A stretch of 64,000 nucleotides of DNA. Origin: Viola odorata (lineage: Eukaryota > Streptophyta > Magnoliopsida > Malpighiales > Violaceae). A program made the translations under genes and the position numbers. The stretch lies in assembly GCA_963691705.1 (NCBI GenBank), contig OY829542.1:29870579-29934578 (forward strand). The letters are read 5' to 3'. Below, in pieces: positions 1-64,000 of this stretch; position 1 is the first letter of the stretch; the number at the start of each line of letters is the position of its first letter. Below the pieces are notes generated by a model. The model made no database searches, had not been told where the DNA came from, and saw only the letters and a program-made list of their open reading frames with translations.

Positions 1-1636
1 GAGATAGAGGAAGAAATTGTCAATTTCTATAAGTCTTTATACTCTTCTGACAGACTTATTATGGAAGAAACAGTTCTAGGTGCAATTCCGAGCTTGGTTA
101 CCAATGAAATTAATGAAGCACGAATCAGTGATGTTTCTGAGGAAGAGATAAAAGAGGCAGTTTTTGGGTTGGGTTATCCAGGGTCTTTCTATCAAAAGTA
201 TTGGGAGAAAGTGAAGATAGAGGTGATCGAGACTGTTAAGAATTTCTTTCTTACTGGTTTTCTGTTAAAAGAGCTTAACTCCACCTATCTTTCTCTGATA
301 CCTAAAGTTGGAGGTCCTATCCATATTACGCAGTATCGCCAATTTGCCTCTGTAATTTCCTGTACAAGGTCATTACAAGAATCATCTCGAATAGACTAAG
401 TATCTGGCTCCCTCGTGTAGTTACTTGCAATCAATCAGCTTAAGGAAGATGTATCTAAGATAATATGGTGATTGCTCACGAAGCATTCCACAGATTGAGA
501 TTGAACAGAAAGAGGAAGAAGGAGTTTATGGCGGTGGAGCTAGATATGAAGAACGAGTACGACAGATTAGAATGGTCCTTTCTAGAGGAAGTTCTAAGAA
601 GACTTGGCTTTGCAGAGAGATGGATAAGCTTGATTATGCAATGTGTCAACAGTTTCTTATTGCATCTTGATTAATGGGAAGCCATCTCCATTTTTCCTTC
701 CCTCTAGAGGCCTCAGACAAGGTGATCCCCCGTCTCCCCTCCTCTTCATCCTTGCTTCAGATTATTTATCCAGAATAGAAATGTTAAACTCAGTTGCAAA
801 GCAATAGAAGGGTATAAGATCACTCGTTTCTACCCTCAAATTTCTCACATTCTATATGCAGATGATACCTTGCTTTTTGGTGAAGCTACTACCAAAGAAG
901 TTCCTTCTTTCAAAGAAGTCCTTTATGCATATTGTACACCCGTCAGGCAATTAATTTTGATAAATCAGGGGTTGTCTTTGGGTCCAACATCTGTAGGAGC
1001 AGTAAGAAATAGGTGTGCAGGGTTTTGGGAATTCAAGAAGCTGTGAGTGGAGGTACTTTACCTAGGTCTACCAACCTCTTGGGGAAAAATCCAAGAAACA
1101 TACCTTGTCCTTCCTGCGAGAGAGAATTTGGCTCAAGTTGCAGTCATGGAAAGGAAAATTGTCAACCCAGGGGGGAAGAAAGGAGCTCCTCAAAGCAATC
1201 ATCACTGCTATACCCACGTATACTATGGCATTATTCAAACTTCCAAAAAAATATATGTTAGGATATGAATGCTTTGATGAATAAATTCTTCTGGGGTCGT
1301 AATTCTGAGGAAAAATGAGTCAATTGGCTCAGATGGAATCGTATGGCTTATCCCAAGTTAGAGGGTGGTTTGGGTTTCAAGGAGTTAGGGAATTTTAACA
1401 CTACTTTGCTGGCAAAACAGGGGTGGAGGATTCTCAAATCCCTTCACAGCCTTTGGGTTAGAATTTTGAAAGGGATTTACTTTCCAAGGGCTGATTTCTT
1501 ACGGTATAAGAAGAATGGATGTGCCTCGTGGCTATGACAGAGTTTATTGCAGGGGAGAGAGCTCCTTCAATAAGGTTTGAGATGGAATGTGGGCAATGGG
1601 CAGAGTATTAATATATGGGAGGACCCATGGATCCCT
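1..1636 (+). pseudogene. LINE ORF2 reverse transcriptase, broken
   Basis: Three reading frames must be joined to follow the protein. The first piece (61-399) ends in the RT start motif region (LIPKVGGP). The second (465-674) carries LDMKNEYDRLEWSFLEEV, the RT block with the first catalytic aspartate. A third stretch has [13 protein letters not shown] (about 711-750) and ILYADDTLLFGE (about 849-884), the catalytic core. The post-RT region follows (YLGLPTSWGK near 1053; GGLGFKELGNFN near 1366). It stops at the Copia insertion site and resumes at 3682. Stops and frameshifts rule out function. Confidence 0.88.
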
Positions 1637-2456
1637 TGTTGGAGTCCAGCTCATATTGGCTAAAGGAGATTGATATGGGCCTAGCCCAATTGGGCTCACA
1701 TGTAATTGTTTGTTTTAGTTTGATTAGAAGTCTGATTAGAAAAAAGAAAAGAAAAGATTGGAGTATGACTTGGAGTAGGATTGTGTAACCTAATTAATTA
1801 GGTTGTCCACTAATATAAAAGATGAGTGGTGGCTTAGGTTGTGAGACAAGAGAGACAAGAGAATTAATTAGGGTTGCTGTTGAGCATCCTGAGAGATTGT
1901 GAGAGAGGGTTGTTGTTGAGCATCCTGTGAGAGAGGAGAGAAAATAGATTTTCGCCAAACTCTGTGCAGCTGCGGGAGAATCGTCGCAGTGACTTCGTTC
2001 ACCGTTGGATCGGGTGAAATTTGGACAGCAGGTGCACGACTTCTGGTTCTTCAATCTAAACGGTTGGATCGGTGAGAAGTTGTCCGAGGTAGTAGAAATC
2101 CTGTCCCGATTGGAGTAGTGACAATCTAATTTTGGTTCTCTATTCTCATATCTCTTGTTTTTCTTGGATTGATTGATTGATTGGATTGTTTGATTGGTAC
2201 TATTGGTGATAGTGGTGTATGTCAGAATATTCCTATAGTTGAGATAAGAATTTTGCTTGGTTGTACACATTGATCATCATATAGTGGATTGACTGGCTTG
2301 GTCCCGTGGTTTTTTTATCTTTTGAGGTTTTCCACGTTAAAATCTCTGTGTTCTTTTCTTGATTGCTTTTGATTGGTTTGATAGTTAGGGGTTCTTGGTT
2401 CTTGGAATAAGATTGTTTGCTGCGCAAATTGATTGTCGATTGAAATAACCCCAACA
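1637..2456 (+). repeat. Left LTR of Copia-like mini-element
   Basis: 820-bp long terminal repeat beginning TGTTGG and ending CCAACA. It is nearly identical to the repeat at 2843-3676. It contains a TATA box at 1814-1820. Confidence 0.93.
1814..1820 (+). promoter_or_regulatory. TATA box in Copia-like LTR
   Basis: TATAAAA about 180 bp into the left LTR, conserved in the right LTR at 3020-3026. Its position fits the U3 promoter of a plant Copia element. The transcript start would be about 30 bp downstream (inference). Confidence 0.55.
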
Positions 2457-2458
2457 AC

Positions 2459-2470
2459 TGGTAGCGGAGC
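2459..2470 (+). other. Primer binding site of Copia-like element
   Basis: TGGTAGCGGAGC begins two bases after the left LTR. It resembles the common plant site complementary to initiator tRNA-Met (TGGTATCAGAGC) with three differences. Confidence 0.6.
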
Positions 2471-2830
2471 TTAAGGTTTGAAAGATTGATGATGCTGCAA
2501 CTATTCAGGATGATACTGCTGAATTTTCGGTAGTGCAGAGAAGAGAGGATTTGTGATTGTGATGATGAATCCATGATTGTGATTGATGAAGGGTAAGCAA
2601 AGCAGCAGCTGTAATCATGAAGGGGGAGCTTGCTTCCAACAATGTTTACCGATTGATTGGAACCGCGATTAAGAGTAAAGTACAAGGTACTTACAAAAGA
2701 TTGAATGATGGTGATGGCCAGGTAGAGTTACCTAGGAGAAGAGTTAGCTTTGCGGTGTTGACCGGTGAGAAAACGAACTTGACTTCTACTCAGATTGCAT
2801 GAAGATTGGTGATTCCCCATGATATGAGCT

Positions 2831-2842
2831 GGAGGGGGAGAA
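2831..2842 (+). other. Polypurine tract of Copia-like element
   Basis: GGAGGGGGAGAA lies directly against the right LTR, the position and composition expected for the plus-strand primer. Confidence 0.7.
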
Positions 2843-3676
2843 TGTTGGAGTCCAGCTCATATTGGCTAAAGGAGATTGATGTGGGCCTAGCCCAATTGGG
2901 CTCACATGTAATTGTTTGTTTTAGTTTGATTAGAAGTCTGATTAGAAAAAGAAAAAGAAAAGATTGGAGTATGACTTGGAGTAGGATTGTGTAACCTAAT
3001 TAATTAGGTTGTCCACTAATATAAAAGATGAGTGGTGGCTTAGGTTGTGAGACAAGAGAGACAAGAGAATTAGACAAGAGAATTAATTAGGGTTGCTGTT
3101 GAGCATCCTGAGAGATTGTGAGAGAGGGTTGTTGTTGAGCATCCTGTGAGAGAGAAGAGAGAAAACAGATTTTCGCCAAACTCTGTGCAGTTGCGGGAGA
3201 ATCGTCGCAGCTACTTCGTTCACCGTTGGATCGGGTGAAATTTGAACAGCAGGTGCACGACTTCTGGTTCTTCAATCTGAACGGTTGGATCGGTGAGAAG
3301 TTATCCGAGGTAGTAGAAATCCTGTCCCGATTGGAGCAGTGACAATCTGATTTTGGTTCTCTATTCTCATATCTCTTGTTTTTCTTGGATTGATTGATTG
3401 ATTGGATTGTTTGATTGGTACTATTGATGATAGTGGTGTATGTCAGAATATTCCTATAGTTGAGATAGGAATTTTGCTTGGTTGTACACATTGATCATCA
3501 TATAGTGGATTAATTGGTTTGGTCCCGTGGTTTTTTATCTGTTGAGGTTTTCCACGTTAAAATCTTTGTGTTCTTTTCTTCATTGCTTTTGATTGGTTTG
3601 ATAGTTAGGGGTTATTGGTTCTTGGGATAAGATTGTTTGCTGCGCAAATTGATTGTCGATTGAAATAACCCCAACA
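2843..3676 (+). repeat. Right LTR of Copia-like mini-element
   Basis: 834-bp long terminal repeat, TGTTGG to CCAACA, followed by the TCCCT target duplication. It is longer than the left copy mainly through a short duplication in the GACAAGAGAATT region near 3060-3085. Confidence 0.93.
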
Positions 3677-3681
3677 TCCCT

Positions 3682-5003
3682 AACCTGAATGGCTTCAAGA
3701 TTCTCTTCTCTAGTTCAAAGGTTGAACCTTCAACCTTAGTGGCTTCTTTAATGACAGAGGATGGTAGAAGATGGGATAGGAGAAAACTGATGAATAAGTT
3801 TTCTGGATTGGAGGTTAAAGTGATTGAAGCTATCCAAATTAGGGGAGAAATGGTAGCAGATAAGTTAATTTGGCATTATGACAGATGAGGTATCTTCAAT
3901 ACCAAATCTTGTTACTTTGTTAAATCATCCAGAGATAGCGCGGTTGAGCCTCAATCTTCCTCAACCTCCGGAGTATCCAAAAAGATATGGGCTTACATTT
4001 GGAATATGCCTCCGAAAATCAAAACCTTTGTTTGGAGAGTTCTAAGAAACGCTCTCCCTACGAAGGTTAATTTGTTCAAAAGGAAGATGATTGAATGTCC
4101 TGAGTGTGAGATTTGTTTTTCTAACGATGAGAACACTGAACATGTTTTGTTTGATTGTTACCACTCGAGGAGAACTTGGTTTGGGAGTTCTCTTGGCCTG
4201 AGATCAGATGAAGACAGAGATATCTCCTTCAAGGAATGGTGGTCCAATCTGGTTCTTGACTCTCGTCCCCAAGCCTCTAAAGATGAGCACCTTCTTAGAG
4301 TAAACATCTTTGCTGGAATCTGTGGAAGAGTCTTAACGAGGCTGTGTTTAACAAAATCTGCCCTGCCCATACGGGGACTTTGATGAGATATGAGAAAGAG
4401 ATTTAGGCAAACAATCTTACAAAGTTGATCTTTGATGTTTTTGGCTCTTTTGAGAACTCTATCCACCAACAATATCCTAGACCCAATTCCAACATAGCTT
4501 GGTCTGCCCCCCTGTAGGAGTAATCAAGATCAATTGTGATGTTTCTATACCTGTTGTGGATCCTAATGTGGGGATTGGTATCGTCTGCAGGATCCATGAA
4601 GCTACTCTGGTTGATGGTATGTCCTTGTTGCGCAGATGTTCTTCTATTCTGCAAGCAGAAGCTATTGCGGTGTCCGAATCAGTCAATCTGACTTTTTCCA
4701 GAAAAATGCAACTGCATCACAGTTGAGACTGATTCAAAAACAGTAGCAGGTTGATTTATGGTTGGCTGAAAAGATCCTCCTTGGGAGATCCAAGTTTTAG
4801 TGGAAGCGACGAAAAATAGGATAAGGATGTTGGATAGTGTTTTCGTAGTTCATGTGCCCAGATCAGCTAATTGTGTAGCTGCCTATATTGCTAAGATTTC
4901 TAGACTGAGAACTTATCCTCCTACCTGGTGGAATGATCCACCTGATTTTGTAAATATTTTGTTGTTGAGGGATGTTAATGCCCATCCTGGTTCGTCCAGT
5001 TAA
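3682..5003 (+). pseudogene. LINE ORF2 C-terminus: zf-RVT and RNase H, broken
   Basis: This is the continuation of the LINE after the Copia insertion. The stretch 4006-4383 reads MPPKIKTFVWRVLRNALPTK followed by a cysteine/histidine pattern (CPECEICFSNDENTEHVLF), typical of the zf-RVT domain. The stretch 4499-4726 starts with PPVGVIKINCDVS, the first acidic motif of the plant LINE-type RNase H, and 4800-5003 ends with VPRSANCVAAYIAK, the final RNase H helix. Stop codons separate these pieces. The poly-A tail begins a few bases after the last codon. Confidence 0.85.
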
Positions 5004-5388
5004 TATTATTAAAAAAAAAAAGAATTTTTAAATGAGATTTTGGTGTAAATTTGAGCCCACACCATCCATTTTATATTTGGTTTCCTGCCAATTCAAACCC
5101 AAACTAAAAACGGGAAGAAAAGAACTCAACGGCTCAATATCAATCTCAAAACCACCTGCGTTCGTTCGTAACCGACTCTGCCTCATGTCTCGCTGTCACC
5201 AAAAGAAAAAGTCTCCCCTCCTCCTCCTCCGCTTTATTATAGACAACTCCTTCCCCTTTTCTGTCCACCACCAGCTCGACGTAATTCCTCCACTTTTGTC
5301 CTTGTCATATCACCATTTCTCACATCGATCATCGATCGTCATCCATTGCTTTTGTTCTGAAATCAATATCAGTCTTCAAATTCAAGCA

Positions 5389-5811
5389 ATGGAGAAACCC
5401 ATATTCCAACAAAGGCATGCTTTTGTTGATAATAACACCAAAACCAGAACCAAAACCAGGCTGCAGAAACAGGCCCCGCCATCTCTGAATCTCGCCCATC
5501 TCCTCCCCACCACCACCACCGCCACCGCCATTGATATCAACAACAACAACCCAATCCCTCTTCTAACGCCACTCTTCGCCCCTCCACCGCCATTGCCGCT
5601 GCAACAAGAGGCCATGGACCAAGAATTCTGCTTCCCTGTTCTCGTTAACAAGAACATCAACATGATGATGACGACTACTGCATCCATGGAGGCTGCGGGG
5701 GTGTGGCACCAGTACCAGCATCCATCACCGCTAGGGAATATTGATCATCAGGGCTCTTCCCTCTTTGATCTCTTCCATTCAAAATGTGTGCTTGTCAATC
5801 GTGCGCAGTGA
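5389..5811 (+). CDS. Small uncharacterised plant protein, 140 aa
   Basis: An ATG-to-TGA frame of 140 codons starts MEKPIFQQRHAF. I do not recognise a named domain. The protein is rich in low-complexity runs (a TTTTATA stretch, then an asparagine run, then PLFAPPPPLPL). It has two more conserved-looking patches, EFCFPVLVNKN in the middle and SLFDLFHSKCVLVN at the C-terminus. The frame is open upstream of this ATG as far as 5032, but that part reads like a 5' leader (CT-rich, with a weak TTATTATAGA near 5233-5242), so I chose the ATG at 5389. It is intronless and lies between the LINE tail and TFIIA-L. It could be a real small gene or a chance frame. Confidence 0.42.
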   Translation: MEKPIFQQRHAFVDNNTKTRTKTRLQKQAPPSLNLAHLLPTTTTATAIDINNNNPIPLLTPLFAPPPPLPLQQEAMDQEFCFPVLVNKNINMMMTTTASMEAAGVWHQYQHPSPLGNIDHQGSSLFDLFHSKCVLVNRAQ

Positions 5812-6765
5812 TTGGGTGAGAATATGGATTATTTGGGGATTCACATATATGTAGATATATCACATGTTTTGCAGTTGTGCATATCATCTATATATATTTA
5901 TATTCTTTTATTATTCCACCCTCTTTCTCTTTGGTATTGCATTAATTGATTTCCTTGCAATGATAACTGGCAAACCATTTGGTTTTCTCCTCCTTCCTTT
6001 GGTTTTCCCCGTGTCAGATTCATCATCTATGCAATCATCAATGATACAATTCTTCAATTTTCTTTTTTTCTGATGGGTATATAGTATATACATACATAGC
6101 TAGAACAGAAAAAATCTGGAGCCTCTGGATTTATTGGGGTTTTACATGATCAAAAAGAATATACTCAGGTAACGTTCGAGCCCTCTAAGTAAGGCCTTAA
6201 TCTAGCTTAGCCTAAACTTTCCGGTACAAACTATAGGTATATGCACTTTTATTAAAAATTGTAAAAAGGAACTGTCATACAAGATGGTCTTCTTGGACAA
6301 AAAATTAAAAATAAACAAAAATTAGCAAAACATCCTTGCCTTTTTTTCTTTAGTTATAGGTTTAAAATTTATTGATCGACACATTTTTGCAGAAATTGGG
6401 AGATCACATTATTTGAAAATCCAGGCGTTGTACTAATTGTTTCAACTTTCTAAGTGTAGAGTAAAAATGGAAGTGAAATCCTACAAAAGAAATGGTGAGA
6501 AAATAAATTCAAGGGACTCTGCCACTAAAGCCATCTATTATGAGGCCTCAAAATCTCTTTATGTACAAAAATAAGGCTAAGCTAACCCATCCAATCCAAC
6601 CCAACCCAGTCACATCAAAAGGGGTATTAATATATCAAAATATAAAAAAATAAAAAAATCCGAGTAATTTAAAAAATTACAAAAACACCCAATTGGCACA
6701 TTAGGATTCTCTCTCTCTAAAGAAGGTGCTTTTTCAAGAAATCAGAGACACATCTCAAACAATAA
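5812..6765. other. Intergenic, AT-rich
   Basis: Between the small ORF and the stop codon of TFIIA-L. I see no gene, no terminal repeat and no convincing promoter. The right part would hold the TFIIA-L 3' UTR on the minus strand. Confidence 0.6.
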
Positions 6766-9700
6766 TCAGAAGTCGAATTCTCCTGTTGCCTGGAGAAGAA
6801 AGCAAGCATTTCTCATGAATACCACCACACAGCAATATAAGGAATCAAAAACCAGCAAATGGAAAGGATACCTTGTTAAAGAGAATGTCCTTGTTGTTTA
6901 TATGCATAATACCATCCTTGAGAGTGCACTTCCACCTGCTCTTCGTGCGGGTCACCTATCCACAGGACAATGATCATTCGTAACTCAAAATTACCACGCA
7001 GTACAACTATTGATTGTGCTTATACATACCACTAACCAAGAAATTACCTTGTCAAATTGAGCCAAAACCAAATGCTGTGTATTCAGGTCCTCTCCTTGAT
7101 CAACATCATCCAGATCATCATCATCGTCATCTTCATTCAGTGGTTCATCATCACTGTCATCATCCACAACATCATTTGGAGGGATGATAGCTGGAGTGCT
7201 GGCCTGCAGATCTGGGAGGAGGTGAGAAACAAAACCTAAATAAAAATGCAAGCTTTTTTGCTTCTCTCCAGAAAAAACACTAGAAAATATAACAATCTAT
7301 ATAACCCAATTTAATACATTGAAAGCATACTCCTTGACACAATCCACAAACTTACCCTGAGGTGCTGGTGTGCTCGCAACGTTGTAATCGTCATTACCTC
7401 CTTGATAATTGTATATCTTTGAGAGACAAAAAGCACAATTACAAAACAAAAAGGACAGGATTTGATAACAAATGAAAACATAAATTCTCATACTAAAGTT
7501 CAAACTCCAGATTCATCCATGAAGTTGAACCCCAGGAAGGAGGATTTAAAACAATTACTCCCCACCTTTTTTGCATAAACTGTGGCCTCAACATTTTTAA
7601 TTTGGTCATCCAACAGGATGTTCATTATCTTAGGAAAATAAATAAAGAAAAATAATTCAGCATGACATGTGGATCAGTCATAAAAGTTGCAGTTTCAGAT
7701 TAACTTGAATAGCTAGATGCAGTGCGGTCAATGGACAGCTCCTCCATGTGCAGTTAATTTGTTCATCCAAAAGGATGTTCATAATCTTAGGAAAATAAAT
7801 AAATAATAAACAATTCAGCATGACGTGGATCAGTCATAAAATTTGCAGTTTCAGATTAAGTTGAATAGCTAGATGCAGTGCATGTCGATGGACAGCTACT
7901 CCATGTGCAGATAATATAGAAACCTAGAAATATAGATCTCTGACCACAGATGAATATGGACATTTCAGATGGATAAAACCTAAAAACTAAGGGCAGCACA
8001 CATCCTATTGGTCACCGATTATGGACAGACAGAACGTCAGTGCACTACCACAGAATATATGCATCAAATGATATAGGACCCTGCACTAGCAGGACTATAT
8101 TAGGTATCTGTCTTTAAAAGAAACAGGCAAAGGAAATTAGAGTGATAGAATCATGCTGCGGCTATTCGTGCTAATGAAAACATTCTTACATTGGGAGTTG
8201 AAAGCTCATCATAAGGATCAGGAATGGGCCCATCCACTTGAGGGATCTTAAGAGACAGCCTCGATCCATGTGCAGAGCTTACTCTATTTGCAGAAGTGAG
8301 TGTGTCACATCCCCCAAGAGAACTATCCCCTTGGTTTACCTGAAATATACCGTCACGTAATCCACACAAATGAGTTGGTTTCTCAAATCATGCCTTAGGA
8401 AAACAGAAGAACTTAAGCTATTTTAACACAATACACCTATTGTCTGTCACATTATAGAAAGCGAGAGAAGAATTAGAGATAAAAGTTAAAACTGAAATTG
8501 CCAAGTACTTCCTCTTTGTCCCTCGAAAACCAATCATCTTGCTTGCAAATATGACAAGATCTTAAAATAAATGCACAATCAACTTGCAATGTTTGGATAA
8601 ACAAGAGCATATCAGCATAACAATGATAGTAAAAGGTTGTCATAACCAGAAAGTGCATATCTTAGACATTTTTAATAAACCTTCTCTCATATTGTCACAC
8701 ACAAGCACCAGAATTTCAACACATCACTCATCTAGACTCCACGTGCGACAGTAATGTACAGGTCTAATGTAAAGCTACGGAAATAGTACATTTAGTACAT
8801 TTCCATGTGGAAAAATTAGAAACTATCATCTATAACTATTCTCAAAAGTTACATCTAAAATTTACTAAGCCCATTGCGGTGCATGGTTGTCAAAGTATTA
8901 GTTTTCTACGGAAACCTTAAAAAGAGGAAATCGCATTTGTCATACCAATTCACTGTACCAGTATGATAGTTTGGATGTAATTGACTGCATGGATCAAAGA
9001 AGCACCTCGTTACGCTCAAAACATTTTTAGGACAATTATAGAACAACGCACACAACAAAGGAGAGGAAAACGATAAAAATCTTATTAAAACAACAATTTT
9101 CCATTTGATATTCCAAATCCTTGTACTGGCAAATTTTGTTAAATGAAAGTATTCCTTCAGTTCACTGAAACAAAGAATGGGGAAACATTTTTGGGAAAAA
9201 GAAAAGGGAAAATATCTTCCTTCCACGACCAACTTAACCAACCATAAGCAAAAAAGACAAAACTTGTACCTTGCATTACCAAACAAACCGAGAACAAAAG
9301 GGGTCAAAGCTCACAAACCTCTAGTTATTAATTATCTTTACATATTATAGATACAGTGTGTCATCATTTTATTCTACCTCCTGCTTTTGAAATTACAACA
9401 ATCCAAACTTGCATTCATGTGAATATTCTGTCTGAAAAGGAGAAAATCATCTTAGGTAGCAAATAACTAGTGCTGATAGGTAAAGTTCAAAAAAAATTAT
9501 ACATGAGTTCTGCATTTGTTTTTTTTCTGAATGAATCAGAATTCAAACAATCTCACTCTTTTCCAACAAAAAGCATCAAACTCTCCTCACAATAAGAAAT
9601 TCACCTTAGCTAAAGACAGATGAATACAACCAATTCATTGCACTGCAGTCATATGAAATTAATTTATTCAATTCAATGTGTAACTAGCTATCATAAATCG

Positions 9701-11339
9701 TTGTCACGTTCATCTCACCAGAATAGGCTTTCAATGTCAACTCAACTCACTAACCTCTACTTTAAAGTTAGAGAGGCACAAACACCAGGATACTTGCAAG
9801 ACTCCAGAATGAGTGAGCAAACAAACAGCATGAAAGAAAGAAGTAAAATATATCTTTACTGTTAACAGAAACATGAGATTTGTTTGCATGAATTTAGGGC
9901 AGCATGCACTATTAAATGTATCAGAATGAAAATGCAACTCAACCTGAGAAACATCAGGTATAATATCTCCTGCACCATCTTGCTGGGGTATGAATCCACC
10001 ATTGTTATATTGTGTAGGAAGGTCCTCACGCTTTCGTTTACCAGCAGCTGCCGTGAAGAAATCCTGGAAATTTCTCAAACGTTAAAACCAGTAACCAACT
10101 TCAATGCCATAGAAGAAGAATCCCTGAGCATCTAAAGCTCTTTATCAAGAAGACCCCTCAGCGCAGGAAACTACTAATTACTCGGCAGTTTCAGCAAATA
10201 ATGCATGATCAACAAAAGATACCTGTGTCAGAGGTTGATTGGAGGTTCCCCTGTCCGCTTCATCCCGCCCTTCCACATAAGCTACAAAAAAACAAAATTC
10301 ATTATTGAAGAGCAATTACAGACAAAATAACTTGCTCCAATATACTAAACTTACCAACATTAACATCAACACTAAGAGGGGGCCTCTGGTTTATCCAAGG
10401 AGAAGGAGCTTGCTGGTGGAAGACATTAAGAATTTTCTTTAAGATAATCACTTGAGACAGCCATAAACACAACCATAAAAAGTGCAGCAAAGTTGGCCAC
10501 TAATATACTGGAACACAAGCACACAAAACAATATGCGAACAAAATTTTGAAATTAATCACAAGCAACAAGTGGAAGTGAAAAGTTACTTTGTACCATGTA
10601 TGGGCTAGGCCTCCCAGCTTTTGCTTCACCACTGCCACCAGTATCACTCACAGGGGTAGGATAATCGCTATTACCAGTAGGGATGTTATACATGGAGGAG
10701 TTATCCGCACTTCCACCAGGTAAAGGAGTCTGCACATTTCCTGGTAAAGGTGTGGTTCCAGGTAAAGGCGTCTGCATTGGAGTTTGCAACGGAGTCTGCA
10801 ATACCAAAAGCAGAAAATAACTCACATCCCACCTCCGGAAAAAAAATCAAATCAGCTCACATAGAATGCAACAAGTATCTCAAAATTGTCATCAGCCAGG
10901 ACTCACAGGTGGGAATAGCATCTCAGCAGTAGGAGTCTCGTATTCCTCTGTTCCTTCATACGGTACATTAAGATCATGGACGGGAGTGATACCAGCACCA
11001 GGTATGTTCTTAGCGCCCGATGATCTCTCAGTTGGTCCGCATATAGCACCCGCTTGCATCATCTTCATCTCCCAAATCTAGTCAACAAACCAAAAAATTA
11101 GCTACTTCACAGCTCACAACATCACTCAGATCCAGAAGATACCTCAACCGAAGCAAAACCCTAAAAAATGAAAAAACAAATTATCAAGCAGTGGAAAAGA
11201 AAAAGGGAATTACGCCTTGGAGTTCGTTGAGTACGCTCTCTCCCGGACCACCATTGTTAATGAACTCCTCACGAACCTTATTGACGACATCTTCGATTAC
11301 GTGGATGTAGACGGAGCTAGTCGTCGCCGATGTGGACAT
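6766..11339 (-). CDS. TFIIA-L: Transcription initiation factor IIA large subunit (TFIIA alpha/beta precursor)
   Basis: A complete gene of 11 exons can be joined by GT-AG introns with every junction in frame, giving 405 aa. Exons (- strand): 11339-11214, 11077-10907, 10795-10595, 10412-10355, 10281-10223, 10063-9944, 8339-8190, 7416-7356, 7211-7048, 6955-6872, 6789-6766. TFIIA binds TBP and DNA in the RNA polymerase II preinitiation complex in the nucleus. The N-terminal helical domain (VYIHVIEDVVNKVREEF, NNGGPGESVL) is in exon 1. The linker has LQTPLQTP-type repeats (exon 3) and DGAGDIIPD (exon 6). The acidic stretch NEDDDDDDLDD and the beta-barrel start NTQHLVLAQFDKV are in exon 9. The C-terminus continues in exon 10 (TRTKSRWKC) and ends GEFDF in exon 11. 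Length is slightly above what I recall for the Arabidopsis protein (about 375 aa). No stops or lost splice sites are seen, so it is probably functional. Confidence 0.96.
7597..7910. repeat. 157-bp tandem duplication in TFIIA-L intron 7
   Basis: Two adjacent copies (7597-7753 and 7754-7910), each starting TTAATTTG and ending CCATGTGCAG. They differ at scattered positions and by small indels that cancel in length, so the duplication is not very recent. It lies wholly within intron 7 (8189-7417). Confidence 0.85.
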
Positions 11340-11681
11340 TTTTTAAAGAATTTTTTTTCCGCAGTGCTTTTTAGATTCGACAAATTGGAATAACAAGAGT
11401 AACGACGAGAGAATCAAATTCAGGTTGTAGGGTTTAAATAGTATGCATGAGTGAGCTGGAGATGGAGATGGAGATCGGAGAAGAGGGAGGAACGGACGAG
11501 AGAGGAGAATAAAGCATGGAATATAAATAGGTATGCATCCGATTAAATCGAATGGGTCCACGTGTCAAGATGTGTTGTGGCTTTTCTTTTCACAATTTAT
11601 ATCTATTATTTATTTCTTTATTTCTTTACTTCTTTACGTTTTTATTTTTTTGTTTGAACATTAATTAAATGGTGCAAGACA
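11340..11681 (-). promoter_or_regulatory. TFIIA-L upstream region
   Basis: The 342 bp between the TFIIA-L start codon and the neighbouring inverted-repeat element must hold the 5' UTR and core promoter. On the minus strand a TATTTAAACCC stretch near 11430-11440 and a TATTTATATT stretch near 11518-11528 are the only TATA-like candidates. Choosing between them needs transcript data. Confidence 0.4.
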
Positions 11682-11705
11682 ACTAGGGTACGTTTACTTT
11701 GGAGA
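11682..11705 (+). repeat. Left terminal inverted repeat
   Basis: Matches the reverse complement of 15119-15142 over about 24 bp with one indel and two mismatches. Confidence 0.75.
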
Positions 11706-11771
11706 AATCTCCTTTCCAAAAAATTTCTATTTTTCTGAATTTTGAACTTTTTCATTTCCATCCGAAAACTA

Positions 11772-11896
11772 GAAAACGTATTTACTTCGCATTTTTCTAA
11801 AATTTTCTAAATTTAAAAAACTGGAAAACGTGTTTACTTCGCATTTTTCTAAAATTTTCCAAATTTAAAAAACTGGAAAACGTGTTTACTTCGCAC
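11772..11896 (+). repeat. 52-bp tandem repeat next to left TIR
   Basis: Start word GAAAACGT occurs at 11772, 11824 and 11876, exactly 52 bp apart, giving about 2.4 copies. Each contains TTTACTTCGCA, a word related to the terminal repeat itself. Confidence 0.8.
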
Positions 11897-11927
11897 TAAT
11901 TTCCAATTTTTGAAAAAATGGAAATGT

Positions 11928-12257
11928 GTTTGGGCGTCATGACGCTTGATCTGGGCATAATGACGCTTGAGCCTGGGAGTCATGACGCTTTACATTGGAC
12001 GTCATGACGCTGACGTAATTTTGATAGAACCCATAACTACTGTTTTGGGCGTCATGCCGCATGAGACTGGCGTCATAACGCTAGGATGTTTTCGCAAAAC
12101 CATCACTTCAGTTTGGGGCGTCGTGACTCTTGAGACTGGGCGTCATGACGCTGGGATTTTTTCGCAAGAACCCATCACTTCTGTTTGGGAAGTCATGACG
12201 CTTGAGCCTGGGAGTCATGACGGTCGGATATTTTCGGCAGAACTCATCTCTTCTGTT
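11928..12257 (+). repeat. 72-bp subterminal tandem repeats with palindromic core
   Basis: Units starting GTTT(T)GGG occur at 12042, 12111 and 12183, and a partial one begins at 12254, with spacings of 69-72 bp. A longer, less regular unit starts at 11928. Each unit carries one or two copies of the perfect palindrome GCGTCATGACGC or close variants, and a TTTTCGCAAGAACCCATCAC-like arm. The right end of the element has no such repeats. Confidence 0.8.
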
Positions 12258-12696
12258 TTACTTTTTAAATTCAACCATGAAAAAATTATTTATTTGTTGC
12301 TTTTTATTTTGGATTAGTATTTAGTTTGAGTTCCAATAAAATTAAAAAGAATAATTTTAATTTCAAAGGTTTCAAACGTGACAATAAATAAAATAAAATG
12401 AAAAAAAATAATACATCTACAAATTTTATTTTTATTTGACATCATTTGATTGTTATTAACAATAATGAATCGTTGAGGAAAATGTATTAACAGTTACAGC
12501 ACTGGCATCTACATTAACAATTGTGCATGATACAGTTCAATGGGTTACTCCCAGACAGTTACCACCTGCAGCAGCCTTCTAATTTTACCAAGTTTCCATT
12601 TTTCTAACAGCAAACTGGTGACAAAAGGACATCTTTTCAACCTAATACTCTTCACCATGCAAGACCAATGAGATGGCAGAGATGATTTTTACTTAC

Positions 12697-14739
12697 ATTC
12701 CTAAAGTCATCACTGCCAAAACGCCAGAAACACCAGCACCATCTTGTGCCTACAACATAAAAGCATTATGTGAGTTCATAAAGCGAATTTGCTGCTGCAA
12801 TTTTAACCATGTGCTTCAGTAAAGGATGAATAAGACCTGATTCTTGTTTTTATGAGATCAATAACACAAATACAAAGACTCTGATAGACATCTTTTGAAT
12901 ATAGGATGAACAAGACACTTAATCCATTAATTTATTAGCTAAGAAATAGTCATAGAAGTTCCAAATTGAAGTGAACATACAGTTAAGTAAGTGACATAGC
13001 TCACAACAACTGTCAATGCAATCTCCTTCACTGTGTCGTTGGAAACAAACCTAAGCCATATAGTAGATACAATTCCAAAAGCAACACCAATGCCAACACT
13101 GCAGACAGAAAAGAGTTTAGACAAAGAAGAATCTTTCATCATTCTCAAATAAAAGCAATTGATACATAAGCTCCAAAAGAGACTTGTGTAAACCAAGTAT
13201 CATCCGATAAAACAGCTGATAAACCACAATTGTGGTCCTGGGCATGGAAAAGAATTGCATTCAACAAAGATTGAGTTAGAGAAACTTAAATACCCATCAT
13301 TCATCAAGGATTCTCCTTCAATTATTGTATTCAATTTTTTGCTTGCACCAAGTTCTTTTAAGAGGGCAACAACAGCCACAGGATCCGTAGCACTCAAAAG
13401 TCCCCCAAGCAGCAATGATATTTTCCAGCTCCAGTTATAGGGAAATAAACTGGAACAAGTTTTATGGATGGAATTTTGAACTATGTAAGAATAATGGGAA
13501 CACAATTTTAAATTATGATAAGACTACATAACTACCTTCAAAGCAGATCCAATGCAGAACGTTGAAATCAGAACTCCTGGACCAGCAAGCAAAAGCATTT
13601 GTGCCATACACCTCTAGGGAGAAAAGAAGAAAGGTAAAAGCAGCTTTAACTCAACTGTAAGAAAAAAAATCAAATTTCCAGCTAATAACTTGGATGAAGC
13701 TACACTTTGCCAATATCGTATTTAACAGCGATCAGAAATCAGTTAACCGAAGATCTTCTAAAAGTAAAAAACCAAAGTAGGTCAAAGGAAAAAGATTTAG
13801 AAACAAAAACATCATACTTCAAAAAGGGAAACATATGGACACAAGCATGCACTCAAGAAACATAGGCAACCAATCGAAGAAAAAACTCACCCTTCTACTA
13901 TGCTTTAACTCAACCATCAAATTAAACATTAAAGCACAATTCTTGGGCTTACTATATCCGCATGAAAATAGAAGGGGTTGATCAAATGATAGAGAGCTAA
14001 AAGGGGTGCGTCGCTAGCTGTCTAGGGTCAAAACTCATGAGACTTAACAATTCTCACATTTTATTGATATCCATTTTTCTTGGTGCTAAACTAGAAATTT
14101 CAAAGGGGGCAGAGAAAGCAAACCTTTATTTGGTGGAATTCCATTGAAAAAGAACTCTCAAAAAGAAGGGCAGGAAGGAAGACAGCCAATAAAAGGTCAG
14201 GATCAATACGAGACCCTGCATATCAAAGACAACATCTTATTTTTATGCTAATCCTTTCAACTATAAACAATTGAATTTACCTTTATTTTAAAGTGTTACT
14301 ATAATATTTGAAGATCAACTCACAAAGACGAATGCCGTGCCCAATCCTCCCCAATCGATGACTTGTACCATATTCTGCATATGATACCCAGATTTAAATT
14401 TCATTGCCAAATAGAATCTAAAAAATGGTTACAACAACATTTCAAAGGAATTCAGCTCAATTCTTTTACCCATAATTCAAAATCAAGCAAATTAACTAGC
14501 AAAAACATCTAGAGAATAGAATTGGAAACCGAAAAGGGGAAAAAAGAGAAGGTTGTAGAAGCACCTAAAGCGCCGATGACAAGCAAAGCAACAGTGTAAG
14601 GGACTCTGGTTCCTCGGAAGAGATGGCGAGACGCAACCCCAAGCAGCAGACTTAAACTGAAGAAGATGACGCAATCGGTTGGATTCCACACCTGCTTCAC
14701 TTCACAAAGGTTACTATAACCCAACTCTTCCTCTACCAT
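12697..14739 (-). pseudogene. SOS1: SOS1-type plasma-membrane Na+/H+ antiporter, 5' fragment
   Basis: Eight exons encode the N-terminal transport domain. Exons (- strand): 14739-14565, 14374-14324, 14215-14124, 13613-13536, 13449-13294, 13237 to about 13190, 13098-12981, 12749-12697. Diagnostic words are RHLFRGTRVPYTV, LLLAVFLPALLFESSFS, LLGGLLSATDPVAVVALL and EGESLMND, all hallmarks of SOS1 (NHX7/NHX8). The fragment ends at an exon border after VLAVMTLG, about one fifth of the family's usual length; the remaining membrane domain and the long cytosolic tail are absent. Exon 5 can be read only if one extra base is tolerated at the exon 4/5 junction, and exon 6 degenerates after its first 15 codons. 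It cannot make a working exchanger. Confidence 0.88.
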
Positions 14740-15118
14740 TCAATACGGATTCACCTGAGACGATCAACGTTGGAGGCGATCGGAGATGGAGACGAAGAAA
14801 AAGAACGGCTGCGTTGAGGTTAGGTAGCAAAGGCAGAGGAGAAGAAATGAGAAAGACAGCGTGAGAAGAAATAGAAAAGGGCAAAATTGGGTTTTAGAAA
14901 AATTCATTTAATGGTACTGTACCATTAATTGGAAACGCGTGTTTCCCATTTGGAGTGGAAAAATGGAAAACCCAATTTGTGCCCTCTCCAAATTTGTTCA
15001 CAAATGAACAGTAGGGAGATTTTTCATCTCCATTCGAGAATGGAAAAATACGCCAAGTAAACACGTTCTCTATTTTTTCGTCCATTTTTCTAAAAACTGG
15101 AGATTTTTCTGGAAAAAG

Positions 15119-15142
15119 CTCCGAAGTAAACGCAGCCCTAGT
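15119..15142 (-). repeat. Right terminal inverted repeat
   Basis: The inverted partner of 11682-11705, ending CCCTAGT. Confidence 0.75.
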
Positions 15143-15439
15143 ATTTTGATTTTATACATCTCGTATTTTATATTTTATTCATTTATACATATCACTTTAC
15201 ATTTCAACAAAAAAGTTTAATTACTTAACATAAATTTTCATAGTCCATGAATAAAAAAATAGACTATTACATACTATAATTATATTTTGACTAAATAATT
15301 TGTTTAGCATGATAAAATTTCAAATAACATAAATAAATTATTAAACACGATTAAAAAGTGTTTCCGTAAATGATCAATTGATTGTTTATACATTAACAAC
15401 TTAATCAATTAGTTTTGATAATTGAGATTTGTCAGAGAA
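15143..15439. other. AT-rich spacer
   Basis: No gene or terminal structure is seen. The left limit of the following retrotransposon is uncertain and could begin anywhere in this stretch. Confidence 0.5.
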
Positions 15440-16031
15440 AAAATACTCTCTCCGATCAAATATGTTGGTCGTTTAAGGTTATTGTTCGCTGAGGTTAGTA
15501 AGTATTGGAGGATATAGTTCAGACCAGGTTGACACCTTAGGGCCTCGACTATGGGGTAGCTTGAACTAAACATTGTCTTTCCCTATGCCATTGAGGAGAC
15601 GCAGTCCTTCAAGCCAGCAATCAACTGGATAAATCCTTTAACTAGCATGATGTCCACTGATTAGGATCACTAGAAGAGGGAGTTCCCGTCAAGTGATTTC
15701 AAGAGAAGGAAAGTAGGATTGGAAATGAGTACCTCCCAATCTATAGCAATGTTATGAAAGGAGAGATTAACACCCTTGAATCGATGATCGAAGTATAAGA
15801 ATAAGTGCTCACAGTCTCGCCCTTACCAGGAGTTCCCTTATTCTGAATTCACAACCCAAGATATCCAATCTTAGCCAAGACTCAAACCAGAACTACAAAA
15901 TCCTAGAGGTCTCAGTGGACGATCCTCTTACCACAATCTACAAGTCCTTGTGGACAGTGATAAGTTGTAACCTTTCTACCCATTTCCATACTCATTTTAC
16001 AATTATTTTTGATGTTGTCGACAGACAATCA
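15440..16031 (+). repeat. Probable 3' part of left LTR of element 1
   Basis: Non-coding DNA that ends ACAATCA five bases before the primer site, as an LTR should. Its left limit is not defined and it may be truncated, because the recognisable TIR-bounded element ends only 300 bp upstream. The matching part of the right LTR would lie beyond the window, so identity cannot be tested here. Confidence 0.5.
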
Positions 16032-16036
16032 AATTT

Positions 16037-16054
16037 TGGCGCCATTGCCGGGGA
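16037..16054 (+). other. Primer binding site, tRNA-Asp type
   Basis: TGGCGCCATTGCCGGGGA differs at one base from the complement of the 3' end of plant tRNA-Asp, the usual Athila primer. Confidence 0.85.
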
Positions 16055-16104
16055 CTTCTAATGGTGTTTTGTAGTTTTGTCTTTATTTTTATTTTTTGCA
16101 GTTG

Positions 16105-17816
16105 ATGACCAGGTCCTCGAAAGAAGACTTACTTCCATTCAACCCAGAGCTTACGAGGACGGAGACAACAGATTAGGAAAAAAGCCAAAAGAAAATTCGA
16201 AGGAGAATTTTCAGGGACGCAAACAAAACCTAGCTCAGACAGTAATCTTGGCCAAGATCCAAGCCAAGCCAAAAACCAAAACCCAAACCAGGAAGATAAT
16301 AACAACCCAACCATGGCAGAAAAACAACTAGAATGGACTATGAGAGAATTAAATAGAGGGGCAGAAAGAGAAACCTACTCATGTATCCAACTACCCACTA
16401 TTACAAATGATTGGTCCATCAAGACAAACATAATATCCAACCTTACCAAATTCCATGACCACTCAAATGAAAACCTATATAACCATTTGAGAAATCTTCA
16501 CCTTCAATGTGACACTCTGAAACCAGTGGAAGTGACGATTGAGAGAGCTAAATTGAAAGCATTTCCTTAGTCACTTGAAGATTCTGCTAAGAATTGGTTT
16601 TATATTCTCCCCCATAACACAATCACAACATGGGGAGAAATGTCCTCTATTTTCTTGAGTAAGTATTGGAACGTGACCAAGGTTGGAGCAGCTAGGAAAA
16701 ACTTGGTTTCCATCCAACAAAGAGGAAACGAAATTCTTAGTGAGTATCACCAAAGATTCAAGGATCTACAAGATATTTTCCCCACTCATGGAGTAGCAGA
16801 CCAGCTCTTGGTGCAATATTTCTATGATGGGATGAGCCAAAAAGACAAAGAAAGGGTAGATTCGGCAACCGGGGGATCCCTTCAAGATCTCACCCCAACC
16901 AGAGCTAAACTTCCTCTACAAACCATGGCGGACAATGATCAAAACTATTCATCCGCTGAGAGAAACTTTATCCCTTCTGGTTTAAATGCAGTAAATGTTG
17001 AGCAAAAATTAAATAAGATATCTAACATGCTTATTAATCTTTCTATAGGTCCATCAATGCTAGCACTAGCTCCGGAACAGGTCGCTATGATGACACCTGA
17101 ACAAATGCCCATAAATTGCGGAATATGCCAACAATAAAACCATCCAACACTTAACTGTTACATCGTACAACAACTAGGGGAACCAACACCGGTTCCAGTC
17201 AACGCAGCATATGGGTATAACCAAGGACAGTTTCCTCATGAATACTCATGGAGGCAACACCCTAATCTTAGGTGGAGACAAGATACACCACAACCAATCC
17301 AATCAGCTCAACAACATTATTAACAACCAAAACAGCCTCAGCAATCCCCCATAAACTTCCAGCACTTTGTACCTAGACCGCCACAATCGAATCAAACCCC
17401 TGTCCCACAATTACCACCTGCACTTCAACCCCTAAAGCTCACTAGAGTACCCATAGAAGAAACTCTACAGAAATTCATGCAAGCAACCCAGTCTAGCCTA
17501 GTTGAGATGCAAAATCAGATTAGCCAGTTAACTCAACAAAAGCAACATGGCAAATTACCCTCCACTACCATAGATAACCCCAAGCACAATGTGAGTGTTA
17601 TCCACCTCAGGAGTAGGAGTGTGTTGCCAGAAAGAAAATGTGCAAAGTCAGATAAGGAATTGCAAGAGCATATCTATGATAAGGAAGACGATGAGGATGA
17701 GGAAATCCAGGCAGAAACAATCTTGGCCAAGCCTGAGGCCAAGACTGATATTCTAGAAAAGACAGACAAGGAGGAGCCAATCTTGGCCATGACTGATGAG
17801 AAAATTGCAGAATAGG
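16105..17816 (+). pseudogene. Element 1 gag, broken
   Basis: The original start is probably the ATG at 16105 (MTRSSKEDLLPFNPELTR, like element 2), which hits a stop at 16174. The gag core follows at 16313-17137: ENLYNHLRNLHLQCDTLKP and FLSKYWNVTKVGAARKNL are Retrotrans_gag hallmarks. A zinc-knuckle remnant (CGICQQ) is near 17120. A glutamine- and proline-rich stretch then leads to a linker with a dipeptide-rich acidic part (17650-17815). Several stops interrupt it. Confidence 0.85.
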
Positions 17817-17869
17817 AAGAGACAATAGAAATTCCACCCCCGTTTCCTCCCAGGTCCTCAAAGCAGAAG

Positions 17870-18769
17870 AAGTTAGATAAGGCTAAAGAATTTATGAATA
17901 TTTTTGGCAAAATTGCAGTAAACATTCCTATGCTTGATCTAATAGCTAAAGTACCTTCTTATGCTAAAATTTTGAAGGAACTTTGCACTAACAACAGGAA
18001 ACTTTTAGGAATTGAAAGGGTAAATCTCACACAGAATGTTTCTACAGTTTTACAGGCCCGCCTTCTAGAGAAGTGCAAGGATCAAGGCACTTTCACAATT
18101 CCTTGCAAGATTGGGAACAAAGTGGTGGACAAAGCCTTTTGCGACTCAGGGGCTAGAATAAATGTAATGTCCTTGAGTGAGTACGAGGCATTGCAAATGG
18201 GAACAATGAAAGAATCATAGGTAGTAATTCAATTGGATGACAGAACAATCATCCACCCAAAGGGAGTTGTGGAGGATGTACTTGTTCAAGTCAATAACTT
18301 CATTTACCTAGTTGATTTCTATATTGTAGAAATGAATACTGACTTACCTTCTAGTGCTACAAATGTTCTCCTAGGGAGACCCTTCCTTAGGACAGCAAGA
18401 GAAAAAATAGACATCTACGAAGGTAGTATAATTTTGAAATTTTGTGGCAGCATGATAAAGTTTAGCATGAAAGAGGGGCTGAAGTATCCGAACAAACTGC
18501 ATAGTTTGAATTTTATTGATATTCTAGACCCTAATGCTGAAGAAATGACTGATGTATGCGCTAATGAACCTCTTGATTATGTTTTAAGTAGGAGTAGCTC
18601 AGACAAGAAGCTGAAGGAGTTGGAAGATAGAATCGAAAACCAAGAGGAGCTCAAAGAAACCATGTCAAAGCTCAACATGGTTGAACCTCAAATAGAAGCC
18701 TCGATTTGCCAAGTGTTACAAGTCTCAGAATCCAGACTTTTACCTTCCATCGAGAAGCACCAGAACTAG
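17870..18769 (+). pseudogene. Element 1 aspartic protease region, broken
   Basis: The frame 17894-18220 has FCDSGARINVMSLSEYEAL, the retroviral-type protease site in the altered form DSGA (Athila proteins usually have DLGAS). The frame 18233-18769 continues with NVLLGRPFLRTAREKIDI, the conserved second half of the protease. A stop at about 18218 separates the two. Confidence 0.82.
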
Positions 18770-20295
18770 AGTTAAAGGCCTTGCCGAATCATCTCAAGTA
18801 TGCCTATCTTGGACAAGATAACACTCTGCTAGTGATAATCTCGGCCAAGCTTTCCAGCGATGAAGAACACAGGTTGATTGATGTTCTAAAGCAACACAAA
18901 GAGGCGATGGGATGGACTTTGGCAGACATCAAGGGCATATCTTCAACCATTTGTACCCACAAAATACATGTGGAAAAGGATAAGAAAACAGTTAGACAAC
19001 CTCAGAGGAGGTTAAACCCTCCAATGATGGAAGTTGATAAAAATGAAATTATTAAATTGCTTGATATTGGGGTGATTTACCCAATCTCTGATAGCTCATG
19101 GATCTCTCCTGTGCAGGTGGTACCAAAGAAGACGGGGATCACCATTACAGAAGGAGAAGATGGAACAAAAAGAACAACCAGAATCTAAAACGGGTGGAGA
19201 GTTTGTATCGACTACATGAAGCTTAACCAAGTCACAAGAAAAGATCACTTCCCACTGCCATTTATTTACCAACTGGTAGAGAGGCTGATTGGTAAGTCCC
19301 ACTATTGCTTCTTGGATGGTTATTCAGGATTCCATCAAATTTCGGTTGCAGTAGAAGACCAAGAGAAGACAACATTTACATGCTCATTTGGAACCTTTGC
19401 ATATAGGAGAATGCCTTTTGGACTATGCAACGCACCGACCACCTTACAAAGGTGCATGGTAAGCATCTTTTCAGAATATGTAGAGAAGAGTATTGAAGTG
19501 TTTATGGATGATTTCAACGTGTACAGTGATAATTTTGACCAATGCTTACTTAACTTGAAAAATATTTTGAAAAGATGTGTGGATAAATGTTTGGTATTGA
19601 ATTTTAAAAAATGTCATTTCATGGTGGATCAAGGTATAGTCCTAGGCCATGTTGTTTCTAAGAAAGGAATTGAGGTTGCCCAAGCTAAAATTAATGTTAT
19701 AAACAGTATGCCTTACCCCTCATGTGTGCATGAGGTTAGAAGTTTCCTTGGCCATGTAGGATTTTATCGCAAGTTTATCAAAGATTTTTCGAAAATCGCG
19801 GAACCTATGTGTAAACTGTTACAAAAGGAAGTCGACTTCATCTTTGACGAAGCATGCCAAAAATCCTTTGATGAGATAAAAGAGAGACTGATATCAACCC
19901 AAATAATCCATGAACCAGATTGGAGCCTGCTTTTCGAGCTGATGTGTGATGCGAGCAACTCGACGGTTGGTGTAGTTCTTGCCTAGAAAAAGGGTAGAGA
20001 TCCACATGTGATCTACTACGCCTCTAAAATGCTAGATGAAGCGTATAAGAATTACACCACGACCAAAAAGGAATTATTTGCAATAATTTTTTCCCTTGAC
20101 AAGTTTAGATCATACTTGTTAGGGAAAAAAGTTATTGTATTTTCTGACCACGCTACCTTGAGATATCTCTTAGCTAAACCTAAATCTAAGCCAAGACTGA
20201 TCTGTTGGATTCTCCTTTTGCATGAATACAACTTGAAGATTAAGGAAGAAAAAAAAGGAAGCGAGAATATTGTTGCAGACCACATAAGCAGATGA
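18760..20295 (+). pseudogene. Element 1 reverse transcriptase and RNase H, broken
   Basis: Reverse transcriptase runs from about 18940 (LNPPMMEVDKNEIIKLLDIG) through FRRMPFGLCNAP-type sequence (YRRMPFGLCNAPTTLQRCM) to the catalytic FMDDF at 19501-19515. The thumb (SFLGHVGFYRKFIKDFSKIA) leads into RNase H, with [27 protein letters not shown] and [10 protein letters not shown], ending VADHISR at 20295. Stops at about 19186, 19984 and 20293 break it. Everything from about 19706 onward is the ancestor copy of the amplified unit. Confidence 0.9.
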
Positions 20296-20752
20296 TTTGT
20301 AAAAGCTGACTCAGAGCCAGTCAAAGACGAATTCCCCAATGAATATCTATACTTGGTCAAGGCAATCAGACCATGGTATGCTGACCTTGTCAATTTCCTA
20401 GCCACAGGTAAACATTTTGGAAACCTGACCAGCCAGGAAAAGGTAAAGATTAAGCATAACAATAGATATTTCATCTGGGATGATCCATATCTCTAGAGGA
20501 TAGGATCAGATAACTGCTTAGGAGATGCATTCCTGAAAGTGAAATCCCATATGTTTTGAAATTCTGCCATTTTTATGCATGCGGTGGGCACTTTGGAGCA
20601 AGGAGAACAACTCTAAAAATCCTTGAATCATGATTCTATTAGCCCACCATATTTCATGATAATTATGCATTTTACAAAACATGCCCAAAATGTCAGAAAA
20701 TAGGAAACATAAGTTCTAAAAATCAAATGCCCAGGAACTTTATCATTAATTG
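19706..20752 (+). repeat. Amplified pol unit, ancestor copy (C0)
   Basis: The part of element 1 pol that is repeated downstream. It runs from the RT thumb (PSCVHEVRSFLGH) through RNase H and the integrase HHCC zinc domain (CPKCQKIGNISSKNQMP) to a point just before the integrase core. It is joined smoothly to RT on its left; on its right it meets the first chimeric junction at about 20745-20775. Confidence 0.88.
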
Positions 20753-21405
20753 TGGCCTAGGAAAATGCCCAACATGCGCGCTTGAGGTTAGAAGTTTCCT
20801 TGGCCATACAGGATTTTATCACAGGTTTATCAAAGATTTTTCAAACATTGCGGAACCTATGTGCAAACTGTTACAAAAGGAAGTTGACTTCATCTTTGAC
20901 GAAGCATGCCAAAAAATCCTTTGATGAGATAAAAGAGAGACTGATATCAGCCCTAATAATCCAGGCACGATATTGCAGCCTGCCTTTCGAGTTGATGTGT
21001 GATGCGAGCAACTCGGCGGTTGTTGCAGTTCTTGGCCAGAAAATGGTAGAGATCCACAGGTAAACATTTTAGAAACTTGACCAGCCAAGAAAAGGTAAAT
21101 ATTAAGCATGACAGTACATATTTCATCTGGGATGATCCATATCTCTAGAGGATAGGGTCAGACCAACTACTTAGGAGGTGCATTCCTGAAAGTGAAATCC
21201 AATCTGTTTTGAAATTCTTCCATTCTTATGCATGCGGCGGACACATTGGAGCAAAGAGAACAGCTCTAAAAATCCTTAAATCAGGATTTTAGTAGCCCAC
21301 CACCTTTCATGATAGTTATGCATTTTACAAAACATGCCTAGAATGTCAGAAAATAGGAAACATAAGTTCTAAAAATCAAATGCCCATGAACTTCATCTCT
21401 AATTA
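20753..21405 (+). repeat. Pol unit copy C1, deleted
   Basis: Starts at the chimeric junction. About 390 bp are missing at 21054-21058, where CCACA occurs at both ends of the lost part, consistent with a microhomology deletion. Confidence 0.88.
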
Positions 21406-22234
21406 CGGCCTAGGACAATACTCCTCATGCGTGCGTGAGGTTAGAAGTTTCCTAGGTCATACAACATTTTATTTCAAGTTTATCAAAAATTGCGGAACCT
21501 ATGTGCAAACTGTTACAAAAGGAAGTCGACTTCATCTTTGACGAAGCATGCCAAAAAGCCTTTGATGAGATACAAGAGAGACTGATATCAGCCCCAACAA
21601 TCTAGGCACTAGATTGGAGCCTGTCTTTCGAGCTGATGTGTGATGCGAGCAACTCGGCGGTTGTTGCAGTTCTTGGCCAGAAAAGGGTAGAGATCCACAA
21701 GTGATCTACTACTCCTCTAAAATGCTAGATGAAGCGCAAAAGAATTACACCACAACCTAAAAGGAATTATTCACAATGATTTTTGCCCTTGACAAGTTTA
21801 GATTATACTTGTTAGGGACGAAAGTTATTTCATTTTCTGGCCATGCTGTCTTGAGATATAACTTGGCTAAACCTGAATCTAAGCCAAGACTGATCCGTTG
21901 GATTCTCCTTTTACAGGAATACAACTTGGAGATTAAGGACAAAAAAGGAAGGGAGAATCTTATTGCAGACCACCTAAGCAGATGTTTTGTGGAAGTTGAC
22001 TCAGGCCAGTAAAGACGAATTTCCCGATGAACATCTATACTTGGTCAAGGCAATCAGACCATGGTATGCTGACCTTCTCAATTCCCTAGCCACAGGTAAA
22101 CATTTTGGAAACTTGACCAGCCAGGAAAAGGTAAAGATTAAGCATGTGAGTACATATTTCATCTGGGATGATCCATATCTCTAGAGGATAGGGTCAGACC
22201 AACTACTTAGGAGGTGCATTCCTGAAAGTGAAAT
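21406..22234 (+). repeat. Pol unit copy C2, split by element 2
   Basis: Begins at the junction near 21406 and is interrupted at 22234 by the Athila element 2. Its remaining 64 bp lie at 35580-35643 and are shortened by further deletions. Confidence 0.88.
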
Positions 22235-23841
22235 TGTTAGCATGTTTTTATACATGATTTTCCCTCCATTATCTCGCCAATTTAAGGCATGATTCTGCTA
22301 ATTTACCCTTGTTTTCATTACTATTGCAGATCTAGGCATAAAAAAAGGAGTTTATGCGAAAAGATTCATTTTAGGAGCATTTTGTGCGAATTCGAGCTTC
22401 AAGACCAAAGTCGAGGTCCCGACACTAGGATAGCGTTCAAGGTCTCGAAGAGAATCCACTATTCGAGACCCCAAAGGGCAAAGAACGACATTTCCACGTG
22501 TCCTCTTGCCAAAGCTTCCACGTGATCCCTCTGACGCTTCTCTGAAAGTTCTGCACTGATCACAAAATACCTACCCTCTGACCATTCCAGACCTTGAGCC
22601 TAATCCAGATCTGCCAAAGCTGGACAAATCAAACCAAGAAACCAGCTTTGTGCTTTTCAGCTTTATGCTTTAGGGAGCATGGTTGCTTTGTGATAGGCTT
22701 TCCTTAAATGCATTTTGTCCCTAGTTAGGGCTGAAGATATTTTGTGCTTGAAGTTCTAGCTTATCTCTCTAGTTTACCTCTCTAGTTCTTGTTAGCAATC
22801 TTCTCCTTTGCCGCCGGGCTTGAAACGTTTTCGGTTTAGTAATCAAGTTTTCTTCCCTTAATCTATTTCTTTACTTGTTATGCTCTCTTTAATTATTATT
22901 TATTTACCTTCAAGCATGAGTAGCTAAATCTTTAGTTCTTAGCAAAGGTAATTCAAGGGTTGCTAGGGCAGATTCGAGGCCTAAACGTGCTTAATATATT
23001 CTTGCTTTCATATTTAATTGTTCATCATTTTAATTACATTTTCACTTGTGGTAATTAGAGGCATGATCAACTGATAATTTCTATGAGTGAATGTTGTCAT
23101 CTATGTGATAAATATGGAAGGAAAGTTGCATAGAATAAGTAGACATCTATCTAGTAGTAGCTGCGCTGAAGTGGTCTCGACTAGCTAGGGTGAGTAGTTG
23201 ATTGGAGCGGGGTCAAGAGCCTGACAAACTGAGGGATCTTTAGCTCCAGCTGTGTCTTTTCTTATCTTCATGGGAAGTCTGAATATGGCCCTCCCGCATT
23301 CGTGCCTGGAGGGATGGCGGGCTGTCAAGACTACCTCATATGTGGAAACAGGGGGTAGTTTCTCTTAAGAGAAAAGTAGGGGATATCCGAGGAATCTGGT
23401 CCCTATGTCACTTCTATGATTGCATGAGTAGAATATTTCTGTGCTGATGACGATCGGGTCCCCGAATGCAACCTAAAAATACCTTTTGCTAAGATCCTTC
23501 TTTATCTGACTTATTGTGTTTATTTATCTCTCTGTTTTATTATTCTGACTTTGCTCACTAATTTGCTATATTTTATCCTTCGGGACCCCTAACTGATGAC
23601 TCGAGATCCTGATTACTGCTTTCATAGTTAGAATTGATAGCTCAAACACTCTCTTGGCTAACCTGTTTAGTCAAGTAAAACCCCCCCGTGTGTTACGTTT
23701 TTGTATTTTTGTTCTATGTTTTCATTCAAGATTTTGAATCAGTCTCTCCCAATCTCTGTGTTCGACCCTGACTACCACTGTACACATTATCAATTGTGCA
23801 CATATTTTTAGGCATTATAAATTGTATTTGACTGACGATCA
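22235..23841 (+). repeat. Left LTR of element 2
   Basis: 1,607 bp from TGTTAGCATG to GACGATCA. Largely identical to the right LTR except for a replaced block at about 22765-22890. Confidence 0.95.
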
Positions 23842-23844
23842 AAT

Positions 23845-23862
23845 TGGCGTCGTTGCCGGGAA
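23845..23862 (+). other. Element 2 primer binding site, tRNA-Asp type
   Basis: TGGCGTCGTTGCCGGGAA follows the left LTR by three bases and matches the tRNA-Asp complement with a few changes. Confidence 0.82.
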
Positions 23863-23894
23863 TATTTCAGGACTGATTTATTTTTCTTGTTTGT

Positions 23895-25850
23895 ATGACC
23901 AGGAGATCTGCACCTGACCTACTACCTCTTGATCACGAGCTCACTAGGATGGAAAGAGGCCTTCGACGACTAGCGCGAGGATCTTTCAATCCTTGTGTTC
24001 GGGACCTCGAACGCCTTTTCGCTCTAGAGAATCTCGACAATCCAGACCCCGACGACATACCACTCGTCCACCCAGAAGGACCTGAAATGGATGATCACGG
24101 TCCTGAAGGGAACGATATTCCACAATTACCCTCAGTAATCCAGACCATTGATGAATTCAATGCAGCCCCCGAGGCCCCAACTAGTTGTATCGTTTGGCCA
24201 GTGGTCCCAAATGACTGGGAACTCAAATCTGCCGTCATGCACCATCTACCCCTCTATCGAGGGTTGGCCAAGGAGAATCCCCACCGTTATCTCCAACAAT
24301 TACACTCTATTTGTGATGTCATGCAGCCCCATAATGTTAGTGTGGAACATGCTAAACTCTACGCCTTCATGTGGTCCCTCAAGGACGATGCTCTTGATTG
24401 GTTTTATGACTTGCATCCTCAATCCATCAATTCATGGGCTGAAATGTCCAAGGCTTTCACGGACAAATATTACCCGGTATCCATCGCCATGGTAACTCGC
24501 AAGCAGCTAGTGTCTATCCTCCAAAAAGACATGGAAGATCTTGAGCAATACTATGAACGCTTCAAGAAGACGCAAGCCTTATGCCCCTCGCATAATCTCT
24601 CCGAGCATGCTCTCATCTAGTCTTTTTGTGAAGGACTCAAGGCCCGAGACAAGGCCTTGCTCAACGCTGCTGCAGGTGGTTCCATCACTAGACTCACTCC
24701 CGCCGCCGCCAAAGACACTATCGAGCTCATGGCCAAGAACAACCTCCCTCTCAACAATTCCACCAGCAATCAAGACGCTCGCGCAACAGCCATGGAAAAC
24801 CACCTATCAGCCATCACTGGTATGCTTCAGAATATGGCTTCGGGACACCCAGTCCAGGTCAAGGCCTGTCAAATCTGTCAACTTTCAGACCACCCCACTG
24901 ATGCTTGTCCATTCATCCCCGAAGAGATGCCCGTCAATGCTGCGGGAGGATTCAATGTCCCGTATGGTCAGAACAACAATCAAGGCTGGAGAGCGCCTAA
25001 TTACCGATGGAATGGCTCTCAACAGGACAGACCTAGCCATCAGTATGGATAAAATCCATACAGAAATCACCCCCCTCCCTTCAACATGCAGAATTTCAAG
25101 CCCCGACCCAATTTCCAGAATTATCAATATCAGAGACAGCCACAGAAAGATCAGGCCTTCGTCGTGCCCCCGAATGAGGAGCCCTCCCCTGATAAGAAAA
25201 AAATTGCGGAGCTTGAAAAACAAATACGTACTTTCATGGCCGAAATGAAAGAGGTGAAAAATGGAGGAAGATTTCCAGGGCAAACAGAACCCAAACCGAA
25301 GTATGAGGCATGTGCTATGAACCTCCGTAGTGGTCTCGAGATACCTTCTCGCGTCCATCCAGACCCCGATTCTGCAAAAGACAATCAAGGTCCCGAAGTT
25401 GATAATGTTATTCAAGGTCCCGAATGTGACAACAACGCACAACCACCTCCAGAACAGCCCACTGAGCCCATTGAACAGCCAAAGAAGTCTCGATTCAATG
25501 ACGCAGCTCTCGACCATTTCTTCTCCAGCAAGAAGTCTCGATGTAAGAAAAAGCAACCCGTTGAGGAAGAATTCTCTCAAGAGTTCATTAACAAGGTACT
25601 CGAGCCCCCGTTCCCTCAACGGTTGGTCAAGAAGAAGAAAGATGAAGAGAATCAGGACATCTTCGACATGTTCAGCAAGGTCATTATCAACACCCCTCTT
25701 CTCAAGACTATCAAGAATATGCCGCAATATGCAAAGTTTTTGAAACAACTTTGCACAAACAAGAACAAATTCACCGAGGTGAATCGGATAGGTGTGGGAG
25801 CTAACTTGTCCGCTCATATCCAACGCAAGATCCCCCCAAATGCAAAGATC
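23895..25850 (+). pseudogene. Element 2 gag, broken
   Basis: The start MTRRSAPDLLPLDHELTRME is at 23895. The gag core has ENPHRYLQQLHSICDVMQP and FTDKYYPVSIAMVTRKQL. A stop at 24618-24620 cuts it, but the same protein resumes downstream with AAAGGSITRLTP (from 24657). A zinc-knuckle-like CQICQLSDHPTDAC is near 24868-24909. A glutamine/asparagine-rich part, a lysine-rich linker and the conserved DMFSKVIINTPLLKTIKNMP (about 25666-25725) follow. At least one stop at 25050 and a frameshift near 25850 are visible. Confidence 0.88.
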
Positions 25851-26500
25851 AAGGCATGTTCACTGTCCCGTGCAGAATTGGCACAATCGACATTGGGAAG
25901 GCTATGTGCAATTTGGGGGTCGGAATTAATGTTATGCCTTTGACTATCTACAACAGCCTCGGACTCAGACCCTTGAAAGAAACCACGCTGGTTATCTAAC
26001 TTGCAGACCGCTTAGTTGTCTATCCCAAAGGCATAATCACGGATGTTCTTGTCCAAGTAGGCGAATTCCTATTTCCAGCAGATTTCTATGTTCTTTCCAT
26101 GGAGAACCCACCAACCACCAAATCTTCGGATGTACTTTTGGGGCGCCCTTTCTTGGCCACTGCCAGTGCAAAAATTGATGTCTATGAAGCCTCCATCTCC
26201 CTCAAATTTGATGGGGAAATCATCTGTTTCAACATGCTGGACTCCATGAAGTATCCATCAGAATTTTCAAGTGTCAATTTTATTGACGTGATAGACCCCT
26301 TTGTTGAGAACATTGCTGACCTGAATTCTATCGAGCCTTTGAAGCTGGCTCTCGACGGAAGTCTCACCCTCGAATCCTTGAAAGAGATGGCATCATCCAT
26401 TGCAGTCCCTACCGAATTATGCTCAGTCGTAGCAGCTTTGGAAGAAAATTCTTTCCTCCCAGTTGAGCCCCCGAATGAGGTACCCGAATGCAAAGATCAC
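25850..26500 (+). pseudogene. Element 2 aspartic protease, broken
   Basis: After a frameshift near 25850 the protein continues with GKAMCNLGVGINVMPLTIYN (about 25898-25957). This is the protease active-site region, but the expected D(L)GAS is altered to NLGVG. The conserved VLLGRPFLATASAKIDVYEA lies at about 26130-26190. Loss of the catalytic aspartate and an intervening stop show decay. Confidence 0.8.
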
Positions 26501-26539
26501 GTTCGACTTACACCTTCTCTAGTGCAAGCTCCGGATCTC

Positions 26540-26785
26540 GAACTCAAAACACTGCCCTCGCATTTGAAATATACCTATCTTGGGGAGAAGGAATCCCTCC
26601 CGGTCATCATTTCCAACAAATTGGAGGAGGCTCAAGAGCTTGAATTGGTAGAGCTCCTCAAGAGCTTTAAACAAGCTCTTGGCTGGACTATTGCGGACAT
26701 CAAGGGTCTATCACCATCCCTATGCACTCATCGTATCCACCTTGAAGAAGCTAGCAAGACAATTCGACAGCCCCAAAGACGTTTG

Positions 26786-26820
<35 letters not shown>

Positions 26821-28090
26821 ATGGAGGTGGTCAAGAAAGAGGTCTTGAAGTTGCTTAATGTCGGGCTTATCTATCCTATTTCTGATTCCCCATGGGTCAG
26901 TCCTGTTCAAGTGGTCCCGAAGAAAACAGGCATAACCATCATTTCGGGTCCCGAAGGTCTGCCAATTCCCTCCCGAATCCAAAATGGGTGGCGAGTATGC
27001 ATTGATTACAGACGCTTGAATGAGGCTACCAGGAAAGATCATTTCCTACTGACCTTTATTGATCAAATGCTAGAGCGCCTTGCGAGCAAGACGCATTATT
27101 GTTGTTTGGATGGGTATTCGGGCTTCCACCAAATTCCAGTCGCCCTCGAAGATCAAGAAAAAACTACTTTCACATGCCCATTTGGCACATTTGCATACCG
27201 GCGCATGCCTTTTGGGTTATGCAATGCCCCAGCCACATTCTAGAGGTATGGTGAGCATTTTTTCAGAATTTGTAGAGGAGTGCATCGAGGTATTTATGGA
27301 TGATTTCACGGTTTATAGTAACTTTTTTTCCGAATGCCTCTCTAATTTAAAGAAAATTTTACAAAGATGTGTGGACACTAACCTTGTGCTTAATTTTGAG
27401 AAATGCCATTTTATGGTGGATCAAGGGCTCATCCTAGGCCACATCGTGTCCAGCAAAGGCATCGAAGTGGACAAGGCTAAAATTTAGGTTATTGAGACCT
27501 TGCCTTACCCCTCGAATATTCGAGATGTGCACTCTTTTCTTGGTTATGTAGGATTTTATAGGAGGTTTATTAAGGACTTCTCCAAGATAGCCCAGCCAAT
27601 GTGCTGACTGCTGCATAAGGATGTAGAGTTCATATTTGACGAAGAGTGCAGAACTTCCTTCGAGACCCTAAAAGCCAAGCTTATTTCTGCCCCAATAATT
27701 CGGGCCCCCGACTGGACACTCCCATTTGGAATCATGTGCGATGCTAGCAACCAGGCTTTGGGAGTGGTTCTGGGGCAAAAAAAGGATAAGGAGACTTACG
27801 TCATCTATTACGCTTCTAAGTTGCTGGATCCCGCACAACAAAACTACACCACGACGGAGAAAGAGCTTCTAGCGATTGTCTATGCCATTGACAAGTTTTG
27901 GTAGTATCTCTTGGGTACTCAAGTGATTGTTTATTCAGACCATTCAGCTCTTCGATGTCTACTCAAGAAGGCAGACGTAAAACCCAGACTTATTCGATGG
28001 ATCCTCTTGCTCTAAGAATTCAATCTAGCGATCAAGGATAAGAAGGGAACGGAGAATTGTGTCGCGGACCACTTGAGCAGGCTCCCGAAT
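26540..28090 (+). pseudogene. Element 2 reverse transcriptase and RNase H, broken
   Basis: RT begins near 26690 (ADIKGLSPSLCTHRIHLEE). A run of 29 C at 26788-26816 interrupts it right where the family has RRLNPPMMEV. It continues with SPWVSPVQVVPKKTGIT, YRRMPFGLCNAPATF and the catalytic FMDDF (about 27295-27309). The thumb, connection and RNase H follow: MCDASNQALGVVLGQKK, TTEKELLAIVYAIDKF, YSDHSALRCLL and VADHLSRL near 28080. Stops at about 27241, 27485, 27604, 27902 and 28015 break it. Confidence 0.9.
26788..26816 (+). repeat. Poly-C tract inside RT frame
   Basis: 29 consecutive C. The family sequence here is normally a two-proline site (LNPP), so the tract is an expansion, natural or introduced in sequencing or assembly. 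Confidence 0.9.
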
Positions 28091-28225
28091 CAAGAAGATG
28101 ACTCCCGAATGGCCATCCGAGAAACTTTTCCGGATGAACATTTATGCCTAGCTGAAGCAGCAAGATTCCCATAGTTCACGGATATTGCGAATTTTTGTGC
28201 CATCGGTGTCTATCCAATCGAGGCC

Positions 28226-29451
28226 TTGAGCGCTAAGCAGAACCGAATCCAGAAGCAAGCAAAATCCTATGTTTGGGACAACCCCTACTTGTGGAAACAT
28301 TGCTCGGATCAAATCATTAGGCGCTGTATCACAATGGATGAGGTCCCATCAATCCTCAAGTTCTGCCACTCAACCACGGAAGGAGGGCATTTTGCCGCAA
28401 AGAAGACCGCACTCAAGGTCTTGGAAGCTGGTCTATATTGGCCGTCGATTTTCAAAGATAACTATTTCTTTTGCGCCACTTGCCCTCGATGCCAAGCTAC
28501 GGGGAACATAGGAGCAAGGAATGAAATGCCTTTGACCAACATCCTTTCTTGTGAAATTTTTTATATTTGGGGCATCGACTTCATGGGTCCCTTTCCAAAT
28601 TCATTTGGGAACACATACATCCTACTTGCAGTGGATTATGTCTCTAAGTGGATTGAAGCCAAGGCCACCAAGATGAACGATTCAAGAGTAGTAGCTGATT
28701 TCCTTCGGACTAACATTTTCAACCGATTCGGGACCCCTCGAGCTCTCATCAGCGATCAGGGGACGCACTTCTGCAACCAAATGGGCTCCTCTTTACTCAA
28801 CAAGTATGGTGTGCCCCATAGAGTATCCACAGCCTATAATCCCCAGACCAATGGGCAAGTCGAGGTCTCGAATCGGGAGATTAAAGCTATCTTGGAGAAA
28901 ACCGTCAATCAATCAAGAAAGGATTGGAGCCTCAAGTTGGGAGATGCGTTATGGGCATACCGTACAACATTCAAGACCCCGATCGGTTGGTCTATGGCAA
29001 GCCATGTCACCTCCCAGTTGAGATTGAACACAAGGCGTTCTGGGCCATTAAGAAGGTCAATATGGACCTGAATTTAGCCGGCAATGATCGCTGCCTACAG
29101 ATTCAAGAGCTTGAAGAGCTTCGGGGGGATGCTTACAAAAACTCCATGATTTATAAGGGTAAGACCAAAGCCCAACATGATAAGCACCTCATCCTCAAGA
29201 CTTTCACTGTAGGGCAAAAGGTTTTATTGTACAACTCCCGTTTGTAAATTTTTTCAGGAAAACTAAAATCTAAGTGGACGGGACCATACAAGATCACTAC
29301 CGTGTTCAACCATGAGGCAATCGAGATCCAGAATTTAGACAATGGTGAACCGTTCAAGGTTAATGGCCACCGACTGAAACCATTCTACGAAGGATTCCAG
29401 CCCACAACTGTCGAAGAGATGAGGGTGGAAGACCCAACACTCGGGACCTAG
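28226..29451 (+). pseudogene. Element 2 integrase, broken
   Basis: The HHCC zinc domain is at about 28360-28520 ([13 protein letters not shown] then [13 protein letters not shown]). The DDE core has [26 protein letters not shown] and [15 protein letters not shown], so all three acidic residues are present. A frameshift near 28990 moves the C-terminal half to another frame ([19 protein letters not shown], to 29247). The last part, VNGHRLKPFYEGFQP, is near 29360-29402. The element-integration enzyme is therefore not made in one piece. Confidence 0.9.
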
Positions 29452-30165
29452 AATAAAGAAGCAACGACAAGGCCTAGACGATAAATCAAAGGCAAGTGTA
29501 GGGAAAGCCCTTCTTTCTCTCTTTCCTTTTAATTTTTAAGTTTTTTCAATTCCGAGTCAAACTTAGTTTTCTTTTTTTTATACACACTTCTTATCTTCCC
29601 TATGTAGTTTTAATTAGTTTTGTCTCCTTTCATCCCTATTTAATTCCTTTGTCCCCTTCCTTTTTCTTTCTTTCCTTTTAAATTATTTTCAAAATTTTAA
29701 ATTGAGTCAACTTAGCTTTTTCCTTTTCTTTATTAGCACTCTTTATGTTACCTAGGTAGTTTTTATTAGCTTTGTCTCCTTTCCTTTTCATTTAATTCTC
29801 TTGTCTCCTTCTTTTTAAATCCCCATTTAATTCCCTTTGTTTTTATCCCCTTTTCCTATTTTCAACAATTCAAAAGCAACTCACCTTTTTCTTTCGTTTC
29901 CGCAGGTGCAGGCGTATGCTGTCTTGGGAACTTCTCGGCCTCTCCCGGCGCGCCACGTGGAGAACAAAGACCGAGGAAATCAAATCCCCTTTTTCTCTCC
30001 ATCTTTCCATATCCCCACTAATTCCACTACCCCACGCCACCTCCTCACTCCTTCGTCCGTTACCTAACTGAAACCAGCCAACACACTCTTCTCTCTTATC
30101 AACTTCCATTAATCAAAATGATTTTTTATTTTCACATAATTTATTCCATCTTTTTCTTCTCCCCT
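29452..30165 (+). other. Spacer between integrase and env-like ORF
   Basis: T- and CT-rich non-coding DNA with three related stretches (starting near 29560, 29730 and 29800) of the type TTAATTCCTTTGTC. No ORF of note. Confidence 0.6.
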
Positions 30166-32299
30166 ATGGCAAGAACAAACCTAAACCTAAACCACCCTAA
30201 ACCCACTACCTCTCACTCATCCACTCCTCAACCCCCAACATCCCAGCCACCAAATCCTCCACCAGCTGCCGACCAGTCACCGCCACGCCACCGTCCCATA
30301 TCTCTTCCATCTCCTCCACCATCTCCAACCACCTCTGACCTTTTCGGGTCAGAATCCTTAGGATACCGAGACACCCATTTCGAACCAGACGACCTCCACA
30401 TCTACGGATCCCTCTCCTCAAAGCCCCCAATGACCAGATCCGGGAAGGTAATCCGCAACCCTCCGACCATCACCGCAGGCAGCAAGAAGAAACTGGCAGG
30501 GAAGAAGCTGATAAACGAGGTCCCCTTGGAGGTCGAGCCGCTTGCTTGCGGACCTCGAGTTGGAGAGTCATGGCCGGAATACCAAGCCCCACCGGAATCA
30601 GATGAATAAGGGGTGGAAGAAGAAGAGACCAGTTCGAGGCTCCGAGAGGCCAGACGGGCAGAGAAAGAAAACTTAGAGGCCGGAGTAGATCAATGGTCCG
30701 AAGAGGAGGATAACCCAGATATCGATGAGGCAACCGAGGAGGAAACGGCTAAGGGAGCAGAAGCAGGATTTCAGGATCCCGAAGAGAGGTTGGGGCAGGA
30801 CACTCAAGGTCCCGCGGAGGGACAACCAGAGGTGGAAGTTGAAGAGGTAGAGGCTGAAACGGCTGAGGTTGAGGTTGCTCCACCAAAGCAGCCCAGCCCT
30901 AAGAAGAAAAAAGGAAAAACGCCGGCCAGAGCGGCGAAATCAGCCTCTAAAATGCCAGCCAGAGCAGCGAAGGCGGCGCCCAAGGCCCCGGTCTCTAAGA
31001 CCCCAGCCTCCAGCCTCCAAGAAAAGAAAGCTCCCGGCAACAACCAAAGGTAAGGAGAAAGAGGAAGGAACCCCCTGAAAAGCCCAAAAAACTGAGGAGG
31101 AGGAACCCTTCGAGGCCCCATCCCCTGCGTCCGCTTCGGGACCCCGAAGCCAACAACGAGTAACAGATGACCTTAGCACTCTTAATGTCTTTATCAAATT
31201 TCCTGATAAGCCATCTCTGGATAGGGTTAGTCTGTTGAACAAAAAGGGGATAGCCCAATATGCTAAGCTAGACCTTGAATTTTACACTAAGTTGGGTATA
31301 GGGTCCCGAATCCGGGAATTATTTAGGGGTATAGGGTGGGAGAGTTTATTTTTGATGGAGAAGCCTACTTATATGGAGCTTACCCTTGAGTTTTTCGCGA
31401 GCTTCTAGTATGACCCCGAAATTTTCAAGCCCAAGGGCAAGCAGGGTCCCGATCTTGCAGCCAAAGAGTGTGTTAACTTTCGGCTGGCTGGGAAGTGGCA
31501 TAACCTGTCTCTGAACGACCTTAATGTATACCTCCGCTTCGTCCGCCGTGATGAAGTATAAGGGGATGAGTACCAGCAGGCCCTGACCTCGATTCCAGCT
31601 GATTTTGACAACGACGAGGCCCTTCGGGAGCTCACTGGAGACCCTAAGGTAGAGTTCGATTCACGCCATACGAAGGCTCATGACATTCAAGACCCCGCAC
31701 TCCGGATCCTGCAGCGCTTTCTCTCCATCGCGCTATTAGGGAAATTCGGGACCTCGGGCCAGTTAGCACAAACGGAGCTGTTTTTCGTTTGGGTCATGCA
31801 CAACAAGAAAAGGGTCAACCTCGGATACTGGATCGCCTCTTCGATTCATAACATCTCGAGTGCCCCCCTAGGCTACTCTCCTATTCTCGGGTCCATCATC
31901 ACCGATCTAGCCCTGCGCATCTACTCACTGAAGCCTCAGGAACTTAACCTACACCCGCATCCTACACCCTTCAAGATCCTCAGTCTCAAGACCTTAGACT
32001 TGATGGGTTTCTTATGTGTTACTGATGGCATCTTGAGTTTTCATGAAGATAACAAGGGCAAGATCGAAGGCAAATTTGAGTACCCCGATCCTTCAAGGCC
32101 CCGAGCCCAGACAAGACCTCTTGCTACTCCAGCCCAAGCTGCCAGTTCAGCTGCTCCCCCTCAAGGTCCCGAACGCATGCCCTCTGATGACACTACCCAT
32201 CGTCTGCTCAATGCCATCCTCAGCACCAACCGCGCAATCCTCACCGAGATTCGAGCCCTCACCATAGAAGTTGCTAGACGCAACCTCCCTCCCTCTTGA
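30166..32299 (+). pseudogene. Athila env-like ORF (third ORF), broken
   Basis: The start MARTNLNLNHPKPTTSHSS opens a proline/serine-rich leader. An acidic, then lysine/alanine-rich segment with KKKKGKTPARAAKSASK follows to about 31050. The conserved core of the plant Athila third ORF (sometimes annotated as a putative plant transposon protein) is at about 31160-32000: KLGIGSRIRELFRGIGWESL, TYMELTLEFFASF, LAGKWHNLSLNDL and WIASSIHNISSAPLGYSPIL. The C-terminus ends ALTIEVARRNLPPS. Stops at about 30607, 31051, 31407 and 31559 and a frameshift near 31050 inactivate it. I see no clear signal peptide or membrane anchor, so an envelope role is only a historical label. Confidence 0.8.
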
Positions 32300-34001
32300 T
32301 CCTGAACAATCTTCTCCATTGCCCCTGCGTGGGCTGATTAAACATTTCCAAACTCCTTTACATTCTGTTAAAACTATGTTAAACTGCTGTTTTCTTTTAT
32401 ACCCTTCTCGCATTGAGGTCAATGCGATGCTTCAGTGTGGGGAGGGTTGAACTGCTAGTATCTATTTTCTATTTTATGCTTGTTTTATTTATTTGCATGA
32501 TTTGTTTTTTTTCAGATTTTCAATTTTATTTTTGCTGCCCAATTTTTGAAAATCCCCAATGATGGACACACACCTAACTTGTGCACATAGAATGAAAATG
32601 TTGTCTATAGTCAAGGTCCCGAATATTTCATTCTTTTCCTGTTGCACCTTATATCTGCTTCAAGACCTAGACACTAGTAGTCAAGAAATAGCACCTTATG
32701 AGCATTTGAGCCTTCATGCCTATATTTCTTGTTTGAGTGAATGCATGACTAGGTACTGGCTGGGTTTGCATGATATCCATGGGTGTAGACACGATTAGAC
32801 ACAGGAAAGCAGCAAAAAGATTAAGTCTTCGCATCAAATTGTTTTTTTTTTCTGTTCTGCTTCTTTCATCTTGACCCCGATACCCCTCTTTTACCTCCAT
32901 TCTAACCATTTGAATTTTCTTTGATCTTTATCTTAGTAGGTGAGCAGTGTTCATAGGAGCACTATAGAGGGCTAGACTAGACAAATGAAGTAGCAAAAGC
33001 AAAGTGTGGGGATCCCATAAATTCAAGGCCCTGAATGTTGGCACAAATTCAAGACCTCGAAACTAAACGAAGAAATCAAGGGTTGAGCAGAACGAAAAAA
33101 ATCACTTCCCATCCACAGCAAAACACAAGTGTGGGGAAGTAAAAATCAGAATATCCAGCCCCCGAAGGACAAGGTTTCAATCCTCAAACAATCCAGGTCT
33201 CTCTCTCTCTCTCTCTCAATTCAAAAAAAAAAGAAAAAAAAGAAAAAGAAAAAATCAAAAATAGAAAAATAGAAATATAAATAAAAGAGAGAGAGAGAAG
33301 AGAGGAAGTTCGAATCACGAAAAAGAAGAAGAGGAAAATCAACAGCCAGCGTCCATTCAAGGTCCCGAGCGAAGTAAGCAAAGATCCCCCTCAAAGAAGA
33401 AGAATCTGGTCTAGCTTTCGCCCTCAGCAACATTGTCTCACCATCTCGATTCTTTCCTGTCAAGGGAGCGTTCCAGGTTTGAGTTGGTTTAACCACCTCC
33501 TCATTTCACTTCCTTACTCCCCCTCTTCTCCACTTTTTCTTCTCATTATGTTTCATTCTTCCACTCCTCCTATTTTCTCTTATCATTTCTTTTCCTTACT
33601 TCCCCTTCTTGTCCCCGATGTGAAGTCTTTTGATTGCTAGATTGCCTATGCGTGTGTCTAATGTACTCGAATTGATATACAAACTTGGTTTTGTGCTGCA
33701 TTTTCTGCATAATTGAGTGTTTAAACACCTAGCCTTGTTTACGAGTGTGAGTGCAAACACCGATCCAGGTGAGGGCTGCTAGTGAATAGGCTGATATGGA
33801 AAAATCTTTTCTTAAGGGTCGTTATCCTTCTGATCTGATCCAGGTGTTCATCTAGGTAGAGTCTGTTTTCATTCGGGGTCTCGACTGATGGAAAGCATGC
33901 TTATTCTCTATGCTATGATTTGGTGTGTTAGTTCTATTTTGGGGACTGTTTTAAATTTTGTGAATGCTCGAGGGCGAGCATTGGGTAGTGTGGGGATTAT
34001 T
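32300..34001 (+). other. Element 2 3' untranslated region and purine tract
   Basis: Non-coding. It holds a CT microsatellite (about 33198-33217) followed by an A-rich stretch, several copies of the GGTCCCGA word, and a tract AGTGTGGGGATTATT directly before the right LTR that would serve as plus-strand primer. Confidence 0.75.
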
Positions 34002-35574
34002 TGATAGCATGTTTTTATGCATGATTTTCCCTCCATTATCTCGCCAATTTAAGGCATGATTCTGCTAATTTATCCTTGTTTTCATTACTATTGCAGATCT
34101 AGGCCTAAAAAGGGAGTTTATGCGAAAAGATGCATTTTAGGAGCATTTTGTGCAAATTCGAGCTTCAAGACCAAAGTCAAGGTCCCGACACCAGGATAGC
34201 GTTCAAGGTCCCAAAGAGAATCCTCTATTCGAGACCCCGTAGGGCAAAGAACGACATTTCCACGTGTCCTCTTGCCAAAGCTTCCACGTGATCCCTCTGA
34301 CGCTTCTCTGAAAGTTCTGCACAGATCACAAAATACCTACCCTCTGACCTTTCCAGACCTTGAGCCCAATCCAGATCTGCCAAAGCTGGACAAATCAGAC
34401 CAAGAAACTAGCTTTGTGCTTTTCAGCTTTATGCTTTAGGGAGCATGGTTGCTGTGTGATAGGCTTTCCTTAAATGTATTTGGTCCCTAGTTAGGGCTGA
34501 AGATAGTTTGTGCTTGGAGTTCTAGCTTATAAGGAGCATCCAATGAGTAGTTTAGGATATCTCTTACCACATAATATAGTTTTCATAATTTCTAGAATTA
34601 GTTTCTTAGACTTCTCTCTAGTTTATTATTTATTTACCTTCAAGCATGAGTAGCTAAATCTTTAGTTCTTAGCAAAGGTAATTCAAGGGTTGCAAGGGCA
34701 GATTCGAGGCCTAAACGTGCTTAATATATTCTTGCTGTCATATTTAATTGCTCATCATTTTAATTACATTTTCACTTGTGGTAATTAGAGGCTTGATCAA
34801 CTGATTATTTCTATGAGTGAATGCTGTCATCTATGTGATAAATACGAAATGAAAGTTGCATGGAACAAGTAGACATCTATCTAGTAGTAGCTGCGCTGAA
34901 GTGGTCTCGACTAACTAGGATGAGTAGTTGATTGGAGCGGGGTCAAGAGCCTGACAAACTGAGGGATTTTTAGCTCCAGCTGTGTCTTTTTCTTATCTTC
35001 ATGGGCAGTCTGAATATGACCATCCCGCATTCGTGCCTGGAGGGATGGCGGGCTATCAAGACTACCTCATATGTGGAAACGGGGGGTAGTTTCTCTTAAG
35101 AGAAAAGTAGGGGATATCCGAGGAATCTGGTCCCTATGTCACTTCTATGATTGCATGAGTAGAATATTTCTGTGCTGATGACGATCGGGCCCCCGAATGC
35201 AACCTAAGAATACCTTTTGCTAAGATCCTTCTTTATCTGACTTATTGTGTTTATTTATCTCTCTGTTTTATTATTCTGACTTTGCTCACTCATTTGCTAT
35301 ATTTTATCCTTCGGGACCTCGAACTGACGACCTGAGATCCTGATTACTGCTTTCATAGTTAGAATTGTTAGCTCAAACTCTCTCTTGGCTAACCTGTTTA
35401 GTCAAGTAACCCCCCCCCCCGTGTGTTACGTTTTTGTGTTTTTGTTCTGTGTTTTCATTCAAGACCTTGAATCAGTCTCTCCCAATCCCTGTGTTCGACC
35501 CTGACTACCACTGTATACATTATCAATTGTGCACATATTTTTAGGCATTATAAATTGTATTTGACTGAAGATCA
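34002..35574 (+). repeat. Right LTR of element 2
   Basis: 1,573 bp from TGATAGCATG to GAAGATCA, followed by the GAAAT duplication. It differs from the left LTR in a replaced block at about 34531-34623. Confidence 0.95.
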
Positions 35575-35579
35575 GAAAT

Positions 35580-35643
35580 CCAATCTGTTTTGAAATTCTT
35601 CCAATCTGTATTAGCCCACCATCATGAACTTCATCATTAATTA
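35580..35643 (+). repeat. Pol unit copy C2, remainder
   Basis: The right-hand end of copy C2 after element 2, with two internal deletions (at about 35608 and 35622) in the integrase zinc-domain part. Confidence 0.82.
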
Positions 35644-36678
35644 CGGCCTAGGACAATACCCCTCATGCGTGCGTGACGTTAGAAGTTTCCTAGGCCATAC
35701 ATCATTTTATTGCAAGTTTATCAAAAATTGCGGAACCTATGTGCAAACTGTTACAAAAGGAAGTAGACTTTATCTTTGACGAAGCATGCCAAAAAGCCTT
35801 TGATGAGATAAAAGAGAGACTGATATCAACCCCAATAATCCAGGCACCAGATTGGAGCCTGCCTTTCGAGCTGATGTATGATGCGAGCAACTCGGCGGTT
35901 GTTGCAGTTCTTGGCCAGAAAAAGGGTAGAGATCCACATGTGATCTACTACGCCTCTAAAATGCTAGATGAAGCGCAAAAGAATTACACCACAACCGAAA
36001 AGGAATTATTCGCAATAATTTTTGCCCTTGACAAGTTTAGATCATACTTGTTAGGGACGAAAGTTATTTCTTTTTCTGACCATGCTGTCTTGAGATATAA
36101 CTTGGCTAAACCTGAATCTAAGCTAAGACTGATCCGTTGTATTCTCCTTTTGCAGGAACACAACTTGGAGATTAAGGACAAAAAAGGAAGGGAACATCTT
36201 GTTGCAGACCACCTAAGCAGATATTTTGTGAAAGTTGACTCAGAGCCAATAAAGACGAATTCCCCGATGAACATCTATACTTGGTCAAGGCAATCAGACC
36301 ATGGTATGCTGACCTTCTCAATTCCCTAGCCACAGGTAAACATTTTGGAAACTTGACCAGCCAGGAAAAGGTAAAGATTAAGCATAACAATACATATTTC
36401 ATCTGGGATGATCCATATCTCTAGAGGATAGGGTCAGACCAACTACTTAGGAGGTGCATTCCTGAAAGTGAAATCCAATCAGTTTGAAATTCTTCCATTC
36501 TTATGCATGAGGCGGGCACTTTAGAGCAAGGAGAACAACTCTAAAAATCCTTGTATCAGGATTTTATTAGCCCACCATCTTTCATGATAGTTATCCATTA
36601 CAAAACATGCCTAGAATGTCAGAAAATAGGAAACATAAGTTCTAAAAATCAAATGCCCATGAACTTTATCATTAATTA
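35644..36678 (+). repeat. Pol unit copy C3
   Basis: Nearly full copy. It holds a frame of 196 codons (35739-36329) covering the RT thumb and RNase H with CDAS changed to YDAS, so it is one of the better preserved copies but still ends in stops. Confidence 0.9.
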
Positions 36679-37716
36679 CGGCCTAGGACAATACCCCTCA
36701 TGCGTGCGTGACGTTAGAAGTTTCCTTGGCCATGCAGGATTTTATTGCAGGTTTATCAAAAATTGTGGAACCTATATGCAAACTGTTACTAAAGGAAGTC
36801 GACTTCATCTTTGACGAAGCATGCCAAAAAGCCTTTGATGAGATAAAAGAGAGACTGATATCAGCCCCAATAATCCAGGCACCAGATTGTAGCATGCCTT
36901 TCGAGCGAATGTGTGATGAGGGCAACTCGATGATTGGTGCAGTTCTTGGCTACAAAAAGGGTAGAGATCCATATGTGATCTACTACTCCCCTAAAATGCT
37001 AGATGAAGCGCAGAAGAATTACACCACGACCGAAAAGGAATTATTTGCAATAATTTTAGCCCTTGACAAGTTTTGATCATATTTGTTAGGGACAAAAGTT
37101 ATTGTATTTTTTCACCATGCTGCCTTGAGATATCTCTAGGCTAAACCTGAATCTAAGCCAAGACTGATCTATTGGATTCTCCTTTTGTAGGAATACAACT
37201 TAGAGATTAAGGACAAAAAAAGAAGGGAGAATCTTGTTGTAGACCACCTAAGCAGATGTTTTGTGAAAGTTGAATCAGAGCCAGTAAAGACGAATTCCTC
37301 GATGAACATCTATACTTGGTCAAGGCAATCAGACCACGGTATGCTGACCTTCTCAATTCCCTAGCCACAGGTAAACATTTTGGAAACTTGACCTGCCAGG
37401 AAAAGGTAAAGATTAAGCATGACAGTAGATATTTCATCTGGGATAATCCATTTCTCTAGAGGATAGGGTCTGACCAACTACTTAGGAGGTGCATTCCTGA
37501 AAGTGAAATCTAATCTGTTTTGAAATTCTTCCATTCTTATGCATGTGGCGGGCACTTTGGAGCAAGGAGAACAACTCTAAAAATCAGTGAATCCGGATTT
37601 TATTAGCCCACCATCTTTCATGATAGTTATGCATTTTACAAAACATGCCCAGAATGTCAAAAAATAGGAAACATAAGTTCTAAAAATAAAATGCCCATGA
37701 ACTTTGTCATTAATTG
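36679..37716 (+). repeat. Pol unit copy C4
   Basis: Nearly full copy (1,038 bp), diverged from its neighbours by scattered substitutions. Confidence 0.9.
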
Positions 37717-38765
37717 TGGCCTAGGACAATACCCCTCAAGTGTGCGTGAGGTTAGATGTTTCCTTGGCCATGTAGGATTTTATCGCAGGTTTATCAAAGA
37801 TTTTTTAAAAATCGCGGAACCTATGTGCAAACTATTACAAAAGAAAGTCAACTTCATCTTTGACGAAGCATGCCAAAAACCTTTGATGAGATAAATGAGA
37901 GACTGATATTAGCCCCAATAATCTAGGCACCAGATTGGAGCCTGCCTTTCGAGTTCATGTGTGATGCGAGCAACTCGGCGGTTGTTGCAGTTCTTGGCTA
38001 GAAAAAGGGTAGAGATCCACATGTGATCTACTACACCCCTAAAATGCTAGATGTAGCGCAAAAGAATTACACCACAACCGAAAAAGAATTATTCGCAATA
38101 ATTTTTGCCCTTGACAAGTTTAGATCATACTTGTTAGGGACGAAAGTTATTGTATTTTCTAACCATGCTGCCTTGAGATATAACTTGGCTAAACCTGAAT
38201 CTAAGCTAAGACTGATCCGTTGGATTCTCCTTTTGTAGGAATACAACTTGGAGATTAAGGACAAAAAAGGAAACGAGAATCTTATTGTAGACCACCTAAG
38301 CAGATGTTTTGTGAAAGCTGACTCAGAGCCAGTCAAAGAAGAATTCCCAGAAGAACATCTATACTTGGTCAAGGCAAACAGACCATGGTATGCTGACCTT
38401 GTCAATTTCCTAGCCACAGGTAAACATTTTGGAAACTTGACTAGCTAGAAAAAGGTAAAAATTAAGCATGGCAGTAGATATTTCATCTGGGATGATCCAT
38501 ATCTCTAGAGGATAGGATCACACCAACTGCTTAGGAGGTGCATTCCTGAAAGTGAAATCCAATATGTTTTGAAATTCTACCATTCTTATGCATGCGGCGG
38601 GCACTTTGGAGCAAGGAGAACAACTCTAAAAATCCATGAATCAGGATTTTATTAGCCCACCATCTTTCATGATAGTTATGCATTTTACAAAACATGCCCA
38701 AAGTGTCAGAAAATAGGAAACATAAGTTCTAAAAATCAAATGCTCAAGAACTTTATCATTAATTG
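37717..38765 (+). repeat. Pol unit copy C5
   Basis: 1,049 bp, same length as the following block but clearly diverged in sequence from it. Confidence 0.92.
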
Positions 38766-39814
38766 CGGCCTAGGACAATACCCCTCATGCATGCGTGAGG
38801 TTAGAAGTTTCCTTGGCCATGCAGGATTTTATCGCAGGTTTATCAAAGATTTTTCAAAAATTGCGGAACCTATGTACAAACTGTTACAAAAGGAAGTCAA
38901 CTTCATATTTGACGAAGCATGCCAAAAAGCCTTTGATGAGATAAAAGAGAGACTGATATCATCCCCAATAATCTAGGCACCATAATGAAGCATGCCTTTT
39001 GAGCTGATGTGTGATGCGAGCAACTCGGTGGTGTTGCAGTTCTTGGTCAGAAAAAGGGTAGAGATCCACATATGATCAACTATGCCTATAAAATGCTAGA
39101 TAAAACGTAGAAGAATTACATCACAACCGAAAAGGAATTATTCGCAATAATTTTTACCCTTGACAAGTTTAGATCATACTTGTTAGGGACAAAAGTTATT
39201 GTATTTTCTGACTATGCTGCCTTGAGATATATCTTTCCTAAATCTGAATCTAAGCCAAGACTGATCTGTTGGATTCTCCTTTTGTAGGAAAATAACTTGG
39301 AGATTAAGGACAAAAAAGGAAGCGAGAATCTTGTTGCAAACCACCTGCACAGATGTTTTGTGAAAGCTGACTCAAAGCCAGTCAAAGACGAATTCCCCTA
39401 TGATTATTTATACATGGTCAAGGCAATAAGATCAAGGTATGCTGACCTTGTCAATTTCCTAGCCACAGGTAAATATTTTAGAAACCTGACCAGCTAGGAA
39501 AAGGTAAAGATTAAGCATGACAGTAGATATTTCATCTAGGATGATCCATATCTCTAGAGGATAGGATCAGACCAACTACTTAGGAGGTTAATTCCAGAAA
39601 GTGAAATCCAATCTGTTTTCAAATTCTGTCATTCTTATGCATGCGGCGGGCACTTTGGAGTAAGGAGAACAACTCTAAAAAAATTTGAATCAGGATTTTA
39701 TTAGCCCACCATCTGTCATGATAGTTATTCATTTTACAAAACATGCCCAGAATGTTAGAAAATAGGAAACATAACTTCTAAAAATCAAATGCCCTTGAAC
39801 TTTATCATTAATTA
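38766..39814 (+). repeat. Pol unit copy C6
   Basis: First of six consecutive near-identical 1,049-bp copies. It shares with C7-C11 the diagnostic change GCACCATAATGAAGC and the word CCACCTGCACAGATG. Confidence 0.93.
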
Positions 39815-40863
39815 CAGCCTAGGACAATACCCCTCATGTGTGTGTGAGGTTAGAAGTTTCCTTGGCCATGCAGGATTTTATCGCAGGTTTATCAAAGATT
39901 TTTCAAAAATTGTGGAACCTATGTACAAACTGTTACAAAAGGAAGTCAACTTCATATTTGACGAAGCATGCCAAAAAGCCTTTGATGAGATAAAAGAGAG
40001 ACTGATATCATCCCCAATAATCTAGGCACCATAATGAAGCATGCCTTTTGAGCTGATGTGTGATGCGAGCAACTCGGTGGTGTTGCAGTTCTTGGTCAGA
40101 AAAAGGGTAGAGATCCACATATGATCAACTATGCCTATAAAATGCTAGATAAAACGTAGAAGAATTACATCACAACCGAAAAGGAATTATTCGCAATAAG
40201 TTTTGCCCTTGACAAGTTTAGATCATACTTGTTAGGGACAAAAGTTATTGTATTTTCTGACTATGCTGCCTTGAGATATATCTTTCCTATACCTGAATCT
40301 AAGCCAAGACTGATCTATTGGATTCTCCTTTTGTAGGAAAATAACTTGGAGATTAAGGACAAAAAAGGAAGCGAGAATCTTGTTGCAAACCACCTGCACA
40401 GATGTTTTGTGAAAGCTGACTCAAAGCCAGTCAAAGACGAATTCCCCTATGATTATTTATACATGGTCAAGGCAATCAGATCATGGTATGCTGACCTTGT
40501 CAATTTCCTAGCCACAGGTAAATATTTTAGAAACCTGACCAGCTAGGAAAAGGTAAAGATTAAGCATGACAGTAGATATTTCATCTAGGATGATCCATAT
40601 CTCTAGAGGATAGGATCAGACCAACTACTTAGGAGGTTTATTCCAGAAAGTGAGATCCAATCTGTTTTCAAATTCTGTCATTCTTATGCATGCGGCGGGC
40701 ACTTTGGAGTAAGGAGAACAACTCTAAAAAAATTTGAATCAGGATTTTATTAGCCCACCATCTGTCATGATAGTTATTCATTTTACAAAACATGCCCAGA
40801 ATGTTAGAAAATAGGAAACATAACTTCTAAAAATCAAATGCCCTTGAACTTTATCATTAATTA
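39815..40863 (+). repeat. Pol unit copy C7
   Basis: 1,049 bp, near-identical to C6; private variant CAATAAGTTTT near 40193. Confidence 0.93.
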
Positions 40864-41912
40864 CAGCCTAGGACAATACCCCTCATGTGTGCGTGAGGTT
40901 AGAAGTTTCCTTGGCCATGCAGGATTTTATCGCAGGTTTATCAAAGATTTTTTAAAAATTGCGGAACCTATGTACAAACTGTTACAAAAGGAAGTCAACT
41001 TCATATTTGACGAAGCATGCCAAAAAGCCTTTGATGAGATAAAAGAGAGACTGATGTCATCCCCAATAATCTAGGCACCATAATGAAGCATGCCTTTTGA
41101 GCTGATGTGTGATGCGAGCAACTCGGTGGTGTTGCAGTTCTTGGTCAGAAAAAGGGTAGAGATCCACATATGATCAACTATGCCTATAAAATGCTAGATA
41201 AAACGTAGAAGAATTACATCACAACCGAAAAGGAATTATTCGCAATAATTTTTGCCCTTGACAAGTTTAGATCATACTTGTTAGGGACAAAAGTTATTGT
41301 ATTTTCTGACTATGCTGCCTTGAGATATATCTTTCCTAAATCTGAATCTAAGCCAAGACTGATCTGTTGGATTCTCCTTTTGTAGGAAAATAACTTGGAG
41401 ATTAAGGACAAAAAAGGAAGCGAGAATCTTGTTGCAAACCACCTGCACAGATGTTTTGTGAAAGCTGACTCAAAGCCAGTCAAAGACGAATTCCCCTATG
41501 ATTATTTATACATGGTCAAGGCAATCAGATCATGGTATGCTGACCTTGTCAATTTCCTAGCCACAGGTAAATATTTTAGAAACCTGACCAGCTAGGAAAA
41601 GGTAAAGATTAAGCATGACAGTAGATATTTCATCTAGGATGATCCATATCTCTAGAGGATAGGATCAGACCAACTACTTAGGAGGTTTATTCCAGAAAGT
41701 GAAATCCAATCTGTTTTCAAATTCTGTCATTCTTATGCATGCGGCGGGCACTTTGGAGTAAGGAGAACAACTCTAAAAAAATTTGAATCAGGATTTTATT
41801 AGCCCACCATCTGTCATGATAGTTATTCATTTTACAAAACATGCCCAGAATGTTAGAAAATAGGAAACATAACTTCTAAAAATCAAATGCCCTTGAACTT
41901 TATCATTAATTA
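40864..41912 (+). repeat. Pol unit copy C8
   Basis: 1,049 bp, near-identical to C6-C11; private variant CTGATGTCATCC near 41051. Confidence 0.93.
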
Positions 41913-42961
41913 CAGCCTAGGACAATACCCCTCATGTGTGCGTGAGGTTAGAAGTTTCCTTGGCCATGCAGGATTTTATCGCAGGTTTATCAAAGATTTT
42001 TCAAAAATTGCGGAACCTATGTACAAACTGTTACAAAAGGAAGTCAACTTCATATTTGACGAAGCATGCCAAAAAGCCTTTGTTGAGATAAAAGAGAGAC
42101 TGATATCATCCCCAATAATCTAGGCACCATAATGAAGCATGCCTTTTGAGCTGATGTGTGATGCGAGCAACTCGGTGGTGTTGCAGTTCTTGGTCAGAAA
42201 AAGGGTAGAGATCCACATATGATCAACTATGCCTATAAAATGCTAGATAAAACGTAGAAGAATTACATCACAACCGAAAAGGAATTATTCGCAATAATTT
42301 TTGCCCTTTACAAGTTTAGATCATACTTGTTAGGGACAAAAGTTATTGTATTTTCTGACTATGCTGCCTTGAGATATATCTTTCCTAAATCTGAATCTAA
42401 GCCAAGACTGATCTGTTGGATTCTCCTTTTGTAGGAAAATAACTTGGAGATTAAGGACAAAAAAGGAAGCGAGAATCTTGTTGCAAACCACCTGCACAGA
42501 TGTTTTGTGAAAGCTGACTCAAAGCCAGTCAAAGACGAATTCCCCTATGATTATTTATACATGGTCAAGGCAATCAGATCATGGTATGCTGACCTTGTCA
42601 ATTTCCTAGCCACAGGTAAATATTTTAGAAACCTGACCAGCTAGGAAAAGGTAAAGATTAAGCATGACAGTAGATATTTCATCTAGGATGATCCATATCT
42701 CTAGAGGATAGGATCAGACCAACTACTTAGGAGGTTTATTCCAGAAAGTGAAATCCAATCTGTTTTCAAATTCTGTCATTCTTATGCATGCGGCGGGCAC
42801 TTTGGAGTAAGGAGAACAACTCTAAAAAAATTTGAATCAGGATTTTATTAGCCCACCATCTGTCATGATAGTTATTCATTTTACAAAACATGCCCAGAAT
42901 GTTAGAAAATAGGAAACATAACTTCTAAAAATCAAATGCCCTTGAACTTTATCATTAATTA
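41913..42961 (+). repeat. Pol unit copy C9
   Basis: 1,049 bp. Shares two private variants with C10 only: TTTGTTGAGAT (near 42079) and GCCCTTTACAAG (near 42303). Confidence 0.93.
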
Positions 42962-44010
42962 CAGCCTAGGACAATACCCCTCATGTGTGCGTGAGGTTAG
43001 AAGTTTCCTTGGCCATGCAGGATTTTATCGCAGGTTTATCAAAGATTTTTCAAAAATTGCGGAACCTATGTACAAACTGTTACAAAAGGAAGTCAACTTC
43101 ATATTTGACGAAGCATGCCAAAAAGCCTTTGTTGAGATAAAAGAGAGACTGATATCATCCCCAATAATCTAGGCACCATAATGAAGCATGCCTTTTGAGC
43201 TGATGTGTGATGCGAGCAACTCGGTGGTGTTGCAGTTCTTGGTCAGAAAAAGGGTAGAGATCCACATATGATCAACTATGCCTATAAAATGCTAGATAAA
43301 ACGTAGAAGAATTACATCACAACCGAAAAGGAATTATTCGCAATAATTTTTGCCCTTTACAAGTTTAGATCATACTTGTTAGGGACAAAAGTTATTGTAT
43401 TTTCTGACTATGCTGCCTTGAGATATATCTTTCCTAAATCTGAATCTAAGCCAAGACTGATCTGTTGGATTCTCCTTTTGTAGGAAAATAACTTGGAGAT
43501 TAAGGACAAAAAAGGAAGCGAGAATCTTGTTGCAAACCACCTGCACAGATGTTTTGTGAAAGCTGACTCAAAGCCAGTCAAAGACGAATTCCCCTATGAT
43601 TATTTATACATGGTCAAGGCAATCAGATCATGGTATGCTGACCTTGTCAATTTCCTAGCCACAGGTAAATATTTTAGAAACCTGACCAGCTAGGAAAAGG
43701 TAAAGATTAAGCATGACAGTAGATATTTCATCTAGGATGATCCATATCTCTAGAGGATAGGATCAGACCAACTACTTAGGAGGTTTATTCCAGAAAGTGA
43801 AATCCAATCTGTTTTCAAATTCTGTCATTCTTATGCATGCGGCGGGCACTTTGGAGTAAGGAGAACAACTCTAAAAAAATTTGAATCAGGATTTTATTAG
43901 CCCACCATCTGTCATGATAGTTATTCATTTTACAAAACATGCCCAGAATGTTAGAAAATAGGAAACATAACTTCTAAAAATCAAATGCCCTTGAACTTTA
44001 TCATTAATTA
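42962..44010 (+). repeat. Pol unit copy C10
   Basis: 1,049 bp. Carries the same two variants as C9, so the two copies descend from one recent duplication. Confidence 0.93.
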
Positions 44011-45059
44011 CAGCCTAGGACAATACCCCTCATGTGTGCGTGAGGTTAGAAGTTTCCTTGGCCATGCAGGATTTTATCGCAGGTTTATCAAAGATTTTTC
44101 AAAAATTGCGGAACCTATGTACAAACTGTTACAAAAGGAAGTCAACTTCATATTTGACGAAGCATGCCAAAAAGCCTTTGATGAGATAAAAGAGAGACTG
44201 ATATCATCCCCAATAATCTAGGCACCATAATGAAGCATGCCTTTTGAGCTGATGTGTGATGCGAGCAACTCGGTGGTGTTGCAGTTCTTGGTCAGAAAAA
44301 GGGTAGAGATCCACATATGATCAACTATGCCTATAAAATGCTAGATAAAACGTAGAAGAATTACATCACAACCGAAAAGGAATTATTCGCAATAGTTTTT
44401 GCCCTTGACAAGTTTAGATCATACTTGTTAGGGACAAAAGTTATTGTATTTTCTGACTATGCTGCCTTGAGATATATCTTTCCTAAATCTGAATCTAAGC
44501 CAAGACTGATCTGTTGGATTCTCCTTTTGTAGGAAAATAACTTGGAGATTAAGGACAAAAAAGGAAGCGAGAATCTTGTTGCAAACCACCTGCACAGATG
44601 TTTTGTGAAAGCTGACTCAAAGCCAGTCAAAGACGAATTCCCCTATGATTATTTATACATGGTCAAGGCAATCAGATCATGGTATGCTGACCTTGTCAAT
44701 TTCCTAGCCACAGGTAAATATTTTAGAAACCTGACCAGCTAGGAAAAGGTAAAGATTAAGCATGACAGTAGATATTTCATCTAGGATGATCCATATCTCT
44801 AGAGGATAGGATCAGACCAACTACTTAGGAGGTTTATTCCAGAAAGTGAAATCCAATCTGTTTTCAAATTCTGTCATTCTTATGCATGCGGCGGGCACTT
44901 TGGAGTAAGGAGAACAACTCTAAAAAAAATTGAATCAGGATTTTATTAGCCCACCATCTGTCATGATAGTTATTCATTTTACAAAACATGCCCAGAATGT
45001 TAGAAAATAGGAAACATAACTTCTAAAAATCAAATGCCCTTGAACTTTATCATTAATTA
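44011..45059 (+). repeat. Pol unit copy C11
   Basis: 1,049 bp, near-identical to C6-C8; private variant CAATAGTTTTT near 44391. Confidence 0.93.
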
Positions 45060-45820
45060 CAGCCTAGGACAATACCCCTCATGTGTGCGTGAGGTTAGAA
45101 GTTTCCTTGGCCATGCAGGATTTTATCGCAGGTTTATCAAAGATTTTTCAAAAATTGCGGAACCTATGTGCAAACTGTTACAAAAGGAAGTCGACTTCAT
45201 CTTTGACGAAGCATGCCAAAATGCCTTTGATGAGATAAAAGAGAGACTTATATCTGCCCCAATAATCTAGGCACCAGATTGGAGCCTGCCTTTACACCAC
45301 GACCGAAAAGGAATTATTTGTAATAATTTTTTCCCTTGACATGTTTAGATCATACTTGTTAGGGACAAAAGATATTGTATTTTCTGACCATGCTACCTTG
45401 AGATATCTCTTGGCTAAACCTAAATCTAAGCCAAGACTGATCCGTTGGATTCTCCTTTTGCAGGAATACAACTTGGAGATTATGGACAAAAAAGGAAGGG
45501 AGAATCTTGTTGCAGACCACCTAAGCAGATTTTTTGTGAAAACTGACTCAGAGCTAGACAAAGACGAATTTCATGATGAACATCTATACTTGGTCAAGGC
45601 AATCAGACCATGGTATGCTGACCTTGTCAATTTCCTAGCCACAAGTAAACATTTTGGAAACCTAGCCAGCCAGGAAAAGGTAAAGATTAAGCATGACAGT
45701 AGATATTTCATCTGGGATGATCCATATCTCAGGAGGATAGGATCAGACCAACTGCTTAGGAGGTGCATTCCTGAAAGTGAAATCCAATCTGTTTTGAAAT
45801 TCTGCCATTCTTATGTATGC
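45060..45820 (+). repeat. Pol unit copy C12, hybrid, split by element 3
   Basis: The first ~100 bp match the young C6-C11 type, then the sequence switches to the older type (GTGCAAACTG, GTCGACTTCATC). About 140 bp are lost near 45293. The copy is cut at 45820 by element 3 and its last part, the integrase zinc domain, is at 62003-62176 where it runs straight into the integrase core. Confidence 0.9.
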
Positions 45821-46021
45821 TGATAAGATCTGGACTGTTGGGGAAGAGGAGTCGGGATTATGACCGTCTGGAATCACTGTAATTGTAGTCCATCGTACCT
45901 GCAAGGCGCCAGAGGGGGGATTCCGGCGTAGACACTCCGATGCTTAAGTTAGTATGGCTGTGAAATTTGACAGAGATTTTGGTAGAGAGATTGCTCTTAC
46001 ATTCGATCTAGAAATGTGGGG

Positions 46022-46034
46022 TATTTATAGCCGA
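46022..46034 (-). promoter_or_regulatory. TATA box of element 3 LTR
   Basis: On the minus strand CTATAAATACCCC, present in both LTRs (second copy about 61648-61660). TGACG/ACGTCA words lie 60-110 bp upstream of it (46094-46135). Confidence 0.6.
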
Positions 46035-46093
46035 AGGAAGAAGGGTCGTTACCCCCAGGGGTGGGCATTATCAAGGGTAGATAACACCCAGGA

Positions 46094-46136
46094 TGACGTC
46101 AGCATACGTCAGCTGAACCGTACAAGAGGACGTCAG
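46094..46136 (-). promoter_or_regulatory. ACGTCA-rich (as-1-like) cluster in LTR U3
   Basis: TGACGTCA is followed by TACGTCA and GGACGTCA within 43 bp. This arrangement resembles plant as-1/TGA-factor sites. The partner LTR (61719-61761) keeps TACGTCA but has TGACATCA and GGACGTCA. Confidence 0.45.
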
Positions 46137-46388
46137 CATGCGGATATCACTGTAGAGATATCGCCCATGGGCGCTGTCAGGGTATCTTGGGATAGGATGA
46201 CGCCGTGTGGGTCCCCCCCTCCCCCCCCCCCCCCCCCCCCCCCCGCTGCTGATGTTGACCATCCCAGTATCCTTGGCCTAACAGGGGCGGCAGCCGGGTG
46301 CCGTTTGTCAGTCAAGGTCTATAGGGATCCAGTTTTGACTTGAGGTGAGAAGACGATTATACCCTTGGTGTTTCCTTAATTGTTATCA

Positions 46389-47096
46389 TAAGCCCAACTG
46401 AAAACGAGCCCGAGTGTTCACCAAGGGCTGCCTCTCTTGTCCTCTGGAGGAATCATTACTCCCTTTGCGCCGTATCAGCTTCGGGAAAAATTACCGAGTT
46501 TTCCTGATTCCTTTGTTAATTCCATTGCACCGGACATATGATAGCAAAACTGGTAAGAGGGACCGACTGCTAGCGATAACACAGGTCTTCTCCAAAGCTT
46601 CCGCTATCATCTGGAGGTGACATGTCCGTGTTTTTCCTGCACATTCTCAAATGTTGTTTGGTCACGTTAGCGAAAATAACATGTAGTGGTAAGTACTAGT
46701 TACCCTTAGGGGTTTTCACCCACTCATGCCAGGGTGTTTTTTGTGTCGCCGCTTCCCTCCAGACTCGTGAGGTCTGGCCATGCGGTAAGCTGCTCGCAAT
46801 ATTGTCGTGGTCTTATGCCATGAGCCGCTTACAGTTTGTGCGGTCTTACGCCAGAGCTACCGGCGATATTAACGCAGTTTTACGCTGCTAGGAGCTACCT
46901 GTAATATCGACACGGTTTCACGCTGCAGGCTGCCTACAAATTGTAAGGTCTTACGCTCCCCGACATATATTCTATTCAAGCATCTTGGGTGTCTACCAGG
47001 AGTTCCGCGTTGGCCCTTCCCTCTAACTGCTTTGGGATAACGATACGACTCGATTTTTGAGGTGCACGCCTTGGTGCCCAGCTAATGCTTCGTATC
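46389..47096. other. Element 3 region next to 3' LTR
   Basis: Non-coding. At 46780-46960 there are about four degenerate repeats of 45-50 bp around the word CGGTCTTACGC / GGTTTCACGC. The word AAGCCCAACTGAAAA directly inside the LTR recurs at about 47720. I see no normal polypurine tract against this LTR on the minus strand. Confidence 0.55.
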
Positions 47097-47103
47097 TATA
47101 AAT
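47097..47103 (+). promoter_or_regulatory. TATA box of antisense ORF at 47161
   Basis: TATAAAT, 58 bp before the ATG at 47161; placement is suggestive only. Confidence 0.35.
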
Positions 47104-47160
47104 GTGATCCTTTTCTGCAGATTCTTCACATTCTCTCAGCCCCTCATTTGCCATTTTCTC

Positions 47161-47550
47161 ATGGAAGATCTCACTAGAAACTTTCTGATCTCTAAGGCCC
47201 TGACCCTCAAAAATCTTACTGAGGGTGACATCAGTTTTCTGGAAAACATGATGACGAAGTCCGGCGAGGATATCCTGGAGCTCCGGGGAATGATGACCCC
47301 GATTCAGGCCAGGATCGGGGCTGCTACCATGGAGGACTTCAATCTTATTGGGAATGTCTCCAAGTTGGCCGTCGCCGTCTGCCGTATTGAAGTAGCCATC
47401 ACTATGCTGCAGCAGAGGAAGGATCTGCTGAACTGCTGTCTGAAGAGCATGAGGAGCACCTCTTTCGAGCTGACTTTGGTGGAAGAGGCCCTGAGGGATA
47501 TCCCTACTCTGCTGGTGGATGACGACAATGACGTCGGGTCCCGGGCTTGA
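47161..47550 (+). CDS. Antisense ORF 1 in element 3, 129 aa, unknown function
   Basis: An intact frame starting MEDLTRNFLISKAL and ending VDDDNDVGSRA. It looks mostly helical (heptad-like leucines in LNCCLKSMRSTSFELTLVEE) and acidic at the C-terminus. It runs on the strand opposite to the gag-pol genes of its host element. I recognise no domain. Codon usage looks protein-like (many GAG, CTG, CTC). A TATA-like box stands just upstream. It may be part of the same antisense gene group as the two larger genes downstream. Confidence 0.45.
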   Translation: MEDLTRNFLISKALTLKNLTEGDISFLENMMTKSGEDILELRGMMTPIQARIGAATMEDFNLIGNVSKLAVAVCRIEVAITMLQQRKDLLNCCLKSMRSTSFELTLVEEALRDIPTLLVDDDNDVGSRA

Positions 47551-48080
47551 ATGCTTGCCGCTCCGCTTTCTCTTTTGTTTTCCCTTTGTATATTCTATGT
47601 ATGCGGACGTATCTTTAGGCCGTTAGGCCGTAATGAAACTTCTTTTCGTTATTGGCCTTGTGATCTTTCTCCCCTTTTTGGGGAGTTAGACGTAGCTTCG
47701 ATTTGAGAGCTATGGCTAAGCCCAACTGAAAATGAGTCAGATACGGGTCAGACTTTTGCAGTATTTATTCTTCTTTATCTACCAGGTGACGATGGTTGCT
47801 TAGACAAACTGTTCTACTAATCACGCGCCGTCTCTTCAGTAATAACTGATTGGGCGGTTTTTCTGTGTTTCTTGATCGTCGAGAAATTTCAACAGGCGTG
47901 CTCCAAGGATTTTGAATTTGCCATTATGCTTGATCTTCTCAATACGCATTAAATTATCCTTCTCCCCTTTGAGAAATTTGAAGAGTCTCACCATTTTATC
48001 TATTTATGGGGAGTTCTTCTCCTTTTTCCTGTTCATCTTCTTCTTCATATTTTTCTGCTGCTACTGATTTTCATCTCTCA

Positions 48081-48484
48081 TGGCTGATTCATACGATCAG
48101 GTCGCCGATGAGCGAGAATCTCGTCCGACTCCTCCCACTACCCCAGATTCCGACAATCCCCCTTCGCCGCCATACCGGAAGAGGTTGGAAGAAGTCGAAG
48201 AAGAGAGCACATTTTGATACTACTGGCTGGTATCCTTCTTCCTCAGCCCTTCCAGTTTGTGAGGGCAAAAGATTGTTTCCTCCCGCTGACTGGTTTGAGG
48301 AGGAAATTCCTTCAAGCGATACCGTCGCAAAGGCGGCATCCTCTGCTGTCAAAGAGGAATCGAAACCACTGATGCCGAGTCCAGGGTGAAAGGCTGACAA
48401 ATCCCCTCTTTTCACTGATGAGGAGCTTCCGCCTTCAGACAAGGAATACTGGTACTGGCCCTCTTACTGGCCTGACGATGATTG
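48081..48484 (+). pseudogene. Antisense ORF 2 in element 3, broken
   Basis: A start MADSYDQVADERESRPTPP is followed by a proline-rich stretch and PYRKRLEEVEEEST. The frame then shifts: the other frame continues with LFPPADWFEEEIPSSDT and, after another change, DEELPPSDKEYWYWPSYW, ending DD then TGA at 48482. The tryptophan/tyrosine-rich end is striking. No known domain is recognised. Confidence 0.4.
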
Positions 48485-48773
48485 ATTCCACTCTTGGCAA
48501 TCCTTTGTAGATGTCGTATGGCTTATTATGAAATGAAATGATGCTTTGCTTTTTTAATTTTGCCTGGTCGGGCGTTAGCTCCTCTTTGCATGGCTATCGC
48601 TGAGGAACTAACTGTTGCTTCAATGTAACCGCTGGCAACTGATTGTCAGTAACTACCCCCTCTAAAAGATATAAATGTGCGGATATAAATATCCTTCTGA
48701 GGTTTTCACACGTGTCACTTTTACTCTGGGACGTGTCCCACTTTTACAGGCTGTTTGATTCTCGAACTCAGCC

Positions 48774-48780
48774 TTTAAAA
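48774..48780 (+). promoter_or_regulatory. TATA-like box of antisense gene A
   Basis: TTTAAAA about 210 bp before the ATG at 48984, in a CT-rich leader. Confidence 0.4.
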
Positions 48781-48983
48781 GGGAGCAACTGCTCTCTTTT
48801 AATACTCTTTTCCTGCGCTTCTAAATTTTCCTTTCTCTCTCTAGATTTTTGCTCCAAAAGAAGCTGCGACCACCGTTCATCGGCGCCGACGGTTTTGTCC
48901 ACCGCCGCCGACGGTTTTGTCCACCGCCTTCTGTTCAAGGTACTTTACTTCTTTTTCTCAGATTTTCTTCTTGCCGATTCATT

Positions 48984-51113
48984 ATGAGTACCTCTAGGAT
49001 ACCCAAGGATTCTCAGTGGCCTGTGGTCGCAAATAGGTCTTTGAGGAGTCTCCAAATTCTCCAGCAGCCCATAGATTTAGAAATTGAGAGAACTCCCAGT
49101 ATTTTTGTTGATCAAGCAGTATTGGAGGCAGAGTTGGAGGAAAATGGTATCTTTTTCCCTCCAGGTTGCTCCGTTAGAATTCCTGATGTCGGTTATCGGC
49201 TTCATGATCCTCTATCGGGGGTCGATAGGATGTTATAATTTAACATGTTCCTTTATGTTTTTCGCTTTCCCATCCACGAAGCAGTGAAAAGATTATTAGT
49301 TCGATATGATATTAACCCAGCTCAGCTTACGCCTCCTTCTTGGTGCGGGATTTCGGCCTTCATTCGTATTTGCAAGTTGCGGGGTATCCTTATCCCGTCT
49401 GTTAATTTATTCCGCAAGTTTTTTAGTTTTAGGTGCCGCAACTATGTAGTAGATATCACCCCAAGATGGAACGACGCGCTGGTACAGTCATTCTGGCAGA
49501 GATTCCGGGGCTTCGAAGAGACTGTGGCCGATTGAAAGAGCGGTTTCTTTATTGTGAATTTGCCTTTCGCCCCTGGCCTAGGGGTTTTAATCGGTGTCTT
49601 AACGACTCCATTTGGACGAACCCGTCAACAGTATCCAAAGAAGAGCTTCTACAAACAAACGTGCTGCTGGAGCTGAAATCGTCTTATCGCATTCGAGAGT
49701 TTGCCTTGCACAGGCTTATAGAGAAGTGTACTATAAGTAAGTTTCTTTTCTCCCAGTATCGCTTCAGCTAATTCACTGTTCTGATATGTTTTGTTGGTAG
49801 GTGACGCTGGAAACCAACCGTCGAGCGATAAAGACGTTCCTCTGAATGTAACGCCGCTTCAATCACTGTCACCGTCCCCTCCACTTGAGAGTTCCAGTCA
49901 TCCTGCCGCTCCTCCAAAAAGGAAAAAAATCAAGACTGTGGCCAAGCGTGGTATCTCCGACCGCACTTCCCATTTTCTCGAGAACTGGTTACCCGTTCGG
50001 TAAGGAGTGACCCCAAATCGGCCTAAGACTGAGGTTCCTGACAGCGATAGCGAGGACATGGATACTGATTCGGGGCTTCATCATGCTTCTGCAACTCAGC
50101 GGAAGAAGCTACGAATGGGAAATAGCAACCCAATTGCCGAAGCTACTTCGAACAAAGCTAGCGAAACCCCTACTGCTGGGGCTAGCTCTTTTGGTGGTGC
50201 GAGTACTTCCAAGGCAGCGGTAGCAGCTGAGGCGTCAACCGACATTCCTCCTAATATTCCCGATGTTTCGTCGGAGGTCAACCTTCTTCCTCCAAGGGCC
50301 GCTCCTGACTCCCTTATCTCTTCATTTATTCCTGATGTTGTCGCCCCAAATTTTGATCCTGCCGTTACTCTTGGCCCTCTGTTGAACGGCCTTCCGCCAT
50401 TATTCTGCACTTCTATCTCAGGATCTGGGGGTTCCCCTGAAAGCCGCTCTCCTCCCTTTACTGCCAATCTATCTTCTCAAGGTCCTCAAGGAGCCACTTC
50501 CTATCGCTTGGATCTGTCTACCTTTGGCACTTGCGGACTTCGTGCACTGGGAATATCAGACCCGTTATCACAGAGTGAGCCGGTGGGTTCTATTGTTGGT
50601 GTGATATTTGGCTCTGTTGAAGATAGGGAGGAGATGTCAGAGCTTCCTCTGGAGGTTCATCGCGAACGCGCTTTGAATGACGTGCTGGCCAGCTTTCGCA
50701 TGTTGAATTACTTTCTCGACATCCAGGGCGACAAGACTCGACGTTCCCCCTCTAAGATGGCGGAGCTGACGCTGCTCCAAAGAGATGCCAAAGCTGAGCT
50801 CGACGACTGCCGTGCTGAATTGGCCAGAGAGAAGTCGATAGGGAAAGCTAAGATAGAGCTCCTAGAAGCGGAACTGGTGGCTGCCAATAGGAGAAACTCT
50901 CTCCTTCGTGAAGAGATATCGGCCCGCGACGCAAAGCTAGCGAAGGTGCCCGATGAGATGTCGCGCTGGAAGGACAAGGCGATACATGCCTTTGCTGCTG
51001 GATTCCCAGATTATTATCATAGCAAGGCTTTCGATCCTGCCAAGATAGCTGACTACGCCTTTGAGAAGTTGAAGGATGTAGGTGCCGGGGACAACAAAGG
51101 AGCCCTTCCGTGA
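48984..51113 (+). pseudogene. Antisense gene A: putative gypsy-type transposon domain plus coiled coil
   Basis: Starts MSTSRIPKDSQWPVVANR. The segment VFRFPIHEAVKRLLVRYDIN, AQLTPPSWCGISAFIRICK and VNLFRKFFSFR is typical of the domain known as putative gypsy type transposon (Transposase_28 family in Pfam). A small intron with GTAAGT and TTGGTAG borders (49737-49800, 64 bp) joins two coding parts in frame. The C-terminal half is acidic and serine-rich, then a coiled coil (AELDDCRAELAREKSIGKAK), then DYYHSKAFDPAKIADYAFEK. In-frame stops at 49236 and near 50001 and a frameshift near 49520 break it. Its function in any element is unknown. Confidence 0.68.
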
Positions 51114-51518
51114 TGGAAACAAGGCAGCACTTGAGAGTGTTTATTTTTTCTTCCAACATTGGTTTTATTTGGCTTGTAATAACTGATAACGCTTGCGTAA
51201 TAACGACTATCATTCCGCTTTAGATAACTATTAATTTGCTTCTTGGCGTTATCTCGTCGATGATGTCACCATGCTTGACCTCTTTCTGATAAAGTAATTA
51301 TGCTTTTTCGGAGCATTTAATGCTCAGGATCCCCTTATTGATGTGAGCGAAGGATCATGATGGTTCAGAGACACGTGTCTGCTCATCAGGACGCTAGGGC
51401 TAGCGTGATTTGATAGGATCAACGCGCCTTCTCGCCTTTCTAGGGTTGTACTCATTGCTCACGCCTATCACGCGCGTAGCGACTGTTCCAGCAGTTATTT
51501 CTTTTAGTCTCCTAGGGT

Positions 51519-51525
51519 TATAAAA
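51519..51525 (+). promoter_or_regulatory. TATA box of antisense gene B
   Basis: TATAAAA in the context GGGTTATAAAACCCAACAC, 169 bp before the ATG at 51694. This is the best-looking promoter box in the antisense region. Confidence 0.5.
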
Positions 51526-51693
51526 CCCAACACTCTATTTCTTTTCTCCACTTTCGGTAATCTATTTCTTTACATCTTCTCAAATCATCTTGTGCTTCTG
51601 GTTTTCATCTTCTGGGCATTTCAATTTTCCTCTAAAAAGGGTACTTCTTTATTTCCCTTGTTGTGTTCTTCATCTTTATTTTCTTTTTCCACC

Positions 51694-54110
51694 ATGGCAA
51701 AAAGAAAAAATCGTGCTTTTGGGTCTAAATCAGTGGATGAAGAAAAAATAGAGACCATAGTCAGTACCATTACTTCTTCTGTCATTCTTGATAAACATCT
51801 GTCTGACCACGGTGCCACCCTCCCTGAGGGTTTCGAGGCTTCTGTCGCCCCTGCGTCTTTACGCCTGAATAACGTTATGACCGGCAAGCTCAGAATCATG
51901 TATGCCCAGATGTTCCGTTACGGCTTCCGGTTGACTCGTTTATCCAAGAGTTACTTACCTCTCTGGATCTGAGCCCTGTTCAACTGGCCCCAAATGCCTA
52001 CTGTGGTATTTATACATTTCTAGAACTCTGCAAGTACAAAGGAATTGCATCTCCTTCCCTTGCATTACTGAAGTCTTTGTTCAAGATGTATAACCCCGCT
52101 ATGACGATGATTCGCTCCAGAACTTCACCTGGAAACTCCTTCATTTAGAGTCTTCCATTGATAAATGGAAAGAGCAGTTTTTTATGGTTGAGACTCCCGA
52201 GCTTCCGGAGCCATGGTGGCGGTCTGGTTTCAACCAGAGCGTTAAGGATAGGGCCTGGCGCCGGGTGGCTCTTAATGAGACGGAAAGGGCTGGTTTGATA
52301 AATTGCTCAGTCTGGATATCAGCGTTCGCACCCGCCTTCTGGCTTGCGGGGCCGATATCAGAGCCTGCATTAGACGTGAGTATCGCGTCAATCTTTGATT
52401 TTTAGTATTAGTATTAATGCTGACGCTGTCTTGTGCTTTTGCAGCAATTGATCCGAATTACGTTCCCGAGAGCGTTAGGAGGCGCCGAAAGAGACTTCGA
52501 GATAGAGAAGCGGCCGCGGCTGTCAATATCGCCACCACTTCGGCTATTCCTTCTGCCACCGCTTCGGCTCCTCCCCAAACATCTTCCGCCTCAGTTGACG
52601 AGGGAACCGACACCATTCCGGTTGGCATTCCTGTCATATCAATCGTTGCCCCTCCTCCCTAGTCAGCTGCTCATAGGGCTTCCGCAAGAGGAAAGAAGAA
52701 AAGGAAGACAAGGAGCGTTGCCTCCCTTCAGCCACTAATTCCGCCTTTATCGGATGCGGTTGACTCCTCAGAAGCACCTGCCGATGAGACGGTAACGGCT
52801 ACTGCTCCCCTATACTTCTTGCGCCTCTTTTTCAATGCCTTTCTGCCTTTTCTTTGGTTTTTCATTACTTTTCTTCATAGGTTACTTCTCGTGCCTCTAC
52901 TCCTGCTCTGCCGCGAGGTAATATGGACTTGAGGCGTATTCTTTCTCAACCAAGGAAGAAGAAGAGGTCTGATGGAGCAAGTCCAAGTCTGTCCTCGATC
53001 CAGGTGGATGTCGGGGTGGGGCCTCAAGCCGTCTTTGTCTCTTCCGCACCTCTCACAGGTCAGACTGGTAGCATTTTTTAGGGAGTGGCCATGCCTGGGC
53101 TTTTTGAGAATTCCCCACCTTCATTCGGCTCGGAAGTACCTCGCTATTCCTCTAACGTGGTCCATACTGATGATTTGTCAGGTTTCTCCGGCTGTCAACC
53201 CCAAGGATCATTCATGCCTCAGGGAGGTTCTGCTTCTAACCAGCCTCATGAGACAACCAGGCCACAGGGAGGTTCCGCTTCCAACTAGCCTCCTTCTCCT
53301 GCTGCCGTGGTTTTTGTCCCTTCCGATGCTTCCATGCTTAAGCGTTTTAGGGAGGGGACAGTAGTATCCAAGCTTATGGCCGACATAAGCTCATATGACA
53401 CCACTGGGCCCATCACTCATTAGGTGGATATGACTACGCTTCGTAGTTTGAGGATTGCGGCTATGGGGGGCGATAACTCGGCCGTTACTGCTTCATTATT
53501 GGCTGTACACATGCTGACGTCTCCTGAAGAAAGAAGTGCCTTTGCTGCTGTGGGAGACGAAGAGCAAGTCGACTTACTGCGCTCCAAACTTTTCACTGGG
53601 TTCCTCGAATTTCATCAATACACTAAGCGCGCATCGCAAAAGGCGGCTGACCTTGCCTCTTCCGTAGCCCAGCTTTCACGGGAGCAAAAGGAAAAACAGC
53701 GGCTACTAGAAGTGCAAGACAAATATATGAAGGCCCTAGAGGCAGCCAAGGAGGAGGCAAAGGAAGCGAAGGAACAGCTGGCTAACTCTAATGCTGCTCT
53801 GGCGGTTGAACAGGTGAAGATTGTCGCTCTTGAGGGGGAGAAAACAACCTTGGCGGAAGAGAAAGTAGCTTTGGTAGAAGTGAAGGCAGCACTTGAGGCG
53901 GAAACAGCGATCAAGAGTCGTTGGTATATTGAAAAGACTGCTTCTATCATAGCTAACAGCTTTGTAGAGATTCACGGGGAAGAATTTTATGACTGAGACG
54001 CTGTTTCTAACGTCTTTTATAAGAATTCTTCCGGTCTGAATGACGAGGGCTTCCGCTTGGCCAGATCGAAAGGCTACCCAGAGGAAGGGATTGTCGAAGA
54101 CCAGCAGTAG
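51694..54110 (+). pseudogene. Antisense gene B: second gypsy-type transposon domain plus coiled coil
   Basis: Starts MAKRKNRAFGSKSVDEEK. The conserved domain, MYAQMFRYGFRLTRL then LSPVQLAPNAYCGIYTFLEL and IASPSLALLKSLFKM, is the same as in gene A but strongly diverged. Two intron-like gaps are seen: 52376-52444 (GTGAGT...TTTTGCAG), which joins ACIR and IDPNYVPESVRRRRKR in frame, and 52792-52880 (GTAACG...TTCATAG). The last part (53424-53996) is a long coiled coil rich in Glu/Lys/Ala (EAKEAKEQLANSNAALAVEQ). Frameshifts near 51950 and 52160 and several stops break it. Confidence 0.66.
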
Positions 54111-54750
54111 GCAGGGTATTATTGCCTTCCTTCTTTCCTGTGAGGATTGAGCATTCCCCTTTTTTGTTCGCCTTTGTATATTTTTGTATCCCTTCATGGG
54201 TATTTGAACAATGACACTTCTATGATACCAACTTTTTCCGGTGCCATTTTCCTTTCCCATGTATTTCTTTTTCTTCGAATTTTTGTAACGTGGCCTTCGC
54301 GCTCTTATCACCTTGATCATGTTAACAGTCTTTGTCATGTTCGACTTAACCACTGTCTGGCCTCGTCAGGGAGCACATTCCTGAAAGAAGCATTCTTCTT
54401 TCCTTGATCAAAAGAGATAACTAATAGGGTTTTAAGGCCCTATCCCTTAAACCTCGTCAACATTAGCGTGGTTGGCTTTACGTCTACTTTGTCGACGAGT
54501 AATACAACTCTTTAATCCCCTCGAGTGTCGCGATCTCTCGTAGTCAGAGATATCCTGCACACTCTCAATTAATGTTTATTAGTAAGAAATAAGCGATAAT
54601 AGACACGAGTTTCCCATAGGAGCTGATCCGCCACCATTCTAGGGTACCGGTGTCATTTCTTATTGCTTTCTCAACCAGTTCACTTCACTAGGGATTCCGC
54701 ATCTGGTTACTCGCTGGGATTTCGCAATTTTTCGCATTTCCACGATCAGC
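54111..54750. other. Element 3 spacer
   Basis: Non-coding stretch between antisense gene B and the tandem repeats; no feature recognised. Confidence 0.5.
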
Positions 54751-54755
54751 CAAAA

Positions 54756-55340
54756 AGTGCCTCTTCCTAGTGAGTCGTCTGATCAGGACAGGCCTTCACA
54801 AGGCTAGGATTTTTCACTTTCGGCGTTATCCTCTCATCCTGGAATCGTGCCTTCCCTTGGCGAGCCGTCTTCATCAGCCCGGCCGCAAGGATAGGATTTT
54901 CACTTCCATGATGGAGTTATTATCTCCTTAGGGTGTGCCTCATCCTAACGAGCCGTCTCCACGAGAATGGTTGTCATAAGGATGAGGCTTTTTCACCTTC
55001 AGGAATCCTGGGACATGCCCTCACTCAGTGAGTCGGTGGATCCAGACCGACCATCACGAGGATAGGACTTTTCACTCCCAGGGGTTGTCGGGGCGTACCT
55101 CTTCTTATGGCCCACACGTGGCTACCATAAGGATAGGACTTTTCACTCCCAACGCTAAATATTAAGTGCGCCAGGGCGTGCCCTCACTTAGTGAGCCATC
55201 GGATTAGGACAGGCCATCACAAGGATAGGACTTTTCACTCCTGACGCTAAATATTAGGTGTGCCGGGGCGTGCCCTCACTTAGTGAGTCGTCGGATCAGG
55301 ACAGGCCATCACAAGGATAGGACTTTTCACTCCTGGCAAC
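54756..55340 (-). repeat. Degenerate tandem repeats of about 90-100 bp in element 3
   Basis: Units share GTGCCCTCACTTAGTGAG and GGATAGGACTTTTCACTC. The last two copies are close to identical with a 92-bp period (GTGAG at 55191 and 55283); older copies upstream are diverged. They lie directly 3' of the integrase frame, the place where Tat/Ogre elements often carry tandem repeats. Confidence 0.82.
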
Positions 55341-55454
55341 CTCTTTTCCGATATCACCTGCACACACACACGTAGCCACAAAACAGAAGAAAGCTCATTA
55401 CTCGAGCATTAGCAGGGGTTAGGGCTAGCATTAGTGAAAAGGTGCAGAGATAAA

Positions 55455-56735
55455 TCAAAATCTAGCATGATATAATTTCAAACGAGCGATATTCCAGGAG
55501 TTAGGTAAGGGGGTACCGTCGAGTGTCTCTAGATGGTACACTCCTCTCCCGACAATACGGGTAACGCGGAATGACCCTTCCCAGTTTGGACTGAGCTTTC
55601 CCCGGCATTGACCAGTCGCTCGTTGATCCCTAAGTACTAGGTCACCTTCTTTTAGAAGTCGTTCTTTGACACGCCTATTATGATAACGCGTCATCTTTTG
55701 TTTATAGTGTGTCATTTTCAGGAGAGCTTCCTCTTGTAATTCAGGCAGCGCGTCAAGATTCGCACACAACCTTTCCTCATTTAGCTCTTCCCTGAAGTAA
55801 GCCACTCGTAGGCTCATGGTACCAATTTCCACAGGCGTGACGGCCTCAGTACCGAAAGCCAATGCGAAGGGTGTTTCTCCTGTGGTGGTTTTCGAGGTCA
55901 TGCGGTATGCCCACATCACATACGGCAGCTCATCCGCCCACTTCTTTTTGGATCCCTCTAGGTTCTTCTTAACACCGTTAAGGATGGCTCGGTTTGTCAC
56001 CTCAGCCTGACTGTTGGTCTGCGGATGAGCCACGGAAGAGAATCTCTGCTCGATTCCGAACTCCACGCATTGGTTTCTAAAGAATTGGCTGGTGAACTGT
56101 GTTCCGTTATCGCTAACTAACACGCAGGGAACTCTGAAGCGCATGATAACTTGATGTTTGAAGAAACGCCAGATTTTTTCTGTCGTGATGTTGGCAACTG
56201 CCTCAGCTTTCGCCCATTTGGTGAAGTAATCTACCGCCACAACCATAAATTTTAGCTGAGACCTCGCCTTCGGAAACGGTCCAAGGATGTTAATTCCCCA
56301 TTTCGCGAAAGGACAAGGAGCGATAATGTCATGAATTTGTGTGGCAGGCTGGCGAGGAATCTTGGAGAATTCCTGACACTTATGGCAGGTTCGCACTTAA
56401 TCATGGCAATCTTTTCAGATTGTGGACCAGTAGAACCCTGATCTAAACACTTGCGCAGCTAGGGTTTCGCCGGATGCATGCATGCCGCAAATTCCTTCGT
56501 GGATTTCGCGGAGGGTTTGAAGGCCCTCTTGCTCCGTTATGCACCTGGCAGCCGGATGAGAGAAACATCTTCGTATCAGTTCCCCATTGAAGTACGTGCA
56601 CCGTGCCGCTTGCTTGAGCAGTTTTTTCTTCTCTGCATTATCCGCTGGCAGCTCGTCATGCTTTAAGTATTTTATGACGGGAATTCTCCAGTTATTATCA
56701 CCTTCTTCTACACAGAGCGTCGCCTGTTTTTCCAT
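55455..56735 (-). pseudogene. Element 3 integrase, broken
   Basis: The N-terminal zinc domain starts in the frame ending at 56415 (LREIHEGICGMHASGETLA) and, after stops near 56400, continues with CHKCQEFSKIPRQPA. The core has PFAKWGINILGPFPKA (the usual aspartate of GIDILGPF is changed to asparagine), VLVSDNGTQFTSQFF and NSQAEVTNRAILNGVKK. The C-terminal part ends with LETLDGTPLPNSWNIARLK, normal for the Tat lineage. The D-to-N change at the first catalytic position would by itself abolish activity. Confidence 0.9.
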
Positions 56736-56739
56736 AAAG

Positions 56740-57887
56740 GAAGGTACGGGTAGCTCTCGGTAGTATACCCCTTTTGGTATGGACGCTTCCGGGTTTGCCG
56801 CGAGTTTGGCAAGGTTATCGGCGTCGGCGTTATCCTCTCAAGGAATGTGCTCGAAGCTAACCTGTATGCCACATTTCTTTATTTCTATCAGCTCGCGTTT
56901 CACCTTAGCAAGGTATTATACCATGATGGGCTCCCTAGCCTGAGAGTGTCCCAGAACTTGGTATATTATTAACTTGGAGTCTCCACAGACTTTCAGTCGC
57001 AAGTCTCCCAACCTCTCTGAGTCATGTATTCCCTTGATGGAAATGCTCTTTCCTATCCTGAGCCTGGCTAACAGCGCTTCGTACTCTGCGGCGTTGTTGG
57101 ACAGCGGCTGTAGGATTCGGATGGCATATCGCACATGGATGCCATGAGGCCCGCTCATGAAGATTCCGGCCCTGGCAAGCTCTTGATTTTTGGCACCATC
57201 CACGTGAATAACCCATAGGTCGGTGTAGGTTTCAGGGAAGGGGAGATCCAGCTCTTCTTTTTCCTTTTCAGTCAATTCTGTTAACGGATCAGGTGTGAAA
57301 GTGCATTCCGCGATAAAGTCCGCCAGAATTTGAGCCTTTACAGACGGTCGAGATCGATAATGCAACCCATATTGTTCAAGCTCAATAGCCCAAATCAGCA
57401 TTCTCCCGGAGGATTCAGGCTTCCGGAATATCCTTTTTAAAGGTTGGTCCGTAAGTACAATAACGGTGTGAGCTTGAAAATATCGATCCATCTTCTGCGT
57501 GGCTTGTACTAATACGAACGCTATTTTCTCAATACGGGCGTATCTCAGCTTGGCGTCTTTCAAGATGTGACTCACGAAGTATACGGGGCGGTGCGTGTGA
57601 TCGTCATCTCGCATAAGGACCGCGCTGACCACTTCGTCAGCAACCCCACGGTATAAATACAGGATATCGCCAGGCTCTGGTCTTGTCAATACCAAGCCAG
57701 ATGAAAAATAGGCCTTTAAGCTTGCGAAAGCTTCTTCGCATTCCGCCATCCATCCGAAGACGGCTTTCTTGCGTATAACCTTAAAGAAAGGGAGGCACCT
57801 CTCGCCTTGCTTTGAGATAAACCGTCCCAGCGCGATGATACGCCCGGTTAGCTTCTGGATCTCTTTTACAGTTCGAGGAGATATCAT
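56740..57887 (-). pseudogene. Element 3 RNase H followed by archaeal-type RNase H
   Basis: The first RNase H is a degenerate RT-linked domain: VYFVSHILKDAKLRYARIEK, VLTDQPLKRIFRKPESSGR and QILADFIAECT. About 50 residues later a second one begins, DLWVIHVDGAKNQELARAGI, with NNAAEYEALLARLRIG and KVCGDSKLIIYQV, giving D, E and D of a complete catalytic set. Such a second RNase H is known from Tat retrotransposons. The frame is open for 323 codons (57887-56916), then a stop interrupts the last helix (DNADADNLAKLAANPE near 56810). Confidence 0.88.
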
Positions 57888-57908
57888 GTCTTGGATGGCT
57901 TTGATTTT

Positions 57909-58663
57909 TTATGGGTTAGGCTGAATGCCCTTTCGACTGACCACGTAACCCAAAAATTTACCCGTTTGAAAGGCATACATGCATTTTCGAGGGTTTAGCT
58001 TCATCTGATATCGCCTCATTACTTCAAAGACTTCCTCCAAGTCAGCTAAGTGATCTTCGAAGCTTCGGCTTTTGATTAGTATGTCATCAACATAGGCCTC
58101 TACGTTTCGCCCGATCTGCTTCTCAAAGACTTGATTCGCCATCCGCTGGAAGGTGGCTCAAGTATTTTTCAACCCAAAAGGCATCGCCGTGTAGCAATAA
58201 GTGGCCTTGGGAGTAATGAAAGCAGTCTTCTCTTCATCCTCCTTAGCCATGGGGATTTGATGGTACCCCGAGTTGGCATCTAATGAGCTCAAGTATGCGT
58301 ACCTGGCAGCCTGATCAACTAGCTGATTGATCCGAGGAAGTGGGTAACAATCTTTGGGGCAAGCATCATTCAGATCTATAAAATCAATACACATGCGCCA
58401 CTCTCCGTTGGGCTTGGGAACCAAAACAGGGTTAGCCAACCAGGTGGGATATTACACTTCTCAAATAAAACCAGCGTCAAGAAGTTTAGCAACTTCCCTC
58501 TCGACAGCCACTGCTTTTTCAGCAGAGAAAGCACGTCGTTTCTGCTGAACTGGTCTTGCGTCTGGGTTGACGTTGAGCCGATATTCCGCCACCTCTCGCG
58601 AGATACCCGTAATGTCAGATGGCTTCCATGCAAACTTTCCTTTGCATGGAAGCCATCTGACAT
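57909..58663 (-). pseudogene. Element 3 reverse transcriptase, broken
   Basis: Recognisable blocks, from right to left: ISREVAEY-type sequence beside the hairpin; ANPVLVPKPNGEWRMCIDF; LSSLDANSGYHQIPMAKEDE; TAMPFGLKNT; and the catalytic AYVDDILIKS in the frame 58142-57909. Stops at 58156 (after KNT) and near 57906, and frame changes near 58450, break it. Confidence 0.88.
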
Positions 58664-58669
58664 TACGGG
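58606..58669. repeat. Perfect 29-bp inverted repeat (hairpin)
   Basis: Arms 58606-58634 and 58641-58669 are exact reverse complements with a 6-base loop (CTTTCC). The left arm is normal Tat coding DNA (minus strand FAWKPSDIT); the right arm is the extra inverted copy. Confidence 0.95.
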
Positions 58670-58697
58670 CTTTGCATTTGTTTAACAGTTGGGCTAA

Positions 58698-59740
58698 CTA
58701 GGACTTTTCCTTGGGATTGAGGTTATTGCTAACCAGAAATACAGCTCCATCTACCCCGTTAACTGGGACGTGAATCATCTTGTCCACAGGTTGAGTGTGT
58801 TTCTCCTCATTTCGTTCATATGGGTCCACCGTTACACACACGTACCTGTCACAATTCTTCTGCGTCATGAGCAGGTAGCATTCAGCCGCTAATTTCTGAT
58901 TTCCTCGGATCGAGACCACACCATCCCAGGATGGATATTTCAGCTTCAGGTGCTTTTGTGATATTGCAGCTCCGAAACGGTTGAGGAATGGTCGTCCCAA
59001 TATGGCGTTATAAGGCAGGTTTAGATCCACCACCAGGAAGAGAAGTTCCTCCAACCGTTTGGAGGTATCCTCCTTAAAATACACAGGTAAAGTGGTTACT
59101 CCAGTCACTGGGATGGGGACTCCGTCAACCCCAATAATGGGTTTTTTGCAGGGCGTAAGCTCATTATCCGAATGCTTCAGAAGATTGTAAGCTTCCAATG
59201 AAAACAAGTTTACGGCGCTTCCGTTGTCAACCAGAGTTCTTCTAACTCCATGGCTAGCGATAATGGGTGTAACCACTAGTGCGTCGTTGTGCGGATATAC
59301 CACACCCCTCTCGTCCTCTTCAGAAAAGGACAATATCATACGATCCAGGGCGCTTATCGCTTCACTCTTGATTGGCACACCCGCTCGCTTTCGCTTATCC
59401 CCTAGCGCGGGTGTCAGCTATGCAGACTCGTCCAGATAAGGTGTTCCTCCAGCGATGATGCTAATGATGGGGATATCCTCATCATCAATCGTAAGCATTT
59501 CTCGGCCTCCTCCCGCAGGACCAATGTCATGGCCTGGGGGGCGGGAAGGTGTCGCTTTGCCATCGGCTACTCTGTTTGTTGGGTTACTCTTGGCCTCTTC
59601 TCGTGTTTTCACGGTAAATTCTCCCAGATAGCCTTCCTCCACCAGACGCTCTATCGTCGCTTTGAGTTCTCGACATGCCTCGGTTGAGTGTCCTTTAGCT
59701 TTATGAAATTTGCAATAGGCATTTTCTCTTCTTCCCAAGA
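58698..59740 (-). pseudogene. Element 3 gag C-terminus and aspartic protease
   Basis: The zinc-knuckle-like CKFHKAKGHSTEAC (about 59712-59671) belongs to the end of gag. After a stop at 59418 the protease frame 59378-58698 runs for 226 codons. It has RTLVDNGSAVNLFSLEAYNL, where the usual DTGSS/DNGSS active site is seen as DNGSA, and LPYNAILGRPFLNRFGA. This frame is the best preserved in the element. Confidence 0.86.
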
Positions 59741-61361
59741 TCACCCCCGGTCTTACAGGGGCAGGATAACGGATGGGCAGGTTTCGCTATTCCACTATTG
59801 CTAGTATTTCTGCTCTGGGTAGGATGAAGGAAGGATGATCTGTGTCATAAACTCACCCCTTAGGAGGATCACCCTACCGCTGGGCTGAAGAGTCACCAGA
59901 CTTTCCCTTTGAGGAGTTGCCTCTTCTCCGATTAGATATCTTGGGAATGTGATCCTTTCGCTGAGCATAATCATCCATGAACCGATCTTCGGAAGTAGCA
60001 GGAACAGGAGTGTTATGGACTGGAGGCACAACTGGCGGCATGTTTCGAATCATGTCCCTGTTCTCTTCCTCTTCCATCCTTGCATAATTATGGGCTTTCA
60101 GCCTTAACGCATCTAAGGTTGCCGGCGGGTCAACCATTAAAGCATCTCTGAGCTTTCCATAACAACAGTTTCGCTTTAAGGCTTCGATAGCGAAATCAAC
60201 TGTTACACCTGGCGTCAGCGACATCTCGGTGTCAAAATAATGGAGGAAACTCCTCAAGGATTCCTGAGGTTTCCTGTGTAGGTCGAATAAAGCAGGAGCT
60301 GACTTCCTGATAGGGACTGCAGTACTAAATCGGCTCCTGAATTTAGACTCCAGCTGCGAAAAGTTATCAATAGACCCACCCGGAAGACCTTCGAACCACA
60401 AACGCGCGACCCCTGACAGGGTCATTACAAATATCTGACACAAAGCAGCGTCATTGTGGGTCTGGAATTGCACAAAGTCCTTCGCCTTGTTAAGATGAGA
60501 GATGGGATCTCTGGTGCCGTCATAGGATTCTGAGGGGAGCTTCACATGTTTACTAACTCTGTGACGCCTTGTACGCTAGCTAAAGGGGTGGCCAGAAGTA
60601 TCATCAAGAATTTCCCGCGCATGCCGAGGTGGGGATATCTCCAAATGACGCCTACGATCTCGCGGATTTCAATCAGGATGCCGCCTGGGAGTCAGAATGC
60701 GGCTCCTTGGTGAACGAGTTCGATGCCTCCTACTGCTGGATCTCTCACTCCCTCCAGGAGACATATCTCTATCATTTCCGCCCCTTCTACCGTCCGGACG
60801 ACCTCTATCCTCCTCCCGCCATTGACGCTCCTCTTGGGGAATGGGAAGTAAAGGCACTTGAGGTACATACAGTTCCACTGTCCTATGAGCAAACTATACA
60901 AGACTGACTGGCGCACTCAGTATAGGCAGCGTCAAAGGGACGTTCATATGCAATGGGGACGACAGTGGTCATTCTGTAATAATGGGTGGAGTGAAAATGA
61001 ACTGAGATGAGATTCCTGATCCGGAGGCACTAGGCATGAATCTAGCAGCCAGTTCCATTAAATGGTCCAACTGAGCACGGAGGGCTGAAATCTAGCTCGC
61101 GAAAGGGTTATTTGCGCCGTCTGTCATGGATCCTCTCGACTGGGGAGTAAAATGACTGGATCCCGCTATTTGGGATGAAGGAGTACACGGCTGGGACACA
61201 AATGTTCCCCCTGCTTGATCAAGAGACAGATCTGACGTTCCTGGAGAAACTTCTTGCACCGAGGTGGAAGCATCAGACGTGGCAAAAGTGAAAAGTCGCC
61301 TGCGAGTATCAAATGGAAGGCTAGAGGACTGAGTCAATGGCGGATCTGGATCAGAAGCCAT
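59741..61361 (-). pseudogene. Element 3 gag, broken
   Basis: The start MASDPDPPLTQSSSLPFD is at 61361, with a stop after 90 codons. The arginine-rich HRTRSPRSRILTPRRHPD lies in the frame 60878-60669. The gag core is in the frame 60545-59874: SYDGTRDPISHLNKAKDFV, ARLWFEGLPGGSIDNFSQLE and RKPQESLRSFLHYFDTEM. It ends in a basic, low-complexity tail (NRRRGNSSKGKSG). Confidence 0.86.
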
Positions 61362-61426
61362 AATCTTCCAATTCCCAGAAGAACAGAGCTTGGCTATTAA
61401 GGATGCTCACTTAATTAAAACCAAAG

Positions 61427-61444
61427 CTCTCAATGAAAGCACCA
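61427..61444 (-). other. Element 3 primer binding site
   Basis: Minus-strand TGGTGCTTTCATTGAGAG, four bases inside the 5' LTR. I cannot name the tRNA with confidence. Confidence 0.55.
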
Positions 61445-61447
61445 ATT

Positions 61448-62002
61448 TGATAAGATCTGGACTGTTGGGGAAGAGGAGTCGGGATTATGACCGTCTGGAA
61501 TCATTGTAACTACAGTCCGTCGTACCTGCAAGGCGCCGGAGGGGGGACTCTGGCGTAGACACTCCGATGCTTAAATTAGTATGGCTGTGAAATTTGGCAG
61601 AGATTTTGGTAGAGAGATTGCTCTTACTTTCGATCTAGAAATGAGGGGTATTTATAGCCGAAGGAAGAAGGGTCGTTACCCCCAGGGGTGGGCGTTATCA
61701 AGGGGAGATAACGCCCAGGATGACATCAACATACGTCAGCTAAACCGTACAAGAGGACGTCAACATGCGGATATCGCTGTAGAGAAATCGCCTATGGGCA
61801 CTGTCAGGGTATCCTGGGATGGGATGACGCCGTGTGGGTCCCCCCCCCCCCCCCCCCCCCCGCTGATGTCGACCATCCCAGGATCCTTGGCCTAACGGGG
61901 GCGGCAGCCGGGTGCCGTTTGTCAGTCAAGGTCTATAGGGATCCGGTTTTGACTTGAGGTGAGAAGACGATTATACCCTTAGTGTTTCCTTAATTGTTAT
62001 CA
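61448..62002 (-). repeat. 5' LTR of element 3
   Basis: 555-bp partner of 45821-46388, with a 22-base C-run at 61840-61861 and the same TATA box. Confidence 0.95.
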
Positions 62003-63082
62003 TATGGGGCGGGTACTTTAGAGCAAGGAGAACAGCTCTAAAAATCCTTGAATTAGGATTTTGTTAGCCCACCATCTTTCATGATAGTTATGCATTTTAC
62101 AAAACAAGCCAGAATGTCAAAAAATAGGAAACATAAGTTCTAAAAATCAAATGCCCATGAACTTTGTCATTAATTGCGAAATATTTGATCTTAGGGGAAT
62201 TGATTTTATGAGACCCTTTCCTAGTTCATTTGGGAATCAATATATTCTTTTAGTAGTTGATTATGTGTCAAAATGGATAGAAGCGAAAGCTACTAGGAAC
62301 AATTATGCTATAACTGTTGTTGCAATTTTGAAATCTAATATTTTGAATAGATTTGGTGTTCCTGGGGGATTTATTAACGATCGTGGGACTCATTTTTACA
62401 ATAGAATTATTGACTCACTTTTCAGGAAATATGGAATCACACACAAGGTCTCTCCTGATTACCATCCTCAATCCAATGGCCAAGCAGAAGTCTCAAACAG
62501 GGAAGTTAAATCAATCTTGGCCAAGACAGTAGGCCTAGATCGACGAGACTGGAGCCAACGTTTAGATGATGCATTGTGGGCATACAGGACAGCCCACAAA
62601 ACGCCTATTGGGATGACTCCGTATAAATTGGTCTATGGAAAGGCATGTCATTTGCCTATGGGTATTCAACACAAGGCTTATTGGGCAATACGAAAGTGCA
62701 ACTTGAAGTATGACCAAGTTGGAGAGGAAAGAAAACTCCAAATCCACAAGCTGGATGAGTTGAGAAACCAAGCATATGAAAACCAACTTATCATCAAAAC
62801 CATAATGGTAGCATACCATGACAAGAGAATTATTGAAAAACCTCTCCACACAGGGAGAAAGTTTTTTAATCAAGATTTAAATTATTAAATGGTAAATTGA
62901 AAACTAAGTGGGAAGGACCTTATATTGTCACTAATGTATACCCACATAGTGCAGTGGACATCAAGAACGAGAAAACGAGAGTCGTGTTCAAGGTCAATAG
63001 ACAACGACTGAAACCATTTTTTGAAGGATTTCCAACTGAAGTGGAAAGTCAGGTGGTAGACATACCACCAACAATTGACTGA
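62003..63082 (+). pseudogene. Element 1 integrase: end of C12 and the only catalytic core
   Basis: The stretch 62003-62176 is the zinc-domain end of array copy C12. It passes without a chimeric junction into the integrase core, DLRGIDFMRPFPSSFGN (62188 on), with INDRGTHFYNR and NGQAEVSNREVKSIL, so the D, D and E positions are kept. The fold continues to ALWAYRTAHKTPIGMTPYKL and, after a frame break near 62885, to [18 protein letters not shown] and the stop at 63082. This is the place the array would have to be cut out to restore normal domain order. Confidence 0.9.
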
Positions 63083-63539
63083 TCAGTGCGAGAAGGGTCA
63101 AGCCTAGGACTATAACTAAGGGCGCTACATGAGAGGCAACTTATGTTCCATTTTTCTATCTATTTATTTTCACATGGGAGGAAACTATTAGCAATTCACT
63201 CCTGAAAAAAATTATTATAAGGGCTCATGTTAATGCAAGGAAATTAGCAGTTGTCAAAAATAGGAAAGAATAAAGGAAAGCAGTGGGTGTTTGTCTTGAT
63301 TTGCATGATTCTGTCAAGGAGTGCCTAGAATTTTTGGTTATGTGGATTAGGGATGCTTGGGGCATTGAGTAGGCCCTGGTAATAAGGAAGTGAGATCTAG
63401 AAACTGATGCGTTTGAAATATATGGGATTAAAAGGTGAATTGTTGAGTGCAAGTGTCGGTCTTGATTTTTGTTTTGTGTTTTATTTTGTTTTGAGTCAGT
63501 CATGCTTGGGGTCAAGAATCATTTAAGTGTAGGGAGATT
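63083..63539 (+). other. Element 1 3' untranslated region
   Basis: Non-coding. No env-like ORF is present, in contrast to element 2. It ends with the purine-rich AGTGTAGGGAGATT, the counterpart of the tract before the right LTR in element 2. Confidence 0.6.
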
Positions 63540-64000
63540 TGATTGGTCATTATTTTTACATATTTTTACCATTTAATTCTGGCAAATTGAGTGGTGAAAC
63601 TATTTAAACTATGTCAAATTTCCTCACTGCTGCAAACATTAGTGGAGGTGGAAAGAATTGATGATAAGGCCAACTTTGGAGCTTGTACCAGAGAATCGGG
63701 CAATCTTGGCCGCAGGCTTGGCCAAGATTGCCAAGCTAGAGACGTGCTGGATGTGGAGTCAAGGGGACGTGTGCGGGCTGGAGCGACAGCTGGAGTTAGA
63801 CTGGAAGGTAGAGGCGTTCGCCAAGTGGATTCTCGAATGCTGATCCGATCGCATTTTGAACAAACAATCTTCTATCTTTGATAATAGTAGACATATCGCT
63901 AGGGGCATTTTCGTCTTTACACCTAGCGTTAAGGACCAGAATCTATTGCCCCTACCGGGCAGGCAACCTCAAGGCCATTGCCTCTCAACATACGGTTGAC
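63540..64000 (+). repeat. Start of right LTR of element 1
   Basis: Predicted from the purine tract and the TGATTGG start, by analogy with element 2 (TGATAGC). The LTR runs off the window, so its end and its similarity to 15440-16031 cannot be checked. Confidence 0.5.

Follow-up and report, generated by a model that had tools for sequence, protein, structure and literature searches.

Here, we describe a tandem array of 13 copies of a ~1,049-bp unit in Viola odorata, lying within one Athila-like LTR retrotransposon and built from a segment of that element's own pol gene, and we propose, with a probability of roughly two in three, that it arose by one repair-made duplication in pol followed by local multiplication, decay, two insertions and a recent re-amplification. 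The birth of satellite DNA has mostly to be deduced from arrays that formed long ago; at this one locus the parent gene, the founding join, the early expansion, its later interruption and the recent regrowth can all be seen, and a repair signature can be read from the join. The window is the whole stretch of DNA analysed (64,000 nucleotides), and its features are as follows.

15486 to 16031, plus strand: truncated 5' LTR of the host element, of which the final 546 bp remain, with CAATCA at the end; identity to the 3' LTR past the window (L020:942-1578) is ~94%
~16037: PBS-like TGGCGCCATTGCCGGGGA after the host 5' LTR, possibly tRNA-Asp-like
16571 to 17134, plus strand: host gag fragment (Pfam Retrotrans_gag, E=4.1e-15)
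19189 to 19983, plus strand: host RT reading frame, extending into the first array copy (Pfam RVT_1, E=2.8e-24; RT_RNaseH_2, E=4.5e-9)
19716 to 22234, plus strand: array block A, with copies 1 (start ~19716), 2 (20770; ~0.4 kb internal deletion at 21054-21058) and the start of 3 (21421; split by N1)
22235 to 35574, plus strand: N1, LTR retrotransposon inside copy 3, target-site duplication GAAAT (gag, RT and IN by Pfam)
35580 to 45820, plus strand: array block B, with the end of copy 3 (carrying a deletion), copies 4-12 (starts ~35659, 36694, 37732, 38781, 39830, 40879, 41928, 42977 and 44026) and the start of copy 13 (~45075; internal deletion near 45293; split by N2)
38781 to 45074, plus strand: six young copies, mutually 98.8-100% identical (count as assembled)
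45821 to 62002, minus strand: N2, LTR retrotransposon inside copy 13, near target-site duplication TATGC/TATGG
62008 to 62175, plus strand: end of copy 13 (unit ~861-1033), running on into the integrase core with the filler absent
62088 to 62885, plus strand: host integrase core reading frame, single copy (Pfam rve, E=1.6e-9)
63540 to 64000, plus strand: start of the host 3' LTR (TGATTGG...), matching the 5' LTR of relative L027

The array and its host element

Self-comparison and unit mapping place the 13 copies head to tail on a single strand, linked by 12 joins, as originally predicted. The net array is ~12.9 kb, the bulk of the span 19706-62176 being the nested elements N1 and N2, and beyond N2 copy 13 resumes near 62004-62008 and ends at 62175/62176. 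Each unit comprises 1,033 bp of pol (the C-terminal end of RT, RNase H and the integrase zinc finger) and ~14-16 bp of filler; Pfam detects RNase H in three copies (4, 6 and 13) and part of the integrase zinc finger (H2C2) in copies 6 and 10. Eight marker positions named in the original prediction are all ATG and spaced 1,049 bp apart, but this exact period holds only from 37732 onward, the copies starting at 35659 and 36694 being 1,035 and 1,038 bp long. The array does lie between the RT of pol (upstream) and the lone integrase core (downstream), and amplification of a pol coding segment within an LTR element is borne out by the flanking LTRs, the PBS-like site and the grouping of all copies in one clade against 38 relatives.

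The host is a dead retrotransposon, whose 3' LTR is interrupted by ~0.56 kb and ends 1,578 bp beyond the window. Its assignment as Athila-like (OTA Ty3/gypsy) is predicted from domain content: in the reading frames tested from the copies and from relative L002, Pfam gives RT_RNaseH followed by Integrase_H2C2, without a further RNase H match. According to the available text of PMC6317226, an archaeal-type RNase H (aRH) is the mark of Tat elements and lies between RH and INT in Ogre/Retand.

Because the unit length shifts the frame at every copy (1,049 mod 3 = 2) and stops accumulate, with 8-14 in the least-interrupted frame of each of the 10 copies tested (1 and 4-12), the array cannot be translated into a repeat protein, and a repeated-domain product was rejected. 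Copy 4 retains one 211-aa stretch; no coding function of the array was found. The array is most likely neutral and locally growing, and is a possible satellite precursor.

Only the copies at 41928 and 42977 form a fully identical pair, and this, with six copies at least 98.8% alike, is what would be expected if the array were wholly or partly an assembly artefact. Such an error is very improbable here: the outer copies are ~9-12% divergent from the central group, some have deletions of their own, and the array contains two elements that have target-site duplications. Since the copies are only 88-100% identical to that at 41928, a simple assembly loop is no explanation, and an assembly error would most plausibly alter the young-copy count only.

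The shared junction and its filler

All 12 joins carry the same filler, intact or mutated (12-14 of 14 bases kept), and it is missing downstream of the last copy. The filler matches, in reverse complement, a site upstream of the left breakpoint (at 68-81 bp), which gives the following putative template.

19635 to 19648, minus strand: inferred filler template, inverted, matching 13/14 in the host and 14/14 in relatives L002, L003 and L007

Across the seven relatives compared, three match the filler at 14/14 with a 16-nt exact run and the rest score 13, 12, 9 and 8, the RT flank of the lowest-scoring one not being alignable. Within 250 bp of the breakpoints, the filler has a top match of 13/14, in inverted orientation, a score of 13 being reached in 0 of 2,000 resampled region pairs, and the template site is the sole match of at least 13/14 in the window outside the joins. 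Inverted templated filler at the joins fits a single founding tandem duplication made by template-switching (polymerase-theta-type) repair, as does a ~1-kb duplication (1,033 bp) with a locally templated insertion (inverted, 14-16 nt) at its join. In the proposed sequence of events, a single DNA-repair error would have produced the ~1,033-bp tandem duplication within pol: from a broken end, pol would have been copied up to the boundary of the integrase zinc finger and core, and the end reattached within the C-terminal region of RT. A template switch beforehand would have added 14-16 nt copied from the other strand, at a site lying 68-81 bp upstream of the reattachment point, with rejoining through TACC microhomology; in our reading, the first switch has microhomology of ~1 nt only. 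We infer that homologous repair failed and that its intermediate was closed by polymerase-theta-type end joining, although sequence alone does not distinguish a chromosomal polymerase from a reverse transcriptase.

In all seven relatives with flanks the unit is single, ends at unit position 1031-1035 and is collinear with ordinary pol over unit positions 1-1033, as expected of a monomer taken from one element. Among 31 further relatives, which are short sequences viewed on the downstream side only, the segment continues directly into the integrase start in 30, and in the 31st neither integrase start nor unit start was matched. A junction search of the 699-Mb assembly (≤3 mismatches) returned 11 matches, all at this locus. 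It recovered 11 of the 12 joins, missing the more mutated join of copies 1 and 2, so strongly decayed arrays elsewhere could escape it too. A similarity search, in which 39 of 1,788 candidates were scored, was weak on tandem neighbours (this array's block B copies were not among the matches listed), and the fetched relatives were therefore inspected directly. The further arrays of the unit for which the original prediction proposed searching the assembly were thus not encountered by the junction search, nor were long arrays or many genomic loci, and a dispersed satellite was rejected; as far as searched, the array appears to be confined to a single locus. The label 'satellite' accordingly applies to array structure, with 13 head-to-tail copies of a homogenised monomer (98.8-100% identity among six), but not in the genomic sense.

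Divergence, timing and origin

The copies form one clade against the 38 relatives (UFBoot 100), within which inner branches are 0-0.010 except for the 0.062 stem of the six central copies; early splits have low support (20-58) and early branching is star-like. Divergence between copies is about the same as that between copies and relatives (~10%), a pattern that would follow if copies had been drawn from different family members by ectopic recombination; the single clade and the filler or its mutated form at every join make such recruitment highly unlikely.

Mean K among five deep copies is 0.088 (95% 0.075-0.101), exceeding that of the host LTR pair, 0.062 (0.040-0.082; bootstrap P ~0.02), so the founding duplication may be older than the insertion of the host or have occurred at the same time. 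CpG-excluded distances are smaller, yet mostly above the LTR value. Faster mutation of the array is unsupported, since array copies 1-13 (88-93% identical to L002) and the single-copy flanks (90.0% and 91.6%) are similarly distant from that relative. Either the array may be older than the insertion, or the host LTRs may be partly converted; the latter contain a 108-bp identical run (P 0.025, selected post hoc).

This excess, together with similar LTR and pol distances to relatives (pol flanks and LTRs alike diverge by ~8-12% from the closest relative), would suit an origin of the founding duplication, or of a short array, in an earlier element or during reverse transcription, followed by transposition into this site and later chromosomal growth. 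We consider this a minority possibility, because every junction match lies at this locus, the confidence intervals of LTRs and array overlap, and N2, necessarily younger than the host, has a similar LTR divergence (0.059 vs 0.062), which indicates that LTR clocks are loose here. Greater divergence in the array than in the LTRs is likewise predicted if a multi-copy pol array pre-dated insertion and passed via an RNA intermediate, the element carrying an incipient satellite of its own enzyme gene; this is rather less probable still.

Both nested insertions are later than the array, which they interrupt at two points. N1 has LTRs at ~22235-23841 and 34001-35574 (K=0.048), and N2, whose gag, RNase H and IN are minus-strand, has LTRs at 45821-46390 and 61448-62002 (K=0.059). 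The six central copies differ from that at 41928 by K of only 0-0.009, so the central burst is far younger than both insertions and growth went on as DNA, in place. The predicted origin in place thus holds for the six-copy burst, and for the founding step, given 0.088 vs 0.062, it is no more than likely. Under the favoured repair origin, after a founding step that probably followed insertion, unequal exchange or replication-based copying between homologous repeats would have driven fast multiplication into at least six lineages; these early lineages would then have decayed independently, two other retrotransposons would have inserted into the array, and one central copy would recently have been re-amplified into six nearly identical copies.

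Comparison with known systems

The original prediction that amplified pol coding sequence is not a described route was overstated, and the array is a pol variant of already published coding-derived TE repeats. The accessible portions of PMC9659126 describe gag-derived repeats in wheat/Aegilops and rye E3900, LINE ORF2 as source of PROsat and Pvc 20, and CACTA transposase as that of CficCl-61-40; gag-derived tandem repeats likewise appear in those of PMC3648361. The review states that any TE part may be a source, its Figure 2 legend listing POL (PMC9659126). As in those repeats, mobile-element coding sequence has here become a tandem repeat; unlike them, the present array derives from the RNase H-integrase zinc-finger segment of pol, with parent copy and founding junction still visible. 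Among the titles and abstract openings listed for open-access literature on arrays and repair, there was no array derived from RNase H-integrase, and no mention of integrase or a pol gene was found in the available part of PMC6947457.

Maize CRM1TR and CRM4TR, derived from centromeric retrotransposons, resemble the present case, as far as the available text goes, in a monomer from one Ty3/gypsy element and in heterologous retrotransposons nested within the arrays, there used for dating; a founding junction by illegitimate recombination and growth by gene conversion have been proposed for them (PMC3648361). Their monomer consists of LTR and UTR and their loci are long, whereas the present monomer comes from pol coding sequence and forms one short array with the parent element on both sides. 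Ogre tandem repeats turned satellites (PMC7004042) and Retand arrays between pol and the 3' LTR (PMC11963269) are, in the text available, also arrays inside an LTR retrotransposon and possible satellite precursors. They lie downstream of gag-pol in many element copies, whereas here pol itself is interrupted and one locus was found; the monomer comes from within pol (RNase H to H2C2) and not from LTR, UTR or post-pol sequence.

Judging from this locus, arrays may be seeded by ordinary break-repair duplications of ~1 kb within dead elements, without a prior UTR tandem repeat. The closest parallel for the founding step, going by the available portions of PMC8654963, is the polymerase-theta-dependent tandem duplications of helq-1 C. 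elegans, with a median of ~1 kb and occasional templated insertions; HELQ is absent from plants. The first-duplication size and the templated insertion at the join are alike, but the worm duplications come from a laboratory mutant, whereas here one old plant junction of inferred origin was later multiplied.

Array structure and host element

Comparison of the window with itself gave a strong 1,049-bp period at ~38-45 kb and placed array-related sequence in three blocks, at 19.7-22.2, 35.6-45.8 and 62.0-62.2 kb (net length 2.5 + 10.2 + 0.2 kb). Mapping one unit onto the window yielded 13 copies in a single order and orientation, two of them split by insertions, which bears out the tandem array of the original prediction. 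The domain make-up proposed for the unit is also correct: the RVT_1 match lies within 19189-19983 and the matched stretch stops upstream of the array, RNase H models are present in copies 4, 6 and 13, a partial Integrase_H2C2 is found in copies 6 and 10 (25.2 and 24.1 bits, with a cut-off of 25.5 bits; L002, a relative elsewhere in the assembly, scores 39 bits), and a single rve core directly follows the last copy. The host LTR retrotransposon extends from 15486 to ~65578 (~50 kb), of which the nested elements N1 and N2 account for 29.5 kb.

Features of the host element and its nested insertions (window coordinates)
15486-16031: last 546 bp of the host 5' LTR; ~94% match to the 3' LTR at L020:942-1578, in a stretch beyond the window
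~63540: start of the host 3' LTR (TGATTGG), from comparison with the 5' LTR of a relative
22235-35574: N1; GAAAT flanking both sides, two LTRs, retroelement domains
45821-62002: N2; flanks TATGC and TATGG, two LTRs, retroelement domains

A PBS-like site comes after the host 5' LTR copy, and the 3' LTR is interrupted by ~0.56 kb. No second RNase H was detected in the reading frames tested; this domain is described as separating Tat from Athila (PMC6317226), and its absence fits Athila rather than Tat. N2 is 16 kb long, yet its LTRs are only ~560 bp; its gag, RNase H and IN lie on the minus strand (60.6-55.5 kb), the frames tested gave no Pfam match over long stretches at 46.4-55 kb, and a 92-bp tandem repeat occupies 55129-55335.

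Outside the element, direct repeats at 1637-2456 and 2843-3676 (95% identical, ~386 bp between) begin with TGTTGGAGTCC, end with CCAACA and have TCCCT at both outer sides; together they look like a short non-autonomous LTR element, adjoined by a zf-RVT fragment (3889-4380). Short tandem repeats (157, 52 and 72 bp) occur at 7597-7915 and 11765-12258. Just past the window, L020:3549-9004 and L021:4229-10000 hold minus-strand sequence ~70-76% identical to host pol and a 608-bp pair, 99.8% identical (L020:8397-9004 and L021:9393-10000), perhaps the LTRs of a very young insertion.

Founding join and filler

A junction pattern search of the 699-Mb assembly, in which the window occupies C6:29870579-29934578, returned (at up to 3 mismatches) 11 forward and 0 reverse matches, every one at the array locus, and 2 matches for the reversed control pattern; the copy 1/2 join is a twelfth, too mutated for this search to detect. 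Within what was searched the array is a single-locus tandem repeat. The similarity search scored 39 of 1,788 candidates and overlooked the array block at 35580-45820, such that decayed arrays elsewhere could escape it.

Pol runs uninterrupted across the unit end point in all seven relative loci with flanks and in 30 of 31 further loci; the exception, L053, matches neither the integrase start nor the unit start. At the array joins, the unit end is followed by 14-16 bp of filler (GGCCTAGGACAATA) and then the next unit start, and the last copy is continuous with the integrase core, without filler. Over 14 bases, the filler matches fully at five of the 12 joins, at 13 bases in six and at 12 in one. 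It is the reverse complement of 19635-19648 at 13 of 14 bases, a match reached in 0 of 2,000 Markov-resampled breakpoint regions; outside the joins, the window holds no other match of at least 13/14. The corresponding site of relatives L002, L003 and L007 matches fully (14/14), and there the match extends to 16 nt and has TACC in common with the left-breakpoint sequence; the remaining four relatives tested match at 13, 12, 9 and 8 bases, the last being L008, which lacks an alignable RT flank.

One template-switching event would explain the founding join, and polymerase theta may have been its enzyme. One study describes tandem duplications that arise through polymerase theta in worms without HELQ, span 100 bp-10 kb (median ~1 kb) and occasionally carry templated insertions; it also states that HELQ is absent from plants and that templated insertions predominate there (PMC8654963).

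Expansion history and age

A tree was built from the array copies (omitting the ~170-bp last fragment), 38 dispersed relatives (all other loci among the matches listed) and, for the outgroup, N1. In this tree the array copies group together in a single clade (UFBoot 100, stem 0.011). Within it, the first branches have short lengths (0-0.010) and low support (20-58), and the lineages after them are long (tips 0.019-0.055; central-group stem 0.062), a pattern of fast expansion early on and then prolonged decay. Copies 2, 3 and 4 have a later common ancestor (support 98), as do copies 3 and 4 within them (99). Six copies at 38781-45074 form a tight group (support 100) with K of 0-0.009 versus the copy at 41928, compared with 0.048 and 0.059 for the LTR pairs of N1 and N2; this burst is therefore younger than both insertions and took place in chromosomal DNA, once the element was already disabled.

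The burst agrees with the original prediction that the array arose in place. One result speaks against the simple version of that claim: mean K of five deep copies (1, 4, 5, 6 and 13; our choice, without copies 2 and 3 or any copy of the faster central group) is 0.088 (95% 0.075-0.101), above the 0.062 (0.040-0.082) of the host LTR pair (bootstrap P ~0.02). Distance to the nearest relative is similar for LTRs and pol. Either the founding duplication is older than the host insertion, or the host LTRs were partly converted (a run of 108 consecutive identical bases; P 0.025, post hoc), or the gap is due to chance. N2 must have inserted after the host, but its LTR pair is about as diverged as that of the host, so LTR clocks are loose here.

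Comparison with known tandem repeats

TE-derived tandem repeats are already known: any TE part can reportedly turn into one, with gag, LINE ORF2 and transposase among the cases described and POL named among the source regions in the Figure 2 legend (PMC9659126). For LTR- and UTR-derived repeats, nested insertions and a model of the junction have been described (PMC3648361), as have arrays inside elements (PMC7004042, PMC11963269). Among the papers listed by our literature search there was no RNase H-integrase monomer still within its parent element with a readable templated founding join, and it is this combination that may be new in the V. odorata array.
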